Source: Marinobacterium marinum
GTDB taxonomy: Bacteria; Pseudomonadota; Gammaproteobacteria; Pseudomonadales; Balneatricaceae
Length of the DNA: 64,000 nucleotides
Assembly (NCBI RefSeq): GCF_013868415.1
Contig: NZ_JACEMT010000033.1
Span: 124,001 to 188,000, forward strand
Direction: 5' to 3'
Under the pieces are notes generated by a model that saw only the letters and a list, made by a program, of their open reading frames with translations, was not told the origin of the DNA and made no database searches. Within the stretch, counting starts at the first letter, position 1; the number at the start of each line of letters is the position of its first letter. Of this stretch, positions 1-64,000 are shown piece by piece. The translations under genes were made by a program, and so were the position numbers.

Positions 1-224
1 CCGTACAATCTCCCGACGGCGCAGCCAGGGTAGCCGACAAGATCCTGAAATGTCTGAACACTCCGGTTCAACGCGGCCAGCTGTTGCTGCAGGTATCGGC
101 ATCCATTGGTATCGCATTGTACCCGGAAGACGGCACCAGCTCCGATGCCCTGCTGACCTGTGCCGATGACGCCATGTACCGGGCCAAAGCCAACGGCAAA
201 AACTGCTGGTACAGAATAGGCTGA
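1..224 (+). CDS. Diguanylate cyclase GGDEF domain, C-terminal end (partial)
   Basis: This is the 3' end of a gene that begins left of the window; the reading frame starts at base 3 and stops at TGA 222-224. The translated tail contains [13 protein letters not shown] and a later [14 protein letters not shown], the closing signature of GGDEF domains that make cyclic di-GMP. The catalytic GGDEF loop lies outside the window, so activity cannot be judged. A perfect 9-bp inverted repeat follows the stop, and the next gene is convergent. Confidence 0.85.
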
Positions 225-252
225 GGCCGCTCGATCAACAATTGAGCGGCCT
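224..252 (+). terminator. Intrinsic terminator-like hairpin after the GGDEF gene
   Basis: AGGCCGCTC and GAGCGGCCT form a perfect 9-bp stem around an 11-base loop, beginning on the last base of the GGDEF stop codon. Only two Ts follow on the + strand, so it is a weak or bidirectional terminator between two convergent genes. Confidence 0.5.
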
Positions 253-265
253 TCAACACCTCGGC

Positions 266-1927
266 CTAAACCTTGAATTTCTCGACGGCATGTTTCAGCT
301 GCTCGGACAGCGCGGCAATTTCCTGGCTGGTCGCGGCCACATTATCGGCAGCCTGAGCAGTTTCGTCCGCCGCCATGTTGATCCGGTTCAGGTTCTGGTT
401 CATCTCTTCCGCCACCGAGCTCTGCTCTTCGGCCGCACTGGCAATCTGCGTGTTCATATCATTCACCTTCAAAATATGCGAGATGATTTCTTCCAGTGCA
501 TCATTGGCATGCGCAGACTTGTTGACGCCTTCCACTGCCTGCTCCTGCCCTTTGACCATCACTTCCGCCGCACGCGCCGCGGCGTCCTGCAGATGGGTAA
601 TCATCCCCTGAATTTCAGAGGTTGAGCTCTGGGTCCGACCGGCCAGTGTACGCACCTCATCCGCTACCACTGAAAACCCCCGTCCCTGGTCACCGGCACG
701 GGCCGCTTCAATAGCGGCATTCAACGCCAGCAGGTTGGTCTGTTCAGCCACGTCACGAATCACATCCACGACGCGGCCAATATCCTGCGCATCCGCCGCC
801 AGGTCGGCAATGACCTGAGCCGCCGATTGCACCTCGGATGCCAATCGGTTCATGCCATTCACGCTGTCGGTCACCACCTGCTGTCCATTGTGGGCAGACG
901 TATCCGCCGACGATGCACTGTCGGCTGCCGCCACGGTACTTCTGGCCACATCGTGTACGGTCGCGTTCATTTCATACATGGCGGTTGCAACCAGGTCCGT
1001 CTCCGCCTTCTGCGCCTGAATCCCTTGGCGAGATTGCTCTGCCAACACCGCCCCTTGGCGCGCCTGGTCACCCAATGCCTGTCCGACCTGGCCAATTTCT
1101 CGCGCCAGGTCAGCCAGACTGTTGCGCGTCTGGATAAAGCGCTGCGTGATCAATCCCACTTCATCGGATGCCGATGCATGTGGCAGCACCTGCTCTCTGA
1201 AATCCCCTGCCGCCATGGCATCCGCCAATACCCGAAGGTTGCTCAGGGCACGGTTAAGGCGTCGAATGACATAGAAAGCGAAGCCGCCTGCCAGCAACAA
1301 CCCTACCAGACCGACCAGTATCAACTGGGTCACCAGCAGCGTCGACATGCGATCCATGTCTGCACGCGCCTCACGCGCGCCCCGTAGCTTGCGATCACTA
1401 AGCGCCGCACGAGCCAAGTCGGTTTCAAAGTAGATCGGGTTCACGACACTCAGGATGTGCCCGTTCGCTTGTGAAAAGTTCTGCCGTTCAATCAGTCTCA
1501 CGGTCGGGTTAACCCCTTCCGCGAAAAAGCGTTCGAAGCGGCCTTTGAATTCCGCCGCCAAACGACTGGCTTCTTTGCCGTGATGCACAGACTCGAACTC
1601 ACGCCACAACTCCCTGACTTGCGCCTCGCGCTCACGGATACGCGTCAGGTGCTGAGCGGTTGGGTGATCATGGGTGCTGACAAACCGACCGGCTGGGTCA
1701 TGCTGGATGCTGAGTAACAGCTGTGCACGTACCTCTTCCAGCATTCCGCCAATACGTTCAACCTGATACAGAGGCACCATGCGACGATCAAAATTGTCAT
1801 CAAACTGGAAAGCCTCATACCTGAAGCCGTAAATGGCAAAACTGCCCAAGACAACAACAATGATCAGGAATAACAACACCAACAGCTTGAGCAAATTCCC
1901 GAGAGAACGAAACGGACTGACGCGCAT
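266..1927 (-). CDS. Methyl-accepting chemotaxis protein (4-helix-bundle type)
   Basis: Inner-membrane chemoreceptor that would signal to CheA/CheW. The start at 1927 (MRVSPFRS) is chosen because GGAGG lies 5 bases upstream; an in-frame ATG further upstream (to 1972) has no such site. A hydrophobic helix near residues 15-35 is followed by a periplasmic helical region of about 150 residues resembling four-helix-bundle sensors, then a second membrane helix, a HAMP-like stretch and a long coiled-coil signalling domain. The receptor hairpin tip shows [20 protein letters not shown]. The ligand is unknown. It is transcribed alone, convergent with the GGDEF gene. Confidence 0.92.
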
Positions 1928-2090
1928 AAAAACCTCCAGCATATAAGGCCAGGGCAAGTGAGTGGGGGACATGTATAACGGATGATTCTATATTATGTCG
2001 CTCAGTACTAACAGTATTGTCATTAAGACATGCAGACTCGGCGTACATGCCGGGCGGGCTCCGGCAGGTCGAACCAAGCGACTCGGCAGG

Positions 2091-2116
2091 AAACGCCCGT
2101 CCATTGCAGACGGGCG
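2091..2116 (-). terminator. Terminator-like hairpin downstream of the BCCT gene
   Basis: CGCCCGTC and GACGGGCG form a perfect 8-bp stem with a 7-base loop (2094-2116), 23 bases beyond the stop of the BCCT gene. Read on the minus strand the stem is followed by only three Ts, so termination strength is uncertain. Confidence 0.5.
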
Positions 2117-2139
2117 GGCATCCAGGATGCTATGGGAGG

Positions 2140-3873
2140 TCAGGACATATCCGTGACCTCCTGCTCAATCAACTTGCGTATGCGATCCTCATTATCGATA
2201 AACTGCTCACTATCCTTGCGTAGTGATTTGAGCAAACCGAACATCATTGCCAGCAGCACGAACGTAAACGGTAACGCCCCGGCGATAGACGCCGCCTGCA
2301 GAGAGCGCAGCGCCAAGTCTCCCCCCAACAGCAGGATAATCAGCGTAACAGCCCCCAGGGCCATCCCCCAGATAATCCGCTGCTGCACGGGGGGCCGCTC
2401 GCCAAACGCCAACAGCCTGCCCAGCACCAATGTGCCCGAGTCGGCCGAGGTGACAAAGAAAATTACCACGACCAACAGGGCCGCCAGTTTTGCAACAGTT
2501 GCCACCAGGCCGGGCGTCAGCACATCAAAAGCGCTAAACAGCGTACCGGCATAGTCTCCATCACGGATGGCCGCATTGTAGATACTCATGTCGGCACCAT
2601 AGAGTGCTTCGTAAATACCAGCGGAGCCGATCACTCCAAACCACACCAGCGCCATCACTGAGGGTATGACAATGACCCCGAACATGAATTCGCGGATTGT
2701 ACGTCCACGCGAAATACGCGCAATGAACATGCCTACAAAAGCGGACCAGGCAATCCACCAGCCCCAGTAAAAAATGGTCCAACTCCCCTGCCACAGCCTC
2801 GCCTCTTCACTGCGAGCAGTCCACAAGGTGAGTGAGATGCCCTCGGTCAGGTAATCACCCAGCGCCGTAATCGAACTGGCAATCAGATAGTTGGTATTGG
2901 AGGACAGCAGAAAATAGCTCAACAGCAGCACACAGAACCAGGTATTCAACGTCGACAGGCGCTTGATACCCCGTGCCACACCACTGGTTGCCGAAAGGGT
3001 TGCCACAACGGTAATCAACAAGATCGACACCACTGTCACCGTTTGGGACGTTTCTTGCAAAATCCCGAGTGACACCAGTCCGGAGCCGATCTGGTTGACC
3101 CCCAGACCCAGAGTGGTTGCAATACCAAAGATGGTGCCAAATACCGCCAAAATATCCACGGTATGCCCGATCGGGCCATAAATGCGTCTGCCGATCAGCG
3201 GGTAAAGCGCAGAGCGCATGGCAAGCGGCAACCCCTTGCGGAAAGCAAAGTACGCCAGTGACAAGCCCACCACACCATACATGGCCCAGGCAATAGTACC
3301 CCAGTGGAAGATGGTCAGCTTGATCCCACCGGTCGCAGCTTCCGCTACCAGGCTACTCGGAGCAGGAAAACCGGCATCACCGGGCAGCAAGCCCGCATCC
3401 AGCGCCGCTTGCTTGGCAGCGAAGAAGTCGGCAACAGCCGCTTTCACCTCGTTGCTCAGAAAAGGGTTGCCGCCACTCCAGTTACTGGCAAAGTGGATCA
3501 TCGGCTCGGACATGGAAAAAAACAGCATCCCGGCCCCGGTACCGCAGCCGAACAGCATTGAAAACCAGGCAAAGTTGCTGAATTCCGGGCGATCGCCATC
3601 TCGTCCCAGTCGGATCTTGCCAACACGCGAGAACATTAAATACAGGCAGACCACAAAGGCCATAAACATCACAATGATGTAATACCACCCCAGTGTGTTT
3701 TCAATCCAGGCCTTGATGCCCAAAAACTGTTCACTGGCGGTTTTTCCAAGCAGTACCGCATACAGGATGAAGACGACCGTCATAACGATTGCGGTTATGC
3801 CCAGCGTCGAATTCAAGCCCTTGAGTACACCACGTTGTTCAATCAGAGTTTCCAGCTCTTCCTTCGGAAGCAT
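2140..3873 (-). CDS. BCCT-family betaine/choline/carnitine-type transporter
   Basis: 577-residue secondary transporter with about twelve hydrophobic segments, in the range of the BCCT family, which moves quaternary-ammonium osmolytes using Na+ or H+ gradients. The family region is seen as FGCGTGAGMLFFSMSEPM in the first third. An insert rich in Ala and Asp after FLSNEVKAAVADFF precedes the next helix. The ATG has AGAGGG 5 bases upstream. A TATAAT hexamer on the minus strand at 3919-3924 is a possible -10 element, but I see no good -35. The substrate cannot be named from sequence; osmoprotection fits a marine organism. Confidence 0.9.
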   Translation of the reverse strand: MLPKEELETLIEQRGVLKGLNSTLGITAIVMTVVFILYAVLLGKTASEQFLGIKAWIENTLGWYYIIVMFMAFVVCLYLMFSRVGKIRLGRDGDRPEFSNFAWFSMLFGCGTGAGMLFFSMSEPMIHFASNWSGGNPFLSNEVKAAVADFFAAKQAALDAGLLPGDAGFPAPSSLVAEAATGGIKLTIFHWGTIAWAMYGVVGLSLAYFAFRKGLPLAMRSALYPLIGRRIYGPIGHTVDILAVFGTIFGIATTLGLGVNQIGSGLVSLGILQETSQTVTVVSILLITVVATLSATSGVARGIKRLSTLNTWFCVLLLSYFLLSSNTNYLIASSITALGDYLTEGISLTLWTARSEEARLWQGSWTIFYWGWWIAWSAFVGMFIARISRGRTIREFMFGVIVIPSVMALVWFGVIGSAGIYEALYGADMSIYNAAIRDGDYAGTLFSAFDVLTPGLVATVAKLAALLVVVIFFVTSADSGTLVLGRLLAFGERPPVQQRIIWGMALGAVTLIILLLGGDLALRSLQAASIAGALPFTFVLLAMMFGLLKSLRKDSEQFIDNEDRIRKLIEQEVTDMS

Positions 3874-4070
3874 TACAACCCTCTTGTCGTCGATGAATAT
3901 TTTCTATTAGAACTCCTCATTATATAGAAAAGTTACTATAATTGCCGCCCGCATCATTTTCATGGCCCGCCATGACATCTCTGCCAGGGCAGCGCAACAG
4001 GGTGCATGAAATCGGGAAAAGCGCGTGAAGTTGTTATACTGACGGCCGCCAGCAGCCAAAACGAGTACAT

Positions 4071-4565
4071 ATGTCGGACTACAAGTGGTATGTCGTGCAG
4101 TCAAAGCCGGGACAGACAGACAAGGCTGCACAGGAGTTATGCAACCAGGGGTTTGAGGTATTTCTGCCGCTGGTCAGAACCGTCAAATTGCAGCGTGGCA
4201 AGCGTATTGAACTGACAGAGCCACTGTTCGCCGGCTATCTGTTTATTGAGCTGTCCGAACTGAGCAGTAACTGGCGTCCCATACGCTCAACGCGAGGAGT
4301 CGCCCGCATCATCAGCTTTGGTAATCAGCCTGCGGTTGTTCCCGATGGTGTTATTGAGCAGTTGCGAGACAACCTCAGACACCAGGCCGAATTGCAGGCC
4401 ATGGAACCCAACCAGACGGTGCGCATTACCGAAGGCCCCTTCGCCAACCTGAACGCCGTCTTTACCGAGTTTGATGGCGAGAAACGTGCCTTTCTGATGC
4501 TGGAGCTGCTGGGGCAATGGCAGCGGCTGTCCCTGCCCCTGAGCGCCCTCAAAAAAGCCGATTGA
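4071..4565 (+). CDS. rfaH: Transcription antitermination factor RfaH
   Basis: 164-residue NusG paralogue. The N-terminal NGN domain begins KWYVVQSKPGQTDKAAQEL and continues through EVFLPL and LFAGYLFIEL, as in RfaH. The C-terminal KOW-like part (about residues 110-160, EGPFANLNAVFTEFDGEKRA) completes the usual RfaH length. RfaH binds RNA polymerase at ops-containing leaders and promotes readthrough of long surface-polysaccharide or secretion operons. It stands alone between the BCCT gene (divergent) and yaeQ (convergent, one-base gap). NusG itself is less likely, because nusG normally sits with secE and rpl genes and this sequence matches RfaH better. Confidence 0.88.
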   Translation: MSDYKWYVVQSKPGQTDKAAQELCNQGFEVFLPLVRTVKLQRGKRIELTEPLFAGYLFIELSELSSNWRPIRSTRGVARIISFGNQPAVVPDGVIEQLRDNLRHQAELQAMEPNQTVRITEGPFANLNAVFTEFDGEKRAFLMLELLGQWQRLSLPLSALKKAD

Positions 4566-4566
4566 T

Positions 4567-5115
4567 TCAGGCCGATGGCCACAGCGACTGTGGCTCAATC
4601 ATCAGCGAATGCTCCTGATCGGAAACCCAGACCTGCCCGTCTTCAATCGTGCACTGAAAATGCATGCCACGTTGCACCAGGTCTGCCAGCTGGCGGCTTT
4701 GATCAGCAGGCACCCGCCACAGTTGCAGGTTGTCGAAGCGGTGTAACTGCCCCTTAACGCCTTCCCACCAAGGCGTCACGGCCTGTTCGGACCCGTACGC
4801 AATAACCAGAACCTGTCGAGCACGGTTACAAGCCTTGCGAATACGCTTCTCACTTGGCAAGCCGACATCAATCCAGATTTCGATATCGCCGGCGTAATCC
4901 TTTAGCCACAGGTCCGGCTCATCGTCCGCACATAACCCGCGCGTGAACTCAAGACGCTCGTCCGCCCTGAGCATAAAAGCCAGCAGGCGCATCATTAGCC
5001 GCTCTTCCGTTTCGGAGGGGTGCTGTGCCAGCGTATGGCTGTAGTCGGCATAATGGTGCCGGTCCATATCAGCCAGTTGTACATGCACTTTGTGAACTGT
5101 TGCGTTTTGAGCCAT
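4567..5115 (-). CDS. yaeQ: YaeQ family protein
   Basis: 182 residues starting MAQNATVHKV, the usual YaeQ length; the reading frame extends upstream to 5370, but that part overlaps the DUF1285 gene and has no similarity to the family. A GGAAG motif lies just upstream of this ATG. Conserved features include HPSETEERLMMRLLAF, FTRGLCADDEPDLWLKDYAG and IWIDVGLPSEKRIRKAC. YaeQ has a nuclease-like (PD-(D/E)XK) fold. The E. coli protein was once proposed to compensate for RfaH loss, so the convergent rfaH neighbour is noteworthy, but the biochemical role is unsettled. Confidence 0.88.
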   Translation of the reverse strand: MAQNATVHKVHVQLADMDRHHYADYSHTLAQHPSETEERLMMRLLAFMLRADERLEFTRGLCADDEPDLWLKDYAGDIEIWIDVGLPSEKRIRKACNRARQVLVIAYGSEQAVTPWWEGVKGQLHRFDNLQLWRVPADQSRQLADLVQRGMHFQCTIEDGQVWVSDQEHSLMIEPQSLWPSA

Positions 5116-5236
5116 TAGACGCTTCCAAAAGCCTCGAGTGTAAACCCGCTTTCCAGCCAGAACCAGATGCAATGCAGACCCGTATTCAGTCACAACCTCT
5201 TCCGGCTGGCACTCCTGCCAAGCATGCACCCAAGCT

Positions 5237-5794
5237 CTACAGCTCACCCAGACTGAACTGCTCGCCTGCACTGTCAACCACCAGTTCGGTCCTGCCTCCA
5301 TGCTGTACCATTCGGGCCAACTCCACCAACTGGTAGAACAGGTTGCGACCGATGCGTCCCTCCATGCCAAAACGGATCATCAAATATGGCGAGGGCTCAC
5401 GGGTTTCGGGATCCACTGCGACCCGAATCGGGTGCTCGGCATCAGCGCGTACCCGATCACCGGTGGAGGTGGTAAACACCAGCTCGATGCCCCGATCACC
5501 CCTGACATGCTCTACACTGACCACCTGAAAGGGCACATCGTCGACCTGTATACCCACTTTTTCGACCGGCGTCTTCAGAAAATAACGCCCGTCCTCCTTC
5601 CATAGCACACGCGAAAACATGTTAACCATCGCTTCACGCCCGATCGGTGAGCCTTGGTAATACCAGCGTCCATCACGGGCAATCCGCATATCGATATCGC
5701 CACAGAACTCAGGATTCCATTGCTCCAGGGGAGGAATGCCATCCTGTCCCTGCAATTGTTTCCCCAATGCAGCCGGATCAAAATCACCGCTCAT
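5237..5794 (-). CDS. DUF1285 family protein
   Basis: 185 residues starting MSGDFDPAALG; AAGGAG lies 6 bases upstream of this ATG, favouring it over the in-frame codon at 5863. The sequence IDMRIARDGRWYYQGSPIGR followed by a mixed alpha/beta C-terminal half is typical of DUF1285, a conserved proteobacterial family without an established function. No signal peptide or membrane segment is visible, so it should be cytoplasmic. It lies upstream of yaeQ in the same direction with a 121-base gap that shows no other gene. Confidence 0.82.
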   Translation of the reverse strand: MSGDFDPAALGKQLQGQDGIPPLEQWNPEFCGDIDMRIARDGRWYYQGSPIGREAMVNMFSRVLWKEDGRYFLKTPVEKVGIQVDDVPFQVVSVEHVRGDRGIELVFTTSTGDRVRADAEHPIRVAVDPETREPSPYLMIRFGMEGRIGRNLFYQLVELARMVQHGGRTELVVDSAGEQFSLGEL

Positions 5795-5917
5795 TTCAGG
5801 CTCCTTGAATGATTTTCCGCGACCATGAGTAGCCCTCACAATGGCTACAGAAGATTTCATCATGCTCTCAGAATAAATGAATATAATTCACTCATAACAA
5901 AACACCAATGGAACTAG

Positions 5918-6895
5918 ATGGGAATCATCATGAGCGAACCTCTGCAGCAAAAATTTGCCGATCCTCACCGCAGCGTCTGCTTCGTCGGAACCACTCCGCC
6001 CAAGGCCAGCACCGAGGATATGCAGATGCAGGAAATCGCCGACCGCCTGCTGGCCCGTCTGGACACACTTGAATACGATGGCCTGATTGTTTACGACATT
6101 CAAGACGAAAGCAGCCGTATCGATACACCACGCCCCTTTCCCTATGCGGAAACCCGTGACCCACGTGAGTATTCGAAGCTTCTGAGTACCAACAGCCAAC
6201 GCCCCATCATTACTTACAAAAGCGTTGCCCAGCGTGATCGTGCAGATTTTGAACAGTGGCTGGAAGAGGCCTGGGACGAGTATGGCATCCGCCACCTGGT
6301 ACTGGTAGGCAGTCCGTCTTCCGAAGGGGAGATCAAGCTGCCTCTGAATACCGCTTACACGGCCCTGCAAGAGCATAGCAAGCCGTTTCACCTGGGTGGC
6401 GTGACCATTGCCGAGCGTCATGCGACCAAAGGCAACGAGCACCAGCGGCTGATCAACAAGGTTGAAAGTGGCTGCGAGTTTTTTGTCTCTCAAGCCGTAT
6501 ACAACGCCCAGGCGACGATCGACCTGCTAACCTCTTATGCGCGTAGCTGCCGCGAACTCAACGTAACGCCCAAGCGCATCATTCTGACATTTACCCCCTG
6601 TGGCAGCGCAAAAACTCTGGAGTTTATGCAATGGCTGGGCATTTCTGTCCCCGAGGCCACGCGTTACCGTATTCTGGATGCTGAAAATCCCTTGGCCGAG
6701 TCGATTCGAATTTGCCAAAACAACCTGCAACAGATTCTGGACGCTTGTTTGCCGCTGGGGCTGCCGATCGGGCTGAATATCGAAAGCCTGACCAACCGCA
6801 AAGCCGAAATCGACGCCTCCATCCAGCTATATCAGCTGCTGAAAGCAACACTCGACTTGCGCCTGGCCGAACGCAGACTCAATCAGGGTATCTGA
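5918..6895 (+). CDS. Methylenetetrahydrofolate reductase-like protein lacking the catalytic Glu
   Basis: Up to 325 residues with a TIM-barrel pattern of the MetF type: YDGLIVYDIQDE, IRHLVLVGSPSS and the barrel strand GCEFFVSQAVYNAQ, which corresponds to the flavin-binding FFTQ region of MetF. In true MetF the N-terminal strand reads FEFFPP, with the Glu acting in catalysis. Here the equivalent is FVGTTPP, so the Glu is absent. Two in-frame starts, 5918 (GGA 6 bases upstream) and 5930 (GGGA upstream), are equally possible. It is probably a divergent folate- or flavin-binding paralogue rather than the main MetF; no metabolic neighbours help. Confidence 0.75.
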   Translation: MGIIMSEPLQQKFADPHRSVCFVGTTPPKASTEDMQMQEIADRLLARLDTLEYDGLIVYDIQDESSRIDTPRPFPYAETRDPREYSKLLSTNSQRPIITYKSVAQRDRADFEQWLEEAWDEYGIRHLVLVGSPSSEGEIKLPLNTAYTALQEHSKPFHLGGVTIAERHATKGNEHQRLINKVESGCEFFVSQAVYNAQATIDLLTSYARSCRELNVTPKRIILTFTPCGSAKTLEFMQWLGISVPEATRYRILDAENPLAESIRICQNNLQQILDACLPLGLPIGLNIESLTNRKAEIDASIQLYQLLKATLDLRLAERRLNQGI

Positions 6896-6916
6896 GAAAG
6901 TAGCAACGCGCCCGCT

Positions 6917-6943
6917 TGCCCGACAGCAATTAAGCCTCGGGCA
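6917..6943. terminator. Possible terminator hairpin between convergent genes
   Basis: TGCCCGA and TCGGGCA pair across a 13-base loop between the stops of the MetF-like gene and the retropepsin-like gene. There is no T-tract on either strand, so this is only a candidate. Confidence 0.3.
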
Positions 6944-6955
6944 GGTGCCCCGGGT

Positions 6956-7696
6956 CTATGGCGTTGATTCAGCGTTCATCCGGGCCTGCAGCTCCTGCCG
7001 CGTACGTGCCAATTCACGATACCGATCCGCGTGCCAAATGACGACCTGACGCTCCAGATCAATTTCATATTTCAGTTTACCCAGAATATCCATCCCCAAT
7101 AATCCGTCGTAACCCGGGGTAACACTGGGCTCAATAATCAGCAATTCCGACTTGCCCTGATCAACCGGCCCAAATGACAAACCATCCACCGGCATCAGGC
7201 TAGTCGGGATGCGTGCGCCTCCCACCACCTGAGCATGGCCGCCCGGACGAAGTGCGGCGCCCAGGCTTTTGGCCGTCGATTTGTGTAGCAGCGTCCGGGT
7301 GGCTCCCGTATCCACAATCAGATTAACCGTTTTGCGTTTCCCCTGATAACGCAGCTCAACCGGCACCTGTACACTGTTGCCCTTCACCATTGCCCGCTGT
7401 TCCAGACTGGCCATTTCGGCTTCAATAGCCGCCATTTCGCCCAATGTTCCCTTACTGGCCTCAAGGCGCTGCAATACCTGCTCGCGCCGGGCGCGCTCGG
7501 AACGGCTGAGCGTTTGCGACTCTTCCTTGAGCCGGGTCATCTGGTCACGGTATTCGGGCGGTATCTGACTTTGGCGATCAACATAGATCTTACGCCCGTT
7601 GTGATCCACATAATGGTAGATCTCTGCAGACACCGACGTAGTCCATAATGGTGTTGCAACCAAGGCCATCATCGTGACCAGCGTTTTCCTGTTCAT
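6956..7696 (-). CDS. Secreted retropepsin-like aspartic protease with DUF4124-like N-terminus
   Basis: 246 residues. A signal peptide (residues 1 to about 24, ending SVSA) is followed by EIYHYVDHNGRKIYVDR, a DUF4124-type segment, then a charged coiled-coil of about 60 residues. The C-terminal half holds NLIVDTGATRTLLH, the DTG active-site triad of single-domain retropepsin-like proteases, and later GYDGLLGMDIL, the matching structural motif. It should act in the periplasm as a dimer; the substrate is unknown. GAGGAAG precedes the ATG. It lies upstream of nothing obvious; yciH follows upstream with a 21-base gap in the same direction. Confidence 0.8.
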   Translation of the reverse strand: MNRKTLVTMMALVATPLWTTSVSAEIYHYVDHNGRKIYVDRQSQIPPEYRDQMTRLKEESQTLSRSERARREQVLQRLEASKGTLGEMAAIEAEMASLEQRAMVKGNSVQVPVELRYQGKRKTVNLIVDTGATRTLLHKSTAKSLGAALRPGGHAQVVGGARIPTSLMPVDGLSFGPVDQGKSELLIIEPSVTPGYDGLLGMDILGKLKYEIDLERQVVIWHADRYRELARTRQELQARMNAESTP

Positions 7697-7717
7697 CCCT
7701 GCTTCCTCGTATTATTT

Positions 7718-8092
7718 TTAACCGCCGGCCAGCTTGACCGTATAACCGTCTGCTTCCAAAGCGGCTTTAAGAGTGGCGCGATGATCGCCCTGAATTTCAA
7801 TCATGCCGTTTTTCACGGCCCCACCCGTTCCACAACGTTGCTTCAACTTCTTCGCCAAAAGCTTCAGCTCTTTCTCCACCAGGGGGATACCAGTGATCGT
7901 CGTCACACCTTTTCCCTTGCGGCCACTGGTTTCTCGACGAATACGCACAATGCCATCCAAAGCGGCTACACGCTCGGCATCGGCCTGTTCCTCACATCGG
8001 CAAGCATTGACAGCTTCGCCACACGCGGGACAATGCCGCCCGCTTTCTGTCGAATAGACCAAACCACCCAGTTGATCACGTAAACTTGCCAT
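7718..8092 (-). CDS. yciH: YciH/SUI1 (eIF1-like) translation factor
   Basis: 124 residues from ATG 8092; the frame opens one TTG earlier (8101) but the ATG is preferred. An N-terminal CPACGEAVNACRC resembles a small zinc ribbon. The C-terminal half IRRETSGRKGKGVTTITGIP and LKQRCGTGGAVKNGMIEIQG is the SUI1 fold with its GTGG(A)VK signature. The family is related to eIF1; in bacteria YciH is thought to influence initiation-complex fidelity, but it is not essential. The downstream gene, 22 bases on, is the retropepsin-like gene. Confidence 0.9.
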   Translation of the reverse strand: MASLRDQLGGLVYSTESGRHCPACGEAVNACRCEEQADAERVAALDGIVRIRRETSGRKGKGVTTITGIPLVEKELKLLAKKLKQRCGTGGAVKNGMIEIQGDHRATLKAALEADGYTVKLAGG

Positions 8093-8206
8093 ACTACTCA
8101 AACTCTTTGCTGATTCTATCCGTGTATTTTACGACAACCGGTTCTCATGCCCAGCGCTCATCGCCAGCCTCTTCATACCAAACTGGCCAGAGGCCAAGCC
8201 GCCACA

Positions 8207-9517
8207 TCAAAGCCCGACTCCTCCGATTTGCCGAGCCAGATAGGTTGCATAGTTATCCGTCATTCCCGAGATGAAATCGAGTACACGCCGATAGCCCGCA
8301 TATAACGGGTCTCCTGCCTGTGGCGCATGAATACCCATTAAGCACAGCACCTTTTCCGAGCGATAGCCGACACGCCTTTCACTGTGCTGTTCATACACCG
8401 CATCACAAAATGCATCCAGCAACACACCCAGCGTCGTGTAGGCTCCCACTTCCAGCTCGGCTTTGCGGGAATTCGGAAAAACTCGCTCGCGCGCAACTCG
8501 CTTGGCCGTCAAAATTCCTTCTTTCACCATCGGGTCGCCATCCAGCAGCAACTCACCACGATAGCGCCCCGACATGATCGCAGCATAGTGCTGCCGGAAC
8601 ACGGCCACAACCGAGTCCACCATGTTCTCCATCGCCTTGCCACGCAAAGCGGATATCTTGCGCCGGGCTGATGCTTCCGTTGCAAAGATGGCATCATCGA
8701 AGGCCAGATCACCACACAACTGCAACAGGATCGTTTTTACATCTTCAAAATCGAGGATGTGCAACTCGATGGCATCCTCCAAATCAAGAATGGCATAACA
8801 AATGTCATCAGCGGCTTCCAGCAGAAACGCTAATGGATGCCGGCACCAGTGGTTGTCCCCCAGGGCCACCAGCCCCAAATCACGGCCCATCGCATTCAGA
8901 ATTTCGACTTCGGATCTGAAGGCGCTGAACTTGCCTTTGGGCCCGGCCAGCGCCACATCCCAGGGATACTTCAGCAGAGTTCCCAAGGTCGGGAACGTCA
9001 GGCGCAAGCCACCATCAAACAGGTGATTTTCGATTCGGGTAACAACACGAAAGCCCTGAGCGTTGCCTTCAAATGTTTGTAAATCCAGGCGCTCGATCTG
9101 GCTCAGTGGCGCAAGGCGTACATCGTCATCATGACGAATAAACCAGTCACGTATCGCATACTCGCCCGCATGACCAAAAGGAGGGTTACCAATATCGTGT
9201 GCCAGACAGGCCGACTGAACAATTGTGCCAACATCTTGGGGCGTCACCCAGGCCGGCAGCTGATCTGCGATCAATTCTCCTACACGAATGCCGAGGCTGC
9301 GCCCGACACTGCCGACCTCCATGGAATGTGTCAGCCGTGTATGGATATGATCATTCAGAGAGAAAGGGTGTACCTGGGTCTTGCGCCCCAAGCGACGGAA
9401 GGCACTGGAAAAGACTATACGATCATGGTCCTTGTGGAAGTGGCTGCGCCCGACCTCGTCGGGCGTCAGCGACTCATGACCGTAACGATGGGTAGTAAGC
9501 AGTTTCGACCAATCCAT
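8207..9517 (-). CDS. dgt: dGTP triphosphohydrolase-like HD protein
   Basis: 436 residues starting MDWSKLLTTHRYG, with GGAG 7 bases upstream. HD-superfamily metal ligands are visible: RLTHSMEV (His64) and CLAHDIGNPPFGHAGE (His107-Asp108). The enzyme hydrolyses dGTP, or dNTPs in the related class, to the nucleoside and triphosphate, limiting dNTP pools and sometimes protecting against phage. It follows pilE by 35 bases in the same direction and could be co-transcribed with the minor-pilin operon, though no functional link is known. Confidence 0.88.
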   Translation of the reverse strand: MDWSKLLTTHRYGHESLTPDEVGRSHFHKDHDRIVFSSAFRRLGRKTQVHPFSLNDHIHTRLTHSMEVGSVGRSLGIRVGELIADQLPAWVTPQDVGTIVQSACLAHDIGNPPFGHAGEYAIRDWFIRHDDDVRLAPLSQIERLDLQTFEGNAQGFRVVTRIENHLFDGGLRLTFPTLGTLLKYPWDVALAGPKGKFSAFRSEVEILNAMGRDLGLVALGDNHWCRHPLAFLLEAADDICYAILDLEDAIELHILDFEDVKTILLQLCGDLAFDDAIFATEASARRKISALRGKAMENMVDSVVAVFRQHYAAIMSGRYRGELLLDGDPMVKEGILTAKRVARERVFPNSRKAELEVGAYTTLGVLLDAFCDAVYEQHSERRVGYRSEKVLCLMGIHAPQAGDPLYAGYRRVLDFISGMTDNYATYLARQIGGVGL

Positions 9518-9552
9518 CCCTATACTCCGGCCACAACCTTATGAGTCAGCGA

Positions 9553-9990
9553 TCAGCGTCCCCAGCAGTCATCACTGTCGCCACTGGTCGAGCTCTTGAT
9601 GCCCTGATGGTTCAATGTGAGCGTGCCGCAACGGTCACCGGACATGGACCCTGTCGGTGCTGCTTCCAGCGTATATTCGTTATTTTTGGCGCCGGTCACC
9701 GAAAAAGTGTACGACGTGCTGCCACCATCCTTGGGCGAGGTTGTAAAGGGAAGGGCAGGGGCCACATCCGAACCACCACTGGACGTGACATAACGCCCAT
9801 TGGCTGCATGATAACGCTCCAAAAACTGGGCCAGCTCCAGCAGGTTGGAACGCGCCTCCGACCGACGCGACTCCTTAACGTACTCGCTGTACGAAGGATA
9901 AGCGATAGCCGCGATAATGCCGATGATCGCCACCACGATCATCAGCTCTATCAAGGTAAAGCCCTGCATCTTGCGTCTGGAGTGCATCAT
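9553..9990 (-). CDS. pilE: Minor type IV pilin PilE
   Basis: 145-residue type IVa pilin. A short leader ends at MQG and the mature N-terminus is [20 protein letters not shown], with the conserved Glu5. Two C-terminal cysteines (GDRCGT and DDCWGR) are suited to a disulfide-bonded loop. Its place after pilY1 and the PilY2-like gene matches pilE of the Pseudomonas fimU-pilVWXY1Y2E operon. The start ATG overlaps the upstream stop as ATGA, implying translational coupling. PilD should cleave it, and it would join the minor-pilin tip complex. Confidence 0.9.
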
Positions 9991-10286
9991 TTTGCCAGCA
10001 CCTCGATATAAATCAGCTGAGAGGCTTTCTTTCCCCCCGCTTCATACAGCACTTCACTGTTCAGTGGCAGTTTGGCCGAGATGACGGATTTACCACGAAT
10101 CTCCGTTTCTGACACCCCCAGCAGGCGAGTTGAGTCTGTCAGCTGATAGACCTCGCCATCAATAACAACACCACCGGCCACGATACTGGTAACTTCACCC
10201 TGCATAACGTTTACACCTTCACCTGCTGCACAAACCGCAGGCGTACTCAGAATCAATGCAAACAGACTGCTCAATACTCGTTTCAT
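9987..10286 (-). CDS. Small secreted PilY2-like protein
   Basis: 99 residues with a signal peptide ([20 protein letters not shown]). The mature part is all-beta in character ([20 protein letters not shown]) and ends [11 protein letters not shown]. It sits between pilY1 (2-base gap) and pilE (4-base overlap), exactly where pilY2 is found in Pseudomonas. The assignment rests on position, size and export signal; sequence similarity could not be checked. It is presumably periplasmic and linked to pilus biogenesis. Confidence 0.65.
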
Positions 10287-10288
10287 TT

Positions 10289-13200
10289 TCAGCTTCCACT
10301 CTGCAGTTCACGCCAGCTGATTCGGCCTTCCAGACCCGAGCCGGGGTTTTCAATAATGACGGTATCTTTATCCAGTATTTTAACCTCTTTGTCGGTATCA
10401 ACCGGAATGATGGAAGGAGCCGGTTTTTCGCCATCGAATTTGATACCTGAAGGCGGTCTCTCATTACCACCTCCATTACCACCTCCGCTGCCTGAACCAC
10501 CAGACCCGCCAGAAACCCAATCATTCTGATCAAACTTGCCATCGCCATCCAGGTCAAAGTTGGCAAAATTCAGGGCAGAACCGCTCTCCGCATCCAGCTC
10601 CATCAACCAGCTTTCCGACTCGCTGACACAGGGGTCGGTCGCGTTCAATACCGGCAGCAAGGACATATAGATAATCTTGCCATTACGCAGAATCGGCTTG
10701 CGTACGACACGCTCTGCCGCTGGCTGATCCAGATCCAGATACCATCCACGATGCGTCGACCAGTCAATAATATTCTGAGTGGTCACGCGTACATCGTAAT
10801 CCTGGCCCGGTTTTTTCGATACCTGGCTGGGCGGTACTATTCCCTGTTCAAGCAGATCGGCCCGAGCAACCGGCTTAGCCTTGTTGCCCAACTGATCCCA
10901 GATGGCATACAGACTCTGCTTGGCCTTACTGTCTTCCTTGTCACTCACTTCAAGGTATTTACCGGTACCAAAATGAACCAGCACACCGCCTCGCGGGTGG
11001 CGCCCTACTGTCGGTGCCGAAGTAATCGGTTGACTCTCTCCGGCCACACTGGCTGTAAACAAGAGAGTAGCCGCCTTGTCACCGCCCTTTCCTTTACCTT
11101 TCGAAGGGCCTGATTTCAGTGACTGAAGATCAAAGCGCCACAGGTTGCCAAACAAGTCGCCGGCATACACATAATCCACACTGTTATCACCGTTCAGGTC
11201 AATCGGAGTAACCGTCGCCAACCCATTGGGGCGCTCAGCCCCCGTGGGGTCAGCACTGTAGCCTTTTCCTGTTGACAGCTTATGCAACAGCTTGCCGCTC
11301 TGCAGATCAACAACGAAAAGCACAGCATCCCCCGTTGTACTTGCCTTGCCATCCGCCTCAGTGCTGTTATAACCATTGCCGAATACAGCTGCCCAGGTTC
11401 CATCCTGCAACTGTACAATCGCTGGGCGGCTGTAGGTATACCCCAGGTCTTCGTCTTCAAATTCCCACAGGAAAATGGAGTCCGCGTTGCTTTCCTTGAA
11501 GCTGCCCGGCTCTGTCACATCCAGAGCGTAAATAGACTGACCACCCCGATTCAACCCTCCGACCAGCACAGTTCGCCACTGATCACCCAGCTTTGCATCC
11601 AAAACAGTTGGCGTGCCATCGACATAGAAGCGATGATCATAATTGTCGTCAGCAAGGGCCTTCAGGTTTTTTATGACGGCACGTGGCACAAAACCGAGCA
11701 ACTCCTTTCCGGTTTCCGCTGCAAATGCGTGCAGCATGCCGTCGTTGGCGCCAACATACACAACGTGTGTGCGCGACTCATGTGCCTTACGGAACTGCTG
11801 ATAATCGTCATCCTGGTAACGCTCGGCTGGCGCGCCTACATAACGGGGGGAAGAAGCAACAATATCCCCCAGCAAACCTTCACGCTTGCGATACCCCTTC
11901 CCTTCGTAACTACGATCTCCTCGAATGTAGTCAAGCAGGGTTTCACTGCCCAGTAATTTTTGATCAACCGCTGACAGGTCATCCCAACGGAAAGGAACAC
12001 CGCTATTTCCTTGTTGCGTAATAATTTTTCGTCCCGAATAACTGATTTGGGAAGAGGCGCTCTTCCACTCACTCACCAGCTCAAGATAGGTCGAACTTTT
12101 GGGGTCAACATCGAACCGATAAGCCTGCAAATCACCGGTCCAGTGCTCACTATTGTACTCGGGGATGATGGACAGGGTGTTAGCCGACAGCACACCGTGA
12201 GAAACAGCAGCCGTTGAAGAAGTCGCCACCTTGTCCGAAATATCAGACAGGGCCGCTTCAAGTGCAGCCGTCAACTGATCGGCGTTATTGGCCGTATAAT
12301 ACTGCCCATTTCCAGCTTCTGCCGTATGCTTTAGCAAATCATGGTCCAGAGCAAAACCGACCGTGTAGGTATCCATGTTCTGCTTGGGAAAAGACTTGTC
12401 ATCATAACTTTTACCAGCCTTATCCATCCCGCCCTTGCGCATATCCAGATCACGACCGAACTCGGCTATATCATCCAGAAAATATTTATCACCATCGCCA
12501 TTCCAATCCGGCAAACGATTACTCTTGCCACTGATAGTATCGCCATACACAGTCGAACGAATTGATTGATTACTATTATCGTTGTACCTGAATGAATCGT
12601 AGGTTGGCTCACCGTCACTGATTACAATAGTAAAGTTTTTTTGGCAACGGTACTCTATCGGAGACGTATGACGCCCACGACTCCAAAGCGGGTCAAGCCC
12701 TCTGAAGTAACGCGTTATTTCATACAATGTTTCACTGACCGGTGTGTTAGTCGAAGCTCTGAGTTTACTGATTTCACTCGCTAATGTACCTGCTGAAGCA
12801 CCGCACTGTGCTACAACCTTGCCGCCCTCGGTTGAATACAGCTTGGTGACGCCAAAACGCACATTTTCGACACTGCCGACGATGTTGCTGGCAACTCGTT
12901 TCGCAACCGTCATACGCGTTTCATTGGGCACTGTCCCATTACGCAAATTGGAGCCATCGGGATAGGTTGAAAAAAGGTAGTTCAGGTAGTTGCCCGTATA
13001 GCGAGTACTGCCACCTTCCGGGTTAGGCAAGGCCATACACTTCCCGATAGAAGAATTATTTCTTCTGACAGCCTCTACATATCCATAGGAGCAATACCCA
13101 CGGCTGAGCGAAGACAAATGGACATTCCCCGAGGATACATTCCAATTACTGCCTCGCCCGCCTCTTTTGTCATCCCAGCGAGGATAAGTAACATTAGGAT

Positions 13201-13390
13201 CATACCCATCATCCCAGATGATATTATTCATGCTTCCCGAATTATCAATCAAGAGCATTACGTTGGGCGCCACCTTGGAGCTTGAGACCGATAACGGCAC
13301 GTGAGGCAGTGACAACTCGGTAGCGGCAATGGCGGATGTGGCAAATGAACCTGCCAACACAAATGTAACGATTCTGGATAATGTGCTCAT
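10289..13390 (-). CDS. pilY1: PilY1 pilus tip adhesin/mechanosensor
   Basis: 1033 residues. A signal peptide (1 to about 22) precedes a von Willebrand factor A-like domain with the metal-binding DNSGSM (residues 49-54). The C-terminal half is the PilY1 beta-propeller: VVYVGANDGMLHAFAAETG, then a calcium-binding loop DLNGDNSVDYVYAGD (about 731-745) and an EF-hand-like DLDGDGKFDQNDW (about 946-958). A Gly/Ser-rich linker follows, rich in GGSGSGGG. PilY1 sits at the pilus tip, promotes pilus extension, surface attachment and surface sensing. It is the fifth gene of the minor-pilin operon. By eye the N-terminal third is more AT-rich than its neighbours, as expected for a variable adhesin domain. 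Confidence 0.93.
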   Translation of the reverse strand: MSTLSRIVTFVLAGSFATSAIAATELSLPHVPLSVSSSKVAPNVMLLIDNSGSMNNIIWDDGYDPNVTYPRWDDKRGGRGSNWNVSSGNVHLSSLSRGYCSYGYVEAVRRNNSSIGKCMALPNPEGGSTRYTGNYLNYLFSTYPDGSNLRNGTVPNETRMTVAKRVASNIVGSVENVRFGVTKLYSTEGGKVVAQCGASAGTLASEISKLRASTNTPVSETLYEITRYFRGLDPLWSRGRHTSPIEYRCQKNFTIVISDGEPTYDSFRYNDNSNQSIRSTVYGDTISGKSNRLPDWNGDGDKYFLDDIAEFGRDLDMRKGGMDKAGKSYDDKSFPKQNMDTYTVGFALDHDLLKHTAEAGNGQYYTANNADQLTAALEAALSDISDKVATSSTAAVSHGVLSANTLSIIPEYNSEHWTGDLQAYRFDVDPKSSTYLELVSEWKSASSQISYSGRKIITQQGNSGVPFRWDDLSAVDQKLLGSETLLDYIRGDRSYEGKGYRKREGLLGDIVASSPRYVGAPAERYQDDDYQQFRKAHESRTHVVYVGANDGMLHAFAAETGKELLGFVPRAVIKNLKALADDNYDHRFYVDGTPTVLDAKLGDQWRTVLVGGLNRGGQSIYALDVTEPGSFKESNADSIFLWEFEDEDLGYTYSRPAIVQLQDGTWAAVFGNGYNSTEADGKASTTGDAVLFVVDLQSGKLLHKLSTGKGYSADPTGAERPNGLATVTPIDLNGDNSVDYVYAGDLFGNLWRFDLQSLKSGPSKGKGKGGDKAATLLFTASVAGESQPITSAPTVGRHPRGGVLVHFGTGKYLEVSDKEDSKAKQSLYAIWDQLGNKAKPVARADLLEQGIVPPSQVSKKPGQDYDVRVTTQNIIDWSTHRGWYLDLDQPAAERVVRKPILRNGKIIYMSLLPVLNATDPCVSESESWLMELDAESGSALNFANFDLDGDGKFDQNDWVSGGSGGSGSGGGNGGGNERPPSGIKFDGEKPAPSIIPVDTDKEVKILDKDTVIIENPGSGLEGRISWRELQSGS

Positions 13391-13413
13391 ATTCCGTCCC
13401 TAGCTAACCCGTC

Positions 13414-13881
13414 CTAGTTAAACCGTTTACCGTAAAAGCTTTCCAGCCGAGTCTGAGCACGATCGGTTTGCCCCACCCCCTGAGCTTCCACACGGTACAC
13501 ATCAACACCTGTCTTGATTTCATGGCCCACATCCAGGCTATCGGGCACAAAGGAACGTTCTTCCGCTTTTGCCTGAGGGTCAGCTGATACCCCTTGCAAC
13601 TCTGTAACTCCCGATTTGCCATACTCGGCAAACACGTCATCCAAGGACGGCATTTTCACCTGGTCGTCGATCCATTTCTCCTGAGCTCTTAATGCCGCCT
13701 CAGCAGCCTGGAACGATATTTCCTTGTCTTTCAAACTGCCGGTCATGCGCTCCTGCATGGTCGTTGTTTGCATGGCACTGAACCCGATGATACTGATCAA
13801 AACCAACATGATCATGGCAACCACAAGGGTGGCACCACGCTCTTTCCGGCAACGTGCTAACGCATTGAATTCAACGTTCAT
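13414..13881 (-). CDS. pilX: Minor pilin PilX
   Basis: 155 residues. The leader MNVEFNALARCRKERG is followed by ATLVVAMIMLVLISIIGFSA, a pilin helix lacking the usual FTLIE start but typical of PilX, then TTMQERMTGSLKDKEISFQAAEAALR, the PilX N-terminal family signature. Its ATG overlaps the pilW stop as ATGA. In Pseudomonas, PilX belongs to the PilVWX-PilY1 priming complex that starts pilus assembly; the order here is the same. Confidence 0.88.
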   Translation of the reverse strand: MNVEFNALARCRKERGATLVVAMIMLVLISIIGFSAMQTTTMQERMTGSLKDKEISFQAAEAALRAQEKWIDDQVKMPSLDDVFAEYGKSGVTELQGVSADPQAKAEERSFVPDSLDVGHEIKTGVDVYRVEAQGVGQTDRAQTRLESFYGKRFN

Positions 13882-14945
13882 GGCAAACGATTCCTAAGCG
13901 AAACGGTCGTGGTAAAAACACTGCGCATGCTCTTGTCACCCGCAATAACCTTGTCCGGCGTACTGTTGCCGTTACTGTCAAATGGCCAATACAGCTCCTG
14001 CTCAACACCAGCCAAGACGTTACCGCCACTGATCGTCAGTAAGGCAATCTGCACCGCTACAACCTGCTTCCAGTCCGCAACATCTTTTGCTGCAACAAAG
14101 CCATCCAGCCCGGTATCAACAGCACCATCACCGTCCGCGTCGATTCCGAAACGCAAGCGCATCTCCTCTACACCTTCGACCAGTACCGTGTCGATACCCA
14201 AGGGCGTTTTGCCACCACCCAGAGCAGGGTCAACCAGATACTGCTTAAGCGCTGGCTCACCACCCGGGCCTTCACCGATATAAAACACCATGGCATTCAA
14301 GCGGTTGATTTCCATGTCGTCCTTGTAATCGTGACTCCAAGGTGTTTTGGGTGGTACGTTGCCTGGTTGTTTACCCCCCGTACCGGCACCGCGAGCCAGT
14401 GCACCGTTGCCGCTGTTGGCTCGCTGAAACAGGTCACAGCCATATGTGTCGGATATCAGCAAAATACTGCCCTGAGGTGCCAGCGTCGCATCGCCGTCAA
14501 AAGAAATTGACGCAGCATTTGCCGGCGTAGCGCCCTTGGCCTTCAAGTTGGTGCTGCGTGCAGCATGTGTAATAAGCAATACATCACCACGCAGATAGTC
14601 CGACAGATGACTGGACAGCGCTCCCGCAGACCCCGTCCAGCCGCGAATAGGCGAATCGAGATCAAAAAACGCTTCAACATAATGGCTGCTACTGGTATCC
14701 AGCAGGTTGTTGACACTGCCGGGACAGCTGCCCATATAGCCGGCCTGACGGACTTCCCGTGCCATCATGTAGGTTGCAAAGCGACCACTTTCCTGAACCC
14801 TGGCCAGAGACTCACTGGTTGCCTGAGAGCGCGCACTGCTGACGTAAACCATCACCACGCCCAAAAGGATAAACAGCCCGATGGTGAGGCCGATCATCAA
14901 CTCGATCAGCGTAAAGCCCGACTGCCGATACCGAAATCCTTTCAT
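13878..14945 (-). CDS. pilW: Minor pilin PilW
   Basis: 355 residues with the prepilin motif [22 protein letters not shown] and the downstream RVQESGRFATYMMAREVRQAGYMG that marks the PilW family. The C-terminal half contains an acidic DADGDGAVDTGLDG loop that could bind calcium. It is preceded by pilV (one-base gap) and coupled to pilX. It is expected to be a membrane-anchored subunit of the pilus tip priming complex. Confidence 0.9.
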   Translation of the reverse strand: MKGFRYRQSGFTLIELMIGLTIGLFILLGVVMVYVSSARSQATSESLARVQESGRFATYMMAREVRQAGYMGSCPGSVNNLLDTSSSHYVEAFFDLDSPIRGWTGSAGALSSHLSDYLRGDVLLITHAARSTNLKAKGATPANAASISFDGDATLAPQGSILLISDTYGCDLFQRANSGNGALARGAGTGGKQPGNVPPKTPWSHDYKDDMEINRLNAMVFYIGEGPGGEPALKQYLVDPALGGGKTPLGIDTVLVEGVEEMRLRFGIDADGDGAVDTGLDGFVAAKDVADWKQVVAVQIALLTISGGNVLAGVEQELYWPFDSNGNSTPDKVIAGDKSMRSVFTTTVSLRNRLP

Positions 14946-14946
14946 G

Positions 14947-15399
14947 TTAAATCTCCGTACTCAGGACCAACTTGCCACCCGAGGCTTCACCCGATGAGTT
15001 GCCGTCACCATCCACCACCATCCCTCGAGCGTCCGGCCAACTGATGGTCAGTTCGAACAATTCATCACTACGCTTCAGGGTCGCCTTCGCCTCATCACCC
15101 AGCACTGCGGTCAGTCGGTCCTGCCAATCCTTGCGCGCACCACCGGCACCGTCATCAAAAGCGCCATCCAAAGCCCCCTTGCGGTCGGCCCTCATCAAAT
15201 CGAACAGCTCATAGGCATGCAACGTCAACTGCGACGTCAGGTGAGAGCTTTGGCTACCCTTGATCGTGTACAGCTGCAAAGCCAACACCCCCAACAAGCC
15301 GAAAGCAACCACAACCATGGAAATCAACGCTTCAAGCAACGTTGCTCCTTTCTCGCCATGATGCAAATGCTGTAAATCCCTTGTGACAATCGATCTCAT
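14947..15399 (-). CDS. pilV: Minor pilin PilV
   Basis: 150 residues. The leader is long (about 19 residues) and the mature N-terminus is ATLLEALISMVVVAFGLLGV, with Glu5 and the PilV-type LLEALISM helix. Its start overlaps the last base of the fimU stop. Second gene of the minor-pilin operon, expected in the tip initiation complex with PilW and PilX. Confidence 0.88.
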   Translation of the reverse strand: MRSIVTRDLQHLHHGEKGATLLEALISMVVVAFGLLGVLALQLYTIKGSQSSHLTSQLTLHAYELFDLMRADRKGALDGAFDDGAGGARKDWQDRLTAVLGDEAKATLKRSDELFELTISWPDARGMVVDGDGNSSGEASGGKLVLSTEI

Positions 15400-15923
15400 C
15401 AGTTGCAGCCTCCTTTGGATACGCCTCCGGTGACACCGATACAGTACCCAGCCACATCGGATTCAGACGCACCGGATGTATCCACAATACTGACACTCAT
15501 GCCGGCTTTGCGCTGCGCACCACTCGAATCCACCGACAACCCCATCGGCGAAAAGCGCACACCCAACCCTTCAGTGCCATTGCTTCGGTATTCTACATCC
15601 CGCTCAGTGTCCCAGGTTCGCAGCAGCTCTGTACTACCACCGTTTTCAACCGCCACCTGTATTTCATCCGAACTGCCCGTGCAGGAAGATCCAATACAGA
15701 CACGTACAAAAGCTCCCCGGGTAATTGCCTCGGTGCGTGCCAGATTCATGGCGGTTACAAAGCTGCTGGTCGCAGCACGCTCGCGCGCAGCCTGGAACAT
15801 GCTGTTAAAACCGGGAATGCCGATAAAAAGAATAATAGAAAGAATGGCAATGGTGATCATCACTTCAAGCAGAGAGAACCCCTGACTAGAAGAACCATCG
15901 CGGGATAGATGTCGCAGCCTCAT
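15399..15923 (-). CDS. fimU: GspH/FimT-family minor pilin (FimU position)
   Basis: 174 residues from ATG 15923, which has GGAG 8 bases upstream; in-frame codons up to 16004 lack this. The prepilin site is QG/FSLLEVMITIAILSIILFIG and the body has ARERAATSSFVTAMNLARTEAI, diagnostic of the FimT/GspH fold. As the first gene of the cluster it corresponds to fimU, a minor pilin that connects the tip complex to the PilA shaft. The 288 bases upstream (15924-16211) hold no gene and must carry the operon promoter, but I could not pick a convincing -35/-10 pair. Confidence 0.83.
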   Translation of the reverse strand: MRLRHLSRDGSSSQGFSLLEVMITIAILSIILFIGIPGFNSMFQAARERAATSSFVTAMNLARTEAITRGAFVRVCIGSSCTGSSDEIQVAVENGGSTELLRTWDTERDVEYRSNGTEGLGVRFSPMGLSVDSSGAQRKAGMSVSIVDTSGASESDVAGYCIGVTGGVSKGGCN

Positions 15924-16211
15924 TCCTAGTCTCCGTACTGGAAAAGGTCGGAAGTAGCGCGATGCCAGCCAGTGACATACCTGGATACTCTTGCAATACA
16001 TCAAAAATGCAGGAACAGCTTCACTAGAAAGCCTATATCACATCGCGTCCAACAAGGGCGTCATAATAGCGCAATCTTTAACCAATGTAACGCTATCTTT
16101 CATGATCAACGCCGCTCACAGCCGCCTTCAGCCCTTATCTCGATTGCTCTCTTAACACTATCTCTGGCGTCGGGCGACACTCTTTTTATAGAACATCACC
16201 CAATGAGCAAA

Positions 16212-17411
16212 TCACTGCGAGTTGATCACTTCACGCCAACTGGACACATACACTTCACCCAGCGGCGTCCCCGTACCTCCACAGGCATCACCATTATTGA
16301 CCGACCACATGTCCTGCGCATCGCTCGGCATCATGTCATGCGCTTTGGTCACATTATCGCAGTCATAAACATAGTTGGCCGTACCGCCGCCTTTCTGGAT
16401 ATACACACTGCCGGCCCCTTCAGACCAGGACTGGCTGCTATCGACCTCTCCGGTCGCTTCGTTATACCAATCTTCGGGCACTTCTACATCTGCGACAAAC
16501 ATGGTGCCTTTCACAAACCCGTTGCCGCCACCATCAATATTAACGGCCCCGCCCAAAGCAATGATAATGCCATCCCACGACGGTGTACCCGAAAAGTTAA
16601 GAGCACCGGTTACAACCAATATTCCGGCACCCGATTTGTTACCCTTCATATCAATATTGGCATCACCTGTAATAATCGTGGTGCGGTAATTGTCAGGCGA
16701 CGAACCCAAATCACCGGGCGGATTGTTACCGATATAGTCGGGCGGTGTTTCTCCACTGATCAGCGCTTCGATAAAGCCCTGCATATTGACGGCATTATCC
16801 CAAGGCGCCTCAAAGGTAATATTATCAATGCCGCCCTTATAGTTATCCAGGCGATCTTCGGATGACACATTGTCATATACTTTTTCTCGATTTTCATCGT
16901 TACTGGTTGATACCGCTATACCACCCGACCCATCAACCGAGAACACGTTCGAGTTACCCCCTTCATAGGTCTCTATATCACCCACAAAGTTGATCGGAGC
17001 AGGCCGCGCACCGGTATACTTCAGACTGAATTCAATCTGCCTCAAGGACTCGGCTGCACCGACCTGCCCCACACTGGTCAGATAAAGCTCGCCGACCCCA
17101 CATCCATCCGTGTTGACCGTTACCGTATAAGCACCGTGCCCGTTAAAGCTGTCATTGCGTTCCAGCTCGAATCCTTCTGCGCATGTTCCGCCATCCATAA
17201 AGTCATACCAGTTGGCATCATTCAGGTAACCCGAATCACGGGCTGCGGCCATACCCGCCTCTGCTGCCATAAACGCTTCGGACTGGCCACGCATATTACT
17301 CGCCGCTTTCTCATCCTGCACCGAACCATCAAGCATAGTTACACCTGCCAGAGTCAGTATCAGAAGAATAATCAACCCGACAACCAGCACTTGGCCCGAC
17401 TGATGTTTCAT
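16212..17411 (-). CDS. Long PilX N-terminal domain protein with Gly-rich repetitive C-terminus
   Basis: 399 residues. The N-terminus MKHQSGQVLVVGLIILLILT is a pilin-like helix without Glu5, followed by GSVQDEKAASNMRGQSEAFMAAEAG, the PilX_N family signature. The remainder is an Asn/Gly-rich, probably beta-stranded domain with runs such as GAGILVVTGALNFSG and GIIIALGGAVNIDGG that resemble stacked-strand (bactofilin-like) repeats. It is much longer than PilX (about 150-170). It is the last gene of the second minor-pilin operon, 25 bases after a related long gene. Proposed role: an extended pilus-tip or pseudopilus subunit in place of PilY1. No characterised counterpart is recognised. Confidence 0.72.
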   Translation of the reverse strand: MKHQSGQVLVVGLIILLILTLAGVTMLDGSVQDEKAASNMRGQSEAFMAAEAGMAAARDSGYLNDANWYDFMDGGTCAEGFELERNDSFNGHGAYTVTVNTDGCGVGELYLTSVGQVGAAESLRQIEFSLKYTGARPAPINFVGDIETYEGGNSNVFSVDGSGGIAVSTSNDENREKVYDNVSSEDRLDNYKGGIDNITFEAPWDNAVNMQGFIEALISGETPPDYIGNNPPGDLGSSPDNYRTTIITGDANIDMKGNKSGAGILVVTGALNFSGTPSWDGIIIALGGAVNIDGGGNGFVKGTMFVADVEVPEDWYNEATGEVDSSQSWSEGAGSVYIQKGGGTANYVYDCDNVTKAHDMMPSDAQDMWSVNNGDACGGTGTPLGEVYVSSWREVINSQ

Positions 17412-17436
17412 AGCTCACCTTCGCTTCAAAGCGTGT

Positions 17437-18702
17437 TCAGTAGTTGATGATTTGCTGCCAATTGGCCAGCGCCCCGGGGCCGCTTGGTGGCAGAGTATTG
17501 ATACCATCTTTAATGGCGTCCAGGCTGTAATTGACCGAAGGCGTCCCGTTGCCTCCAAAGGGTTGATAATCGTCACACCCTTCGGCATCGACAACAATGG
17601 CACCGTAAACAGAGTAGTTTCCGCCCGGACTGAATGTCCCGCAATTTTTTATGACAATCAATCCGGCAAAGGCTCCGGTCCCCTGGTTACTGATATCAAC
17701 ACCATCAATAACCATAACACCACCAACAGTCGCATTCTTCAGACCGGCAATCGCAGGCTGCTTTGTATCAGAATCATCATCCAGCACAACGAACTCAGGT
17801 TTGGCAAAACTTCCCCAAACATCGGATGCCCTATCGACCTTCTTGATAATCGCATCATCCCCGAAAAACATTTCACTGCCCGGCACCTGGTGCTGCCCAT
17901 GCTCATCGACAGGGTAGTTCTCCGGATGCCAGACCGTAGACTCAGGATTATTCTTGGTGCTGACAGTGATTGCCGTTTCGGGATCTCCCGGCCTTGAACC
18001 GGTAAAGGTGGATGCCCCACCACCGCTAACCGAGATACTGCCACCATCACTCATATACACAGCAGGCTTCATCAAACCGCCGTTGTATCCCATTTCGCAG
18101 TGTTTGCCCGTACAGTTTTCGGGCGGTATATCTCTTTCAAGACCATGAATGCCATCATTACCTCCCCCTTTAATACCCAACTCACAAGCACCTCCGAAGC
18201 AACTGATGGCAGCAGGCGGGTCAAGCGGATCAATACCCGGAGGAAGCGGAGGCTGATAGGCTGCAACCAGTGTCACACTCGCACCACTGCCCGACACCTC
18301 AGCAACACTGGTGAGCATCGGGCTAGACGCGCAGTCTTCCATACTAACCGTGTAGTGTGCCCGTGCCCCATGGTCGATCCCCTGACCGGAGAATTCTTTT
18401 TGGTTAAAGCTGTCGCCATTCAGAAACAAAGGGCTGCCATCCGGATGCGCTGAGCAGGTATCTTCATCCCAATTAACATTCAAGGCCTGTTGAGCATGCA
18501 TCAACCCGGCCTCCGCAGTTAAGAATGCCTGAGCCTGAACCCGCTTATTGGACACGATGCGCTCATCCTCAACAGAGGTTCGCATCATTGCCATCGCCCC
18601 CAGCATCAAAATCCCCAGAATGACCAGCCCTACAACCAGTACCGCACCGCCTTCACGGTGGCGTGGTCCGTAGATTCCCTGTCCAAGCCTTGGACTCAAC
18701 AT
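17437..18702 (-). CDS. Second long PilX N-terminal domain protein
   Basis: 421 residues from ATG 18702, with GAGG 8 bases upstream; the frame extends to 18756 without a good binding site. The hydrophobic helix GAVLVVGLVILGILMLGAM is followed by RTSVEDERIVSNKRVQAQAFLTAEAG, again the PilX_N signature. The C-terminal 270 residues are Gly/Pro/Asp-rich with Cys pairs (SCFGGACELG, NCTGKHCEMG) and strands VGGVMVIDGVDI and FAGLIVIKNCG. It shares architecture, not close sequence identity, with the next gene, suggesting an old duplication. Likely exported through the pilus machinery. Confidence 0.72.
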   Translation of the reverse strand: MLSPRLGQGIYGPRHREGGAVLVVGLVILGILMLGAMAMMRTSVEDERIVSNKRVQAQAFLTAEAGLMHAQQALNVNWDEDTCSAHPDGSPLFLNGDSFNQKEFSGQGIDHGARAHYTVSMEDCASSPMLTSVAEVSGSGASVTLVAAYQPPLPPGIDPLDPPAAISCFGGACELGIKGGGNDGIHGLERDIPPENCTGKHCEMGYNGGLMKPAVYMSDGGSISVSGGGASTFTGSRPGDPETAITVSTKNNPESTVWHPENYPVDEHGQHQVPGSEMFFGDDAIIKKVDRASDVWGSFAKPEFVVLDDDSDTKQPAIAGLKNATVGGVMVIDGVDISNQGTGAFAGLIVIKNCGTFSPGGNYSVYGAIVVDAEGCDDYQPFGGNGTPSVNYSLDAIKDGINTLPPSGPGALANWQQIINY

Positions 18703-18768
18703 AACTACAGCCTCGCTGTTCAAAAATAATTCAGGCAGACTCCACTCCACCCTCATGGCATTGGCAGC

Positions 18769-19188
18769 TTACCAACAGTAAGACACGCCCTTGGTACCTG
18801 TTTCCGCTTTCTGCCCCGTGTGGGTCAACGATAAGTCACCGCAATAATCATCATCAAATGTTTTAAGCGCCGTTAATGTGTAACTGGTTGCAGTGCTCTC
18901 AACCTTGATATTGTAATAACCGTTCTCTGTCGAATTACTACTGCCGTCATTCACCGCCGGACAATTGGTGCCCGTATATGAAAATGACTCTGTAAAACAA
19001 CGCTCAAAGCGCTGCGCGTAATTGGCCAAAGCCGCGGCACCTTCAGCACGCTTTGATTTACGGATGCTTTCGTTATATGCAGGCAATGCAATTGCGGCCA
19101 AAATGCCTGCAATCGCCACCACTATCATCAACTCCATCAACGTAAAACCGACCTGTTGCTTCTGGCGCAGAATACCCAATGACCTCAT
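18769..19188 (-). CDS. PilE-like minor pilin, second cluster
   Basis: 139 residues. Prepilin site [22 protein letters not shown] with Glu5 preserved; [29 protein letters not shown] and a C-terminal [15 protein letters not shown] are very like PilE proteins, including the one at 9553-9990. Four cysteines (RCF, TNC, DYC, SYC) could form two disulfides. Its ATG overlaps the PilW-like stop as ATGA. It belongs to the second minor-pilin operon. Confidence 0.85.
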
Positions 19189-19937
19189 GATGCCTCCTCG
19201 GCCAGTTTCTTTTTGACTGCAATAACAGGGTTACGAAAGGCAATCGTTGTAGATATTTCCTGATCAAACTCCAGCGCCAATCCATTTTCAGTATTATCGA
19301 CAAAGTTCAACGTAATACGTACCGATACGACAGTGCTGTCTGCAGGCGGAGCATCCGGGTAATAGCGCACCACCTGATTCCCCGCAGCGTCTTCCTCATG
19401 CACACCAAACTCAAGCGCCAAGGCGCTACCATCCTGCAGGCCGTCAATCAGCACTTCGGAAGCAAACTTCTGCGTAACAGATTTGGTCCCCACTTCAAAA
19501 GTGGACCGGCTATACAGCAACTCGCCATCGACAACCTGGTATCGCACCTCAACCAGGTAGTCTTTTACCGGATCAACCGAGCTGTCACGCTGAAAAAAGC
19601 GGCCGACGACAGCCCCGTCATCGACTGCTATATAAGGTTCACTGCGAGAATCCGGGTTATCATCATCATCCACCATTTCCCAGCTGCAATAGTGACCGCC
19701 CCCTGAGTTGCATTCGTACCCGGCCATACGCAGATCACGGTGCATGAACTCAAACGCAAAACGCGCATTTTCGGCTATTGCCGACATGCTTTGCTGTGTT
19801 TGACTGGCCGACTTGCTCACCAGCATGGTTTCAATAATGCCAAACAGAATGACGGTTCCCACAACCAGGCCAATCATTAATTCGATCAGGCTAACCCCGT
19901 TCTGACGCTGAAAACGGCTCCGATTCAGACGCCTCAT
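19185..19937 (-). CDS. PilW-like minor pilin, second cluster
   Basis: 250 residues. After a basic leader the mature N-terminus is [20 protein letters not shown], followed by [27 protein letters not shown], the PilW family hallmark. It is about 100 residues shorter than the first-cluster PilW. It is coupled by ATGA overlaps both to the PilV-like gene before it and the PilE-like gene after it. Confidence 0.85.
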
Positions 19938-20506
19938 TGGCTAACCCTCCAGGTAAATGATCGTGAATCGATAGACTGCTGGTTATCGTCCTCAATGACA
20001 CGCTCATCCCACTCGATACTGACCACATAACTGCCACTGTCTTCCGTGATGCTGGCCTGACGAAACAGCGCCCCAAAACGTTCGGCAGTCTCTACACACC
20101 ACAATGTCTGATCCCAAGCCCTCAGGGTATTTTTATCACAGGCATTGGCGACACACTGTTCCCGAACACTCGTATCCACTGTCGGCAAACTCCCCGCCTT
20201 GCAGCTTGTAAAGCCGCCATATGCCATTTCTGACGGCGTGAGCAACACATTGGCCCTGATCCTTTCGGCAATATCCAACGCCTGCATGGACGCAACCGAA
20301 CGCAAATAGGCGCCATGACTGACACTGACTGAACGGGCCAACAATGCTGCTATTCCCAAAAGAGCAACCGTAAATACAAACAGCGCGATCAGCCCCTCTA
20401 TCAAGGTAAAGCCATCACTCCTGCCTCGTTTGACTGTTCGATGAAGTCGGCTCAATTCCATTTGCCCACGCCTTTTATTTTCAGCCACATCCACCATCAC
20501 TGACAT
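19934..20506 (-). CDS. PilV-like minor pilin, second cluster
   Basis: 190 residues if started at 20506, where GGAAGAG lies 5 bases upstream and the start overlaps the FimT-like stop; ATG 20461 would give a more usual 17-residue leader. The prepilin site is DG/FTLIEGLIALFVFTVALLGI and the body contains ASMQALDIAERIRAN, as in PilV. Six cysteines are present in the mature part. It probably pairs with the adjacent PilW-like protein. Confidence 0.83.
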   Translation of the reverse strand: MSVMVDVAENKRRGQMELSRLHRTVKRGRSDGFTLIEGLIALFVFTVALLGIAALLARSVSVSHGAYLRSVASMQALDIAERIRANVLLTPSEMAYGGFTSCKAGSLPTVDTSVREQCVANACDKNTLRAWDQTLWCVETAERFGALFRQASITEDSGSYVVSIEWDERVIEDDNQQSIDSRSFTWRVSQ

Positions 20507-21018
20507 CCATGCTCTTCCCGTTCAGTTTTAAGACTGCCGGTCAACCGCACCGAGAAAAGGCGCCCTTCATTACGATCATCGCACAGACGCAAGTCCTGGC
20601 TCGCCACCACCGTGCCCGCCCCAGTGAACAGAATGCGCGTACAGTCACCGACGCAGTTCAGCGTATTCCCGCCCTCCAAGGCATCCAGAGTCCGAATAAC
20701 CTCCTCGTCGGCTTCTCCCGGGCGAGCCACGATATCCCAACCTTCAGACCAACTGCCGTCAACCCCGTCGCTGACCATACCGACACGCTCGTTACGTTTG
20801 ATCGCTTCGCTGCGCGCCAAACGCATACTCCCCGTCAGGTCACTGGCCTGAGCGCTTAAGCGATTATCCTTAATCATTTCAACAAAAGAAGGGACGCCAA
20901 TAGAAGACAAAATACCCAAAATCACGATAGCGATCATGATTTCGATAAGCGTCAGCCCCTGCTGTCGGCAGCGGAGCGAGCGGTAATGAAGCCTAGAAAA
21001 TACGGGGCGCATAGTCAT
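20497..21018 (-). CDS. FimT/GspH-like minor pilin, second cluster
   Basis: 173 residues from ATG 21018 (GGA 5 bases upstream); 21012 and 21075 are alternative in-frame starts. Prepilin site QG/LTLIEIMIAIVILGILSSIG and the FimT/GspH signature SAQASDLTGSMRLARSEAIKR are clear. First gene of the second minor-pilin operon, whose order FimT-PilV-PilW-PilE then two long PilX-type genes differs from the canonical operon. The 180-base region upstream to the stand-alone pilin carries no visible gene. Confidence 0.85.
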   Translation of the reverse strand: MTMRPVFSRLHYRSLRCRQQGLTLIEIMIAIVILGILSSIGVPSFVEMIKDNRLSAQASDLTGSMRLARSEAIKRNERVGMVSDGVDGSWSEGWDIVARPGEADEEVIRTLDALEGGNTLNCVGDCTRILFTGAGTVVASQDLRLCDDRNEGRLFSVRLTGSLKTEREEHGCQ

Positions 21019-21198
21019 GTTATCCACGCTGTCTGAATTCGTGTAAAACTCTTTTTTCGAGTTTACAACATTCACCCTCGTTCTCTATGGCGATTTGATT
21101 AAAACTTGTCCGCTGTCAGCATTCACCCAAATCAAGTAGATCTTTGAACAACCCGATAACGGACACCATTCAACAGCACAATACCCCCAAAAAAAGTA

Positions 21199-21636
21199 TC
21201 AGGGCGCATGACGACACATACTTGGCATATTGTCATAGCCCGCAGCGTCAGTGTAAGCACATGTCCACACGACTGTTCCACTCGAGGTATCAGGGCTCAA
21301 AACCAATCCGTTACCCTGCAGCACGGCATGAGCATCATTCCCAAAGCGAGCACGCACAACCCCTGCCACAACCTCAACCGAAACAACATACTGACTGCTG
21401 TAGCTGGCCGCTGGCGGGAACACCCCCGCACCACTATTCATATCAACCAAAGGCGTTCCACTATGAAATGCCTCAACAACCCGCTGCTTCACCTCATCCA
21501 TTGCCAACAGGGCTTCTGTTGCCTGCGTACGAGAGACGTACCCTTGATATCGGGGGAGCGCAATGGCGGCCAAGACAGCCACGATTGACAGCACGATCAT
21601 CAACTCAATAAGCGTAAAACCAGCCTGCCTACCCAT
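21199..21636 (-). CDS. Stand-alone type IV pilin
   Basis: 145 residues from ATG 21636, which has GGAGG 4 bases upstream (the frame also opens at a GTG, 21651). Leader MGRQAG, mature N-terminus [20 protein letters not shown], Glu5 present, and a C-terminal disulfide loop WTCAYTDAAGYDNMPSMC. It resembles major pilins in size and layout but its body differs from PilA. It lies between the second minor-pilin operon and pilA, beyond the pilA terminator. It may be an alternative major pilin or an accessory pilin. Confidence 0.82.
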   Translation of the reverse strand: MGRQAGFTLIELMIVLSIVAVLAAIALPRYQGYVSRTQATEALLAMDEVKQRVVEAFHSGTPLVDMNSGAGVFPPAASYSSQYVVSVEVVAGVVRARFGNDAHAVLQGNGLVLSPDTSSGTVVWTCAYTDAAGYDNMPSMCRHAP

Positions 21637-21662
21637 ATCGCCTCCCCACACCCACCAGAAAC

Positions 21663-21686
21663 AAAAAGACCTCCATACAGGAGGCC
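21663..21686 (-). terminator. Rho-independent terminator of pilA
   Basis: Read on the minus strand, GGCCTCC, a 5-base loop and GGAGGTC form a 7-bp stem (one G-U pair) followed by five Ts (21663-21667), 42 bases beyond the pilA stop. It separates pilA from the next pilin gene. Confidence 0.75.
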
Positions 21687-21727
21687 TTCTTGCATATCAA
21701 CCAATCAAAAACTTTTCAGATTTTTGA

Positions 21728-22153
21728 TTAGAAGTCGCGGCAGCTGGCCGGACGGAACTGTTCCTGAATAGAACCACCACACAGCCACTCAACCTGGCCA
21801 TTGGCATTAACAGTCGGGCGCAGGACGATAGTACCGACAGCGCCACCGTTCAGGTTCTGAGAAGTTGCAGTCACATCTGCACCATCCCAAGCCAGGCCTG
21901 ATACAAATTCGGACACCTGATCCTGCACAACATAAGTCGCCGGCGGCAAGGCGCCTTCAGCTGCCACATATTCGGAGATTTCAGTACGCGCTGCAGAAGC
22001 GGCCAGAACAACCTCTGACACCTGAGCACGCGTGGTGTAGTTCTGATAAGCCGGCAGCGCGATGGCAGCCAGGATACCGATAATCGCCACTACGATCATC
22101 AATTCGATCAGGGTGAAACCCTGCTGATTCTTTTTCATCATTTCAGTTTTCAT
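21728..22153 (-). CDS. pilA: Major type IV pilin PilA
   Basis: 141 residues. Leader [12 protein letters not shown], mature N-terminus [20 protein letters not shown] with Glu5, then a body with [13 protein letters not shown], and a C-terminal disulfide loop [16 protein letters not shown], all typical of group I type IVa major pilins. GGAG lies 8 bases before the ATG. It is transcribed alone, divergent from pilBCD, with its own terminator, the standard pilA layout. Confidence 0.93.
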
Positions 22154-22413
22154 GCATTACTCTCCAGCGAGTTAACAATCCATATTGAACAGCCAGTGCC
22201 AGCATCCTGTGGCGGCCAGCTGAGACACATAGTAGACATCAGCCGACCGGCTTGTCCAGCCTTAATACAAACTGAACACCCTGTTAATTTGAGCTTAATC
22301 AATAAAGCGGCTTTTTGGCCACATCAGTTTACACTGCAGCTGCAGCCATGCTTTGATTGCAGTACCATACCTTCCAATTGTATATACTCTGTTACATGGC
22401 GACAGGAGCGACG
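22154..22413. promoter_or_regulatory. Divergent pilA/pilB control region with sigma-54-like motifs
   Basis: 260 bases without a gene. On the minus strand a GG-N10-GC pair (TGGCC at 22321-22317, GC at 22308-22307) has the spacing of a sigma-54 promoter. A second TGGCAC (22201-22196) has no proper -12 element. pilA is RpoN-dependent in Pseudomonas (known), so a sigma-54 site is expected here; which one works is a guess. Confidence 0.3.
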
Positions 22414-24126
22414 GTGTCTCAAGGAATGCAACCCCTAACAGGCCTGGCCAAGCGTCTGGTCAATGATGGCGTTTTTTCAGCCGAAGTCGCGCAGGACGCA
22501 GTGACTCAGGCCCGCGAAGCCAACCAGCCCTTCATTCATTATATTATCGGGCATCGACTGGTCAGCGCGCACCGCGCCGCCACGGCCGCCTCCGAAGAAT
22601 TTGGCCTGCCGCTGTTTGACCTGGATGCCATCGGCGACGATGCCATCCCGCGTGATGTTGTCGCCGACACTCTGCTCACCAAGCACCAAACGCTACCCTT
22701 GATGCAGCGTGATAACCGCCTCTATATTGCCCTGGCCGACCCCACCAACATCCAGGCCCTGGACGAGATCAAATTCAGCTCTGGCAAAACCACTGAAGCG
22801 GTCATTGTCGAGTCCGACAAGCTGGCGCGGCGCTTGGAACAGTTTTTGGACGGTGCCAACGACGCTCTGGATGAGCTCGAAGATGCCGACCTCGAAAACA
22901 TCGAACTGGGCGATGACCAACCCGCCAGCGACAAGGACGATGCGGAAGAGGCTGCCAACGAGACCCCCATCGTCCGCTTTATCAACAAGGTTCTGCTGGA
23001 CGCCATCAAGAAAGGCGCTTCGGATATCCACTTCGAGCCCTATGAAAAAAGCTACCGGGTACGCTGCCGTATCGACGGCATGCTGCAGGAACTTCACAAG
23101 CCGCCGTTGAATCTGGCCAGCCGACTGACGGCACGCCTTAAGGTCATGTCGCGCATGGACATTTCCGAGAAACGCGTCCCTCAGGATGGCCGTATCAAGC
23201 TCAAGGTATCCGCCAAACGCGCTATCGACTTCCGTGTCAACACACTGCCGACGCTCTGGGGCGAGAAGATCGTATTGCGTATTCTCGACCCCGGCAGTGC
23301 CAAGATGGGCGTGGAAGCACTGGGCTTTGAGCCCGACCAAAAGGAAGCCTATCTGACCACCCTTGAGCAGCCCCAGGGCATGATTCTGGTCACGGGCCCC
23401 ACCGGCTCCGGTAAAACCGTTTCTCTGTACACGGGCTTGAACATCCTGAACACCGAAGAGCGCAATATCTCCACGGCAGAAGACCCGGTGGAGATCAACC
23501 TTGAGGGCATTAACCAGGTCCATGTGAATCCCAAGGTCGGCCTGACTTTTGCCGAGGCACTGCGTGCCTTCCTGCGTCAGGACCCCGACGTGGTGATGGT
23601 GGGTGAGATTCGAGACCTGGAAACCGCTGAAATCGCCATCAAGGCCGCTCAAACCGGCCATATGGTGCTTTCTACACTGCACACCAACAGCGCTCCGGAG
23701 ACACTGACTCGTCTGCGCAATATGGGAGTGCCGGCCTTTAACATCGCTACTTCGGTCAGCCTGATCATCGCCCAGCGTCTGGGACGACGCCTGTGTGAGC
23801 ATTGCAAACAACCGGCCAACCTGCCGGAAGCCACTTTGCTGGAAGAAGGCTTTACTGCAGAACAACTGCCGGGGCTGGAATTGTTCGAAGCCAACCCCGA
23901 AGGCTGCAAATCCTGTAACCGTGGCTATAAAGGCCGTGTCGGTATCTATGAAATGTTGAAAATGTCGAGTGAAATTGCCGCCTGCATCATGGAAAACGGC
24001 AACTCCCTCGATATCACGCGAGTAGCGCAACAACAGGGATTTAATTCCCTGCGTCAATCAGGTCTATTAAAAGTCGCGGCTGGCGTCACCAGCCTTGAAG
24101 AATTGAACCGGGTCATTAAAACCTGA
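22414..24126 (+). CDS. pilB: Type IV pilus extension ATPase PilB
   Basis: 570 residues. The start is placed at GTG 22414 because AGGAG lies 5 bases upstream; ATG codons at 22357, 22396 and 22426 have no well-spaced site. An N-terminal MshEN-like domain precedes the GspE-type ATPase core: Walker A GPTGSGKT (about 328-335), Walker B region DVVMVGEIRD (about 392-401) and a tetracysteine zinc site CEHC (about 462) with CKSC (about 498). PilB hydrolyses ATP at the inner-membrane base to polymerise pilin. First gene of pilBCD-coaE-yacG. Confidence 0.95.
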   Translation: MSQGMQPLTGLAKRLVNDGVFSAEVAQDAVTQAREANQPFIHYIIGHRLVSAHRAATAASEEFGLPLFDLDAIGDDAIPRDVVADTLLTKHQTLPLMQRDNRLYIALADPTNIQALDEIKFSSGKTTEAVIVESDKLARRLEQFLDGANDALDELEDADLENIELGDDQPASDKDDAEEAANETPIVRFINKVLLDAIKKGASDIHFEPYEKSYRVRCRIDGMLQELHKPPLNLASRLTARLKVMSRMDISEKRVPQDGRIKLKVSAKRAIDFRVNTLPTLWGEKIVLRILDPGSAKMGVEALGFEPDQKEAYLTTLEQPQGMILVTGPTGSGKTVSLYTGLNILNTEERNISTAEDPVEINLEGINQVHVNPKVGLTFAEALRAFLRQDPDVVMVGEIRDLETAEIAIKAAQTGHMVLSTLHTNSAPETLTRLRNMGVPAFNIATSVSLIIAQRLGRRLCEHCKQPANLPEATLLEEGFTAEQLPGLELFEANPEGCKSCNRGYKGRVGIYEMLKMSSEIAACIMENGNSLDITRVAQQQGFNSLRQSGLLKVAAGVTSLEELNRVIKT

Positions 24127-24138
24127 CAGGGATAGAAC

Positions 24139-25386
24139 ATGGTAAGGGTAGCGGCAGCAAGTAAGCCTTCGAACAAGCCTCAAAAAAAACATACATTCAA
24201 CTGGCAAGGCAAGGACAAAAGCGGCAACAGCAGCAAGGGCAAAATCGACGCTGAAAGCTTGGCGGCGGCCAAAACGCTCTTGCGCAAACAGGGCGTTCGA
24301 CCCAGCAAGGTCGTCAAGGAGCGCGCATCTCTTTTCAGCGCCAAGGACAAGCCTATCAAACCCGCCGATATCGCCTACTTTATTCGACAGTTGGCGACCA
24401 TGATGAAGGCAGGGGTTCCCTTGCTGCAGGCCATGGATATCGTCGGCAACGGTACCGAAAAAGACAAGCTCAAGCATATGATCTACGCCATTCGTGATGA
24501 CGTCAACGGAGGTTCGGACCTATCTCGGGCCTTTGAAAACCACCCCGAGCAATTCGATGATTTGGTATGCTCGCTGATTAATGCCGGCGAACAATCCGGC
24601 GCACTGGAAACCATGCTGGACCGCATCGCCACTTATAAAGAAAAAGTGGAATCTCTGAAGAAAAAGATCAAGAAGGCGTTAACCTATCCCACCGCTGTTA
24701 TAGTTGTTGGTGTGATCGTTTCCGCCATTCTGCTTGTCAAGGTAGTACCTCAGTTTGAGAGTGTCTTCAAAAGTTTTGGTGCCGACCTTCCTGCTTTTAC
24801 GCAATGGGTGATCGGACTTTCCGAGTGGGCACAACAGTACTGGTTTATTGGCCTTTTGGGCGCTATCGGGGCTGGTTTTGCTTTTACCAAGGCAAGAACC
24901 AAATCGCAGAAATTTTCCGATTTTGTTGATCGGAGCGTTCTGCGTATTCCCATCATTGGCCCCATTCTACATAAGGCAGCCATTGCACGTTTCGCACGTA
25001 CTCTGGCCACCACATTTTCTGCGGGGGTCCCCTTGGTGGAAGCTCTCGATTCTGCAGCCGGCGCTGCTGGCAACGTGGTATATCACAACGCGATCATCCA
25101 GATTCGCAACGGCGTATCCACAGGGCAGTCACTGCAGAATGCAATCAATATGACCGGAGTCTTTCCTACCATGACAGTACAGATGGTCGCCATCGGCGAA
25201 GAAGCCGGCTCCCTCGATATGATGCTGGACAAGGTCGCAACCTTTTATGAAGAGGACGTGGACAACGCCGTCGACAACCTTTCCAGCCTCATGGAACCGC
25301 TGATCATGGCCGTATTGGGCGTACTCGTAGGCGGCCTGGTAATTGCGATGTACCTGCCGATCTTCCAGCTGGGTAACGTGGTATAA
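24139..25386 (+). CDS. pilC: Type IV pilus inner-membrane platform protein PilC
   Basis: 415 residues with two T2SSF (GspF) domains, one on each side of the central membrane helix. Motifs include FIRQLATMMKAGVPLLQAM near residue 75 and the equivalent FARTLATTFSAGVPLVEAL in the second half, plus a terminal membrane segment EPLIMAVLGVLVGGLVIAMY. PilC couples PilB and PilT motors to pilin assembly. AGGGA lies 6 bases upstream of the ATG, 12 bases after pilB. Confidence 0.95.
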   Translation: MVRVAAASKPSNKPQKKHTFNWQGKDKSGNSSKGKIDAESLAAAKTLLRKQGVRPSKVVKERASLFSAKDKPIKPADIAYFIRQLATMMKAGVPLLQAMDIVGNGTEKDKLKHMIYAIRDDVNGGSDLSRAFENHPEQFDDLVCSLINAGEQSGALETMLDRIATYKEKVESLKKKIKKALTYPTAVIVVGVIVSAILLVKVVPQFESVFKSFGADLPAFTQWVIGLSEWAQQYWFIGLLGAIGAGFAFTKARTKSQKFSDFVDRSVLRIPIIGPILHKAAIARFARTLATTFSAGVPLVEALDSAAGAAGNVVYHNAIIQIRNGVSTGQSLQNAINMTGVFPTMTVQMVAIGEEAGSLDMMLDKVATFYEEDVDNAVDNLSSLMEPLIMAVLGVLVGGLVIAMYLPIFQLGNVV

Positions 25387-25388
25387 CG

Positions 25389-26243
25389 ATGCTGGAACTA
25401 TTGATGGCCGAGCCGCTGTTGGCGGCTCTTTGTACGCTTGTTCTGTCACTGTTGATTGGCAGTTTCCTGAATGTCGTCATTCTGCGCCTGCCTGTCATGA
25501 TGCAGCGTGACTGGGACCGGGTACTCAAGACCGAAACCGGCGAAGCCGTTGAAGAGCAAGCCACCTTCAATTTGATGACCCCCCGCTCCCGTTGCGGGGA
25601 ATGCGGGCACCAGATCCGCTGGTATGAAAATATTCCGGTGATCAGCTGGTTGTTGCTGCGCGGCCGCTGCAGCGGCTGTGGTACCGGCATCTCCTTCCGC
25701 TACCCCTTTGTCGAACTCCTGACCGGTTGCAGCTCGGCCTGGATCATCTGGCACTTTGGCCTGACGCTTGAAGGTTGCGCACTGGTCCTATTGACCTGGG
25801 CACTGATCACCCTGACGTTTATCGACCTTGACCACCACCTGTTGCCGGATTCCATTACCCTGCCCCTGCTGTGGCTGGGCCTGCTGATCAATACCCAGGG
25901 GGTTTTTACCTCGCTGGAGAGTGCCGTTTACGGCGCTGCCGCCGGCTACCTGATTCTCTGGAGCGTCTACTGGGTGTTCAAGCTCTTGACCGGCAAAGAG
26001 GGCATGGGCTATGGCGACTTCAAGCTGCTGGCTGCCCTGGGTGCCTGGGGAGGGATCACCATCTTGCCGTTGGTGGTCCTGCTGTCGTCGCTTGTAGGTG
26101 TTGTGTTGGCAATGCTGCTGATTGCTTTTCGGCGTCATCAGGCGCAAAATCCCTTGCCGTTCGGCCCCTATCTGGCCATCGCCGGATGGATTGCCCTGCT
26201 GTGGGGTGAGCCGATTATCTCTGCGTATCTTGGGAGTTTCTGA
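25389..26243 (+). CDS. pilD: Prepilin peptidase/N-methyltransferase PilD
   Basis: 284 residues, multi-spanning. The cytoplasmic methyltransferase loop carries the zinc-binding CGECGHQIRWYENIPVISW and CSGCG. The two catalytic aspartates are seen in LTFIDLDHHLLPD and MGYGDFKLL, as in GxGD-type prepilin peptidases. It cleaves and N-methylates the pilins encoded here. The start follows pilC by 2 bases and the stop overlaps the coaE start. Confidence 0.95.
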   Translation: MLELLMAEPLLAALCTLVLSLLIGSFLNVVILRLPVMMQRDWDRVLKTETGEAVEEQATFNLMTPRSRCGECGHQIRWYENIPVISWLLLRGRCSGCGTGISFRYPFVELLTGCSSAWIIWHFGLTLEGCALVLLTWALITLTFIDLDHHLLPDSITLPLLWLGLLINTQGVFTSLESAVYGAAAGYLILWSVYWVFKLLTGKEGMGYGDFKLLAALGAWGGITILPLVVLLSSLVGVVLAMLLIAFRRHQAQNPLPFGPYLAIAGWIALLWGEPIISAYLGSF

Positions 26244-26854
26244 TGCTGGTTGCAGGTCTGACCGGAGGTATCGGCAGCGGTAAAAGCGCTGCTGCCGCCT
26301 GTTTTTCCGCCCTGGGCGTTCCGTTGATTGATGCGGATCGGGTCGCACGTCAGGTGGTCGAGCCGGGCAGCCCGGCGCTTGTGCAGATCGCAGCACATTT
26401 TGGCCAGGACGTTATCCGCCCGGACGGGACGCTGGATCGCGCCCGATTACGCCGCATCGTATTCGACAAAGAACGCGAGCGTAACTGGCTGGAGGCCCTG
26501 CTGCATCCCCTGATCCGTGAATCCATTCTGGATACACTGGACCGGTTTGATGCCGACGGCCACCCCTATGCGGTTCTTGCGTCCCCTCTGTTGCTGGAGA
26601 CCGACCAACACCTGCTGGTGAACTCCGTTATCCTGGTCGATGTACCCGAAGCCATTCAGATTGAGCGCACCATGCAACGTGACGGCGTGGATGAAACTCA
26701 GGTTCACCAAATCCTGGCAGCCCAGATGACTCGAGACGAGCGCCGCCAGCATGCCGACTTCATTCTGGATAACAGTGGCTCCCAGGAGCAGTTGAATACC
26801 GCAGTCCAGACACTTCACCCCCGGTTGCTGGCACTGGCCGCTGAAGAGGAGTAA
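26243..26854 (+). CDS. coaE: Dephospho-CoA kinase
   Basis: 203 residues with the P-loop [11 protein letters not shown] at the N-terminus and [13 protein letters not shown], the CoA-site motif. It catalyses the last step of CoA synthesis, phosphorylating the ribose 3'-OH of dephospho-CoA. It overlaps the pilD stop by one base (TGATG). The pilD-coaE-yacG linkage is common in gammaproteobacteria. Confidence 0.95.
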
Positions 26855-26858
26855 CAGA

Positions 26859-27083
26859 ATGAGCGCTCACAACACCCGACAGGTCAAATGTCCTCAGTGT
26901 GGCGAACCCGCCCTGTATACCGCCGAAAACAAGTGGCGGCCCTTTTGCTCCGAACGCTGTCGCCTGATCGACCTGGGTGAATGGGCCAGCGAAGGCTATC
27001 AAATCGCGGCCGAGCCCTCCGTGGATGACTTCAGTTCGGGCATGATGCCGGAAGAGATGACATTCACCCCTACCCGGCACTGA
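26859..27083 (+). CDS. yacG: DNA gyrase inhibitor YacG
   Basis: 74 residues. A Cys4 zinc finger is formed by CPQCGEP and [19 protein letters not shown], the YacG signature. The E. coli protein binds GyrB and inhibits gyrase. GAGGAG lies 7 bases upstream; last gene of the pilB operon, ending 8 bases from the convergent sensor kinase. Confidence 0.93.
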
Positions 27084-27091
27084 TACCCCGA

Positions 27092-28396
27092 TTAATCACG
27101 GCCTGCCGGCTGCTCCGGCAGGTCCAAACGCTGATCCAGACCGCCGACCGCATTGGCCACACCGATCAGGCGCCCTCGGCAACAGGCCAGGATGCTTTCC
27201 ACAATTGCCAAACCAAGCCCATGACTGTCCGGCTGGCGTGGTGCCGGTGTCCAGTCACCCTCCTCCACCTGTCGATTTCCCCGGTCACTCACCGTCAGGT
27301 ACACTCGCCCCTCCCGGCTTGAGACATGCAGAGCAACAGGCTCCAGCCGGTCCGAGTACTTCAACGCATTCTCCAGCAGATTGCGCAAAGCGATGACCGC
27401 CAGGGTGTCCGGCATGGCAATTTCCGTATCCGCGCTACATTCAAGTCGCACATCAATTCTGCCCCGGCCCGACAGGTCACACATTGCCCCTTCGACAACC
27501 TGCTGCACCGATACACCCGGCGTGCATTCATCCTGCGGGTTTAGTTCCAAACGAGCCAGCAACAGCAACTGCTCGGAAACATCCTGCAACCGCACCACGC
27601 CCTGCTCCGCCTGAGCAAGCGCTCGCTGTTGCGCTTCCCCGTCTACGCGACGTGCAACCTGCAGATGGGTTTTAATCCCCGTTAATGGTGTACGAAATTC
27701 ATGCGCGGCCTGACTGGCAAACCGTTGCTCACGCTTCAGCGTATCCGACACTCGGGCAAGCAAGCGATTCAACGTAGCCAACACGGGGCTCAGCTCGGCA
27801 GGTACCGGCCCCAGTCGCAACGGTTCAAGCATACCGGGCTCTCGCCGCCTGAGTTCTGACGACAGGTTCTGCAAGGGTCGCAGCCCACGCCGAACCCCCC
27901 ACCACAACACCAGCAGACTGCCGGTCAACGCCAGTGCGAAAGGCACCACCATCACCAACATGATGCTTCTCTCCAACGCTTCGCGCTCAACCATCCGGTC
28001 AGCCGTCACAATCATGTGCCGGTTCCAGATACGGCTATAAAGGCGCCAGCGCTCGCCTTCCAGTTCGCGTGTACTGAAGCCCGGTGGCGGATCTTCCGGC
28101 AGGGCAACACTGGCACCAACGGTTTCACGCACCACGGCCCCGCTCAGTGTCCGTACCTGACACGCCACCCCCTCATGATCCGGCGACAATTGCAGCCTGC
28201 TCGGCGCTTCCAGCAGCAGCCCCCCCGGCTGTTGAGCCACAAGGCCCGCCACCATGTCGGCAGACGCGGCCAGACGCTGATCCAGTGCCTCGCCAACCTG
28301 ACGACTCAAGTGCCAGTACATCAATACCGCTACTGACAGCCACAACAGCAGAAATGAACAGCCCAACAAAAGCAGCAAACGATTACGCAAGCTCAT
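27092..28396 (-). CDS. Two-component sensor histidine kinase (DsbS-like)
   Basis: 434 residues: membrane helix (about 7-27), periplasmic sensor of about 110 residues, second helix (about 145-166), HAMP, then HisKA with AAHEFRTPLTG (His232 phosphorylated) and HATPase with LRNLLENALKYSD (Asn343) and SHGLGLAIVES. The only periplasmic-domain cysteine is Cys79 (GVACQV). The arrangement sensor/regulator divergent from dsbD-dsbG matches the copper-responsive DsbRS system of Pseudomonas aeruginosa (recalled), which senses through a periplasmic Cys. The start overlaps the regulator stop as ATGA. A QseC/PmrB-type kinase is the broader family call. Confidence 0.88.
   Translation of the reverse strand: MSLRNRLLLLLGCSFLLLWLSVAVLMYWHLSRQVGEALDQRLAASADMVAGLVAQQPGGLLLEAPSRLQLSPDHEGVACQVRTLSGAVVRETVGASVALPEDPPPGFSTRELEGERWRLYSRIWNRHMIVTADRMVEREALERSIMLVMVVPFALALTGSLLVLWWGVRRGLRPLQNLSSELRRREPGMLEPLRLGPVPAELSPVLATLNRLLARVSDTLKREQRFASQAAHEFRTPLTGIKTHLQVARRVDGEAQQRALAQAEQGVVRLQDVSEQLLLLARLELNPQDECTPGVSVQQVVEGAMCDLSGRGRIDVRLECSADTEIAMPDTLAVIALRNLLENALKYSDRLEPVALHVSSREGRVYLTVSDRGNRQVEEGDWTPAPRQPDSHGLGLAIVESILACCRGRLIGVANAVGGLDQRLDLPEQPAGRD
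27102..27122. terminator. Hairpin at the convergent yacG / sensor kinase junction
   Basis: CCTGCCGG and CCGGCAGG form a perfect 8-bp stem with a 5-base loop, just inside the 3' end of the kinase gene and 19 bases past the yacG stop. No T-tract follows on the + strand, so its terminator role is only possible. Confidence 0.35.
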
Positions 28397-29079
28397 GCCG
28401 ATATGTCTCGGTTTAACCGCACCGGCGCCCCCAGGCGGTAACCGACGCCACGCTCCGTCAAGATAACGCTTTTGCCCAATTTGCGACGAAGATGATAGAT
28501 GTGAACATTCAATGCATTGCTTTCCACATCATCTCCCATACCATATACCGCATCCCTGAGTTGGGCATCACTGAGCACAGCCCCTCGTGCATTCAACAGT
28601 TTCTCCAACAGCGCCCATTCACGACGTGACAGGCCCACCGGCCGATCACCCAACCAGACCTCTCCCCGGGAAGGATTGACCCGCAAATCGCCATGCCGAA
28701 TTTCAGTACATGCCCGCCCGGCACTACGTCTCAGCAAGGCCCGTAATCGAGCCGCCAATTCGTCCAGATCGAAGGGCTTCAGCACGTAATCATCGGCACC
28801 AGCCTCAAGTCCGGCAACCCGAGCCTGAATATCGTCTCGGGCTGTCAAAATCAACACCGGCAATTCAACACCCCGATCTCGCCAAAAGCGCAGCAATTGC
28901 AAACCGTCCGCATCCGGCAGCCCCAAATCCAGCACCACCAGGTCAAAGCCGAACTGCTCCAGCGCCTGGCGTGCTTCACGGGCACTGACAACCCGATCGA
29001 CGCGACAATGGTGCAAGGCCAACCCGGCCTCCAGACCAGAAGCTACCAAATCATCATCTTCTACCAACAACACATTCAT
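28393..29079 (-). CDS. OmpR-family response regulator (DsbR-like)
   Basis: 228 residues. Receiver domain MNVLLVEDDDLVASGLEAGL with phosphoacceptor Asp51 (VVLDLGLPDADGL) and the Lys of VLKPFDLDEL; C-terminal winged helix with RREWALLEKLL and NALNVHIYHLRRKLG. First gene of the regulator-kinase operon, divergent from dsbD. It probably binds the TTAAT direct repeat in the intergenic region and controls both operons. Confidence 0.9.
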   Translation of the reverse strand: MNVLLVEDDDLVASGLEAGLALHHCRVDRVVSAREARQALEQFGFDLVVLDLGLPDADGLQLLRFWRDRGVELPVLILTARDDIQARVAGLEAGADDYVLKPFDLDELAARLRALLRRSAGRACTEIRHGDLRVNPSRGEVWLGDRPVGLSRREWALLEKLLNARGAVLSDAQLRDAVYGMGDDVESNALNVHIYHLRRKLGKSVILTERGVGYRLGAPVRLNRDISA

Positions 29080-29106
29080 CTTGTCACCGCCCCCCCTGGC
29101 TGACGC

Positions 29107-29123
29107 GTTAATGTTGTCTTAAT
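29107..29123. promoter_or_regulatory. PmrA/QseB-type operator (GTTAAT-N5-CTTAAT)
   Basis: A direct repeat with 11-base period, GTTAAT then five bases then CTTAAT, in the 109-base gap between the response regulator and dsbD. This is the layout of PmrA/QseB boxes, recognised by OmpR-type regulators of the same branch. It is the best candidate site for the adjacent regulator to act on dsbD-dsbG and on itself. Confidence 0.6.
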
Positions 29124-29188
29124 CCCCACCTATCAGTCTGATGTCCGCGCAAACAGTTCCCGAACATTGCAGACCAGGAGTTTTATTC

Positions 29189-31012
29189 ATGCGTTTTCCG
29201 ACCCTGTGGCTGGCACTGGTGCTGGCCCTGATTTCCACCACCAGCCGGGCCCTGCTGCCCGACGACCTCGGAGGCGGCTTCATGTCCCCGGACAAGGCCT
29301 TTCAATATCAGCTGGAATCTCTGCCGGATGGCGCCCTGAACCTGCATTGGCAAATTGCACCGGGCTATTACCTGTACCGCAAGCGTCTGGACGTTCTCGT
29401 GGACGGTACTTCTCTGGCGGAGGTTAAATACCCGCCCGGCGACATGATCACGGATGAATTTTTCGGTACATCAGAGGTGTATTACAACCAGGTGACCCTC
29501 ACTATCCCACCGGTCCGATCCAAGTCCGTGCAGCTGACCTGGCAGGGCTGTGCCGAAGCCGGGCTATGCTACCCGCCACAGCAGGCCACTATCGACTTGC
29601 CCGACTCGGCAATCATGCCGCCAGAAGAAAGGACGGGCATCACAACCACCGGTACCGAACCGACCACAGCCGCCCCGGCAACCTCCACCGCTCTGGCCGA
29701 AGACCTATCCCTGGCTGATCAGCTGGCCAGCTCCGGCCTGCTATTGAATTTGGCACTGTTCTTTGGTCTCGGGCTGCTGCTGGTCTTCACACCCTGTGTC
29801 CTGCCCATGATTCCCATTCTGTCGGCCGTTATTGTCGGGAGTGACGCCCGCCGTGGCAAGGCGTTCCGATTATCATTGGCTTTTGTTGTCAGCATGGCTT
29901 TGACCTACTCCCTGTTAGGCGTCATGGCAGCGCTGGCGGGTGCCAATCTGCAAGCCATGCTCCAGACACCCTGGTTCATTGCCCCACTGGCCCTGATTTT
30001 CCTGCTGCTGGCTCTCGCCATGTTCGGACTGTATGAACTCCAGCTGCCCACGTTCATACGAGACCGGCTACAGATGCTGAATGCACGCCAGAACGGCGGC
30101 AACCTGGCCGGAGCCGCTCTGATGGGGTTCTTTTCCGCTTTGCTGGCAAGCCCCTGCATGACTGCCCCCCTGGCCGGTGCTCTTATCTATATTGCCGACA
30201 GCGGTGATGCCATGCTGGGAGGGTTGGCGCTTCTGGCTCTGGGACTTGGCATGGGAGCACCACTGATCGCCATGGCGACACTGGGTTCACATCTGCTCCC
30301 CAAACCGGGAAGTTGGATGAATGTCGTCAAGGCAGTATTTGGATTTATTCTGCTGGGTACCGCCATATGGTTCCTGGAACGTATTCTGGATGACGCTTTA
30401 ATACTGGCTCTGTGGGGCGCTCTGGCGATTGCTCTGGGGCTTTCCATCCGCCAGTTGGCACGCAACTCGCGTCAGCAGCAAGCCGGAGCTCGCTACACCC
30501 TGCTCTCCAGCAGCGGCCTTATCCTCACGCTCTGGGGTGGGCTGATGATGATCGGCGCGGCGGCGGGCGGCAACCATCCTCTACAACCACTGGCAACATT
30601 GGCCGGAAGCAATACCGTTAGCGCCGGCGCCACCGAACCTTACACACTCGAATTTACCGATATCAAATCAACAGACGATCTGGAGCAGGCGCTGGCTCAA
30701 GCCGGACAACAGGGGCAATGGACACTGGTGGACTTTTATGCGGACTGGTGCGTGGCCTGCAAGGTCATCGAAGCCGAAGTGTTTGGCGACCCCGCCGTGC
30801 AGGAAGCTCTGGGCCCCATGCAGCGCCTGCGTGCCGATGTGACCGACAATGATGTCATTGACCAGGCCCTGATGCGCAAGTTGCAAATCATAGGCCCCCC
30901 CACCCTTTTGATATACGGCCCGGACGGACGTGAGTACCGCGCCCAGCGCACCATTGGAGAAATTTCGGCCAATGACTTCCTGCAACGCCTGAATGATGCC
31001 CGCTCATCCTGA
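29189..31012 (+). CDS. dsbD: Thiol:disulfide interchange protein DsbD
   Basis: 607 residues from ATG 29189 (AGGAG 8 bases upstream; the frame also opens at 29141). A signal peptide precedes the N-terminal alpha domain with redox CAEAGLC (Cys121 and Cys127), the eight-helix membrane domain with FTPCVLPMIPIL and ASPCMTAPLAG, and the C-terminal thioredoxin domain with DWCVACK (Cys521, Cys524). It moves electrons from cytoplasmic thioredoxin to periplasmic DsbC/DsbG. It is followed 23 bases later by dsbG, its likely partner. Confidence 0.95.
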   Translation: MRFPTLWLALVLALISTTSRALLPDDLGGGFMSPDKAFQYQLESLPDGALNLHWQIAPGYYLYRKRLDVLVDGTSLAEVKYPPGDMITDEFFGTSEVYYNQVTLTIPPVRSKSVQLTWQGCAEAGLCYPPQQATIDLPDSAIMPPEERTGITTTGTEPTTAAPATSTALAEDLSLADQLASSGLLLNLALFFGLGLLLVFTPCVLPMIPILSAVIVGSDARRGKAFRLSLAFVVSMALTYSLLGVMAALAGANLQAMLQTPWFIAPLALIFLLLALAMFGLYELQLPTFIRDRLQMLNARQNGGNLAGAALMGFFSALLASPCMTAPLAGALIYIADSGDAMLGGLALLALGLGMGAPLIAMATLGSHLLPKPGSWMNVVKAVFGFILLGTAIWFLERILDDALILALWGALAIALGLSIRQLARNSRQQQAGARYTLLSSSGLILTLWGGLMMIGAAAGGNHPLQPLATLAGSNTVSAGATEPYTLEFTDIKSTDDLEQALAQAGQQGQWTLVDFYADWCVACKVIEAEVFGDPAVQEALGPMQRLRADVTDNDVIDQALMRKLQIIGPPTLLIYGPDGREYRAQRTIGEISANDFLQRLNDARSS

Positions 31013-31035
31013 CCCTATATATGGAGAACTCTACC

Positions 31036-31830
31036 ATGAAACATCTTTTTCAACGCCACCCTCTGCGCTCTGCGCTGACCACTGGCGCCCTCCTGACCGC
31101 CGCTGCCGCCCTTTCACTCAATGCACAAGCCGAACATCCGGATGCCGTACAGAACCTGGTCGACCGGGGTATCGAGATCAGTGAAACCTACCCCGCGCCG
31201 GGTGGCATGACCGGTTATGTCGGCGAAATGCAAGGTAGTCCCATTGCCTTTTACCTGACCTCGGATGGGGAGCACGTCATTCTTGGCCCCATGCTTTCCG
31301 CTACCGGAGAGAACCTGACTGAGCACAAGATTCAGACTCTGGTCATGGGGCCCAAGCATGCAAAAGCCTGGGAAAAGCTGGAGAACAGCCACTGGCTACT
31401 GGACGGCGACCCGTCGGCACCCACCGTGGTTTACACCTTCACCGACCCGAACTGCCCATACTGTCATCGTTTCAGTGAAGCCGCCCGCCCCTGGGTTGAC
31501 GCCGGGCAGGTACAGCTGCGCCATGTGCTGGTCGGCATCCTCAAAGCCGATAGCCTGCCCAAAGCCGCAACCATCCTTGATGCCGACAACCCTCAGCAGG
31601 CTTTGCTTGCCAATCAGGAGCAATATGGCGGTGGTGGCATTGACGTTGATACGGCCGCTGTCGACCGACAACGTGAAAAAGTCGAGCAAAATACACGGAT
31701 GATGCGCAGTCTGGGGCTTCATGCCACCCCTTCTACGTATTACCGTGATGCGGATGGCCAAGTACGCATGCAACAAGGCATGCCTCGCCCGGCCGAGCTG
31801 CAAAAAGTCATGGGCAGTGTCAGCCCCTGA
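31036..31830 (+). CDS. dsbG: Periplasmic disulfide isomerase/reductase DsbG
   Basis: 264 residues from ATG 31036 (GGAGA 8 bases upstream). Signal peptide ends near NAQA. An N-terminal dimerisation region is followed by a thioredoxin fold with DPNCPYCHRF (Cys140, Cys143) and the cis-Pro loop LHATPSTYY. CPYC is shared by DsbG and DsbC-type proteins variants; size and the dsbD neighbour favour DsbG. It would protect single cysteines from over-oxidation, with reducing power from DsbD. Confidence 0.88.
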   Translation: MKHLFQRHPLRSALTTGALLTAAAALSLNAQAEHPDAVQNLVDRGIEISETYPAPGGMTGYVGEMQGSPIAFYLTSDGEHVILGPMLSATGENLTEHKIQTLVMGPKHAKAWEKLENSHWLLDGDPSAPTVVYTFTDPNCPYCHRFSEAARPWVDAGQVQLRHVLVGILKADSLPKAATILDADNPQQALLANQEQYGGGGIDVDTAAVDRQREKVEQNTRMMRSLGLHATPSTYYRDADGQVRMQQGMPRPAELQKVMGSVSP

Positions 31831-31891
31831 GGGGCAAAAACCCGAGGCACGGCATCACCTCCTATCACACCGATCATGGCCGTGGTGCAGA

Positions 31892-33265
31892 TTACCCGTT
31901 GTAATCGTCCAGTGCCGCCTGTCGTGCCTGTCGATAGTCTATGATCGGGGCCGGACGGCCATAGGCCTGCCCGGCCCCCGGCTCATGTCGGGCTTGGGGG
32001 CTCAGCTGCCGCAGCTCCGGTAGCCAGGTTGCAAGGTATTCGCCGTCAGGATCAAATTTCTCGCTCTGCAAGCGGGGATTGAAGATCCGAAAATAGGGCG
32101 CGGCATCAGCACCGACAGAAGCGCTCCACTGCCACCCGCCCAGATTCGAGGCAAAATCGCCATCTATCAGCTTCGACATGAAATACGCCTCGCCATGACG
32201 CCAATCCACCCTCAGCAGCTTGGTCAGGAAAGACGCGACAATCATGCGCAGCCGGTTATGCATCCAGCCGGTCGCCAACAGCTGTTTCATCGCGGCATCC
32301 ACAATGGGGAAGCCCGTTTCACCCACCTTCCAGGCGGCAAATGCCGCATCATTGTTCAACCAGCCAATCCGTGCTTCCACCTCAGGCCTGAATGGTGCCA
32401 GCCGGCTCAAGTCGGGAAATGCAACCAGCAGGTGGCGATAGAATTCACGCCAGATGAGTTCGTTAAGCCAGGTACTTTGCTGCCACTCATCAGCACTGGC
32501 GGCCTGTTTTAATGCTGCCAGGCATTGGCGCGCCGACAGGGCTCCTATGGTCAGTGCTGCCGAAAGCCCAGAGGTGGCGTGGCGTGCCGGGAAGTCACGC
32601 CAGCGCCTATAGTCCGGCTCACGCTCATGCACAAAGCGATACAGCTGGGCAGACAACTGGGAGTCTGCAACGGGGTAAGGGGTCGCTTGCTCCCCCACCA
32701 ACGGCCACGGCAAGGCACTGCCCGCCTGTGGCTCAACCGATGCTCCCACAGGAGCCGGCAGGGGATCATGCAACACCTGCAACAAGACTCTCATCCAGGC
32801 CCGGCTAAAAGGGGTAAACACCTTGAACGGCGTCCCCTGCCCCGTCATTACTCGTCCTGGCGGTATAATCAGATCGCCATGGTGACCACGAGCTACGATC
32901 CCTTCGGCCGCAAGGAGCTGGCAGGCTGCTCGATCGCGCTGCTGTTCGTTGAGCGGATATTCATAATTGAAATGCACCGCATTGGCTCTCAGGGCCTTCG
33001 CCTGCTGCAGGATCGCTGGCGGGCAGTCGGCGAAGTACTCCAGCATCAAGCGCCGTACTTCAATCCCCCCCGCTGACAACTGCCGCTCCAGCCATTCCAG
33101 GCGTGCTTGCCAGTAGTTGATACGTGCCGCCGATTCATTATGCGCAGCCCACTGTGCCGGTGTCAGGCACACCACGACCATAACCGGTTCGCCGGTTGCA
33201 CAGGCGGCGCTCAAGGCCGGGTTATCAACCAAGCGCAGATCGTTGCGCAACCAGACCAGCTGCAT
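31892..33265 (-). CDS. phrB: Deoxyribodipyrimidine photolyase
   Basis: 457 residues, class I CPD photolyase. The N-terminal antenna domain starts VWLRNDLRLVDNPAL; the FAD-binding domain contains TGWMHNRLRMIVASFLTKLL and DGDFASNLGGWQWSASVGADAAPYF (family-defining). It repairs UV-induced cyclobutane dimers using blue light. Its start directly follows the ybgA stop, a pairing also found in E. coli (ybgA-phr). Confidence 0.94.
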   Translation of the reverse strand: MQLVWLRNDLRLVDNPALSAACATGEPVMVVVCLTPAQWAAHNESAARINYWQARLEWLERQLSAGGIEVRRLMLEYFADCPPAILQQAKALRANAVHFNYEYPLNEQQRDRAACQLLAAEGIVARGHHGDLIIPPGRVMTGQGTPFKVFTPFSRAWMRVLLQVLHDPLPAPVGASVEPQAGSALPWPLVGEQATPYPVADSQLSAQLYRFVHEREPDYRRWRDFPARHATSGLSAALTIGALSARQCLAALKQAASADEWQQSTWLNELIWREFYRHLLVAFPDLSRLAPFRPEVEARIGWLNNDAAFAAWKVGETGFPIVDAAMKQLLATGWMHNRLRMIVASFLTKLLRVDWRHGEAYFMSKLIDGDFASNLGGWQWSASVGADAAPYFRIFNPRLQSEKFDPDGEYLATWLPELRQLSPQARHEPGAGQAYGRPAPIIDYRQARQAALDDYNG

Positions 33266-33700
33266 TCAGGTATGACTCCTTGTATCTGATTCATGTAGAC
33301 CGGGGTTCAGGTAGCTTTGCTGACGGATGTAGTCCGAACCAAAACGCTGAATATAGCGGTCAAGCAGGGTAAGCGGCACATCCAAAGACGTTTGCCCCAA
33401 GCGGTAGGCTTCAATGCTGGCCAGAATGTCACGCTTGCTGGCGCTGTCAATTTCACGCTTCAGGTAGCCGAAGATATGCTGCAGGACATTGGTATGGCTC
33501 TTACGCGTGGCCGGAAAGGCCATATGGTATTCAAAGCGCTCACGATAGTGCTGCACCACGTTATCCAGCGGCTGATCATGCGCCTGAGCCAGATACCGAC
33601 CCAGCTCACGATACCCTTCATAATGGTGGGCCATCAACCGATATTTTTGCCGACTGTGATGCTGCAGGAGTGCATGGTATGAAGTGTAGATATCAGCCAT
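33266..33700 (-). CDS. ybgA: YbgA-like DUF1722 protein
   Basis: 144 residues from ATG 33700 (GAAGG about 9 bases upstream); the frame extends to 33757 without support. It shows KYRLMAHHYEGYRELGR and TNVLQHIFGYLKREI, typical of DUF1722 (YbgA C-terminal domain). In many pseudomonads this domain is fused to an N-terminal DUF523 domain; here it stands alone. It abuts phrB with no gap, so the two are almost certainly co-translated. Function unknown, but the recurrent photolyase link hints at DNA repair. Confidence 0.82.
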   Translation of the reverse strand: MADIYTSYHALLQHHSRQKYRLMAHHYEGYRELGRYLAQAHDQPLDNVVQHYRERFEYHMAFPATRKSHTNVLQHIFGYLKREIDSASKRDILASIEAYRLGQTSLDVPLTLLDRYIQRFGSDYIRQQSYLNPGLHESDTRSHT

Positions 33701-33753
33701 ATCGTCAGCCCTTCCTGTCAAGGGCCGGTACCCTCGGGCACCGACCCGGCAAC

Positions 33754-35436
33754 TCAAATTCTGAAGCGCGACACCAACTCGCTCAGCTGACCTTCGAGGT
33801 CACTCATGCGGGACGCCGTCCCCTCCAGGTCTTCCGCATTCAGCGTAGCCTTGTCGGCAATATCCGCGATCTGCTGTACGCTCTTGCTGATTTCGTCGGC
33901 AACAGCCGTTTGTTCTTCAGCCGCACTGGCGATCTGCGTATTCATCTCGGTGATGGTACTCACCGAATGCGTGATCTGCTGCAACGAGCTGCGCGCACTG
34001 TCCGCCTGGGTAATCGTTTCTCGACTTTGAGCCTGAGAGTTTTGCATTTCCGCTACCGCCCGACGCGCCCCGTCCTGTAATCCTTCGATCATGCGCTGAA
34101 TTTCATCGGTGCTTTGCTGAGTACGCGTCGCCAGAGTGCGCACCTCGTCGGCCACGACGGAGAAGCCTCGGCCCTGTTCCCCGGCCCGCGCCGCCTCAAT
34201 TGCAGCATTCAGCGCCAGCAGGTTGGTCTGTCCGGCAATATCACGGATAACGTTAATCACCGTACCAATCTGATCGGCATCGGCATCCAGGCTGGCGATC
34301 ACATCTGCCGAGCGGTTCACATCATCGGCCAGTTGGTTGATGGCTTCTATGGTGTGCTCAACCACAACTTGTCCGTTGCCAGACTCTGTATCCGCTTCAC
34401 GTGCGGCGCCTGCTGCCTGTGCTGCACTGCCGGCCACCTGTTGCACGGCCACGGCCATTTCATGGATGGCAGCCGCCGCCTGAGAGGTTTCTCCCTTTTG
34501 CACATGTGCATCTTCATGAGTACGACCAACTACCAGCCTCATGGAGTCGGTCGATTCGCTCAGGGATTGAACCGCCGTGTGCACATCCCGCACCAACTGT
34601 TGAATCTTGCCGGCAAAGTCATTGAATCCGCGTGCGACTTCGCCTACTTCATCATTGGATTCGACCGGTAAGCGTCGAGTCAGGTCACCTTCGCCTTCCG
34701 CAATGTCACGCAAGGCTGCAGCCGTTTGCTGCAAGGGCTGCGTCAAGCGTCGTGCCACCAGCAGGCTGATCACACTTACTACGCCCAGCAGCACCAGGGA
34801 AGCGACGGCTACCAGGGTCAGGGTACTCTGGATCGAACGTCTGATCTGCTGGTCAGCCTGAGCAACCGCCGCATCAATATCATCAATATAAAATCCTGTC
34901 CCAAGAACCCAGCCCCACCCGGGTACCGGAGCAGAGTAACTCAGTTTGGGGGCCTGCTGTGTCGTACCGGGCTTGTCCCACACATACTCCAGATAGCCGC
35001 CCCCGGCCTGTCCCTTACTGACCAGTTCCCGAACAATATATACCCCGTTGTCATCTCGGGTATCACTCAGGTCCTGACCGATGGAGGCAGGTTGCCCCCC
35101 CTGCACGACAGCAACGCCATTGGTATCATAGCCAAAAATATAGCCTTCGCTGCCAAAGCGCATGGCATTCAATATCCTGCCCGCTTCGACCTGTTTTTCG
35201 GACAGACTCAAATCGGCACGTGCCTGAACCGGACCAATCGCCGTCAGAGCCTGCTCGATGTAATGTTTCAGCTCGGTCTGCTTGGCAACCAGCATACTGT
35301 CTCGTATACGCTGCACCTCAACATCGCCCATCGACTCCATTTGAAAGCGCACGATCAGCATGATTGCCGCCACGACGAGAGCCAGCGGTAACAGGGACAG
35401 TAACAACAGCTTGCTTTTCAGCTTCATTCCGGACAT
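33754..35436 (-). CDS. Methyl-accepting chemotaxis protein with single Cache domain
   Basis: About 560 residues. Start taken as 35436 (MSGMKLKSK); 35427 is also possible and the frame opens at a TTG, 35454. A membrane helix ([19 protein letters not shown]) precedes a periplasmic sCache_2 domain with [17 protein letters not shown] and [19 protein letters not shown], then a second helix, HAMP and the signalling hairpin with [20 protein letters not shown]. Cache_2 receptors often bind small carboxylates. It is followed by ybgA-phrB, 53 bases on, in the same direction. Confidence 0.92.
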
Positions 35437-35527
35437 GGGCGAACTACCTAACAACGACAGGGAAGGCCCTATTCTAAGGAACAGGGCGTTGCGTTTTTAT
35501 AACACCTCTAGCTTGGATGTAAACTTT

Positions 35528-37750
35528 TTATTCAATCTTCGTCCACTTTAGGCGACGTGCATTGGTGACCACGGTAATGGACGACAATGCCATGGCCGCA
35601 CCGGCAATGATCGGGTTGAATAAAAGTCCGGTAAGGGGATAAAGGACACCTGCTGCAACCGGTATGGCCAGGGTATTATAAATAAAGGCCCCGAACAGGT
35701 TCTGCTTGATATTACGGACGGTAGCCCTGGAGATGCCTATAGCATCGACCACCGACATCAGACTGGAACGCATCAGAGTTACATCCGCCGAGCTGATTGC
35801 CACGTCCGTACCGGACCCCATCGCATAGCCGATATCCGCCTGCGCCAGAGCCGGCGCGTCATTAATACCATCTCCAACCATGGCCACGATCTTGCCCTGG
35901 GCCTGAAGGTCACGGATCACCGCCTGTTTCTGCTCAGGCTTGACCTCGGCAATCACGCGATCGATACCTGCATCATGAGCAATGGCGTTAGCCGTTTGTT
36001 CGTTATCACCGGACAGCATGACCACTTCCAGCCCTTGTCGATGCAACCGGGCAACCGCCGCAGCACTATCCTCACGCAAGCGATCCGCAACCGCCAACAA
36101 CAGTTGCATGCGCCCGTCAACGGCCATCCAGATAAGCGAATTTCCGGCCCGGCTAAAGCGTTCGGCCTGCTCCGCAAACGCGGATGTATCCACGGCATGC
36201 TGCTCAACCCAGTTCCGATTGCCCAGCAGTATCTGGCGCCCCTCCGCCCGGGCACTGACACCACTGCCTGCGGTCGCATCAAACGCCTCACTCTCCGCCA
36301 ATTCAAGCCCACGTTCACGAGCATGCGCAACCACTGCCTGTGCCAACGGGTGCTCCGAGTGCTGTTCCACGCCAGCCGCCAGTTGCAGCCACTGATTCAC
36401 GTCTCCGTCAGCATGTATCTCAACAACTGCAGGTTTACCCTCGGTCAGGGTACCGGTTTTGTCCACAACCAGAGTCGTGATGGAACGTGCCTGCTGGAGG
36501 GCATCACCATTGCGAATCAACACTCCTTTCTCGGCCGCACGTCCCACGCCCACCATGACAGACATGGGTGTTGCCAACCCCAGCGCACAGGGGCAAGCTA
36601 CAATCAGGACCGTCAGGGCTGCCACTATGGCGTACGGCCAGGCCGGGGCCGGAGCCAACCAGACCCACATAGCAACCGTCACCACCGCAATCAGGATCAC
36701 AATCGGCACAAACACGGCGGCAATGCGGTCCGCCAAACGTCCCAAAGCCGGTTTGGCATTCTGCGCCTCACGTACGGTCGCAACAATCTGTGCCAGTACG
36801 GTTTTCTGCCCCACCGCCGACACTTCGATCAGCAAACCACCCTGACCATTAACCGTTCCTCCGGTAACCTGATCACCCGCTTCCCGCTTGACCGGCAAGG
36901 GTTCACCCGTCAACATCGATTCATCCAGGTGACTGCTACCCTCAAGCACAACGCCGTCCACCGGTACACGCTCTCCGGGGCGTATACGCACGCGGTCACC
37001 TGGCAGCAGCATCGCGACGGGAACCGATTTGCTCTCGCCGTCCCGAATACGCAAGGCTTCACGCGGCTGCAGGTCCAACAGTTTACGCAAGGCGTCATTG
37101 GTATTGCCTCGCGCCCGGCTTTCGAGCGCCTGCCCCAGCAGTATGAACCCCAGGATCATGACCGCTGCTTCGTAGTACAAATGCATCGCTTGTGCCGGTA
37201 AAGCGCCGGGGGCAACCGCACTGACCAGCAATACCCCGGTGGAATAGATCCAGGCTGTCCCCGTTCCCAGGGCAATCAAGGTATCCATGTTCAGGTCACC
37301 GTGAAAAAGCCCTTTCCAAGCCCCCTTATATATATGTCCCGCACTGTACATCATGATCGCCAGTGTAATCACACCCAGAGCCACCCCCTGCAGAAGGCCG
37401 CTGTGAGTCTGCAGGTCCGGCATCCAGCCCACCAACATAGCCAGCATCAGGACGCCCCCCACCAACAGTGCAACCAGGCTTTGCTTCAGTGTTTGCCTGA
37501 ATGCTGCACGCTCCTGACGGGCACGCTGCTCATAGTCATCCGGGCTCTGGATCAGAGAAGCTCCGTAGCCTGCCGCTTCAACTGCCTGCACCACCACTGA
37601 CGGATCAACATCGGTCTGTACCGTTGCCGTACGGTCGGCAAAATTGATTGCGAAGTCGTCGATGCCCTCGCTCTGTTGCAGAGACTTCTCCACACTGCGT
37701 ACGCACCCTGCACACCGCACGTTATGCAACGCAAACTGATAAATCGCCAT
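35528..37750 (-). CDS. copA: Cu(+)-exporting P1B-type ATPase
   Basis: 740 residues from ATG 37750 (AGGGG about 8 bases upstream). One N-terminal heavy-metal domain with CAGC (Cys13, Cys16), the transmembrane metal motif CPC (386-388) in [12 protein letters not shown], phosphorylation site DKTGT (Asp430), the HP motif EHPLA, and TM7/TM8 residues FIYN and MALSSITVV, which are the Cu(+) selectivity signature. It exports Cu(+) from the cytoplasm. Monocistronic. Its proximity to the DsbRS-like system is suggestive, since the Pseudomonas system responds to copper. Confidence 0.9.
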
Positions 37751-37919
37751 CACACACCCCCTGAAAGGTATTGAATACGGGTTCCGATGACGTAATGATA
37801 AACCCTGAAGCCAAGTACAGGGTCAAGCCCCAACTGATCCTGGCAGAGGCATAAGCCAACAGGGCCCGACAACGCCAGGCCCTTCAGGGGGGATTATTCG
37901 GGCACAGCATATCGAGACA

Positions 37920-39488
37920 TCAGGAAAACTGCTGGCGCAGGGCGCGTTTTAACAGTTTGCCCGAGGTGTTTTTAGGCAACCGAGTAACAAAATGAATCTG
38001 TTTGGGGACCTTGAACGGGGCCAGATGCATACGCGCATGGCGAATCAGCTCCTCGGCATCCAGTTCCGCTTCAGGCCTGAGCACAACCACCGCCGCGATT
38101 GCCTCTATCCATTTTTCGTCCGGTACACCAATCACGGCCACTTCATCCACTTCCGGGTGCGTGTAGAGCACATCTTCCACGTCACGGCTGGCTACCAGAA
38201 CGCCTCCGGTATTGACGATGTCCTTGATACGATCAACGATCCAGACATATCCCTGTTCGTCCTGATACCCCAGATCACCGGAGTGAAACCAGCCGTCCGT
38301 AAAGGCCTCCGCCGTTTCATCGGGCTTGCCCCAGTACCCCACCATAAGCTGGGGTGAGCGGTGTACCAGCTCGCCCTGTTCACCAGGCCTGCACACTTCA
38401 CCCGTAGCCGGATCAACAACCCGTGTTTCCACGCTCATCAATGGTCGCCCACAAGAAGCCGGGCGGGCCTGGTGCTCTTCCGGTCGCAGCACCGTTGCCA
38501 GAGGGGCGATCTCACTTTGTCCGTAGCAATTGTACAACCCGGACTGCGGCAGTCTGGCACTCAACTCTTGAACAATCGGCTCCGGCATGATGGAAGCACC
38601 ATAATACAGCTTATTCAGGTGCTGCAGCTCTGCAGCAACAAAGGATGGATGGTGCAGCAGGGAAATCCATACCGTCGGCGGGGCAAAGAAGCTGTTCAAC
38701 CGCTGTTCTTTCAAGTGCTGCAAAATCCCCTCAGGTGTCGGGGTATCCAGCACACATGTAAAGGCTCCTGCCAGTAAAGACGGAAGGGTAAACACGTGCA
38801 TCTGAGCCGAATGGTACAGAGGCAGGGCTGCCAGACAACGGTCGGTAGCCTTGATATCAAGATGCAACAGGCAACTGGCATATTCCGCCATCAACGAGCG
38901 ATGTGTATGCATGGCGCCTTTCGGATCGGATGTGGTACCCGATGTGTACAGAATTTGAACGACATCAGTATCCGACAGCTCTACCTGCGGCGCCCGATCT
39001 TCCCCTTCGCCCTGTGAAATCGCCAGTATATCTTCGTGCCTGTCCGCGTTTTCGCCATGCAGACGCCCCCGCACAACCAGATCCAGTGAATGTGCAATCG
39101 CATCCACATTCGCCTGCAGGCTGTCATCCATAAACAGGGCACTGGCACCGGATTGAATCAGCACATAGGCCAACTCACGTTCGGTCAATGAGAAGTTCAC
39201 CGGTACATGGATCAGGCCGGAACGGGTACAGGCCAGCCACAGAATCAGGTACGCATCGGAGTTTTTGCCATAGGCGGCAACTCTGTCCCCTTTGTGCAAC
39301 CCCAGTGCCAGCAGTCGATTGGCAACCCGATTAACCGCTCGGTCCAGGTCCTGATAGATCCAGCGACGCCCACGGTATTCCAAAGCGACCTGCTCGGCAC
39401 AACGAACCGCTATACGGTGCAAGGCATCACCAATCGTATTGCGTGTTGCCTGCTGCACCCAAGCTCGAGTATCCATCGCTATCGTCAT
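37920..39488 (-). CDS. Acyl-CoA synthetase (AMP-binding)
   Basis: 522 residues from ATG 39488 (GAGG 6 bases upstream; the frame opens at 39617). ANL-superfamily motifs: YTSGTTSDPKGAMHTHRS (about residues 181-198), YNCYGQSE, and SGDLGYQDEQGYVWIVDR with IKDIVNTGG near residue 417, ending with the catalytic-lysine region PKNTSGKLLKRAL. It activates a carboxylic acid, probably a fatty or branched acid, to its CoA ester. It lies downstream of the thiolase and acyl-CoA dehydrogenase, with a 235-base gap to the thiolase in which I see no gene. Confidence 0.85.
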   Translation of the reverse strand: MTIAMDTRAWVQQATRNTIGDALHRIAVRCAEQVALEYRGRRWIYQDLDRAVNRVANRLLALGLHKGDRVAAYGKNSDAYLILWLACTRSGLIHVPVNFSLTERELAYVLIQSGASALFMDDSLQANVDAIAHSLDLVVRGRLHGENADRHEDILAISQGEGEDRAPQVELSDTDVVQILYTSGTTSDPKGAMHTHRSLMAEYASCLLHLDIKATDRCLAALPLYHSAQMHVFTLPSLLAGAFTCVLDTPTPEGILQHLKEQRLNSFFAPPTVWISLLHHPSFVAAELQHLNKLYYGASIMPEPIVQELSARLPQSGLYNCYGQSEIAPLATVLRPEEHQARPASCGRPLMSVETRVVDPATGEVCRPGEQGELVHRSPQLMVGYWGKPDETAEAFTDGWFHSGDLGYQDEQGYVWIVDRIKDIVNTGGVLVASRDVEDVLYTHPEVDEVAVIGVPDEKWIEAIAAVVVLRPEAELDAEELIRHARMHLAPFKVPKQIHFVTRLPKNTSGKLLKRALRQQFS

Positions 39489-39723
39489 ATTCCACCTCGT
39501 CTTATTATTCTTGTACGATCCTGTATACCCATCAGTTGTGCACTGCCCTGCCGGCTTCCAGCAATGCCCGCATACGTTGCAGAACCGCTGATTTTCAAGC
39601 TGCTCCGAAGCGCTCATACTGCCGCCGTAACACCTCTCGACAGCCGCCCCAGCCAGGCACTTGCGCCCGCCTGATCACCGCCACACAAGGCATCAACGAT
39701 CTTGACTCATCATGATCCTGGCC

Positions 39724-40920
39724 TCAGACCCGCTCCAGGATCAGAGCAATACCCTGACCACCCCCAATGCACATGGTGACCAACGCTCGCCGCTTACCCG
39801 TGCGCTCCAGCTCGTACAGGGCCTTGAGCGTAATAATGGATCCCGTCGCCCCTACCGGGTGGCCATGTGCAATAGCACCACCATTGACGTTGACACAACT
39901 CGGATCGAAGTCCAGTGTCCGTGCCACTGCCAAAGCCTGTGCGGCAAAGGCTTCATTCGATTCGATCACGTCAATATCAGCCAGGCTCAACCCGGCCTGC
40001 TCCAGCGCTCGACGAACGGCCGGAATAGGGCCCAACCCCATCAAATGAGGCTCAACGCCCGCAAATGCGTAACCGACAAAACGCGCCCTGGGGGTCAGCC
40101 CTCGCGCCTGTGCTTCCGACATGGAGGTCAGCACCAGCGCTGCCGCACCATCATTAATGCCTGAAGCATTGCCCGCCGTTACAATTCCGTCCTTGCGAAA
40201 GGCCGGACGCAGCTTCTGCAGCCCGTCAAAGGTGACATCCGCCCGCACATGCTCATCTTCAGCGAACGACGATGTTTCACGCCCCTTGCGTACCGGCACG
40301 GGTACAATCTGAGATGCAAAATATCCGGACTGGGTCGCCAGCGACGCACGCTGATGACTATCAACGGAGTATTGATCCAGTTGTTCGCGTGTCAGGCCGT
40401 ATGCCTGCGCTATATTTTCGGCCGTGATGCCCATATGCCCGCTGTCAAAAGGGTCACTGAGAATGCCAACAGTCATGTCCAGTGCCTGAGTGTCCCCCAT
40501 ACGCTGCCCAAAACGCATATTGGGCAGCAGATAGGCCCCCCGACTCATGCTTTCGGCTCCGCCGGCCAGGGCAACGCGACTGGCTCCGGCCTGAATCAAC
40601 TGAGCCGCAGAGATCAGAGACTGAACGGAGGACCCACACAGACGATTCACGTTAAACGCTGCAGAACGCTCGGACAAACCGCAATTGAGCGCTATATGAC
40701 GCGACAGGTAAGCATCCTGGGGACTGGTCGTGATAATGTGTCCGAAAACGGCATGATCAATCTCGGCCGCCTCGATACCGGCCCGCTCAATGGCTGCCTG
40801 ACCGGCAAAGGTACCCAGTTCGGCAGGGGTATAAGCCGACAGGCTGCCCCCAAAATCACCTATCGCCGTGCGCGCACCCGCCACAATCACCACATCTTCA
40901 AGTTTAACGGTATCAAACAT
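39724..40920 (-). CDS. Acetyl-CoA C-acyltransferase (thiolase)
   Basis: 398 residues. The acylated Cys95 lies in [11 protein letters not shown]; the C-terminal catalytic motifs are [15 protein letters not shown] and [13 protein letters not shown]. It could perform biosynthetic acetoacetyl-CoA formation or degradative thiolysis; the operon with an acyl-CoA dehydrogenase and ligase favours beta-oxidation. It follows the dehydrogenase by 39 bases with GAGG 7 bases before its ATG. Confidence 0.88.
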
Positions 40921-40959
40921 CCTGTTTCCTCTTGTTCTTATTAATGGCGTGGCATGGCT

Positions 40960-42147
40960 CTAGGCTGCCTGATTTGCCTTGCCCAACATGTCCCGGGCGA
41001 TGACTTCCTGCATGATTTCAGATGTGCCCGCATAAATCGTTTGAATACGCGCATCAACATAAAAACGCGAAATCGGATACTCCTGCGAATAACCGTACCC
41101 TCCAAACAGCTGCAGACAGCGGTCAACCGCACGGCACTGCATTTCACTCAGCATCAGCTTGAGCGCGGCCGCATCCGTGCTGTTCATCTCGCCCCAGCCG
41201 TAGCGCTGCAGACATTGGTTGAAATAGGCTCGGCCCATCTCCAACTCGGCGCGTACTGTTGCCAGCACAAAGCGGGTGTTCTGAAAATCGGCAATGCGTT
41301 GCCCGAACGCACGACGTTCCTGCACATACGCCAACGTTAACTGCAGCGCTCCGTCAATCGCGCCCAGCGCCTGTGCCCCGACCCCCAGGCGCTCTCGAGG
41401 CAGCTCCTGCATCAGATATACAAACCCCTTCCCGGCCTCACCCAAAAGAGCGGACTCGGGTACAACCAGATCATCGAAAAACAGCTCGGCTGTATCACTG
41501 GCATGCTGGCCTATTTTGCGAATCGGCTTGCCCCGGGAAAACCCCGGCAAACTCGCATCCACGAGGAACAGGGAGACTCCGCGCGCACCGGCTGCGGGGT
41601 CAGTCTTGGCGCACACAATCACCAAATCAGCCAATTGGCCATTGGTTATGAATACCTTGGCACCATTAAGCTTCCAGCCGTTATCCACTCGCTCGGCCGA
41701 TGTTCGCATGGCAGCCAGGTCACTGCCGGCCCCGGGCTCCGTCATGGCGATGGCACCCACGACCTCGCCACTGGCCATTCGTGGCAGCCAGTGCGCCTGT
41801 TGCGCCTCACTCCCCAGGTGCAGAAGGTAGGGCATGACGATGTTGGCGTGGATGTTATAGCCGCTGGCAAGCCCGCCAAAGCCTTGACGCGACATCTCCT
41901 CACACACCATCAGGCAGATATCGACGCCCGCGTTCGAACCGCCCAGCGCTTCCGGCAGATCCACGCCCAGTAATCCGGCCTCGCCCAGCGTATTCCACAA
42001 ACGCCGTGGCACCTGATGAGCCTCTTCCCAGCGCTCATACTCCGGTGCGACTTCCTGTTGCAGAATACGTTTAACCATTTCCTCAAATAACGCCCTGTCT
42101 TCATTGCCCACAACCGTATCGGTTGCGGACTGTCTGTATACGCTCAT
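40960..42147 (-). CDS. Acyl-CoA dehydrogenase
   Basis: 395 residues, FAD flavoprotein. Motifs AIAMTEPGAGSDLAAMR, KVFITNGQLADLVIV and the C-terminal FGGYGYSQEYPISRFYVDAR with IYAGTSEIMQ, whose Glu is the catalytic base in the main branch. It oxidises an acyl-CoA to the 2-enoyl-CoA and passes electrons to ETF. First gene of an operon with thiolase and acyl-CoA ligase, divergent from an AraC-type regulator. Hydratase and hydroxyacyl-CoA dehydrogenase genes are not present here. Confidence 0.88.
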   Translation of the reverse strand: MSVYRQSATDTVVGNEDRALFEEMVKRILQQEVAPEYERWEEAHQVPRRLWNTLGEAGLLGVDLPEALGGSNAGVDICLMVCEEMSRQGFGGLASGYNIHANIVMPYLLHLGSEAQQAHWLPRMASGEVVGAIAMTEPGAGSDLAAMRTSAERVDNGWKLNGAKVFITNGQLADLVIVCAKTDPAAGARGVSLFLVDASLPGFSRGKPIRKIGQHASDTAELFFDDLVVPESALLGEAGKGFVYLMQELPRERLGVGAQALGAIDGALQLTLAYVQERRAFGQRIADFQNTRFVLATVRAELEMGRAYFNQCLQRYGWGEMNSTDAAALKLMLSEMQCRAVDRCLQLFGGYGYSQEYPISRFYVDARIQTIYAGTSEIMQEVIARDMLGKANQAA

Positions 42148-42332
42148 GCCCGGCCCTTCTTGTCATTATCATCATGGCGCCTTCAACCAACCGGCACCTA
42201 ACCCATTAAAGAGTTTTGGACAAAGCCTTGGAATGACAATCGAGGTCGTTTTAATTGATCATACAGGCCAACTTGATACAGACTCGATATTCAGCTGTGT
42301 ACACTGATCGAAAGGAAGCGGAAGCCACAGAA

Positions 42333-43421
42333 ATGATAACGACAGACCTGCCCAGACCTTCTTGCAAGGCGCATATCGCCAATCATTACATTCGAGCCAG
42401 CATTGAGGGTGCCCTTCGGCAGGGTGCCGAACCCGGTGTTTTGCTGAAAGCGGCCGGTATTCCACCGACCTGGCTCGACACCCCCGAACACCTGATCAGC
42501 GAACACCAACTCAGTGAGCTTATCAAGGCGGTCTGGCGCCATACCCGTGACGAGTTCATGGGCCTGTCACCAACTCCGTGCCGCCGTGGCGTGTTTTCCC
42601 TGATGGCAGAACTGGCTCAAGGAGCCAGCACACTGGGTGGCATGTTGCAGCAGAGCGCTCGCTTCTATACCGCCTGGTCGGACGATCTGAATATCGGTTT
42701 GGAGGCGACACCTCATACACAAACATCCCTGGTGTTTTACCGCCTGCACCTGAACCATCAAGGGAAGGACAGGCACCACCTGCTGCAGGAGTTCATTCTG
42801 TTGATGTGGCAGCGCCTTGCCAGCTGGCTGGTCGGACAGCAGATCCCCATTGCCAGCACCTGCTTCGGGTACCCGCCTCCTCCCCACGCACGCGAGTACC
42901 GTGCCATGTTTCTGGGTGAACTGCTTTACGAACAGCCACTGTGCGGCTTCTACCTTCATCCTCGCTACCTGCAACTGCCCGTCATCCGCAGCACCACCGA
43001 GCTGCAAGCCTTCCTGCAAAACAGCCCCGCCATGATTTTGCACCGCCCGGTCCCTGACAACAGCCTGCAAACCCGCATCCGAGTCCTGTTGCAGCGCCAT
43101 GACCTTGACCAGATGCCGGAGCTGGACACCATCAGTCAGCTATTGGCCATTGCACCGCGCACCCTGCGTCGCCGTTTACAGGATGAAGGCACGACCATTC
43201 GTGAAATAAAGGAGAGACTGCGCAGAGATTTTGCGCTGAAGCTGCTGGCCAGTGAGCATGTCAGCGTGCAGGAGGTGGCGGAACAAACCGGATTTGCTGA
43301 GGCTGCCGCCTTTTGCCGCGCCTTCAAGCGCTGGACGGGGTACTCGCCGACACGCTGGCGGCGCCACATCAAAACGCTGGGCCGCCAGACTCAGGCAGGC
43401 AACCCGAACGGGTTGCCTTGA
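42333..43421 (+). CDS. AraC-family regulator with arabinose-binding-like N-terminal domain
   Basis: 362 residues from ATG 42333 (GGAAG 8 bases upstream; the frame opens at 42255). N-terminal ligand domain of the OruR/ArgR-like type (ASIEGALRQGAEPGVLLKAAGIP), C-terminal double helix-turn-helix with LAIAPRTLRRRLQDEGTTIREIKERLR and VSVQEVAEQTGFAEAAAFCRAFKRWTG. It is divergent from the acyl-CoA dehydrogenase operon across 185 bases and is its likely regulator. The inducer is unknown. Confidence 0.87.
   Translation: MITTDLPRPSCKAHIANHYIRASIEGALRQGAEPGVLLKAAGIPPTWLDTPEHLISEHQLSELIKAVWRHTRDEFMGLSPTPCRRGVFSLMAELAQGASTLGGMLQQSARFYTAWSDDLNIGLEATPHTQTSLVFYRLHLNHQGKDRHHLLQEFILLMWQRLASWLVGQQIPIASTCFGYPPPPHAREYRAMFLGELLYEQPLCGFYLHPRYLQLPVIRSTTELQAFLQNSPAMILHRPVPDNSLQTRIRVLLQRHDLDQMPELDTISQLLAIAPRTLRRRLQDEGTTIREIKERLRRDFALKLLASEHVSVQEVAEQTGFAEAAAFCRAFKRWTGYSPTRWRRHIKTLGRQTQAGNPNGLP
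43398..43417. terminator. Hairpin at the AraC / phaB convergent junction
   Basis: GGCAACCC and GGGTTGCC form a perfect 8-bp stem around GAAC, overlapping the last codons of the AraC gene. No T-tract is seen, so it is a candidate only. Confidence 0.35.
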
Positions 43422-43431
43422 ACAAAGCACA

Positions 43432-44181
43432 TCAGAACATGTGCAAACCACCGTTGATGGAAAAATCCGCCCCCGTGATGTAGGCCGACTCATCCTCGGC
43501 CAGGAAAGTCACGATGCGACCGATTTCGGCCGGCTCACCCAGGCGACCGACCGGAATGGATTTGGCAATCTTGTCCAGAATCGCATCATCAATCTTGGCC
43601 ACCATCGGCGTCATCACATAACCCGGCGATACGGTGTTAACGGTTACCCCCTTGGCTGCCACTTCCTGTGCCAGCGCCTTGGTGAAACCGTGAATACCGG
43701 CTTTGGCAGCAGAGTAGTTGGTTTGACCAAACTGTCCCTTCTGCGCATTCACCGAGGAGATATTGATAACACGACCAAAACCCTGTTCGATCATCGGATT
43801 AACAACCAGGCGAGTCATATGGAACATGGAGTCCAGGTTCGCCGTCAGAACCTCATCCCACTGCTCCCAGCTCATTTTCTTGAACTGGCCGTCTCGAGTG
43901 ATACCGGCATTATTCACCAGTACATCAACATTGCGCCCCGTCAACTCCTTGACCGTCGCGATACAGGCTGCACAGGATTCGGCGTCAGTCACGTCCCCAT
44001 AAGCCACATCCACTTCATACCCGGCCTTGCGCTGCTCTTCCTGCCAGGCCCTGGCCTTGTCATGATTACCGCCACTGTTATAACCGGCCACCACATGAAA
44101 GCCGGCATCACACAACTTGCGGCAGATCGCTTCACCCAAACCACCGGTACCACCGGTGACCAATGCTACTCGTTTGCTCAT
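43432..44181 (-). CDS. phaB: Acetoacetyl-CoA reductase PhaB
   Basis: 249-residue short-chain dehydrogenase. Cofactor motif ALVTGGTGGLGEAI, NNAG, catalytic Ser (ISSVNAQKGQFGQ) and Tyr-Lys (NYSAAKAG), and the PhaB-type end YITGADFSINGGLHMF. It makes (R)-3-hydroxybutyryl-CoA with NADPH for polyhydroxybutyrate. GGGAAG precedes the ATG. No phaC or phaA adjoins it; the thiolase at 39724-40920 could supply acetoacetyl-CoA. Confidence 0.9.
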   Translation of the reverse strand: MSKRVALVTGGTGGLGEAICRKLCDAGFHVVAGYNSGGNHDKARAWQEEQRKAGYEVDVAYGDVTDAESCAACIATVKELTGRNVDVLVNNAGITRDGQFKKMSWEQWDEVLTANLDSMFHMTRLVVNPMIEQGFGRVINISSVNAQKGQFGQTNYSAAKAGIHGFTKALAQEVAAKGVTVNTVSPGYVMTPMVAKIDDAILDKIAKSIPVGRLGEPAEIGRIVTFLAEDESAYITGADFSINGGLHMF

Positions 44182-44371
44182 ACTTCGCTTCCCTTTTCCA
44201 TATTAGCGGCCAGGCCCGCTTCCGAAGACCTTATACTGACCCCCTGAAAACGAGGCCGCAGAGTTTTGAATGCACACTTTGATAATGCCAGTTCACCCTG
44301 TAACTGCATTGATCATAGTCTAATTAAACTGTGTCAGAAGCATGACCTTGGTTGATTAGGGTTATTGCCTA

Positions 44372-45745
44372 TCAGCGAGATGCAGGCAAGACGTTCGAAG
44401 CGGTATCCAGCGCCTGCAGGTAGCGCTTGACCCAGGAGGAGGCCACTACGGCCGTAATCGCGTTGGCGACGACCAACGCACAGAACATGCCCGTCAGGCC
44501 AAACAGCTGGTTCCCCAGCCAGCCCAACGGCACATACATCAGAAACAGCCGGAACAGGCTGATGCGCATCGCACGCATCGGCTGATGCAAGGCATTAAAG
44601 GACGATGCGCTCAAGAACGTCATCGCCTGAAAACCGAAACCGGCCGGCACAATCAACATCCACGTCTGCAGCCAGCGTGCCACGGCCGGATCATCACTGA
44701 ACAACTGTGCAATACTGCCGGACGCCAATACCAGCACCCCGAAGATCAACAGCTGCCACAGCAGTGCAAAACGAATCGCCCCACGGTAGGCGGCCTTCAC
44801 CCGCTCCACCTTAAGCGCACCATAGTTCTGACTGATAAAAGGCGGCAGTGTCATCGACAAGGCCAGACACACCAGCAAGGACAGAGATTCAATGCGCGCA
44901 CCGGCCCCAAAAGCGGCAACCGCTTCAGCGCCATGAACGGCGACCAACGCCGTCAAAATACCATTGGCCAGAGGGGTCATCATATTGGAAAGGGCCGCCG
45001 GCAAACTGATTGATAGTACTTTCCGCCAGTTATTCAGCATCAGACGCGGCTCTGGCCAGGCCAGTACCAGCATCCCCTTGCGGTGATAAAGCAGATGCAG
45101 CGCCAACAGTGTTGTTATAGACCAGGCCAACACACTGGCCAAAGCGGCCCCACGAATCCCCATTGCCGGTACCGGCCCCCAACCAAAAATCAGCAAGGGA
45201 TCAAGAATGATATTGATCAGGGACGAGATCAGCATGACCGCTGCGGAAAGCCGGGTATCACCCGAGGCACGAAAAGTGCTGTTACACACCATATTCAACA
45301 CCAGAAAAACCGAGCCGGCGAACCATACTTCCATATAGGCATCGATCAACGGCAGCAACTCGGGATCAGCCCCCATCAGCCGAAAAATCGGATCGGCAAA
45401 ATGCTGCCCGGTGATGCCCACGACGGTCAGCAGCAGGACCGTCAACAACAGGTTATCCGTTGCCAGGCGAGCAGCCTGTTGTTCGCTGCCATTTCCGCTG
45501 CCAATCAGACGCGCCAGAGTTGCCGATGTCCCGACCCCCAACCCGATGGCAAGACTGACAACCGAAAAGGAGACCGGAAAGGTAAAAGCCAGAGCAGCCA
45601 TGGGCGCCGTGCCCAACTGAGCCACAAACCAGATGTCAGCCAAATTGAACAGCATCAGACTGACAATGCCGAACATCATCGGGACTGTCATACTCACCAG
45701 CGTCTGGCGAATGGGGGCGTTAAGCAGATCGAGCGGCCTGGACAT
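44372..45745 (-). CDS. MATE-family multidrug/toxin extrusion transporter
   Basis: 457 residues with about twelve hydrophobic helices and two homologous halves beginning PIRQTLVSMTVPMMFGIVSL. Motifs VGTSATLARLIGSG and FGAGARIESL are typical of MATE antiporters, which export cationic drugs or other toxic compounds with Na+ or H+. AGGAG is 4 bases before the ATG. It stands alone; the substrate is unknown. Confidence 0.9.
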   Translation of the reverse strand: MSRPLDLLNAPIRQTLVSMTVPMMFGIVSLMLFNLADIWFVAQLGTAPMAALAFTFPVSFSVVSLAIGLGVGTSATLARLIGSGNGSEQQAARLATDNLLLTVLLLTVVGITGQHFADPIFRLMGADPELLPLIDAYMEVWFAGSVFLVLNMVCNSTFRASGDTRLSAAVMLISSLINIILDPLLIFGWGPVPAMGIRGAALASVLAWSITTLLALHLLYHRKGMLVLAWPEPRLMLNNWRKVLSISLPAALSNMMTPLANGILTALVAVHGAEAVAAFGAGARIESLSLLVCLALSMTLPPFISQNYGALKVERVKAAYRGAIRFALLWQLLIFGVLVLASGSIAQLFSDDPAVARWLQTWMLIVPAGFGFQAMTFLSASSFNALHQPMRAMRISLFRLFLMYVPLGWLGNQLFGLTGMFCALVVANAITAVVASSWVKRYLQALDTASNVLPASR

Positions 45746-45879
45746 GCTGCTCCTGTAAGCGGAAGAAAAAGAACGGGGCCAAAGTGTAACAGAAAACCGG
45801 CGGGCCGCGTTCGACAGCCCGAGTAAATATCCAGCAGGCCTGTCACCTCATCATTCCCTTCACACCGTGCCGCCGCACG

Positions 45880-45909
45880 TTAACAGTCTCCCTGACTACA
45901 CGTTATACT
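45880..45909 (+). promoter_or_regulatory. Candidate sigma-70 promoter of the TPR gene
   Basis: TTAACA (45880-45885) and TATACT (45904-45909) are separated by 18 bases, upstream of the TPR gene. A small hairpin CAGGGT/ACCCTG (45946-45961) lies in the presumed leader. The rest of the 253-base gap shows no gene. Confidence 0.35.
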
Positions 45910-45998
45910 AGCGCTCAAATACACAGGTTTGGGCAGGCCTGGCAGCAGGGTATCAACCCTGTCCGCAAGGTTGCCATCACGAATTTAGAGGACGCTTG

Positions 45999-46718
45999 AT
46001 GAACCAATCCAACCAGGCTCAGCAGCAAAAAGCCATGCTGGAATCCGAACACTCCCGCGCAGAAGGATTGAAGCACGAAAAAGCCGGCAACTACCCCCAG
46101 GCCATCGAGTGTTTCCAAAAGGCACTGACTCTCTGCCCGGGCAGCTACAATGCCTGGATCAACATGGGAGTGGTGTTGATCAAGGCACAACAGTACAAGG
46201 CAGCAGAAGAAGCTTTCAGAAAGGTCCTCAAGTTTTCTCCGGATGACACCGTCGCCCTGAACAACCTGGGCTATGTTCTGCTGCACTCCAACCCGCAGGA
46301 AGCCGAAAATATTTTCAAGCGCTATCTGGAACTGAAGCCCCGGGACGTACAGGCACAGTACAATTACAGTATCGCCCTGCAGCAAAACGACAAGTCCGCG
46401 CAAGCATTGGACATTCTGGAGCAACTGGTTGCACAGACCTCCCCCCAGCCGATCATTCTGAACAATACCGGCCTGCTGGCATTCAATGTCAAAAATGATG
46501 CCGACACTGCCGTCACCCACATTACGCATGCACTGTCCCTGCAACCGGATCTGATGATGGGGTGGTACAACCTGGCCATGATCGTTGCCAAACGGCAGTT
46601 TATCCTGAACGACGAGCACAAGCGCCTGATCGGCATGAACGATTTGGGGGATGACGCGAACGAAACGGCCACCCGACTGCTGGAAAAGGCACGAGATCTG
46701 GGCCTGCCGATCGAGTAA
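45999..46718 (+). CDS. Tetratricopeptide repeat protein
   Basis: 239 residues from ATG 45999 (GAGG 7 bases upstream). After a Gln-rich N-terminus there are about four to five TPR units, for example EHEKAGNYPQAIECFQKAL-like and AWINMGVVLIKAQQYKAAEE. No signal peptide is visible, so it is probably a cytoplasmic protein-interaction scaffold. It is convergent with the porin-like gene of the indole operon. Partner unknown. Confidence 0.85.
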   Translation: MNQSNQAQQQKAMLESEHSRAEGLKHEKAGNYPQAIECFQKALTLCPGSYNAWINMGVVLIKAQQYKAAEEAFRKVLKFSPDDTVALNNLGYVLLHSNPQEAENIFKRYLELKPRDVQAQYNYSIALQQNDKSAQALDILEQLVAQTSPQPIILNNTGLLAFNVKNDADTAVTHITHALSLQPDLMMGWYNLAMIVAKRQFILNDEHKRLIGMNDLGDDANETATRLLEKARDLGLPIE

Positions 46719-46781
46719 GGCCGGCCCGACCAGATTCGGTATTTTCCCGACGACAGGACCCGAACCTGCCTGGATCAACAA

Positions 46782-46801
46782 GCCCCGCCTGACGGCGGGG
46801 C
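46782..46801 (-). terminator. Terminator of the iif-porin operon
   Basis: GCCCCGCC and GGCGGGGC form a perfect 8-bp GC stem with loop TGAC, 30 bases after the stop of the porin-like gene. On the minus strand it is followed by TTGTTG. It lies between convergent genes and may serve both. Confidence 0.65.
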
Positions 46802-46830
46802 ACAGGCGATAGCTCCCTCCAATGCAAATG

Positions 46831-47730
46831 TCAGAAAGGCAAAATGGCCTTGACCCAGAAGGCGTCGCCTTCGGGACGATTTTCCACCGCCATCTCTTTC
46901 TGGTATTTCAATGACAGGAAGAAACCCTTGCCGTTGTCGTATTTAATGGACGGGCCGATGGCGAACGCTTGTCCTTCATTGCCGATATCGACACCATTCA
47001 CTTCATCACCGGTAGTCTGCTTGTAGCCATACCCCCCAATCCCCACAACCCAATTGGGACTTACACCATAGCCGAGCGAATAGTCAAAGTGCAGCTCCTG
47101 ACCGGACTGGTAATTCGTATCATTGTTCTCGAAATTGTAGTCATACATCAGCTTGATGTCGGCGTTCCAACCGGTCGGGTTGACCCAGGACGCCGCATAG
47201 GCCGCCTGTACTCCCCAGTAGTTGCGACCAATATTGGCCATATCTTCAACATCATATTCACCCACGGGTATGAATACGTCCATTCCCACCACCGAGTGAA
47301 AGTTGGGATTATGATGGTACGCCAGAGCAAATGCGGTCAAATCAATGTCGCCCACCCCTCGATTACTGTCTCTCATACTGCCAACCGACACATCCATATC
47401 GACCAACGGCAGCAAGGCAGCATGAAACAGCTGTCCTCCGAACAGAGTGGTATCAGTCACCCAAACCAGGCGTGGCGCCACCACGTTGGCACGCAAACGG
47501 AAATCGATCGGCACACGGCTACCAGAGCCATCCATCAGATCGTCCGCTGCATACCGGTTGGCATAGAGCAACGAATAAACGCCGGGAGGTGGCAACGCGC
47601 CCATCAGGTAGTTTTCAGCTCCCATGGCGTAATTCGAGCCACCACCCTCGGTAGCCTGAGCTTCGCCGGGGACACACAATGCCATCACCATAGCCGATGC
47701 AGCACCGACCTTGTGGAAGAATTTCATCAT
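46831..47730 (-). CDS. MetA-pathway phenol-degradation-type outer membrane protein
   Basis: 299 residues. Signal peptide ends near QATEGG; the mature start GGSNYAMGAENYLMGALPPPG and repeated amphipathic strands ending with FWVKAILPF match the transporter family associated with meta-pathway phenol degradation. It should be an outer-membrane beta-barrel importing hydrophobic aromatics. It is the last gene of the iifABCD-like operon (65 bases after iifD) just before the terminator, so uptake of indole is a natural hypothesis. Confidence 0.82.
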   Translation of the reverse strand: MMKFFHKVGAASAMVMALCVPGEAQATEGGGSNYAMGAENYLMGALPPPGVYSLLYANRYAADDLMDGSGSRVPIDFRLRANVVAPRLVWVTDTTLFGGQLFHAALLPLVDMDVSVGSMRDSNRGVGDIDLTAFALAYHHNPNFHSVVGMDVFIPVGEYDVEDMANIGRNYWGVQAAYAASWVNPTGWNADIKLMYDYNFENNDTNYQSGQELHFDYSLGYGVSPNWVVGIGGYGYKQTTGDEVNGVDIGNEGQAFAIGPSIKYDNGKGFFLSLKYQKEMAVENRPEGDAFWVKAILPF

Positions 47731-47795
47731 CAGGCAAGTCCTGTGTTGTTCTTGTTATTGGCGCACCGCCCCGAGACAGGTGCGCATGAGCGGCT

Positions 47796-48335
47796 TCAGC
47801 TTTGCAGCTGGGCAAATGCTCCACGATAGAACAGCAGCGGCTCACTGGGGGAACTGTTCAGTGCATCGACACGTCCGACAATCAACAAGTGGTCTCCCAA
47901 GATGCGGGTGAACTCCACCGTACACTCAAGCTGAGCCTGGGCGCCCTCCAAAAGAGGGACCTGACGGTTATTGAGTCGATACTCAACACCCTCAAATTTA
48001 TCCTCCACGGGACGCGCAAATTGCATGGCCAGTGCTTCCTGTTGTTGCTGCAGGATATTGATCGCGAACGGTTTTCCCTCCTCAAATGCGCCACGATTTG
48101 GTGAACGCAGAGCCAGGCTCCACAATATAAGAGGCGGATCTAGCGACAGCGAAGAAAACGAGTTCGCCGTAATTCCTATGGGCAGATGATCTCCACCAGG
48201 CGCCGTTACCACCGTCACGCCAGTGGCAAATAGCCCCAGGGCATCACGCAACGCGCGAGGGTCGATTACGGGCGCAAGGCTTGCAGTCGCGGAGCATTTT
48301 TCCAGCGTCGTATGGGCTGTGGTCACATTTGTCAT
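47796..48335 (-). CDS. iifD: Flavin reductase component of indole monooxygenase (IifD-like)
   Basis: 179 residues of the StyB/HpaC flavin-reductase family: LRDALGLFATGVTVVTA, PIGITANSFSSLSLDPPLILWSL and FAINIL. It reduces FAD or FMN with NAD(P)H and supplies reduced flavin to the adjacent monooxygenase. AAGGAG lies 9 bases upstream; the start is one base after the iifC stop. The iifD name rests on the full operon match to the Acinetobacter iif cluster. Confidence 0.82.
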   Translation of the reverse strand: MTNVTTAHTTLEKCSATASLAPVIDPRALRDALGLFATGVTVVTAPGGDHLPIGITANSFSSLSLDPPLILWSLALRSPNRGAFEEGKPFAINILQQQQEALAMQFARPVEDKFEGVEYRLNNRQVPLLEGAQAQLECTVEFTRILGDHLLIVGRVDALNSSPSEPLLFYRGAFAQLQS

Positions 48336-48336
48336 G

Positions 48337-49581
48337 TCAAGCCGCTCCTTGTTGCATATGTGATTCGATTACACGACGGCAATCCTCTTCATCCAGCCAC
48401 CAAGGCATATAGTCCGGCGGATTGTCGAAACCGTTGGCAAGCAGAGAGGCCAGGGAATCAGATCCTTGAGCCGCGCCCATCAATTCCAGAATGTGCGGGG
48501 CTGGTGGCCGCAACATACTGTTGGTCCACGCCACAACCTGAGACGCATATTGCCAATAGGTTTCGAAAGTCTGCTGCATCCATTCTTCCGTGAATGGCTG
48601 GTCACCTCTCGCCAGAATTGCATCCAGATATACACGACTGCATTTGGCACTGTTGTTGGAACCCTGCCCGGTAATCGGATCATTAACCACCAGCGCATCG
48701 GCAATGCCCATCACCTTGCGGCCGGACGGCAGCGTCGCCACGGGTTTTCGAACTGTCGGCGGAAAGCGGCCTGCCAAAACACCGTTCTCATCCGTCAATT
48801 CAACCTGCTTGCAGCGCTCCGCCTCCCAAGGAGCATAGGTACTGATAATTTCCAGACTACGCTGCAAGTGTTCCTGCGGTGTGGTGACATCGCCCCAGCA
48901 ATCCATGGGGCCGCCGGGAATGCCTTCAAACACCATGATTTCGCAAGGGCCACTGAGAGTCAGGGCCGGGAAGACAAAGTATTCCCCCACACCCGGTATC
49001 AGATTGAAAGCCACGCGTGAATACGGTTCTTTCGGGGTCATTCCGTGTACATAGGTGAGCGCCAGTGCACGCTGCGGCTTGTCAAAGCACGAACGTTCTT
49101 CATCACGCTCGAACATGCGCACAATTTCGCCTTTGCCCGCGGCCACCAGTACCAACTCATAAGCAGCCGCCAACTCTTCCAATTCCTCAATGCCGACATC
49201 ACAGATTCTCAGATCGCCCCCCAGGCGTTCGAACTCATCCATCCAGCTTGGCATCTTGATGCGCTGGTCCACCGACAGAGCCTTGCTATCCAGTGGCGCC
49301 GCCCAGTCGATCAGCTTTTCACCCGGTTGCTCCAGATTGGGCACGGTGACACCTATCCCCTCAACAGGCGGGCAATCATGCTCCCAAAAATCAAGCCCCA
49401 AATCCCGCTCGGTCTGCAGAGAACGATCAAACATGCATTGGCTGGACATGACCTTGCCAGCACGAATCTGTTCACCTGTACGATTGGACAGGAGGGTGAC
49501 CTCATGGCCGGCCTTGAGCAGGCCAATGCCGGTTTGCAGGCCGGACTGGCCCGCGCCTACGATTGCAATTTTACGTGTCAT
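48337..49581 (-). CDS. iifC: Indole/styrene-type flavoprotein monooxygenase (IifC/StyA-like)
   Basis: 414 residues, group E flavin monooxygenase. N-terminal FAD motif IAIVGAGQSGLQTGIGLL, then RAGKVMSSQCMFDRSLQTERDLGL and GVTVPNLEQPG as in StyA. It epoxidises an aromatic vinyl or indole double bond using FADH2 from the reductase. Styrene genes styC/styD are absent and antABC follows in the island, so indole is the better substrate: IifC-type enzymes give indole-2,3-dihydrodiol. GGAG lies 7 bases before the ATG. Confidence 0.85.
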   Translation of the reverse strand: MTRKIAIVGAGQSGLQTGIGLLKAGHEVTLLSNRTGEQIRAGKVMSSQCMFDRSLQTERDLGLDFWEHDCPPVEGIGVTVPNLEQPGEKLIDWAAPLDSKALSVDQRIKMPSWMDEFERLGGDLRICDVGIEELEELAAAYELVLVAAGKGEIVRMFERDEERSCFDKPQRALALTYVHGMTPKEPYSRVAFNLIPGVGEYFVFPALTLSGPCEIMVFEGIPGGPMDCWGDVTTPQEHLQRSLEIISTYAPWEAERCKQVELTDENGVLAGRFPPTVRKPVATLPSGRKVMGIADALVVNDPITGQGSNNSAKCSRVYLDAILARGDQPFTEEWMQQTFETYWQYASQVVAWTNSMLRPPAPHILELMGAAQGSDSLASLLANGFDNPPDYMPWWLDEEDCRRVIESHMQQGAA

Positions 49582-49661
49582 GTGAGAACTCCAATCTTAT
49601 TTTTATAGTGCCGGCTGGGGGGCACAACCGGCGTTGGGCTGATATTGCTGACACCAACGAA

Positions 49662-50450
49662 TTACTCCGCCAGCTTGGGAATTGCGGGCTCCTTCTGCTC
49701 GGGCCCCAGCGCCGAGTAGCCGCCATCAACGGCATAGTCGGCACCGGTCACAAAGCTGGCTCGGGGCGAACAGAGAAATAGCACCACTTCGGCGACCTCT
49801 TCAGCCCCTCCCAGGCGTCCCAGCATGTGGAAAGGCGCGGCGACACGGTCAGCCTTGGCACGGTCACCACCGCTCACCTCCTCGATTACACGAGACCAGG
49901 TCCAGCCCGGGGAGACCGAATTTACGCGAATACCATCATCGGCGAAGTCCAGCGCCATGCTGCGGGTCAGGTGTTTGAGCGCAGCCTTGCTGGCGGGGTA
50001 TATCCAACGTCCCGTTTGGGCTGCCTGAGATGAAATGCTGGTGAAGTTGACGATCACCGCCCCTTCTTCCTGCGCCAGCAGGGGGCGCACGGTTCGAGCG
50101 GCCATCACCGCACTTACCACATTAATATCAAGCGCCTTGAGCCAGTCGGCACGGCCAGAGTCAGCCCCTTCATCCAGATAACTGCATGCAAGATTGACCA
50201 GGTAGTGCAGCCCCCCGAAATGCGCGGCGGTCTGGGCCACCGCTGCCTCCAGCTGGCTGTCGCTGGTAATGTCGGTTTCGATGAACAGCGCCGAAGCCCC
50301 CAATTGATCCGCCAGCTTGGCACCGGATGCCGCATCGATGTCGAGGATGGCGACCTTGGCGCCGCTGCGTACGAAAGCTTTCGCGACGGCCGCGCCGATC
50401 AGGGTGGAGCCTCCCGTAATCAAGGCAACACGATTGTTGAATTCACTCAT
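49662..50450 (-). CDS. iifB: Short-chain dehydrogenase (IifB-like dihydrodiol dehydrogenase)
   Basis: 262 residues from ATG 50450 (GAGG 8 bases upstream). Rossmann motif ALITGGSTLIG and catalytic Ser, Tyr151 and Lys155 (WIYPASKAALKH) are present. The structural NNAG motif is replaced by NLAC (residues 86-89). In the iif pathway this enzyme oxidises indole-2,3-dihydrodiol to 3-hydroxyindolin-2-one. It lies 10 bases after the iifA stop and 80 bases before iifC. Confidence 0.78.
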   Translation of the reverse strand: MSEFNNRVALITGGSTLIGAAVAKAFVRSGAKVAILDIDAASGAKLADQLGASALFIETDITSDSQLEAAVAQTAAHFGGLHYLVNLACSYLDEGADSGRADWLKALDINVVSAVMAARTVRPLLAQEEGAVIVNFTSISSQAAQTGRWIYPASKAALKHLTRSMALDFADDGIRVNSVSPGWTWSRVIEEVSGGDRAKADRVAAPFHMLGRLGGAEEVAEVVLFLCSPRASFVTGADYAVDGGYSALGPEQKEPAIPKLAE

Positions 50451-50460
50451 AATCGGTGCC

Positions 50461-51696
50461 TCAATTCTTGTTTTCACTGTTGGGCCAGGTCGGCATCAAC
50501 GTATTGGACGGCAGGGTTTCATCGAGCAACTTGGCGGCGGTTTCACGCCCTGCTACAGGCAATCCCGTGGGGTCGAGCACCCCCAGCTGAACCAGAACCG
50601 AAGCCTGATCCCAGTAAATGTGTTCGTGATAGAGCTTGTCGCCCCGGAACTTGACCACAGCCAACAACGGAATTTCGACGTACTTGCCTGTAGGTGCAAT
50701 GCCGGGTACCAGCCAATCGATTTCACGGTCATGGGTAAAACAGAACAACAATTCGTCAACGATCTGGGTATCACCGATAGTGCGTGAAATCGGGATCAGA
50801 TGAGTGTCACCCGGGTTCACATCCACAAAGTGATGCTTGTAAAAGCGATACAGGTCCTTGTACCCCACCCCACCGGTCAGCGTAGGAATGTGATTGACGT
50901 AGGGCTCTGCCACCATGGTCGCCATGGTGTCCTCGACATTACGGGTATTAAATTCGTATTCGCAGTGCTTGTCCCATAGATGAGACAGGTTGTAGTCGGG
51001 ACCGATGGTTTTGCGCAGTACCGCCACCGAACGCTCATGTGCCATTAATGCTGACGGCTTGTGATAATGCTCCGATGCCGGGCGAGCGAAAGCGTGATCT
51101 ACGCCAGGATAGGTGTACAGCTCGACTTTCTCACGGGGTTCCAGTGCCGCATGAATATCATTGCGGGCAGCAGCCGGGCAGTACTCATCGTTTTCGGCAA
51201 AGTGAAGTACCAAACGGCCGCGAATGTTGTCGGCCTCGTCCAGGTGATTCTCAATCCCCATGCCGTAGTAGCCAACTGCAGCATCCACATCACAGCGACA
51301 TGCTGCCAGATAGGCCATACGCGCACCAAGACAGAAGCCCAGCACGCCAACCCCACCCGTAAACTCCTGGCGAGCTTTCAGGGCAGTAATGGCCGCATCA
51401 ATATCCTCAACGCCCTTGTCCTGATCAAACCCCTGATAAAAACCGAACGCTTTCTGCCAGGACGCCTCATCATAGTTCAACTCGACATTCGGCTCCTGAC
51501 GCCAAAACAGATCCGGCACCAGCACCAGGTAACCTTCTTCGGCGTAGTAATCCGCAATCTGACGCATGGTGCCGTTAACGCCAAAAATTTCCTGCAACAG
51601 GATCAGCCCTGGCCCTTCCCCCGAAGCAGGTACTGCCATATAAGCGCTGAATTTACCTGAACCGTCTTTTGCATCAACTTGAATCTGGATTCCCAT
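50461..51696 (-). CDS. iifA: Dienelactone hydrolase / SnoaL-like fusion protein (IifA-like)
   Basis: 411 residues with two domains. Residues 1 to about 235 are a dienelactone-hydrolase alpha/beta fold with Glu36 (LLQEIFGV), nucleophile Cys122 (GFCLGARMAY), Asp170 and His201 (PGVDHAFARP). Residues about 245-411 look like a SnoaL/NTF2-like domain (HWDKHCEYEFN-like start, IPLLAVVKFRGDKLYHEHIYWDQ). IifA is reported as a cofactor-independent enzyme converting 3-hydroxyindolin-2-one to anthranilate (recalled). First gene of the operon, AAGGAG 6 bases before the ATG. Confidence 0.78.
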   Translation of the reverse strand: MGIQIQVDAKDGSGKFSAYMAVPASGEGPGLILLQEIFGVNGTMRQIADYYAEEGYLVLVPDLFWRQEPNVELNYDEASWQKAFGFYQGFDQDKGVEDIDAAITALKARQEFTGGVGVLGFCLGARMAYLAACRCDVDAAVGYYGMGIENHLDEADNIRGRLVLHFAENDEYCPAAARNDIHAALEPREKVELYTYPGVDHAFARPASEHYHKPSALMAHERSVAVLRKTIGPDYNLSHLWDKHCEYEFNTRNVEDTMATMVAEPYVNHIPTLTGGVGYKDLYRFYKHHFVDVNPGDTHLIPISRTIGDTQIVDELLFCFTHDREIDWLVPGIAPTGKYVEIPLLAVVKFRGDKLYHEHIYWDQASVLVQLGVLDPTGLPVAGRETAAKLLDETLPSNTLMPTWPNSENKN

Positions 51697-51732
51697 GAGT
51701 GACTCCTTGTTATTATTCTCACGTTTCGTGAA

Positions 51733-51760
51733 TCCATACTATTTAAAAGCGTTTGGTCAA
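51733..51760 (-). promoter_or_regulatory. Candidate iifA promoter
   Basis: On the minus strand TTGACC (51760-51755) and TATGGA (51738-51733) are 16 bases apart, giving a transcript start near 51726 and a leader of about 30 bases to the iifA ATG. The XylS-like boxes lie 23 bases upstream. Confidence 0.4.
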
Positions 51761-51783
51761 TACGATCCGATCTCAGCAACCTC

Positions 51784-51829
51784 TATCCGGATAGTGCAGA
51801 AAAGTAAAACCACTTATCCACCTTCTGCG
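51784..51829 (-). promoter_or_regulatory. Tandem XylS-type boxes upstream of iifA
   Basis: Two direct copies on the minus strand of the XylS half-site form TGCA-N6-GGNTA: CGCA-GAAGGT-GGATA (51829-51815) and TGCA-CTATCC-GGATA (51798-51784), 31 bases apart, that is about three helical turns. They lie between iifA and the divergent AraC/XylS regulator, which probably binds them. Confidence 0.5.
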
Positions 51830-51915
51830 TTTACCTTGTATATAATGTTGCTACCCCCTACAGCAGACGCAGACTTATCTGTGGACTGATAAAAATAAGA
51901 AGGGAAGTAGCCCAA

Positions 51916-52926
51916 ATGTCAGTGAAAGAAAATCTTTCGCCTCTATTGGCGAATGCCTTGCTGGACCAGCCAGACAAACTGGTATTCAGCTGCGGCAGTG
52001 TGGAGGAGGTACAAGCCAAGGTCGGCACTGCTTTCAAGCCGCATCAATTTGTCCCGGCCCGACACACCGCGACGCTCAAGTCGCGCCTGCACCAATTCAC
52101 CATGGGCCAGGTTTCTTTTCACCGTTTGAAATACGGGGCCTCCGTCCAGGTTGACCCCGAATGTCTGGAAGACTTTTTCCTGATCCAAATGCCCGTCAGC
52201 GGGCTAGCAGAAATCAATTGTGGCGACTGTACGCTCACCACCAACTGCCGGCAGGGCGTCGTACTGAACCCCACTCAACGTCTGACCATGCGCTATGACA
52301 GCGAATGTGATCAATTGATGCTGCGCATCGATCGCCGCGAGCTGGAGCAGATCTGCAGTCGCTACTTGGGCCACAGCATTAAACACCCCGTAGAATTCAA
52401 CTGCCATTTGGACTGGCAAAATTCACCGGCCTGGATGCACATGCTGGAATACATCATGCAGATGCAAAAGGACCTGCCAGGCTGCCTGCAGCAGCCACTG
52501 ATTATCCGGCAACTGGAAGAGCTTGTAATCAGCACCCTGCTGAGTCAGCAGCCCAACAACTATTCGCTGGAACTGGCTGGCGGACAGCGCCCGCTGGCAC
52601 CACGCCACGTCAAACGGGTTGAGGAGTACATCGAAGCGCATGCGCAGGAGTCACTGTCACCGGCCATACTGGCTGAAATAGCCGGTGTCAGCGTACGCAC
52701 CCTCTATGCAGGGTTTCGTGAATTCAGGCATATGAGCCCAATGGAGTTTCTGCGCAGCATACGTCTGCAACGTATTCACCAGGCCCTGTCCAGACCTGAA
52801 CATCTGTCGTCCGTAACCGATACGGCCATGTACTGGGGGTTCTCCCACATGGGCCGTTTCAGTCAGGAATATCAGAAACTGTTTGGCGAAAAGCCAAGTG
52901 AAACCAGACGCAAGGCACACGCCTGA
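51916..52926 (+). CDS. iifR: AraC/XylS-family regulator of the indole operon (IifR-like)
   Basis: 336 residues; GGAAG lies 8 bases before the ATG. The N-terminal AraC_binding_2-type domain (about 30-200; FHRLKYGASVQVDPECLEDFFLIQMPVSG) is followed by two HTHs: SLSPAILAEIAGVSVRTLYAG and VTDTAMYWGFSHMGRFSQEY, ending KLFGEKPSETRR. XylS-type members activate aromatic catabolic operons on binding the pathway inducer. Divergent from iifA across 219 bases that contain the XylS-like boxes; a TATAAT at 51841-51846 may be its own -10. Confidence 0.82.
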   Translation: MSVKENLSPLLANALLDQPDKLVFSCGSVEEVQAKVGTAFKPHQFVPARHTATLKSRLHQFTMGQVSFHRLKYGASVQVDPECLEDFFLIQMPVSGLAEINCGDCTLTTNCRQGVVLNPTQRLTMRYDSECDQLMLRIDRRELEQICSRYLGHSIKHPVEFNCHLDWQNSPAWMHMLEYIMQMQKDLPGCLQQPLIIRQLEELVISTLLSQQPNNYSLELAGGQRPLAPRHVKRVEEYIEAHAQESLSPAILAEIAGVSVRTLYAGFREFRHMSPMEFLRSIRLQRIHQALSRPEHLSSVTDTAMYWGFSHMGRFSQEYQKLFGEKPSETRRKAHA

Positions 52927-52957
52927 ATGGCGGTGCCTTACAGAGGTGTCCGCAACA

Positions 52958-54217
52958 TTAGAGCAGCATCAACACCAGCTGGGGGAAAGCACTTAACAGC
53001 ACCAGCGTCACCAAGGTCGCAAGCAGGAAAGGCAGTAAAGAACGAAAAATCTGCATGGGAGGAATCCCGGTCATGGAGGAACCGATAAACAACCCCGCAC
53101 CCACCGGTGGCGTAAGCAAACCGGTCACCAGTGTCAGGCAAACCACTACACCGAACTGATACGCTGATATATCGAACTGCTGTTGGGCAATAGGCAACAG
53201 GATTGGTACCACCAGAATCAGAGCGGCAATACCGTCAATGACCATACCGACCAGAATCAATACACCGACCACCATCAACATGAACATAAAGGGGTCCGAC
53301 GTCTGCTGGGCAATCCAGGCTGCCGCAGCCTGAGGAATCTGCTCGTAGACCACGACCCATCCGAACACGCCTGCAGCCGAAATCAGCATGATCACCATCC
53401 CCGCATTCAAGGCCGTACGGCGCAGGATTTCTGGCAAATGGGAAAACTTCAGATCCTTGTAGATGTACTTCCCGATCAGCAACGCGGCCAGAGATGCCAA
53501 AGCCGCTGACTCTGTCGGCGTCGCCAGACCGGTCAGGATACCGCCAATTATCACCATGGGAATCAGGCCTGCCGGCAGCCCCATCACCAAGTATTCTCGA
53601 CGCTTGGCACGGTCCGGCCACTCACCTTTCGGGTATTCCTGCACCAGGCCAATCACGGCAATAACAATAAAAAACAACAGCGACATGAGCAAACCCGGCA
53701 CAATGCCGGCGATGAACATTTCAGCAATCGGGATCTGTGCCAGCACACCAAAAAGTACGAATAGCATGGAAGGCGGAATAATGGGTGACAGCAGCCCGCC
53801 GGCCGACGTAATGGCGGCCGCATATGAACCGGAGTACCCTTCCTTCTCCATCGCCGGCACCATGGCACGGGACATGATGGCGATCTGTGATGCTGCCGAC
53901 CCCATGATCGCTGCCATCATCATATTGGCAACCAGGTTGATATAGGCCAGACCACCACGAAAGCCACCGACCAGAATCCGGGCCAGATTGATCAGGCGGC
54001 TGGTCAGCCCCCCTTCATTCATCAGTTCCCCCGTCAGCATGAACAAGGGAATTGCCAGCAGACCATAACTTTCAATGGCGCCAAATAGCTGCTGCGGGTA
54101 GGAATCAAACAGTACCGAGTTTCCCGAAGTCGCGATATACCACAACGCTGTTAAAGCCAAAACCAGTGCAATAGGGACACTGCAGAACAAGAGAATCAAG
54201 AAAACTGTAAACGTCAT
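52958..54217 (-). CDS. dctM: TRAP transporter large permease DctM
   Basis: 419 residues, about twelve membrane helices, beginning MTFTVFLILLFCSVPIAL. Signatures ESYGLLAIPLFMLTGELMNEGG and SAGGLLSPIIPPSMLFVLFG are typical of DctM permeases. It forms the channel of a periplasmic-binding-protein-dependent Na+ symporter. Its ATG overlaps the dctQ stop as ATGA; last gene of dctPQM. Confidence 0.92.
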   Translation of the reverse strand: MTFTVFLILLFCSVPIALVLALTALWYIATSGNSVLFDSYPQQLFGAIESYGLLAIPLFMLTGELMNEGGLTSRLINLARILVGGFRGGLAYINLVANMMMAAIMGSAASQIAIMSRAMVPAMEKEGYSGSYAAAITSAGGLLSPIIPPSMLFVLFGVLAQIPIAEMFIAGIVPGLLMSLLFFIVIAVIGLVQEYPKGEWPDRAKRREYLVMGLPAGLIPMVIIGGILTGLATPTESAALASLAALLIGKYIYKDLKFSHLPEILRRTALNAGMVIMLISAAGVFGWVVVYEQIPQAAAAWIAQQTSDPFMFMLMVVGVLILVGMVIDGIAALILVVPILLPIAQQQFDISAYQFGVVVCLTLVTGLLTPPVGAGLFIGSSMTGIPPMQIFRSLLPFLLATLVTLVLLSAFPQLVLMLL

Positions 54218-54762
54218 TCTGACACCCCCTTATAAAATACTGCATATTTAAGACTGGCCAACATATTATTCAGGGCATGAAGACTTAATGACATTGAAAA
54301 TAAGGGCAGTATCAACCAGGGCCATATTTTATTAATGCCGATCGTATTGGTCTTTTCCGAATACAGAAAATTAAATGTCTCTCCCTGGAATTTTTTAATA
54401 TCAAAACCCACATCTGCAAACGTAACGGGGTCCAGCCAACGCCAGCAGAGCACCAGTAATGCCACTGCAAACGTCAGTATCATCACGTCTGAAATCAGCT
54501 GCATCCAGGCCTGAGCACGTTTGCCAAGCAGGTCTGCCAGCAGCGTAACCGCCACCACCTGACGACGCTTAAGAGCGACCGATGTAGCCAGAAAAGTGGT
54601 CCAGACCATGGCATAAATGGCCAGCTCATCCACCCAGTAAATTGCCATGCCCAAGGAGCGACTGACAATGTTCAACAAAATAAGCAAGGTGACAACTGCC
54701 GCCATGATGGCCGCCAACCCCATCTCGATACGGACCAGCCGGTCAGAAATGAACGTCAACAT
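54214..54762 (-). CDS. dctQ: TRAP transporter small permease DctQ
   Basis: 182 residues with four membrane helices. ISRSLGMAIYWVDELAIYAMVWTTF carries the DctQ WxxE(L)-type core. It is the accessory subunit that pairs with DctM. An extra hydrophilic stretch (about 118-140, IKKFQGETFNFLYSEKTNT) lies before the last helix. GAGG precedes the ATG. By eye it is somewhat AT-richer than neighbours. Confidence 0.88.
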   Translation of the reverse strand: MLTFISDRLVRIEMGLAAIMAAVVTLLILLNIVSRSLGMAIYWVDELAIYAMVWTTFLATSVALKRRQVVAVTLLADLLGKRAQAWMQLISDVMILTFAVALLVLCWRWLDPVTFADVGFDIKKFQGETFNFLYSEKTNTIGINKIWPWLILPLFSMSLSLHALNNMLASLKYAVFYKGVSE

Positions 54763-54815
54763 CGGATGTCCTCGCCCTGCAGCCGCCAGGGGCTGCAGGG
54801 TAATAGCTCAGAAGA

Positions 54816-55802
54816 TCAGCTGCCTTTGATCTCGGCAACCGCTTTTCTCAGTTTGGGCAAAGACGGTGCCTTCTCGGACCAGATCCCTTCCCACTCGGCA
54901 ATGGCGTCAGCAAAGTCTTCCCGGGTTGCCTCATGAATGGTGATATTCCGGCCTCGCAGCTCCTGCTCTTGTTCCTTTTCCAGCGCCTGGAAGTGCTCAA
55001 GCACCGCATCCAACTGGATACGCATGCTGGTTTGCAGCAATTTGCGCTCGTCCTTGCTCAGGTCTTTCCAGACACGCCCGGATACCACCCCTACCATCGG
55101 GAACATCATATGGTTGGAGATCAGCATCTTGTCGGAACGATCATAGAATTTGAAAATGAGGATGGAATCAAAGTCCATGTCGATGGCATCGATCTGACCA
55201 TTGGCCAGAGCATCATACACGGCCGGCAATGGCATAGGCGTCGGAGCGGCACCAGTGGCCTTGTAGAAATCACGAATCGGCTCGAAAGGCGTGATACGCA
55301 GCTTCTTGCCCTCCAGATCGGCCGGCCCTTCCAGCGTATCACGGCTCATCACCTGGCGCAGACCAGCCATGCCGTACCCCACACCAACCAGGCCGGCTTC
55401 AGACGGCAACTGATCCAACAGGTCGGTCGCCGCTTCTGACTTCAAAAGCGCCGCAGCCTGATCGATATCATCGACCAGATAAGGCGCGTACAGCGCACCG
55501 AAATCAGGTACACGATTGGATATTTCAGCCACGGTCAGAAAAGCCATATCCAGTGCACCGGTCTGCAGCTGCTGCACCATCTGAGCTTCATTGCCCAACT
55601 GCTGGGAAGGAAAGACGGCAATACTGTGCTCGCCGCCGGACTTCTGCTTTACATCCTCAGCAAAGGCTTCGGCAGCCTGAGTCCAGCGGTGTGGCGGGGG
55701 AGTAATCAGGCCCAAACGGAAGTCTCGCGCCTGTACCTGAGCGGCCATGACCAACACCAGACCAGCCGTCATGACGGGCATCATTAAGCGTTTCATCAAC
55801 AT
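54816..55802 (-). CDS. dctP: TRAP transporter periplasmic binding protein DctP
   Basis: 328 residues from ATG 55802, with GGAG 6 bases upstream (55814 and 55796 are alternatives). Signal peptide ends near VQARDF. DctP-type motifs include GKKLRITPFEPIRDFYKATG and MPLPAVYDALANGQIDAIDMD; the last part usually reads DGQENP in dicarboxylate binders, so the ligand may differ. Encoded beside antABC and catechol dioxygenase, it may capture anthranilate or another aromatic acid, as TRAP systems for coumarate and chlorobenzoate do. Confidence 0.88.
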   Translation of the reverse strand: MLMKRLMMPVMTAGLVLVMAAQVQARDFRLGLITPPPHRWTQAAEAFAEDVKQKSGGEHSIAVFPSQQLGNEAQMVQQLQTGALDMAFLTVAEISNRVPDFGALYAPYLVDDIDQAAALLKSEAATDLLDQLPSEAGLVGVGYGMAGLRQVMSRDTLEGPADLEGKKLRITPFEPIRDFYKATGAAPTPMPLPAVYDALANGQIDAIDMDFDSILIFKFYDRSDKMLISNHMMFPMVGVVSGRVWKDLSKDERKLLQTSMRIQLDAVLEHFQALEKEQEQELRGRNITIHEATREDFADAIAEWEGIWSEKAPSLPKLRKAVAEIKGS

Positions 55803-55991
55803 ATATAACTCCATTCACTCTATTATAATTTTTATACCGGTGAGCGTGATGCCGACCTGGCGCCGGACACGTCCAGACCTCCCTGATCCGGCAAGCCTTA
55901 TACCGCAGACGGTCCTGCTTCAGACTCCTTCCACAGCCGGTATTCAAGCGACCCGCCAATCAATTTGACAGTCCCTGAAGCCGCCAAAGTG

Positions 55992-56915
55992 CTAGGTCAA
56001 CGCAGTGAGAAAGCGCTCATTGAGCTGACGATCATGATAAAAGATTGCCTTGCCCAGCTTGTCGGCATCCCAAGTGATCGGCTCATGATCCGGGTAGAAA
56101 TAGTCACCGCCACAGAACACTTCGTTACGGTTTCCAGACGGGTCAAAGAAATATATCGTCTGACCGTGCGTAATACCATGCCGCGTAGGACCTATATCGA
56201 TAGATGTCTCGGTCATGGAGATCAGATCGCCTGCGCGCAGCACCTCTTCCCAGGTTTCCAGGAAAAATGAGGCATGGTGAAATTTGCCCGGTTCAGGATG
56301 ATCGATGAAAGCAATGTCATGTGCTTTCATACTGGCGGTCAGGAATTGAGCCACACGCTTGCCATCCGGCGTCATCACCTGTTCGCAGATATCAAAACCC
56401 AGCACCTCACGGAACAGCTCCAGTGTTTTGTCCAGCTCGGGCCCGTATAGCAAACAGTGATCAAAACGCTGTGCTTTCATGCCCTTGAGATCACGAGGCC
56501 AGGCTTCCGGGTTGTGATTACCGATGCCGTAGCGACCGGTCTGCTCTTTATCGGCATACAGCTCAAAGGCATGCCCGGTGGGTGCCTGAAAGCGGATACG
56601 GCGACCACAGCCTTCAAGCTCCCCGGCTGCAATCTGCTCCACTTCGCAGCCATGCTCGACCAACTCACCGTGGAGCTGTTCCAGAGTCGCTTCGTTGAGT
56701 ACCTTGAACCCCATGAAGTCCATACCGGGCCGATCGGCTTCACGCAGGACAACAGAGAAGCGGTCGACCTCGGTCCAGCCCTTCAGATAGACCCGTCCCA
56801 GGGTATCGCGGCCGACTTCGATCAGTCCCAGCAGGTCACGATAGTGAAGCAGTGCTTCGTCGATATCCAGGACACGAATCTGAACGTGTCCCGGGCGCAT
56901 TACACCTTTTTTCAT
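55992..56915 (-). CDS. xylE: Catechol 2,3-dioxygenase (XylE/DmpB type)
   Basis: 307 residues, the same length as Pseudomonas XylE and close to it throughout ([33 protein letters not shown]). Fe(II) ligands His153 (RFDHCLLYG), His214 ([10 protein letters not shown]) and Glu265 ([10 protein letters not shown]) are at the XylE positions. It cleaves catechol between C2 and C3 to 2-hydroxymuconic semialdehyde. It follows antC by 54 bases, so catechol formed from anthranilate passes straight into the meta pathway. Confidence 0.95.
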
Positions 56916-56969
56916 TGTGCTGATCTCATTGTTGTTATTGTGTTGGGTTACTGCTCAGCTGTTGTTGGC

Positions 56970-58001
56970 TCAGCTGGCGGAAAACTTTTCAAAGTAGATA
57001 TTGGCGTTTTCCATCTGGCGCTGATCGAGCCAGTTTTTCACCGCCTCAACCATCGGCGGCGGGCCACAGAGATAGGCATCCACCTCACCGGCGTTGAAAT
57101 GCTGCTCTTCAAACAGGTCGGTCACCACACCTTCCGGCCCTTGCCAGCTTTCATCTGGCTGCATCACGATGCTGTGGTAAGTGAAACTGGGAATCGCCTG
57201 CTGATAGCGGTCCAGGCGCTCCAGCTCGCAAAGGTCTTCCGGTTTGGTGACGCCGTAGAACAGGTTGACCGGCTGATCGATACGGCTCGGCTCGGACTCC
57301 ATCTGATCCAGCATGCCCAGAAATGCCGCCAGGCCGGTGCCGCCTGCGACCAGAATCAGCGGGCGCTTCACCTGCTGCAGATAAAAGGCCCCCAGCGGCG
57401 CCTTGAGACGAATGCTGTCACCGGGCTGGGCACGATCACGCAGGTAATTGCTCATCACCCCATCCGGCAACAAACGAATCAGCAGCTGCAGCTGATTGTT
57501 TTCGTTGGGCTGACAGGCAAAGGAATAAGAGCGCCACTCATCGGTACCGGGCACCTGCACATGGGCATACTGGCCCGGCAGGAAGTCCAGCTGCCCCTCA
57601 CGACCACTGGCATCCAGATGCAGGGTTGCGGTGGAGTCGGACAGGACTTCGACCCGGGTTACCACGGCCTCGACCTCTTCAGGTCCGGCACTGGTGCACA
57701 AAGTGGAGTCAAAATCGAAACGAACGGCACAGTCACTTTCGACCCGCATCTGACAGGCCAGAATACCGCCCTTTTCCAGGTCATCTTCACTCAGGGCATC
57801 TTCATCGACATATTCAAGATCATACTGGCCGGACTGGCAGGTGCCCTTGCAGGAGGCACAAACACCTTCACGGCAATCCACCGGCAACGTAAGGCCGTGA
57901 CGCAGAGCCGCGTCCATCAGGACTTCCCCCGGATTAATGCCGATAAAGTGGGTGCGTCCATCACTGAAGTTCAGTGCTACCTTATGCATACTACTCACCA
58001 T
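56970..58001 (-). CDS. antC: Anthranilate 1,2-dioxygenase reductase component AntC
   Basis: 343 residues (339 if started at Met5). Plant-type ferredoxin domain with Cys43, Cys48, Cys51 (DCREGVCASCKG) and Cys83, then FAD domain RSYSFACQPNE and NAD domain ILVAGGTGLAAFLGML. It transfers electrons from NADH to the AntAB oxygenase. BenC and XylZ have the same architecture; the AntC choice follows from AntA and the lack of benD. Gap to antB is 31 bases. Confidence 0.85.
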   Translation of the reverse strand: MVSSMHKVALNFSDGRTHFIGINPGEVLMDAALRHGLTLPVDCREGVCASCKGTCQSGQYDLEYVDEDALSEDDLEKGGILACQMRVESDCAVRFDFDSTLCTSAGPEEVEAVVTRVEVLSDSTATLHLDASGREGQLDFLPGQYAHVQVPGTDEWRSYSFACQPNENNQLQLLIRLLPDGVMSNYLRDRAQPGDSIRLKAPLGAFYLQQVKRPLILVAGGTGLAAFLGMLDQMESEPSRIDQPVNLFYGVTKPEDLCELERLDRYQQAIPSFTYHSIVMQPDESWQGPEGVVTDLFEEQHFNAGEVDAYLCGPPPMVEAVKNWLDQRQMENANIYFEKFSAS

Positions 58002-58032
58002 TGCTCACTCGTAAACGAGCACCCGAAGGTGC

Positions 58033-58521
58033 TCAGACGTGGTAGAAATCCAGCACATGGCGGATCTTGTCGTTCAGCACGATGGCGCGCTTACTCATGA
58101 TCTTCCAGCTGTTCCCGTCTTCACGCAGCTGGTACTCGGCCCAGCCGAAGAAGCACTCGGCTTCACCAAAACGGAAAAAGTGCGTGACCCAGTTGGCTTT
58201 CACTTGCCACAGGCCATCGTCCTGCTGTTCCGCCTGAACATTATCGATCAGGTGCATGGTGCGTGGCATGGGCGTACAGGCAGCACTTTTGCCGGTGCGA
58301 ATTCGGAACACACGGTCCTCAAGCCCGGCACGGGTCGGGTAATAGATCAGCGACATTTCGCGCTTGGGGTTGGTGGTGTACACATGCTCGCTGTCCCATT
58401 GAGGGATATGGAACAGGGACTCGGGGTCAAACATATCGAGATACTCATCCCACTGCTGACGGTCGCAGTACTCGGACGCACGGTACAGAAACTGCTCGAT
58501 GCTCTGGATAGTATTGCTCAT
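58033..58521 (-). CDS. antB: Anthranilate 1,2-dioxygenase small subunit AntB
   Basis: 162-residue beta subunit with the NTF2-like fold of ring-hydroxylating dioxygenases: EQFLYRASEYCDRQQWDEYL, PKREMSLIYYPTRAGLEDRVFR and the C-terminal RHVLDFYHV. It supports the alpha subunit hexamer and has no redox centre. It begins three bases after the antA stop, with GGAGG upstream. Confidence 0.88.
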   Translation of the reverse strand: MSNTIQSIEQFLYRASEYCDRQQWDEYLDMFDPESLFHIPQWDSEHVYTTNPKREMSLIYYPTRAGLEDRVFRIRTGKSAACTPMPRTMHLIDNVQAEQQDDGLWQVKANWVTHFFRFGEAECFFGWAEYQLREDGNSWKIMSKRAIVLNDKIRHVLDFYHV

Positions 58522-58524
58522 GGT

Positions 58525-59910
58525 TTAACCCTCCTTCTTCGCTTTGGCTGCCAGACCTTCCAGCAGGTAGCGCTGCCAGGTAGAGTGCTGGTTTACATAC
58601 AGGCCTTCCTGAGTAAATTCGGTGCCGGTAATTACCGGTTCAATACCCAGCGCACGAGTATTGGCTGTAGCACCATAGGCCCAGTTTTCACAGCCACGGG
58701 AAATGTCATTCCAGCGCTCGGCCCGGCCTTCAAAGCCTTTCTGAGCCTCACGGAATTCCACCAGATCATCCGGGGTCCCCATGCCGGAGACGTTGAAGAA
58801 GTCCTCAAACTGACGAATGCGGTTTTCTCGATCGGCATCAGATTCGCCTTTCACGCCCAAACAAAAGCTGTGTACTTCGGTCTTGTTCCAGGCCACCGGG
58901 CGCACCACACGCAACTGGGAGCTGATCTGATCCATGAAAAACAGGCTCGGGTAAATATTCAGATTACGCAGGCGATGCATCATCCACTCGGCACGCTCCT
59001 GGCCATACTCTTCAACCAGGCGAGGCATAACGGAGGCATAGCCCGGACGCACTTCCGGGTTCGGCATGTCACTGAAAAGAATGGTATGACCGTTCTTGAA
59101 GGCAAACCAGCCATCGTCGGTTTCCTTGTCACCGGCACCGAGCTTACTGTAGTCCAGCGTTTTGCTGCCGCCGTCGGCTTTGGCCGCATCCTGCTGCTGA
59201 CGGTGCTGAACCGTGGCTACGTAGTTGTAGTGAACGGTGCTGACGTGGTAACCGTCGAGGCCGTTTTCGTTCTGCAGTTTCCAGTTACCGTCAAAGGTGT
59301 AGGAAGAGGAGCCCGGCAGGACTTCCAGCTCACCGGTGGGCGACTGAGCCGACATCATGTCGAAGGCGATACGGGCGTCACCCAGGAACTCCTCCAAAGA
59401 TTGGGTGCACTCGGTGTTCAGGTTGATGAACACAAACCCCTTGTAGCTGCTCACCAGCGCCTTGCGCAAGCCGCGGGTTGATTTGTCGAAGTCTGCCGGA
59501 TATTCATCAGGCGCCTTGACCTTCACCAGCTTGCCATCGGTCTTGTAGCACCATGCATGGAAGGGACAGGTAAAGGTGGACTGATTACCCTTGCACACAC
59601 GGGTCAGGGTGGCACCGCGATGCTGACAGGCATTCAACAGTGCGTTGATCTCGCCCTTGCCATCGCGGGTAATGATCATCGGCTGGCGACCCGCCTGCAT
59701 GGTGAAAAAATCGTGGTTGTTGGCAATCTGGCTTTCGTGGCAGGCGTAGATCCAGGTGTTCTCGAAAATCAGTTCCATTTCGAGGTCGAACAGCTCGGGG
59801 GCGGTGAAGATCTTGCGCGCTATCTTGTAGGTCTTCTCATCCGGGCGAAAGTCGAGGGCCGACTCAACGGTTTCACGCCAATGTTCCAGTGTCTGATTGT
59901 TATTGTTCAT
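58525..59910 (-). CDS. antA: Anthranilate 1,2-dioxygenase large subunit AntA
   Basis: 461 residues. Rieske centre Cys95-x-His97 (CQHRG) and Cys115-x2-His118 (CPFHAW); mononuclear iron ligands in ENGLDGYHVSTVHYNY (Asp219, His222, His227). The stretches FRPDEKTYKIARKIF, CPFHAWCYKTDGKLVKVKAP and LDYSKLGAGDKETDDGWFAF follow AntA rather than BenA, as recalled. It converts anthranilate to catechol, CO2 and ammonia, needing no diol dehydrogenase, in agreement with the missing benD. GGAG lies 7 bases before the ATG. Confidence 0.87.
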   Translation of the reverse strand: MNNNNQTLEHWRETVESALDFRPDEKTYKIARKIFTAPELFDLEMELIFENTWIYACHESQIANNHDFFTMQAGRQPMIITRDGKGEINALLNACQHRGATLTRVCKGNQSTFTCPFHAWCYKTDGKLVKVKAPDEYPADFDKSTRGLRKALVSSYKGFVFINLNTECTQSLEEFLGDARIAFDMMSAQSPTGELEVLPGSSSYTFDGNWKLQNENGLDGYHVSTVHYNYVATVQHRQQQDAAKADGGSKTLDYSKLGAGDKETDDGWFAFKNGHTILFSDMPNPEVRPGYASVMPRLVEEYGQERAEWMMHRLRNLNIYPSLFFMDQISSQLRVVRPVAWNKTEVHSFCLGVKGESDADRENRIRQFEDFFNVSGMGTPDDLVEFREAQKGFEGRAERWNDISRGCENWAYGATANTRALGIEPVITGTEFTQEGLYVNQHSTWQRYLLEGLAAKAKKEG

Positions 59911-59938
59911 ACTTGGTCTCCGTTAGCATCGGGCTGAT

Positions 59939-59967
59939 CATCTAGCCCTCCTCTCTTATCGTGCCAA
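59939..59967 (-). promoter_or_regulatory. Candidate antA promoter
   Basis: On the minus strand TTGGCA (59967-59962) and TAGATG (59944-59939) are 17 bases apart, placing the transcript start about 22 bases before the antA ATG. The -10 is a poor match, as expected of an activator-dependent promoter. Confidence 0.35.
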
Positions 59968-59996
59968 CCATGAAACCAGAGCTTGTAAGCCCCAGC

Positions 59997-60050
59997 TATC
60001 CGATTTTTCCTGAAGCGTTATCCCATTTTTAACCTTCGCCAAACCTATCC
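59997..60050 (-). promoter_or_regulatory. GGATA direct repeats between antA and its regulator
   Basis: On the minus strand AAAAATGGGATAAC (around 60019) and AAAAATCGGATAGC (around 59997) form an imperfect direct repeat with 22-base period, two helical turns; a third GGATA lies at 60050-60046. The GGATA core is shared with the boxes upstream of iifA and with the XylS half-site, so the AntR-like regulator is the likely binder. Confidence 0.45.
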
Positions 60051-60163
60051 CCACCCAATCGATAAAACATTGACCATTCATGACGGGTAGTGCTAATTTA
60101 AAAGGTGGATTAAGCCATGCCCCCTGGCCTGAACAGACAATAATAATTAAAAATGGTTATCCT

Positions 60164-61171
60164 ATGCTGGAAACAGACAGTCTTATCGATGATAAGCCTC
60201 CCAATAAGATCCTGGCTGACATACAGAATGCCAGCGATGCCATTTCATGGATGTCAAATATATGTGGCCCACATGACCTCAGGGTTCATGATGCACATAA
60301 AATGCATTTCAGACATGTCGGAAACATTCTCAACTCAACGACAACGGCTATCGGATATATTGAATACGGCACGGATGTAACCGTAAAAGTCGAAGACCTG
60401 AGCAACAGCTATAGCATCAGCCTTCCCCTCAGCGGATATCAGGAGCTGAGTTGTGCCGAAGGCAATGTTCAGTCCAATATCACCAGCGGTGTCATCATTT
60501 CACCTGCTGCACCCTACGAACTCAATATCAGCGGTAACTGTCGCAAGACCCTGGTACGTATTTCACGCCAGGCAATGAAAGTCGGACTTGAGGCGATGCT
60601 TGGCCGAATAACCGATAAGCCTCTGATTTTCGAAGCCAAAATGGACGCAAAAGTGGGCTCTTCCAGTGCCTGGTGGCGTACCATCCGCTACATAGAAAGC
60701 GAACTTGGCAACCCTGACAGCCTGTATAACAGCCCCGCTTTCATCCGCGACATTGAACAGGCACTGATCAAGGGAATCCTGACATCACAACCCCACAACT
60801 ACTCTGACGATGTCAAAAAAGCACTCAGAAACAACCTGCCCTCCTATCTGGTCAAAACGATTGATTATCTAAAGGAACATGCCAGAAATGATATTAACAT
60901 GGATGATATCGAGTGGATCTCAGGTGTTTCAAGAAATAAACTATATTCGGATTTCAAACGCCATATTGGCATTCCACCAACCGCCTACTTAAAGCGTATT
61001 CGAATGGAAGGAGTCCGTTCTGACATTATAAAACCAACAGGATCAGAAAATATTTCATCGATTGCACTAGGATGGGGGTTTACTCACCTTGGACGATTTT
61101 CAGCCGATTACAAAAAGTTTTTTGGTGAAACCCCGTCGGAAACACTTGCCAAGTCAAAAATAAATTTTTAA
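60164..61171 (+). CDS. antR: AraC/XylS-family regulator (AntR-like)
   Basis: 335 residues from ATG 60164, close in length to the iif regulator; the frame opens at 60080, and neither start has a clear ribosome site. N-terminal AraC_binding_2-like domain (AIGYIEYGTDVTVKVEDLSN, SLPLSGYQEL), C-terminal HTHs DINMDDIEWISGVSRNKLYSD and ISSIALGWGFTHLGRFSADY with GETPSET. It is divergent from antA and is the probable anthranilate-responsive activator. Visibly AT-rich compared with its neighbours, which suggests separate acquisition. Confidence 0.8.
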   Translation: MLETDSLIDDKPPNKILADIQNASDAISWMSNICGPHDLRVHDAHKMHFRHVGNILNSTTTAIGYIEYGTDVTVKVEDLSNSYSISLPLSGYQELSCAEGNVQSNITSGVIISPAAPYELNISGNCRKTLVRISRQAMKVGLEAMLGRITDKPLIFEAKMDAKVGSSSAWWRTIRYIESELGNPDSLYNSPAFIRDIEQALIKGILTSQPHNYSDDVKKALRNNLPSYLVKTIDYLKEHARNDINMDDIEWISGVSRNKLYSDFKRHIGIPPTAYLKRIRMEGVRSDIIKPTGSENISSIALGWGFTHLGRFSADYKKFFGETPSETLAKSKINF

Positions 61172-61214
61172 TTCATCATATAATCTCATAGAAGATTATC
61201 AGCTAAGAAACATC

Positions 61215-61240
61215 AAAAAAGCCCCGCTTTATAGCGGGGC
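61215..61240 (-). terminator. Rho-independent terminator of the meta-pathway operon
   Basis: GCCCCGCT and AGCGGGGC form a perfect 8-bp stem with loop TTAT (61221-61240); on the minus strand it is followed by six Ts (61220-61215). It lies 45 bases past the tautomerase stop and ends the lower meta-cleavage operon. Confidence 0.85.
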
Positions 61241-61284
61241 CAAGAGACGACAACGAAGGGTGAAACACAACTGAAAGGGCAGGA

Positions 61285-61476
61285 TCAGCGCCCCAATTTC
61301 TTGGCTGACTGCCCTCCTATGCCAAAATGCTGTTTGGGCATTTCATCAATCAGGACACGGACGCTTTCTTCCGGCGCATCGAGAGAACGGGCGATGGCCT
61401 GCGTCACTTCCTTGATCAGGTTCTCCTTTTGCTCATCCGAGCGGCCTTCCATGATGTGGATATTCGCGATCGGCAT
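61285..61476 (-). CDS. xylH: 4-oxalocrotonate tautomerase
   Basis: 63 residues from ATG 61476 (AGGAG 6 bases upstream); the longer frame to 61542 lies inside the decarboxylase gene. After Met removal Pro1 is the catalytic base, with Arg11, Arg39 and Phe50 at the canonical positions (EGR, SVR, HFG). It converts the 2-hydroxymuconate enol to the 2-oxo form. Last gene of the operon, 10 bases after the decarboxylase. Confidence 0.94.
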
Positions 61477-61486
61477 AACAGACTCC

Positions 61487-62293
61487 TCAGACGAACTTGC
61501 CGCTGATGCTGCCCAGGCCCTGGTAACGCACGGTGAAAGCATCGCCCTTGTTCACCTGTACCGCTGCGGTGATAGCACCGATCATGATGAATGAACCGGC
61601 CGGCAAGCTTTCGCCGCGCTCGCCCATCATATTCGCCAGCATGGCCACAGATGCCGCCGGATGCCCCAGTACCGCCGCACCGGCGCCAGTCTGTACCACT
61701 TCACCGTTGATCTCCATGACCACACCGATATTTTTCAGATCGATATCGGCAATATCCGCCATGTTGCCACCAGTCATGAAGCGGGTGGAGGACGAGTTAT
61801 CGGCGATCACGCTCTTGAGGTCGAACTTGAAGTCCTTGTAGCGAGAGTCGATCACTTCCACGGCCGGCATGACAAAATCGGTGGCACGCAGCACATCACC
61901 GATGTGTACGCCCGGACCTTTCAGCTCGTCTTTCAGTACGAACGCCAGTTCGGCTTCGATCTTCGGGTGGATCAGCTCATCATGCTTGATCTCACCACCT
62001 TCAGGCACACTGAAGTAGTCGGCCAGAAAACCGTAGCAAGGATGTTCGACACCCATCTGTGCCATCTTGGCCCAGGAGGTCAGACCCATTTTCATCCCGA
62101 CAATCTTGTGACCGCGTTCTTCCTTGCGGCGACGGATCTCCCACTGAATATCAAAGGCATCCTTGTAGGTCATCTGCGGGAAGTCATCGGTGATCTTGGT
62201 GATCTCGTAGGCTTCCAGCTCGGCGTTTTCACAATGGATCGCCAGCTCTTCAATCTGGGATTGAGTCAACTTGTTTTCGTACAGTTCAGCCAT
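61487..62293 (-). CDS. dmpH: 4-oxalocrotonate decarboxylase
   Basis: 268 residues. Very close to DmpH/Xyl[51 protein letters not shown]-like metal site and [18 protein letters not shown]. It decarboxylates 4-oxalocrotonate to 2-hydroxypenta-2,4-dienoate. The hydratase DmpE is a paralogue; the QWEIRRRK and [10 protein letters not shown] stretches favour the decarboxylase. Start overlaps the aldolase stop by one base. Confidence 0.9.
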
Positions 62294-63321
62294 TAGATCA
62301 GCCCCTTCTCTTTCGCCATGGTCAGTGCCAGGTCTTCAATCATGTCTTCCTGACCACCCACGGTACCGCGGCGACCAAGCTCTACCAGAATGTCACGGGC
62401 CTGGATGCCGTACTTCTTCTCCGCGCGCTGGGCAAACAGCAAGAAGGAAGAGTAGACACCGGCATAGCCCAGGGTCAGTGCATCGCGGTCCACTCGGATC
62501 GGCTGATCCATGATCGGGAATACGCGGTCTTCGGCCACATCCATAATCTTGTACAGATCGATACCGGTCTCGACGCCCATACGATCCAGCACGGCGCAGA
62601 ACACTTCCAGCGGCGTGTTGCCGGCACCGGCGCCCAAGCCTGCCACTGAGCCGTCGACACGGGCAGCACCGGCTTCAATCGCCGCCAGAGAGTTGGCAAT
62701 CGCCATGCCCATGTTGTGGTGGCCATGGAAGCCCACTTCCACGTTAGTCGGAAGCTCGGCACGCAGCAGGCCGATCTTGGCGGTCACTTCGTCCGGCAGC
62801 ATGTAACCGGCCGAATCCGTGGCGTAGATGCAGTTGGCGCCGTAGCTGACCATCAGTTTGGCCTGCTCCAGAATTGTTTCCGGGCTGACCATGTGGGCCA
62901 TCATCAGGAAGCCGACGGTGTCCATTTCCATCTTGGCGGCCATGCCGATATGCTGTTCGGAAACATCCGCTTCGGTACAGTGAGTGGCCACACGAATGGT
63001 GGAAACGCCGCAGTCTTTCGCCATTTTCAGGTGATCGACGGTACCGATACCCGGCAATAGCAGTGCGGAGACCTTGGCGTTTTTCATCTTCGGCACGACG
63101 GCGTTGAGGTATTCTTCATCGCTGTGCGCCGGGAAGCCGTAATTCACGGATGCACCGCCCAAACCGTCACCGTGGGTGACTTCGATCAGCGGCATGCCCG
63201 CTTCATCAAGGCCCGTGGCGATGTTGACCATCTCGTCCAGGCTGATCTGGTGACGCTTGGCGTGCATGCCGTCACGCAGAGACATGTCGTGCAGGGTTAC
63301 TTTTTTTCCATTCAGGTTCAT
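62293..63321 (-). CDS. dmpG: 4-hydroxy-2-oxovalerate aldolase
   Basis: 342 residues, DmpG/MhpE family TIM barrel. Active-site Arg16-Asp17 and His20 ([11 protein letters not shown]); metal ligands His199 and His201 (GFHGHHNMG). It splits 4-hydroxy-2-oxovalerate into pyruvate and acetaldehyde, channelled to the partner dehydrogenase. GAGGAGG lies 7 bases before the ATG, inside the small upstream reading frame whose TGA overlaps this ATG. Confidence 0.95.
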
Positions 63322-63422
63322 TGTGCAACCTCCTCGGCCTGCACGCCAAAGGCGTGCATACGCTTATTCCGTACGGACAGACTCATACCGTGCAGCGTGA
63401 CTTTCTTACCGTTCAGATTCAT
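63318..63422 (-). pseudogene. Truncated duplicate of the aldolase N-terminus (34-codon ORF)
   Basis: Between the dehydrogenase stop and the aldolase start lies a reading frame with GGAGG 8 bases before its ATG (63422). Its first 15 residues, [15 protein letters not shown], match the aldolase start [15 protein letters not shown] with one change, but the codons differ at several third positions. The sequence then diverges ([19 protein letters not shown]) and stops at TGA, overlapping the aldolase ATG as ATGA. It looks like a decayed second copy of the gene start that may still be translated and couple translation. Confidence 0.7.
63340..63358. repeat. 8-bp inverted repeat in front of the aldolase gene
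   Basis: TGCACGCC, loop AAA, GGCGTGCA: a perfect 8-bp stem inside the remnant ORF, ending 19 bases before the aldolase ATG and just upstream of its ribosome-binding site. No T-tract follows, so it is more likely an mRNA stability or translation element, or a by-product of the duplication, than a terminator. Confidence 0.5.
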
Positions 63423-63436
63423 TGTCATTTCCTCCG

Positions 63437-64000
63437 TTAGCCACGCTCAGGCAGGGTGATGGCGCCGTTGGCCGCTTCTTCAGCGAACATCTCGGCAGTG
63501 CGCAGACCGGCCGCAGTCATGATGTCCAGGTTGCCGGCATACTTGGGCAGGAAGTCGCCCAGGCCTTCCACTTCCATGAAGCAGGAGACACGGTTGCCAT
63601 CGAACACAGGGCCGTTCACCAGACGGTAGCCCGGTACGTACTTCTGCACGTCCTTCACCATGGCATGCACGGATTCGGTGATGGCGGCCTGATCCGGCTC
63701 GCCTTCGGTCAGGCAGTGAATGGTGTCACGCATGATCAGCGGCGGCTCGGCCGGGTTGATGATGATGATCGCCTTGCCTTTCTTGGCGCCGCCCACTTTC
63801 TCCACAGCGCCAGCCGTGGTGCGGGTGAATTCGTCGATGTTCTGACGTGTGCCCGGACCGACAGAACGAGACGATACCGTCGCAATGATTTCACCGTACT
63901 CAACCGGCTGTACGCGCGACACGGCCGCTACCATCGGGATGGTCGCCTGGCCACCACAGGTCACCATGTTGACGTTCATCTCCAGGTTCTTGGCATGATC
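63437..64000 (-). CDS. dmpF: Acetaldehyde dehydrogenase (acylating), partial
   Basis: C-terminal 187 residues; the gene continues past base 64000. Visible parts are [18 protein letters not shown] with the catalytic Cys of Dmp[21 protein letters not shown], and [17 protein letters not shown]. It oxidises acetaldehyde from the aldolase to acetyl-CoA with NAD+ and CoA. It is 14 bases before the remnant ORF and 115 before the aldolase. The N-terminal NAD domain is outside the window. Confidence 0.93.

Follow-up and report, generated by a model that had tools for sequence, protein, structure and literature searches.

The closest described systems to the locus analysed here are the iifABCDE/iifR genes of Acinetobacter baumannii ATCC 19606 (PMC4577076), the iif genes of Acinetobacter sp. 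O153 (Sadauskas 2017, cited through the review PMC6221969) and the WHOP and WHOP-like clusters (PMC12538310). As given in PMC12538310, the genes of the WHOP region are dhoAB, ipoABC, whpR, antABC, antR and catBCA; most WHOP-like clusters contain antABC and antR, and catBCA is reported from the P. syringae complex, P. oryzihabitans, one further Pseudomonas and most Acinetobacter. The same source proposes for P. savastanoi an integrated cluster that takes the ortho route and places Marinobacterium spp. as cluster 12 of the WHOP-like clusters; the terms “catechol 2”, “TRAP” and “extradiol” do not occur in its main text. Indole is both a bacterial signal and a pollutant, and the fate of anthranilate in its degradation is described as an open question in PMC6221969.

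We analysed a 64,000-nucleotide stretch of Marinobacterium marinum DNA (the window) that contains, by homology to its iif and ant genes, counterparts of whpR, dhoAB and ipoAB together with antABC, which WHOP-like clusters usually include. Its upper genes, antABC and AntR are like those of WHOP and WHOP-like clusters (PMC12538310), but catBCA of the P. syringae region is replaced by a catechol 2,3-dioxygenase (C23O) and a shared dmp operon, and TRAP genes are present as well. The five iif genes, their order, their domains (IifA, dienelactone hydrolase [DLH], 416 aa; IifB, short-chain dehydrogenase; IifC; IifD; IifE, Phenol_MetA) and the AraC/XylS type of the regulator are shared with A. baumannii (PMC4577076). 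Two features differ from A. baumannii: the regulator gene lies upstream in divergent orientation, an arrangement reported for P. syringae pv. actinidiae (PMC4577076), and iif is followed by ant-C23O-TRAP and dmp genes. A preliminary description of the window had stated that the iif clusters known so far extend no further than the upper part of the pathway. This is not supported by PMC12538310, in which iif-antABC linkage, Marinobacterium included, is already published, nor by our scan of named genomes, in which antA and antB were no more than 10 kb away at 23 of 28 iifABCD loci and a catechol 1,2-dioxygenase was present at 9 of the 28, so that the linkage is common. These counts are not a census: the scan used two peptide patterns and returned 69 loci, none from Acinetobacter, the flanks extend no further than 10 kb, a contig end shortening some of them, and presence was called at identity thresholds that we set.

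In our reading, which we consider highly probable, the locus serves the catabolism of indole and anthranilate and represents a meta-cleavage variant, with three probable transcription units, a shared dmp hub and C23O in place of catBCA. In the first predicted unit (iifABCDE with IifR), IifC and IifD would oxidise indole, IifB and IifA would then yield anthranilate, and IifE would serve as an outer-membrane channel. In the second (antABC-C23O-TRAP P/Q/M with AntR), anthranilate, whether derived from indole or imported by TRAP, would be dioxygenated to catechol, the ring of which C23O would open by meta cleavage. The third (dmpCEFGHI) would convert 2-hydroxymuconic semialdehyde to pyruvate and acetyl-CoA, and would also serve other aromatic modules of the genome, each with its own C23O. 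The first half of the locus, iif, is a known cluster; the twist is “meta” ring opening instead of the usual “ortho” enzymes. A marine lineage is thereby predicted to degrade indole fully via meta cleavage with the genes in one stretch, and the gene order offers a definite, testable answer to the question of anthranilate fate raised in PMC6221969.

Gene order and the iif operon

All genes named in the preliminary description are open reading frames, and gene identities and order could be read directly: iifEDCBA-IifR-TRAP-C23O-antCBA-AntR, followed by dmpIHGF. The claimed co-location of the iif operon, antABC and a meta ring-cleavage gene with two regulators of the AraC/XylS type, the iifE channel and a TRAP importer is borne out by these frames and by profile matches. 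From iifE to AntR, gene order is unchanged in all four other IifC-bearing genomes among the eight of the genus (5/5 including the window), indicating that it is not a chance juxtaposition. Marinobacterium stanieri DSM 7027 is a strain with the complete arrangement. In M. zhoushanense and M. ramblicola, ant-C23O is retained several kb further from iif. Some species called Marinobacterium lie outside the window's genus and differ, such as M. profundum (L063), in which iif is beside AntR and antABC without C23O.

The iif genes are on the minus strand, with those for IifA, IifB and IifD adjacent and collinear, the arrangement expected of an iif operon. iifA (50461..51696) encodes a dienelactone-hydrolase part (DLH, PF01738, 153.6 bits) and a C-terminal SnoaL-like part (19.9 bits, under the cut-off of 28.4), and its product is presumed to be the cofactor-independent oxygenase that makes anthranilate. 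iifB (49662..50450) encodes a short-chain dehydrogenase (adh_short_C2, 198.9 bits), iifD (47796..48335) a flavin reductase predicted to supply IifC (Flavin_Reduct, PF01613, 127.2 bits) and iifE (46831..47730), the last gene of the operon as in A. baumannii, an outer-membrane channel (Phenol_MetA_deg, PF13557, 237.6 bits). Peptides encoded by A. baumannii iif primers were found in the C-terminal part of IifA (LDPTGLPV, 8/8), in IifB (GIRVNSV, 7/7) and in IifD (SLSLDPP, 7/7), the reading frame of each primer being the one that best matched the window protein, a choice that favours matches. These peptides, Pfam domains and solved indole-type monooxygenases are the basis of the IifA-E assignments; no iif-specific model was passed by IifA-E. 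Among 369 genomes sampled from the class, a search for IifA gave matches in 17, at 19 places, three of full length including the window's own, which makes it poor as a survey. The iifB start was taken as the ATG at 50450, and an alternative GTG at 50477 is possible.

iifC (48337..49581, minus strand) is predicted to encode a group E indole monooxygenase (Smoa_sbd, PF17885). Its product scores 632.7 bits against PDB 7z4x and 630.1 bits against 9lrq, more than five times its score against the styrene monooxygenase 3ihm (115.4 bits). It is 66.5% identical to 9lrq (266 of 400 columns), a chain in which the three peptides tested from A. baumannii IifC primers all occur. Five of the six residues of the indole fingerprint are present at their published numbers (S46, Q48, M50, V73 and I76); the sixth, A96, is P96 in IifC, with alanines at 94 and 95, and 7z4x, which aligns without gaps in that stretch, likewise has alanines at 94 and 95. 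The styrene fingerprint N46-V48-H50 is absent, S46-Q48-M50 being found instead, and skatole monooxygenases are reported to lack the indole fingerprint (PMC13101512). By scores and fingerprint, IifC is assigned to the indole, not the styrene, type, and a styrene or skatole assignment was rejected. The grouping of upper enzymes with styrene enzymes, which the preliminary description had named as grounds for abandoning its reading, was looked for and is not what IifC displays.

The iif genes could nonetheless belong to another flavoprotein pathway, such as one for the oxidation of styrene, skatole or cyclic alcohols, and lie beside antABC by accident. IifC is indeed related to StyA (NF045732, 194.4 bits), and there was no iif-specific model for it to pass, but it misses the StyA equivalog cut-off of 550, the structure scores and fingerprint point to indole, and 16 of the 116 genomes surveyed in the family have both AntA (17 genomes) and IifC (17 genomes at at least 74% identity, two weaker matches of 53% and 29% being left out of the count). 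We regard this alternative as highly improbable.

antABC and a proposed exchange of ring-cleavage genes

AntA, AntB and AntC each exceed a curated NCBIfam equivalog cut-off. antA (58525..59910) encodes the anthranilate 1,2-dioxygenase large subunit (TIGR03228, 865.7 vs 671.9; against the benzoate model TIGR03229 it scores 507.9 and does not reach the cut-off of 780.95), antB (58033..58521) the small subunit (TIGR03231, 232.1 vs 213.5) and antC (56970..58001) the reductase (NF008822, 511.4 vs 402). In line with them, all on the minus strand, is the gene for C23O (55992..56915; TIGR03211, 437.4 vs 320.2), the product of which contains three motifs that we take to be metal-ligand motifs. A 177-bp gap separates the C23O gene from that for TRAP P and could hold a promoter.

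The phyletic pattern in the family bears on which enzyme opens the ring. Of the 17 AntA-positive genomes, 8 have a C23O gene no more than about 3 kb from that for AntA. Catechol 1,2-dioxygenase is over the cut-off in none of these eight, versus four of the remaining nine. In a sister genus, four genomes with AntA (G376, G378, G386 and G390) lack both a C23O gene next to ant and a catechol 1,2-dioxygenase, having only three to five unlinked C23O genes, and AntA-positive G401 has neither enzyme over cut-off. Because AntA-positive genomes without a linked ring-cleavage gene exist, ant does not need one. Conceivably, an ortho enzyme encoded elsewhere cleaves the catechol derived from anthranilate and the ant-linked C23O acts on another substrate, as extradiol dioxygenases generally accept several catechols. 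However, the catechol 1,2-dioxygenase model, which could miss unusual intradiol enzymes, had no match at E 0.001 in any of the eight genus genomes and none over cut-off in the eight family genomes with ant-adjacent C23O, yet it exceeded its cut-off in eight other family genomes, making this alternative very unlikely. Of the catBCA genes of the WHOP region, the one for catechol 1,2-dioxygenase has no match in the eight genus genomes.

Meta cleavage by the ant-linked C23O, the reading we prefer, is set off by Halomonas. In Halomonas beimenensis the order is antABC-catB-catC-catA-TRAP (CatA 479.9 vs a cut-off of 392). Five Halomonas loci (L057, L058, L059, L071 and L080) have iif, antABC and TRAP as in the window but catBCA in the place of C23O, and a sixth (L056) has CatA and TRAP; Halomonas TrapP is 60-63% identical to that of the window. 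In the window's lineage, C23O occupies the place of Halomonas catBCA, between antC and the TRAP genes, a ring-cleavage cassette exchange that looks new. Relative to the Halomonas arrangement, an ortho cassette would have been replaced by one meta-cleavage gene, and the exchange could have gone in either direction. Such a swap at one site would illustrate cleanly how pathways are assembled from modules.

The TRAP importer and the shared dmp operon

All three components of a TRAP transporter are present on the minus strand: DctM, the large membrane subunit (52958..54217; PF06808, 327.1 bits), DctQ, the small one (54214..54762; PF04290), and DctP, the substrate-binding protein TrapP (54816..55814; PF03480). 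The solved structures closest to TrapP are 4paf, 4pai and 4pbh (401.9 bits; the next scores 125), of which 4paf is SPO1773; the predicted TrapP structure (mean pLDDT 66.8, one domain poor) was used solely for naming 4paf. The ligands of these three structures are presumably aromatic acids, which makes anthranilate a more likely cargo than indole. Selectivity for carboxylates is a property of TRAP binding proteins (PMC4646407), and the ligand of TrapP is probably an aromatic carboxylate; import of indole itself was judged unlikely, given this selectivity and the closest structures. Of the TRAP importer claimed for an indole unit, therefore, the P, Q and M genes beside C23O-ant stand, and the cargo shifts toward anthranilate, for which TRAP is a candidate importer.

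These observations also fit an island devoted mainly to anthranilate scavenging, in which TRAP would bring the main substrate and iif would be a detoxification side branch. The TRAP, C23O and antABC genes are collinear and close, TrapP resembles SPO1773, and the A. baumannii work stresses indole detoxification (PMC4577076). On the other side, iif and ant are linked in most of the named iifABCD loci (the 23 of 28 above), and family genomes rarely have AntA but no IifC (1 of 17, G471). We find scavenging a rather unlikely main role. It departs from the indole/anthranilate reading only in which substrate is main.

The lower meta operon, on the minus strand, includes dmpI/xylH (61285..61476), encoding a 63-aa 4-oxalocrotonate tautomerase (TIGR00013, 96.0 vs 56.9; NF002524, 87.4 vs 86 for the 85-aa frame) in which Pro1, Arg11, Arg39 and Phe50 are present; a longer start at 61542 is possible. 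The operon further includes dmpH (2-oxo-3-hexenedioate decarboxylase, 61487..62293; TIGR03218, 484.8 vs 350.55), dmpG (4-hydroxy-2-oxovalerate aldolase, 62293..63321; TIGR03217, 552.7 vs 286) and dmpF (acylating acetaldehyde dehydrogenase, 63437..64000, extending to window-equivalent 64348; TIGR03215, 474.0 vs 282.25), which is cut by the window end and whole on the contig. Beyond position 64000, where the preliminary description had expected the missing genes, are dmpE (window-equivalent 64379-65167; TIGR03220, 447.0 vs 408.8) and dmpC, encoding the semialdehyde dehydrogenase (65174-66634; TIGR03216, 845.0 vs 693.25); dmpF to dmpC correspond to L004:3437-6634. The meta-cleavage set (C23O, semialdehyde dehydrogenase, tautomerase, decarboxylase, hydratase, aldolase and acetaldehyde dehydrogenase) is complete, and the functional chain proposed earlier is predicted to run from indole to pyruvate and acetyl-CoA. 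The full set is shared with dmp/xyl operons of the standard form; in the window, unlike in those, a C23O sits in the ant operon, and the rest forms one operon that the genome's other C23O genes have to use in common.

An integrated indole unit that includes the lower meta operon, as first described, is not supported. DmpC exceeds its cut-off once in six of the eight genus genomes, twice in G004 and not at all in G007, versus three to five C23O matches over cut-off in seven of eight; DmpC is also present in two iif-negative genomes (G001 and G004), and the dmp operon is located elsewhere in two of the five iif-positive genomes, M. sediminicola and M. halophilum. A dedicated indole part was rejected on these grounds, and the distribution identifies the operon as a hub common to several aromatic modules of the genome. 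Given its separate location in M. sediminicola and M. halophilum, its nearness to iif and ant in the window may be incidental. In the assembly of the window's strain, contigs C20, C24 and C23 terminate within C23O sequence that is identical among them. We tentatively suggest a plug-in design, which we hold possible rather than probable: upper pathways, that for indole/anthranilate in the window and others elsewhere, would carry their own C23O adapters, kept alike by gene conversion, into a single shared meta operon, the indole module would have been fitted by exchange of an ortho cassette for an adapter, and TRAP would be a dedicated anthranilate importer tied to the indole pathway.

Regulators and intergenic regions

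Two AraC/XylS regulators are encoded on the plus strand, and neither passes a named equivalog cut-off. The IifR/WhpR-like one (51916..52926; AraC_binding_2 and HTH_18), divergent from iifA, has AndR as its best NCBIfam model (198.9 bits, cut-off 350 not reached); the AntR-like one (60080..61171), divergent from antA, likewise matches AndR best (NF041686, 130.9 bits, below the cut-off of 350) and is at the same place in 5/5 iif-positive genus genomes. The iifA/iifR intergenic region (51697..51915) has a XylS-like half-site, TGCACTATCCGGATA, on the minus strand at 51784-51798, the position of which is aligned in 7/7 upstream regions, three of them with variation. Four XylS-consensus matches in the window versus 2.14 expected are not significant, and the consensus was dropped as stand-alone evidence; no match to the spaced double-site XylS pattern was found. 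The antA/antR intergenic region (59911..60079) has two GGATA boxes, 22 bp apart at -113 and -91 from the antA ATG and aligned in 5/5 genus genomes. A XylS-like match that precedes dmpC lies on the other strand and is no more than chance would allow; the region before dmpC carries its own conserved block in 5/5 genomes.

Gene order and predicted route

The window spans positions 124001-188000 of contig C20, part of a 3.28-Mb genome, and C20 extends 13.2 kb beyond it (coordinates above 64000 are window-equivalent). The preliminary description had proposed that genes for indole to anthranilate (iif), anthranilate to catechol (ant), ring cleavage, the lower meta pathway (dmp), transport and regulation lie together, and the ORFs bear this out, being found in order along the minus strand: dmpC-E-F-G-H-I (66634 down to 61285); antA-B-C, catechol 2,3-dioxygenase (C23O) and TRAP P-Q-M (59910 down to 52958); and iifA-B-C-D-E (51696 down to 46831), with two AraC/XylS genes, one divergent from iifA and one from antA. 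Lower-pathway genes sought beyond position 64000 are indeed there, including dmpC and dmpE. A tautomerase gene (61285-61476), absent from the earlier gene list, was detected after the ORF size limit was lowered. The ant, C23O and dmp proteins exceeded curated cut-offs; because no iif model fired, IifA-E were assigned by domains and homology. With these assignments, no predicted step between indole and the end products pyruvate and acetyl-CoA lacks a gene.

Set against styrene enzymes, IifC sides with the indole type: the closest solved structures are 7z4x (632.7 bits), which we take to be VpIndA1, and 9lrq (630.1 bits, 66.5% identity), followed by 9j0h at 199.3 bits, and the styrene monooxygenase 3ihm reaches only 115.4 bits. 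The available text of PMC13101512, which cites the VpIndA1 structure paper, gives an indole fingerprint of S46-Q48-M50-V/I73-I76-A96. IifC fits it at 5 of the 6 numbered positions, with proline at 96 and alanines at 94 and 95; 7z4x, whose alignment to IifC is gap-free around position 96, likewise has alanines at 94 and 95. Every A. baumannii IifC primer peptide checked, three in all, is present in 9lrq. Nine A. baumannii peptides were read from iif primers: three match fully in window IifA, IifB or IifD, five match partially (4/7 to 5/6), and that of the IifB forward primer, at 3/8, does not match. IifA, a presumed cofactor-independent oxygenase of ~410 aa with a dienelactone-hydrolase domain, has the architecture published for A. 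baumannii. Homologues of its C-terminal part occur as separate frames of ~180-220 aa (44-61% identity) at 9 of 19 places in the class sample (loci L013, L015-L020, L023 and L025).

For the TRAP binding protein, TrapP, the closest solved sequence (401.9 bits) has three structures, 4paf, 4pai and 4pbh; the next scores 125. 4paf is SPO1773 of Ruegeria pomeroyi, the ligands of which are presumably benzoate-type acids. Anthranilate is a carboxylate and indole is neutral. According to the portions of the two papers available, a conserved arginine limits TRAP binding proteins to carboxylates (PMC4646407), and TRAP systems have a part in benzoate-derivative degradation (PMC5812351). We therefore lean towards anthranilate as the main substrate of the importer.

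Distribution and mode of ring cleavage

The cluster is of a known kind (WHOP-like iif plus ant, Marinobacterium included), of which the C23O-containing arrangement appears to be a variant. PMC12538310 includes Marinobacterium WHOP-like clusters, and the terms 'catechol 2', 'TRAP' and 'extradiol' are absent from its main text, figures and tables aside; nor do titles and abstract beginnings on iif, antABC, TRAP or Marinobacterium, among the matches listed, describe the arrangement.

Of the 8 genomes of the genus, 5 have IifC, among them that of the window, and the order iifEDCBA, IifR, TRAP, C23O, antCBA, AntR is identical in the other four. In three genomes (the window's, G003 and M. stanieri) the dmp operon comes next after AntR; dmpC lies ~62 kb from antA in M. 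sediminicola and on a separate contig in M. halophilum. Across 116 family genomes, AntA occurs in 17, IifC at >=74% identity in 17 (a count that leaves out weaker matches in G411, 53%, and G384, 29%) and both in 16. Only G471 has AntA without IifC, and G400, with IifC and no AntA call, carries a cut antA on its 4752-bp contig (L067). C23O adjoins AntA in 8 of the 17 AntA-positive genomes, namely five of the genus plus M. lacunae (G406), M. ramblicola (G410) and M. zhoushanense (G413), with ant-C23O several kb farther from iif in the latter two. In M. profundum (L063), which belongs to a different genus of the family, iif and antABC occur with no C23O.

Catechol 1,2-dioxygenase (TIGR02439) was found in none of the 8 genus genomes; above cut-off, it occurs in 8 of the 116 family genomes and in none of the 8 with ant-C23O. 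Four of the other nine AntA-positive genomes have it (G395, G397, G399, G471), and G401 has neither this enzyme nor C23O above cut-off. Four sister-genus genomes (G376, G378, G386, G390; two match Amphritea) have antA ~1.6 kb from iifC and 3-5 C23O copies each, all unlinked, with no C23O adjoining antA and no catechol 1,2-dioxygenase found.

We also scanned named genomes with two peptide patterns, calling iifABCD by our own identity thresholds and taking 10-kb flanks. iifABCD was present at 28 of 69 loci, with antA and antB in the flanks of 23, iifE in 27, TrapP in 11, catechol 1,2-dioxygenase in 9, 3-hydroxyanthranilate 3,4-dioxygenase in 1 and C23O in 4 (M. stanieri, M. sediminicola, M. halophilum, M. 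lacunae). Halomonas beimenensis has the order iif, AntR, antABC, catB, catC, catA, TRAP (catB 499.9 bits against a cut-off of 334.95, catC 154.6 against 130.6, catA 479.9 against 392), and its TRAP binding protein is 61% identical to window TrapP. The position of its catBCA is occupied in the window by a single C23O, an apparent cassette exchange in one direction or the other. In Burkholderia sp. OK233 (L072:7852-20021), iifABCD precedes genes for a LysR-like protein, homologues of dmpC-E-F-G-H, and genes for a Rid-like protein (71.5 bits, below the cut-off of 106.25) and 3-hydroxyanthranilate 3,4-dioxygenase, with no antABC nearby; judged by its gene content, this locus would be another route coupling iif to ring cleavage.

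C23O is above cut-off in 7 of the 8 genus genomes, with 3 to 5 matches apiece; those of the window genome comprise one complete gene and four fragments lying at contig ends. DmpC above cut-off is found once in six, twice in G004 and not in G007. In G002 (M. halophilum), G005 (M. sediminicola) and G006 (M. stanieri), one further C23O adjoins genes for homologues 37-49% identical to AntABC, which probably form a benzoate dioxygenase. Given several C23O per genome against a mostly single DmpC, and C23O also beside other AntABC homologues, the lower dmp operon is predicted to be a hub for several aromatic modules. A second aromatic module past the window end (L004:10613-17245) holds another TRAP system, a class II aldolase, a TauD-type dioxygenase, a flavin reductase and a C23O truncated where the contig stops.

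Conserved upstream boxes

Two GGATA boxes, spaced by 22 bp and each preceded by an A-rich stretch, align upstream of antA in 5 of 5 genomes; a TGCACTATnnGGATAG-like half-site upstream of iifA aligns in 7 of 7, three with variation, and a third conserved block precedes dmpC in 5 of 5. The boxes are putative operators. XylS sites are described as TGCA-N6-GGNTA repeats in the parts of PMC5481539 and PMC1360089 available. AntR of P. fluorescens, in the excerpt available, is encoded divergently from an anthranilate-induced operon that it activates; the promoter of that operon lacks the XylS consensus, in line with the differing GGATA box upstream of antA. The sign of control differs between known systems: in the accessible text, WhpR reportedly acts as a repressor of most WHOP operons, whereas the A. 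baumannii iif operon is activated through IifR.

Possible exchange among C23O and ant genes

The DNA of C23O, antC and antB (55992-58521) is 90.0, 94.0 and 92.6% identical to that of M. stanieri (L044) and 79.0-83.2% identical to that of three other species. Elsewhere, window and M. stanieri DNA share 83-86% in TRAP, 70-84% in iif and iifR and 88-92.5% in dmp, with dmp at 83-91% to other species. Identity levels suggest that the ant block was exchanged recently.

Contigs C20, C24 and C23 of the window genome all end inside C23O. The final 821 bases of C20 (L004:16425-17245) equal the first 821 of C24 (L120:1-821), and C24 holds this sequence twice; two C23O copies are thus identical over 821 bases, where the assembly breaks. 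Because C23O copies occupy neighbourhoods that recur across species, the identical stretches point to gene conversion. Half-gene trees suggest that it acted among C23O paralogues of several Marinobacterium species. In these trees, which leave out the G005 copy beside AntABC homologues and G003 copies elsewhere on the chromosome, first halves split the six ant-linked C23O from all others (support 0.993); in second halves, some copies group by genome, the M. sediminicola ant copy joining its own other copy (0.959) and two M. stanieri copies pairing (0.960).
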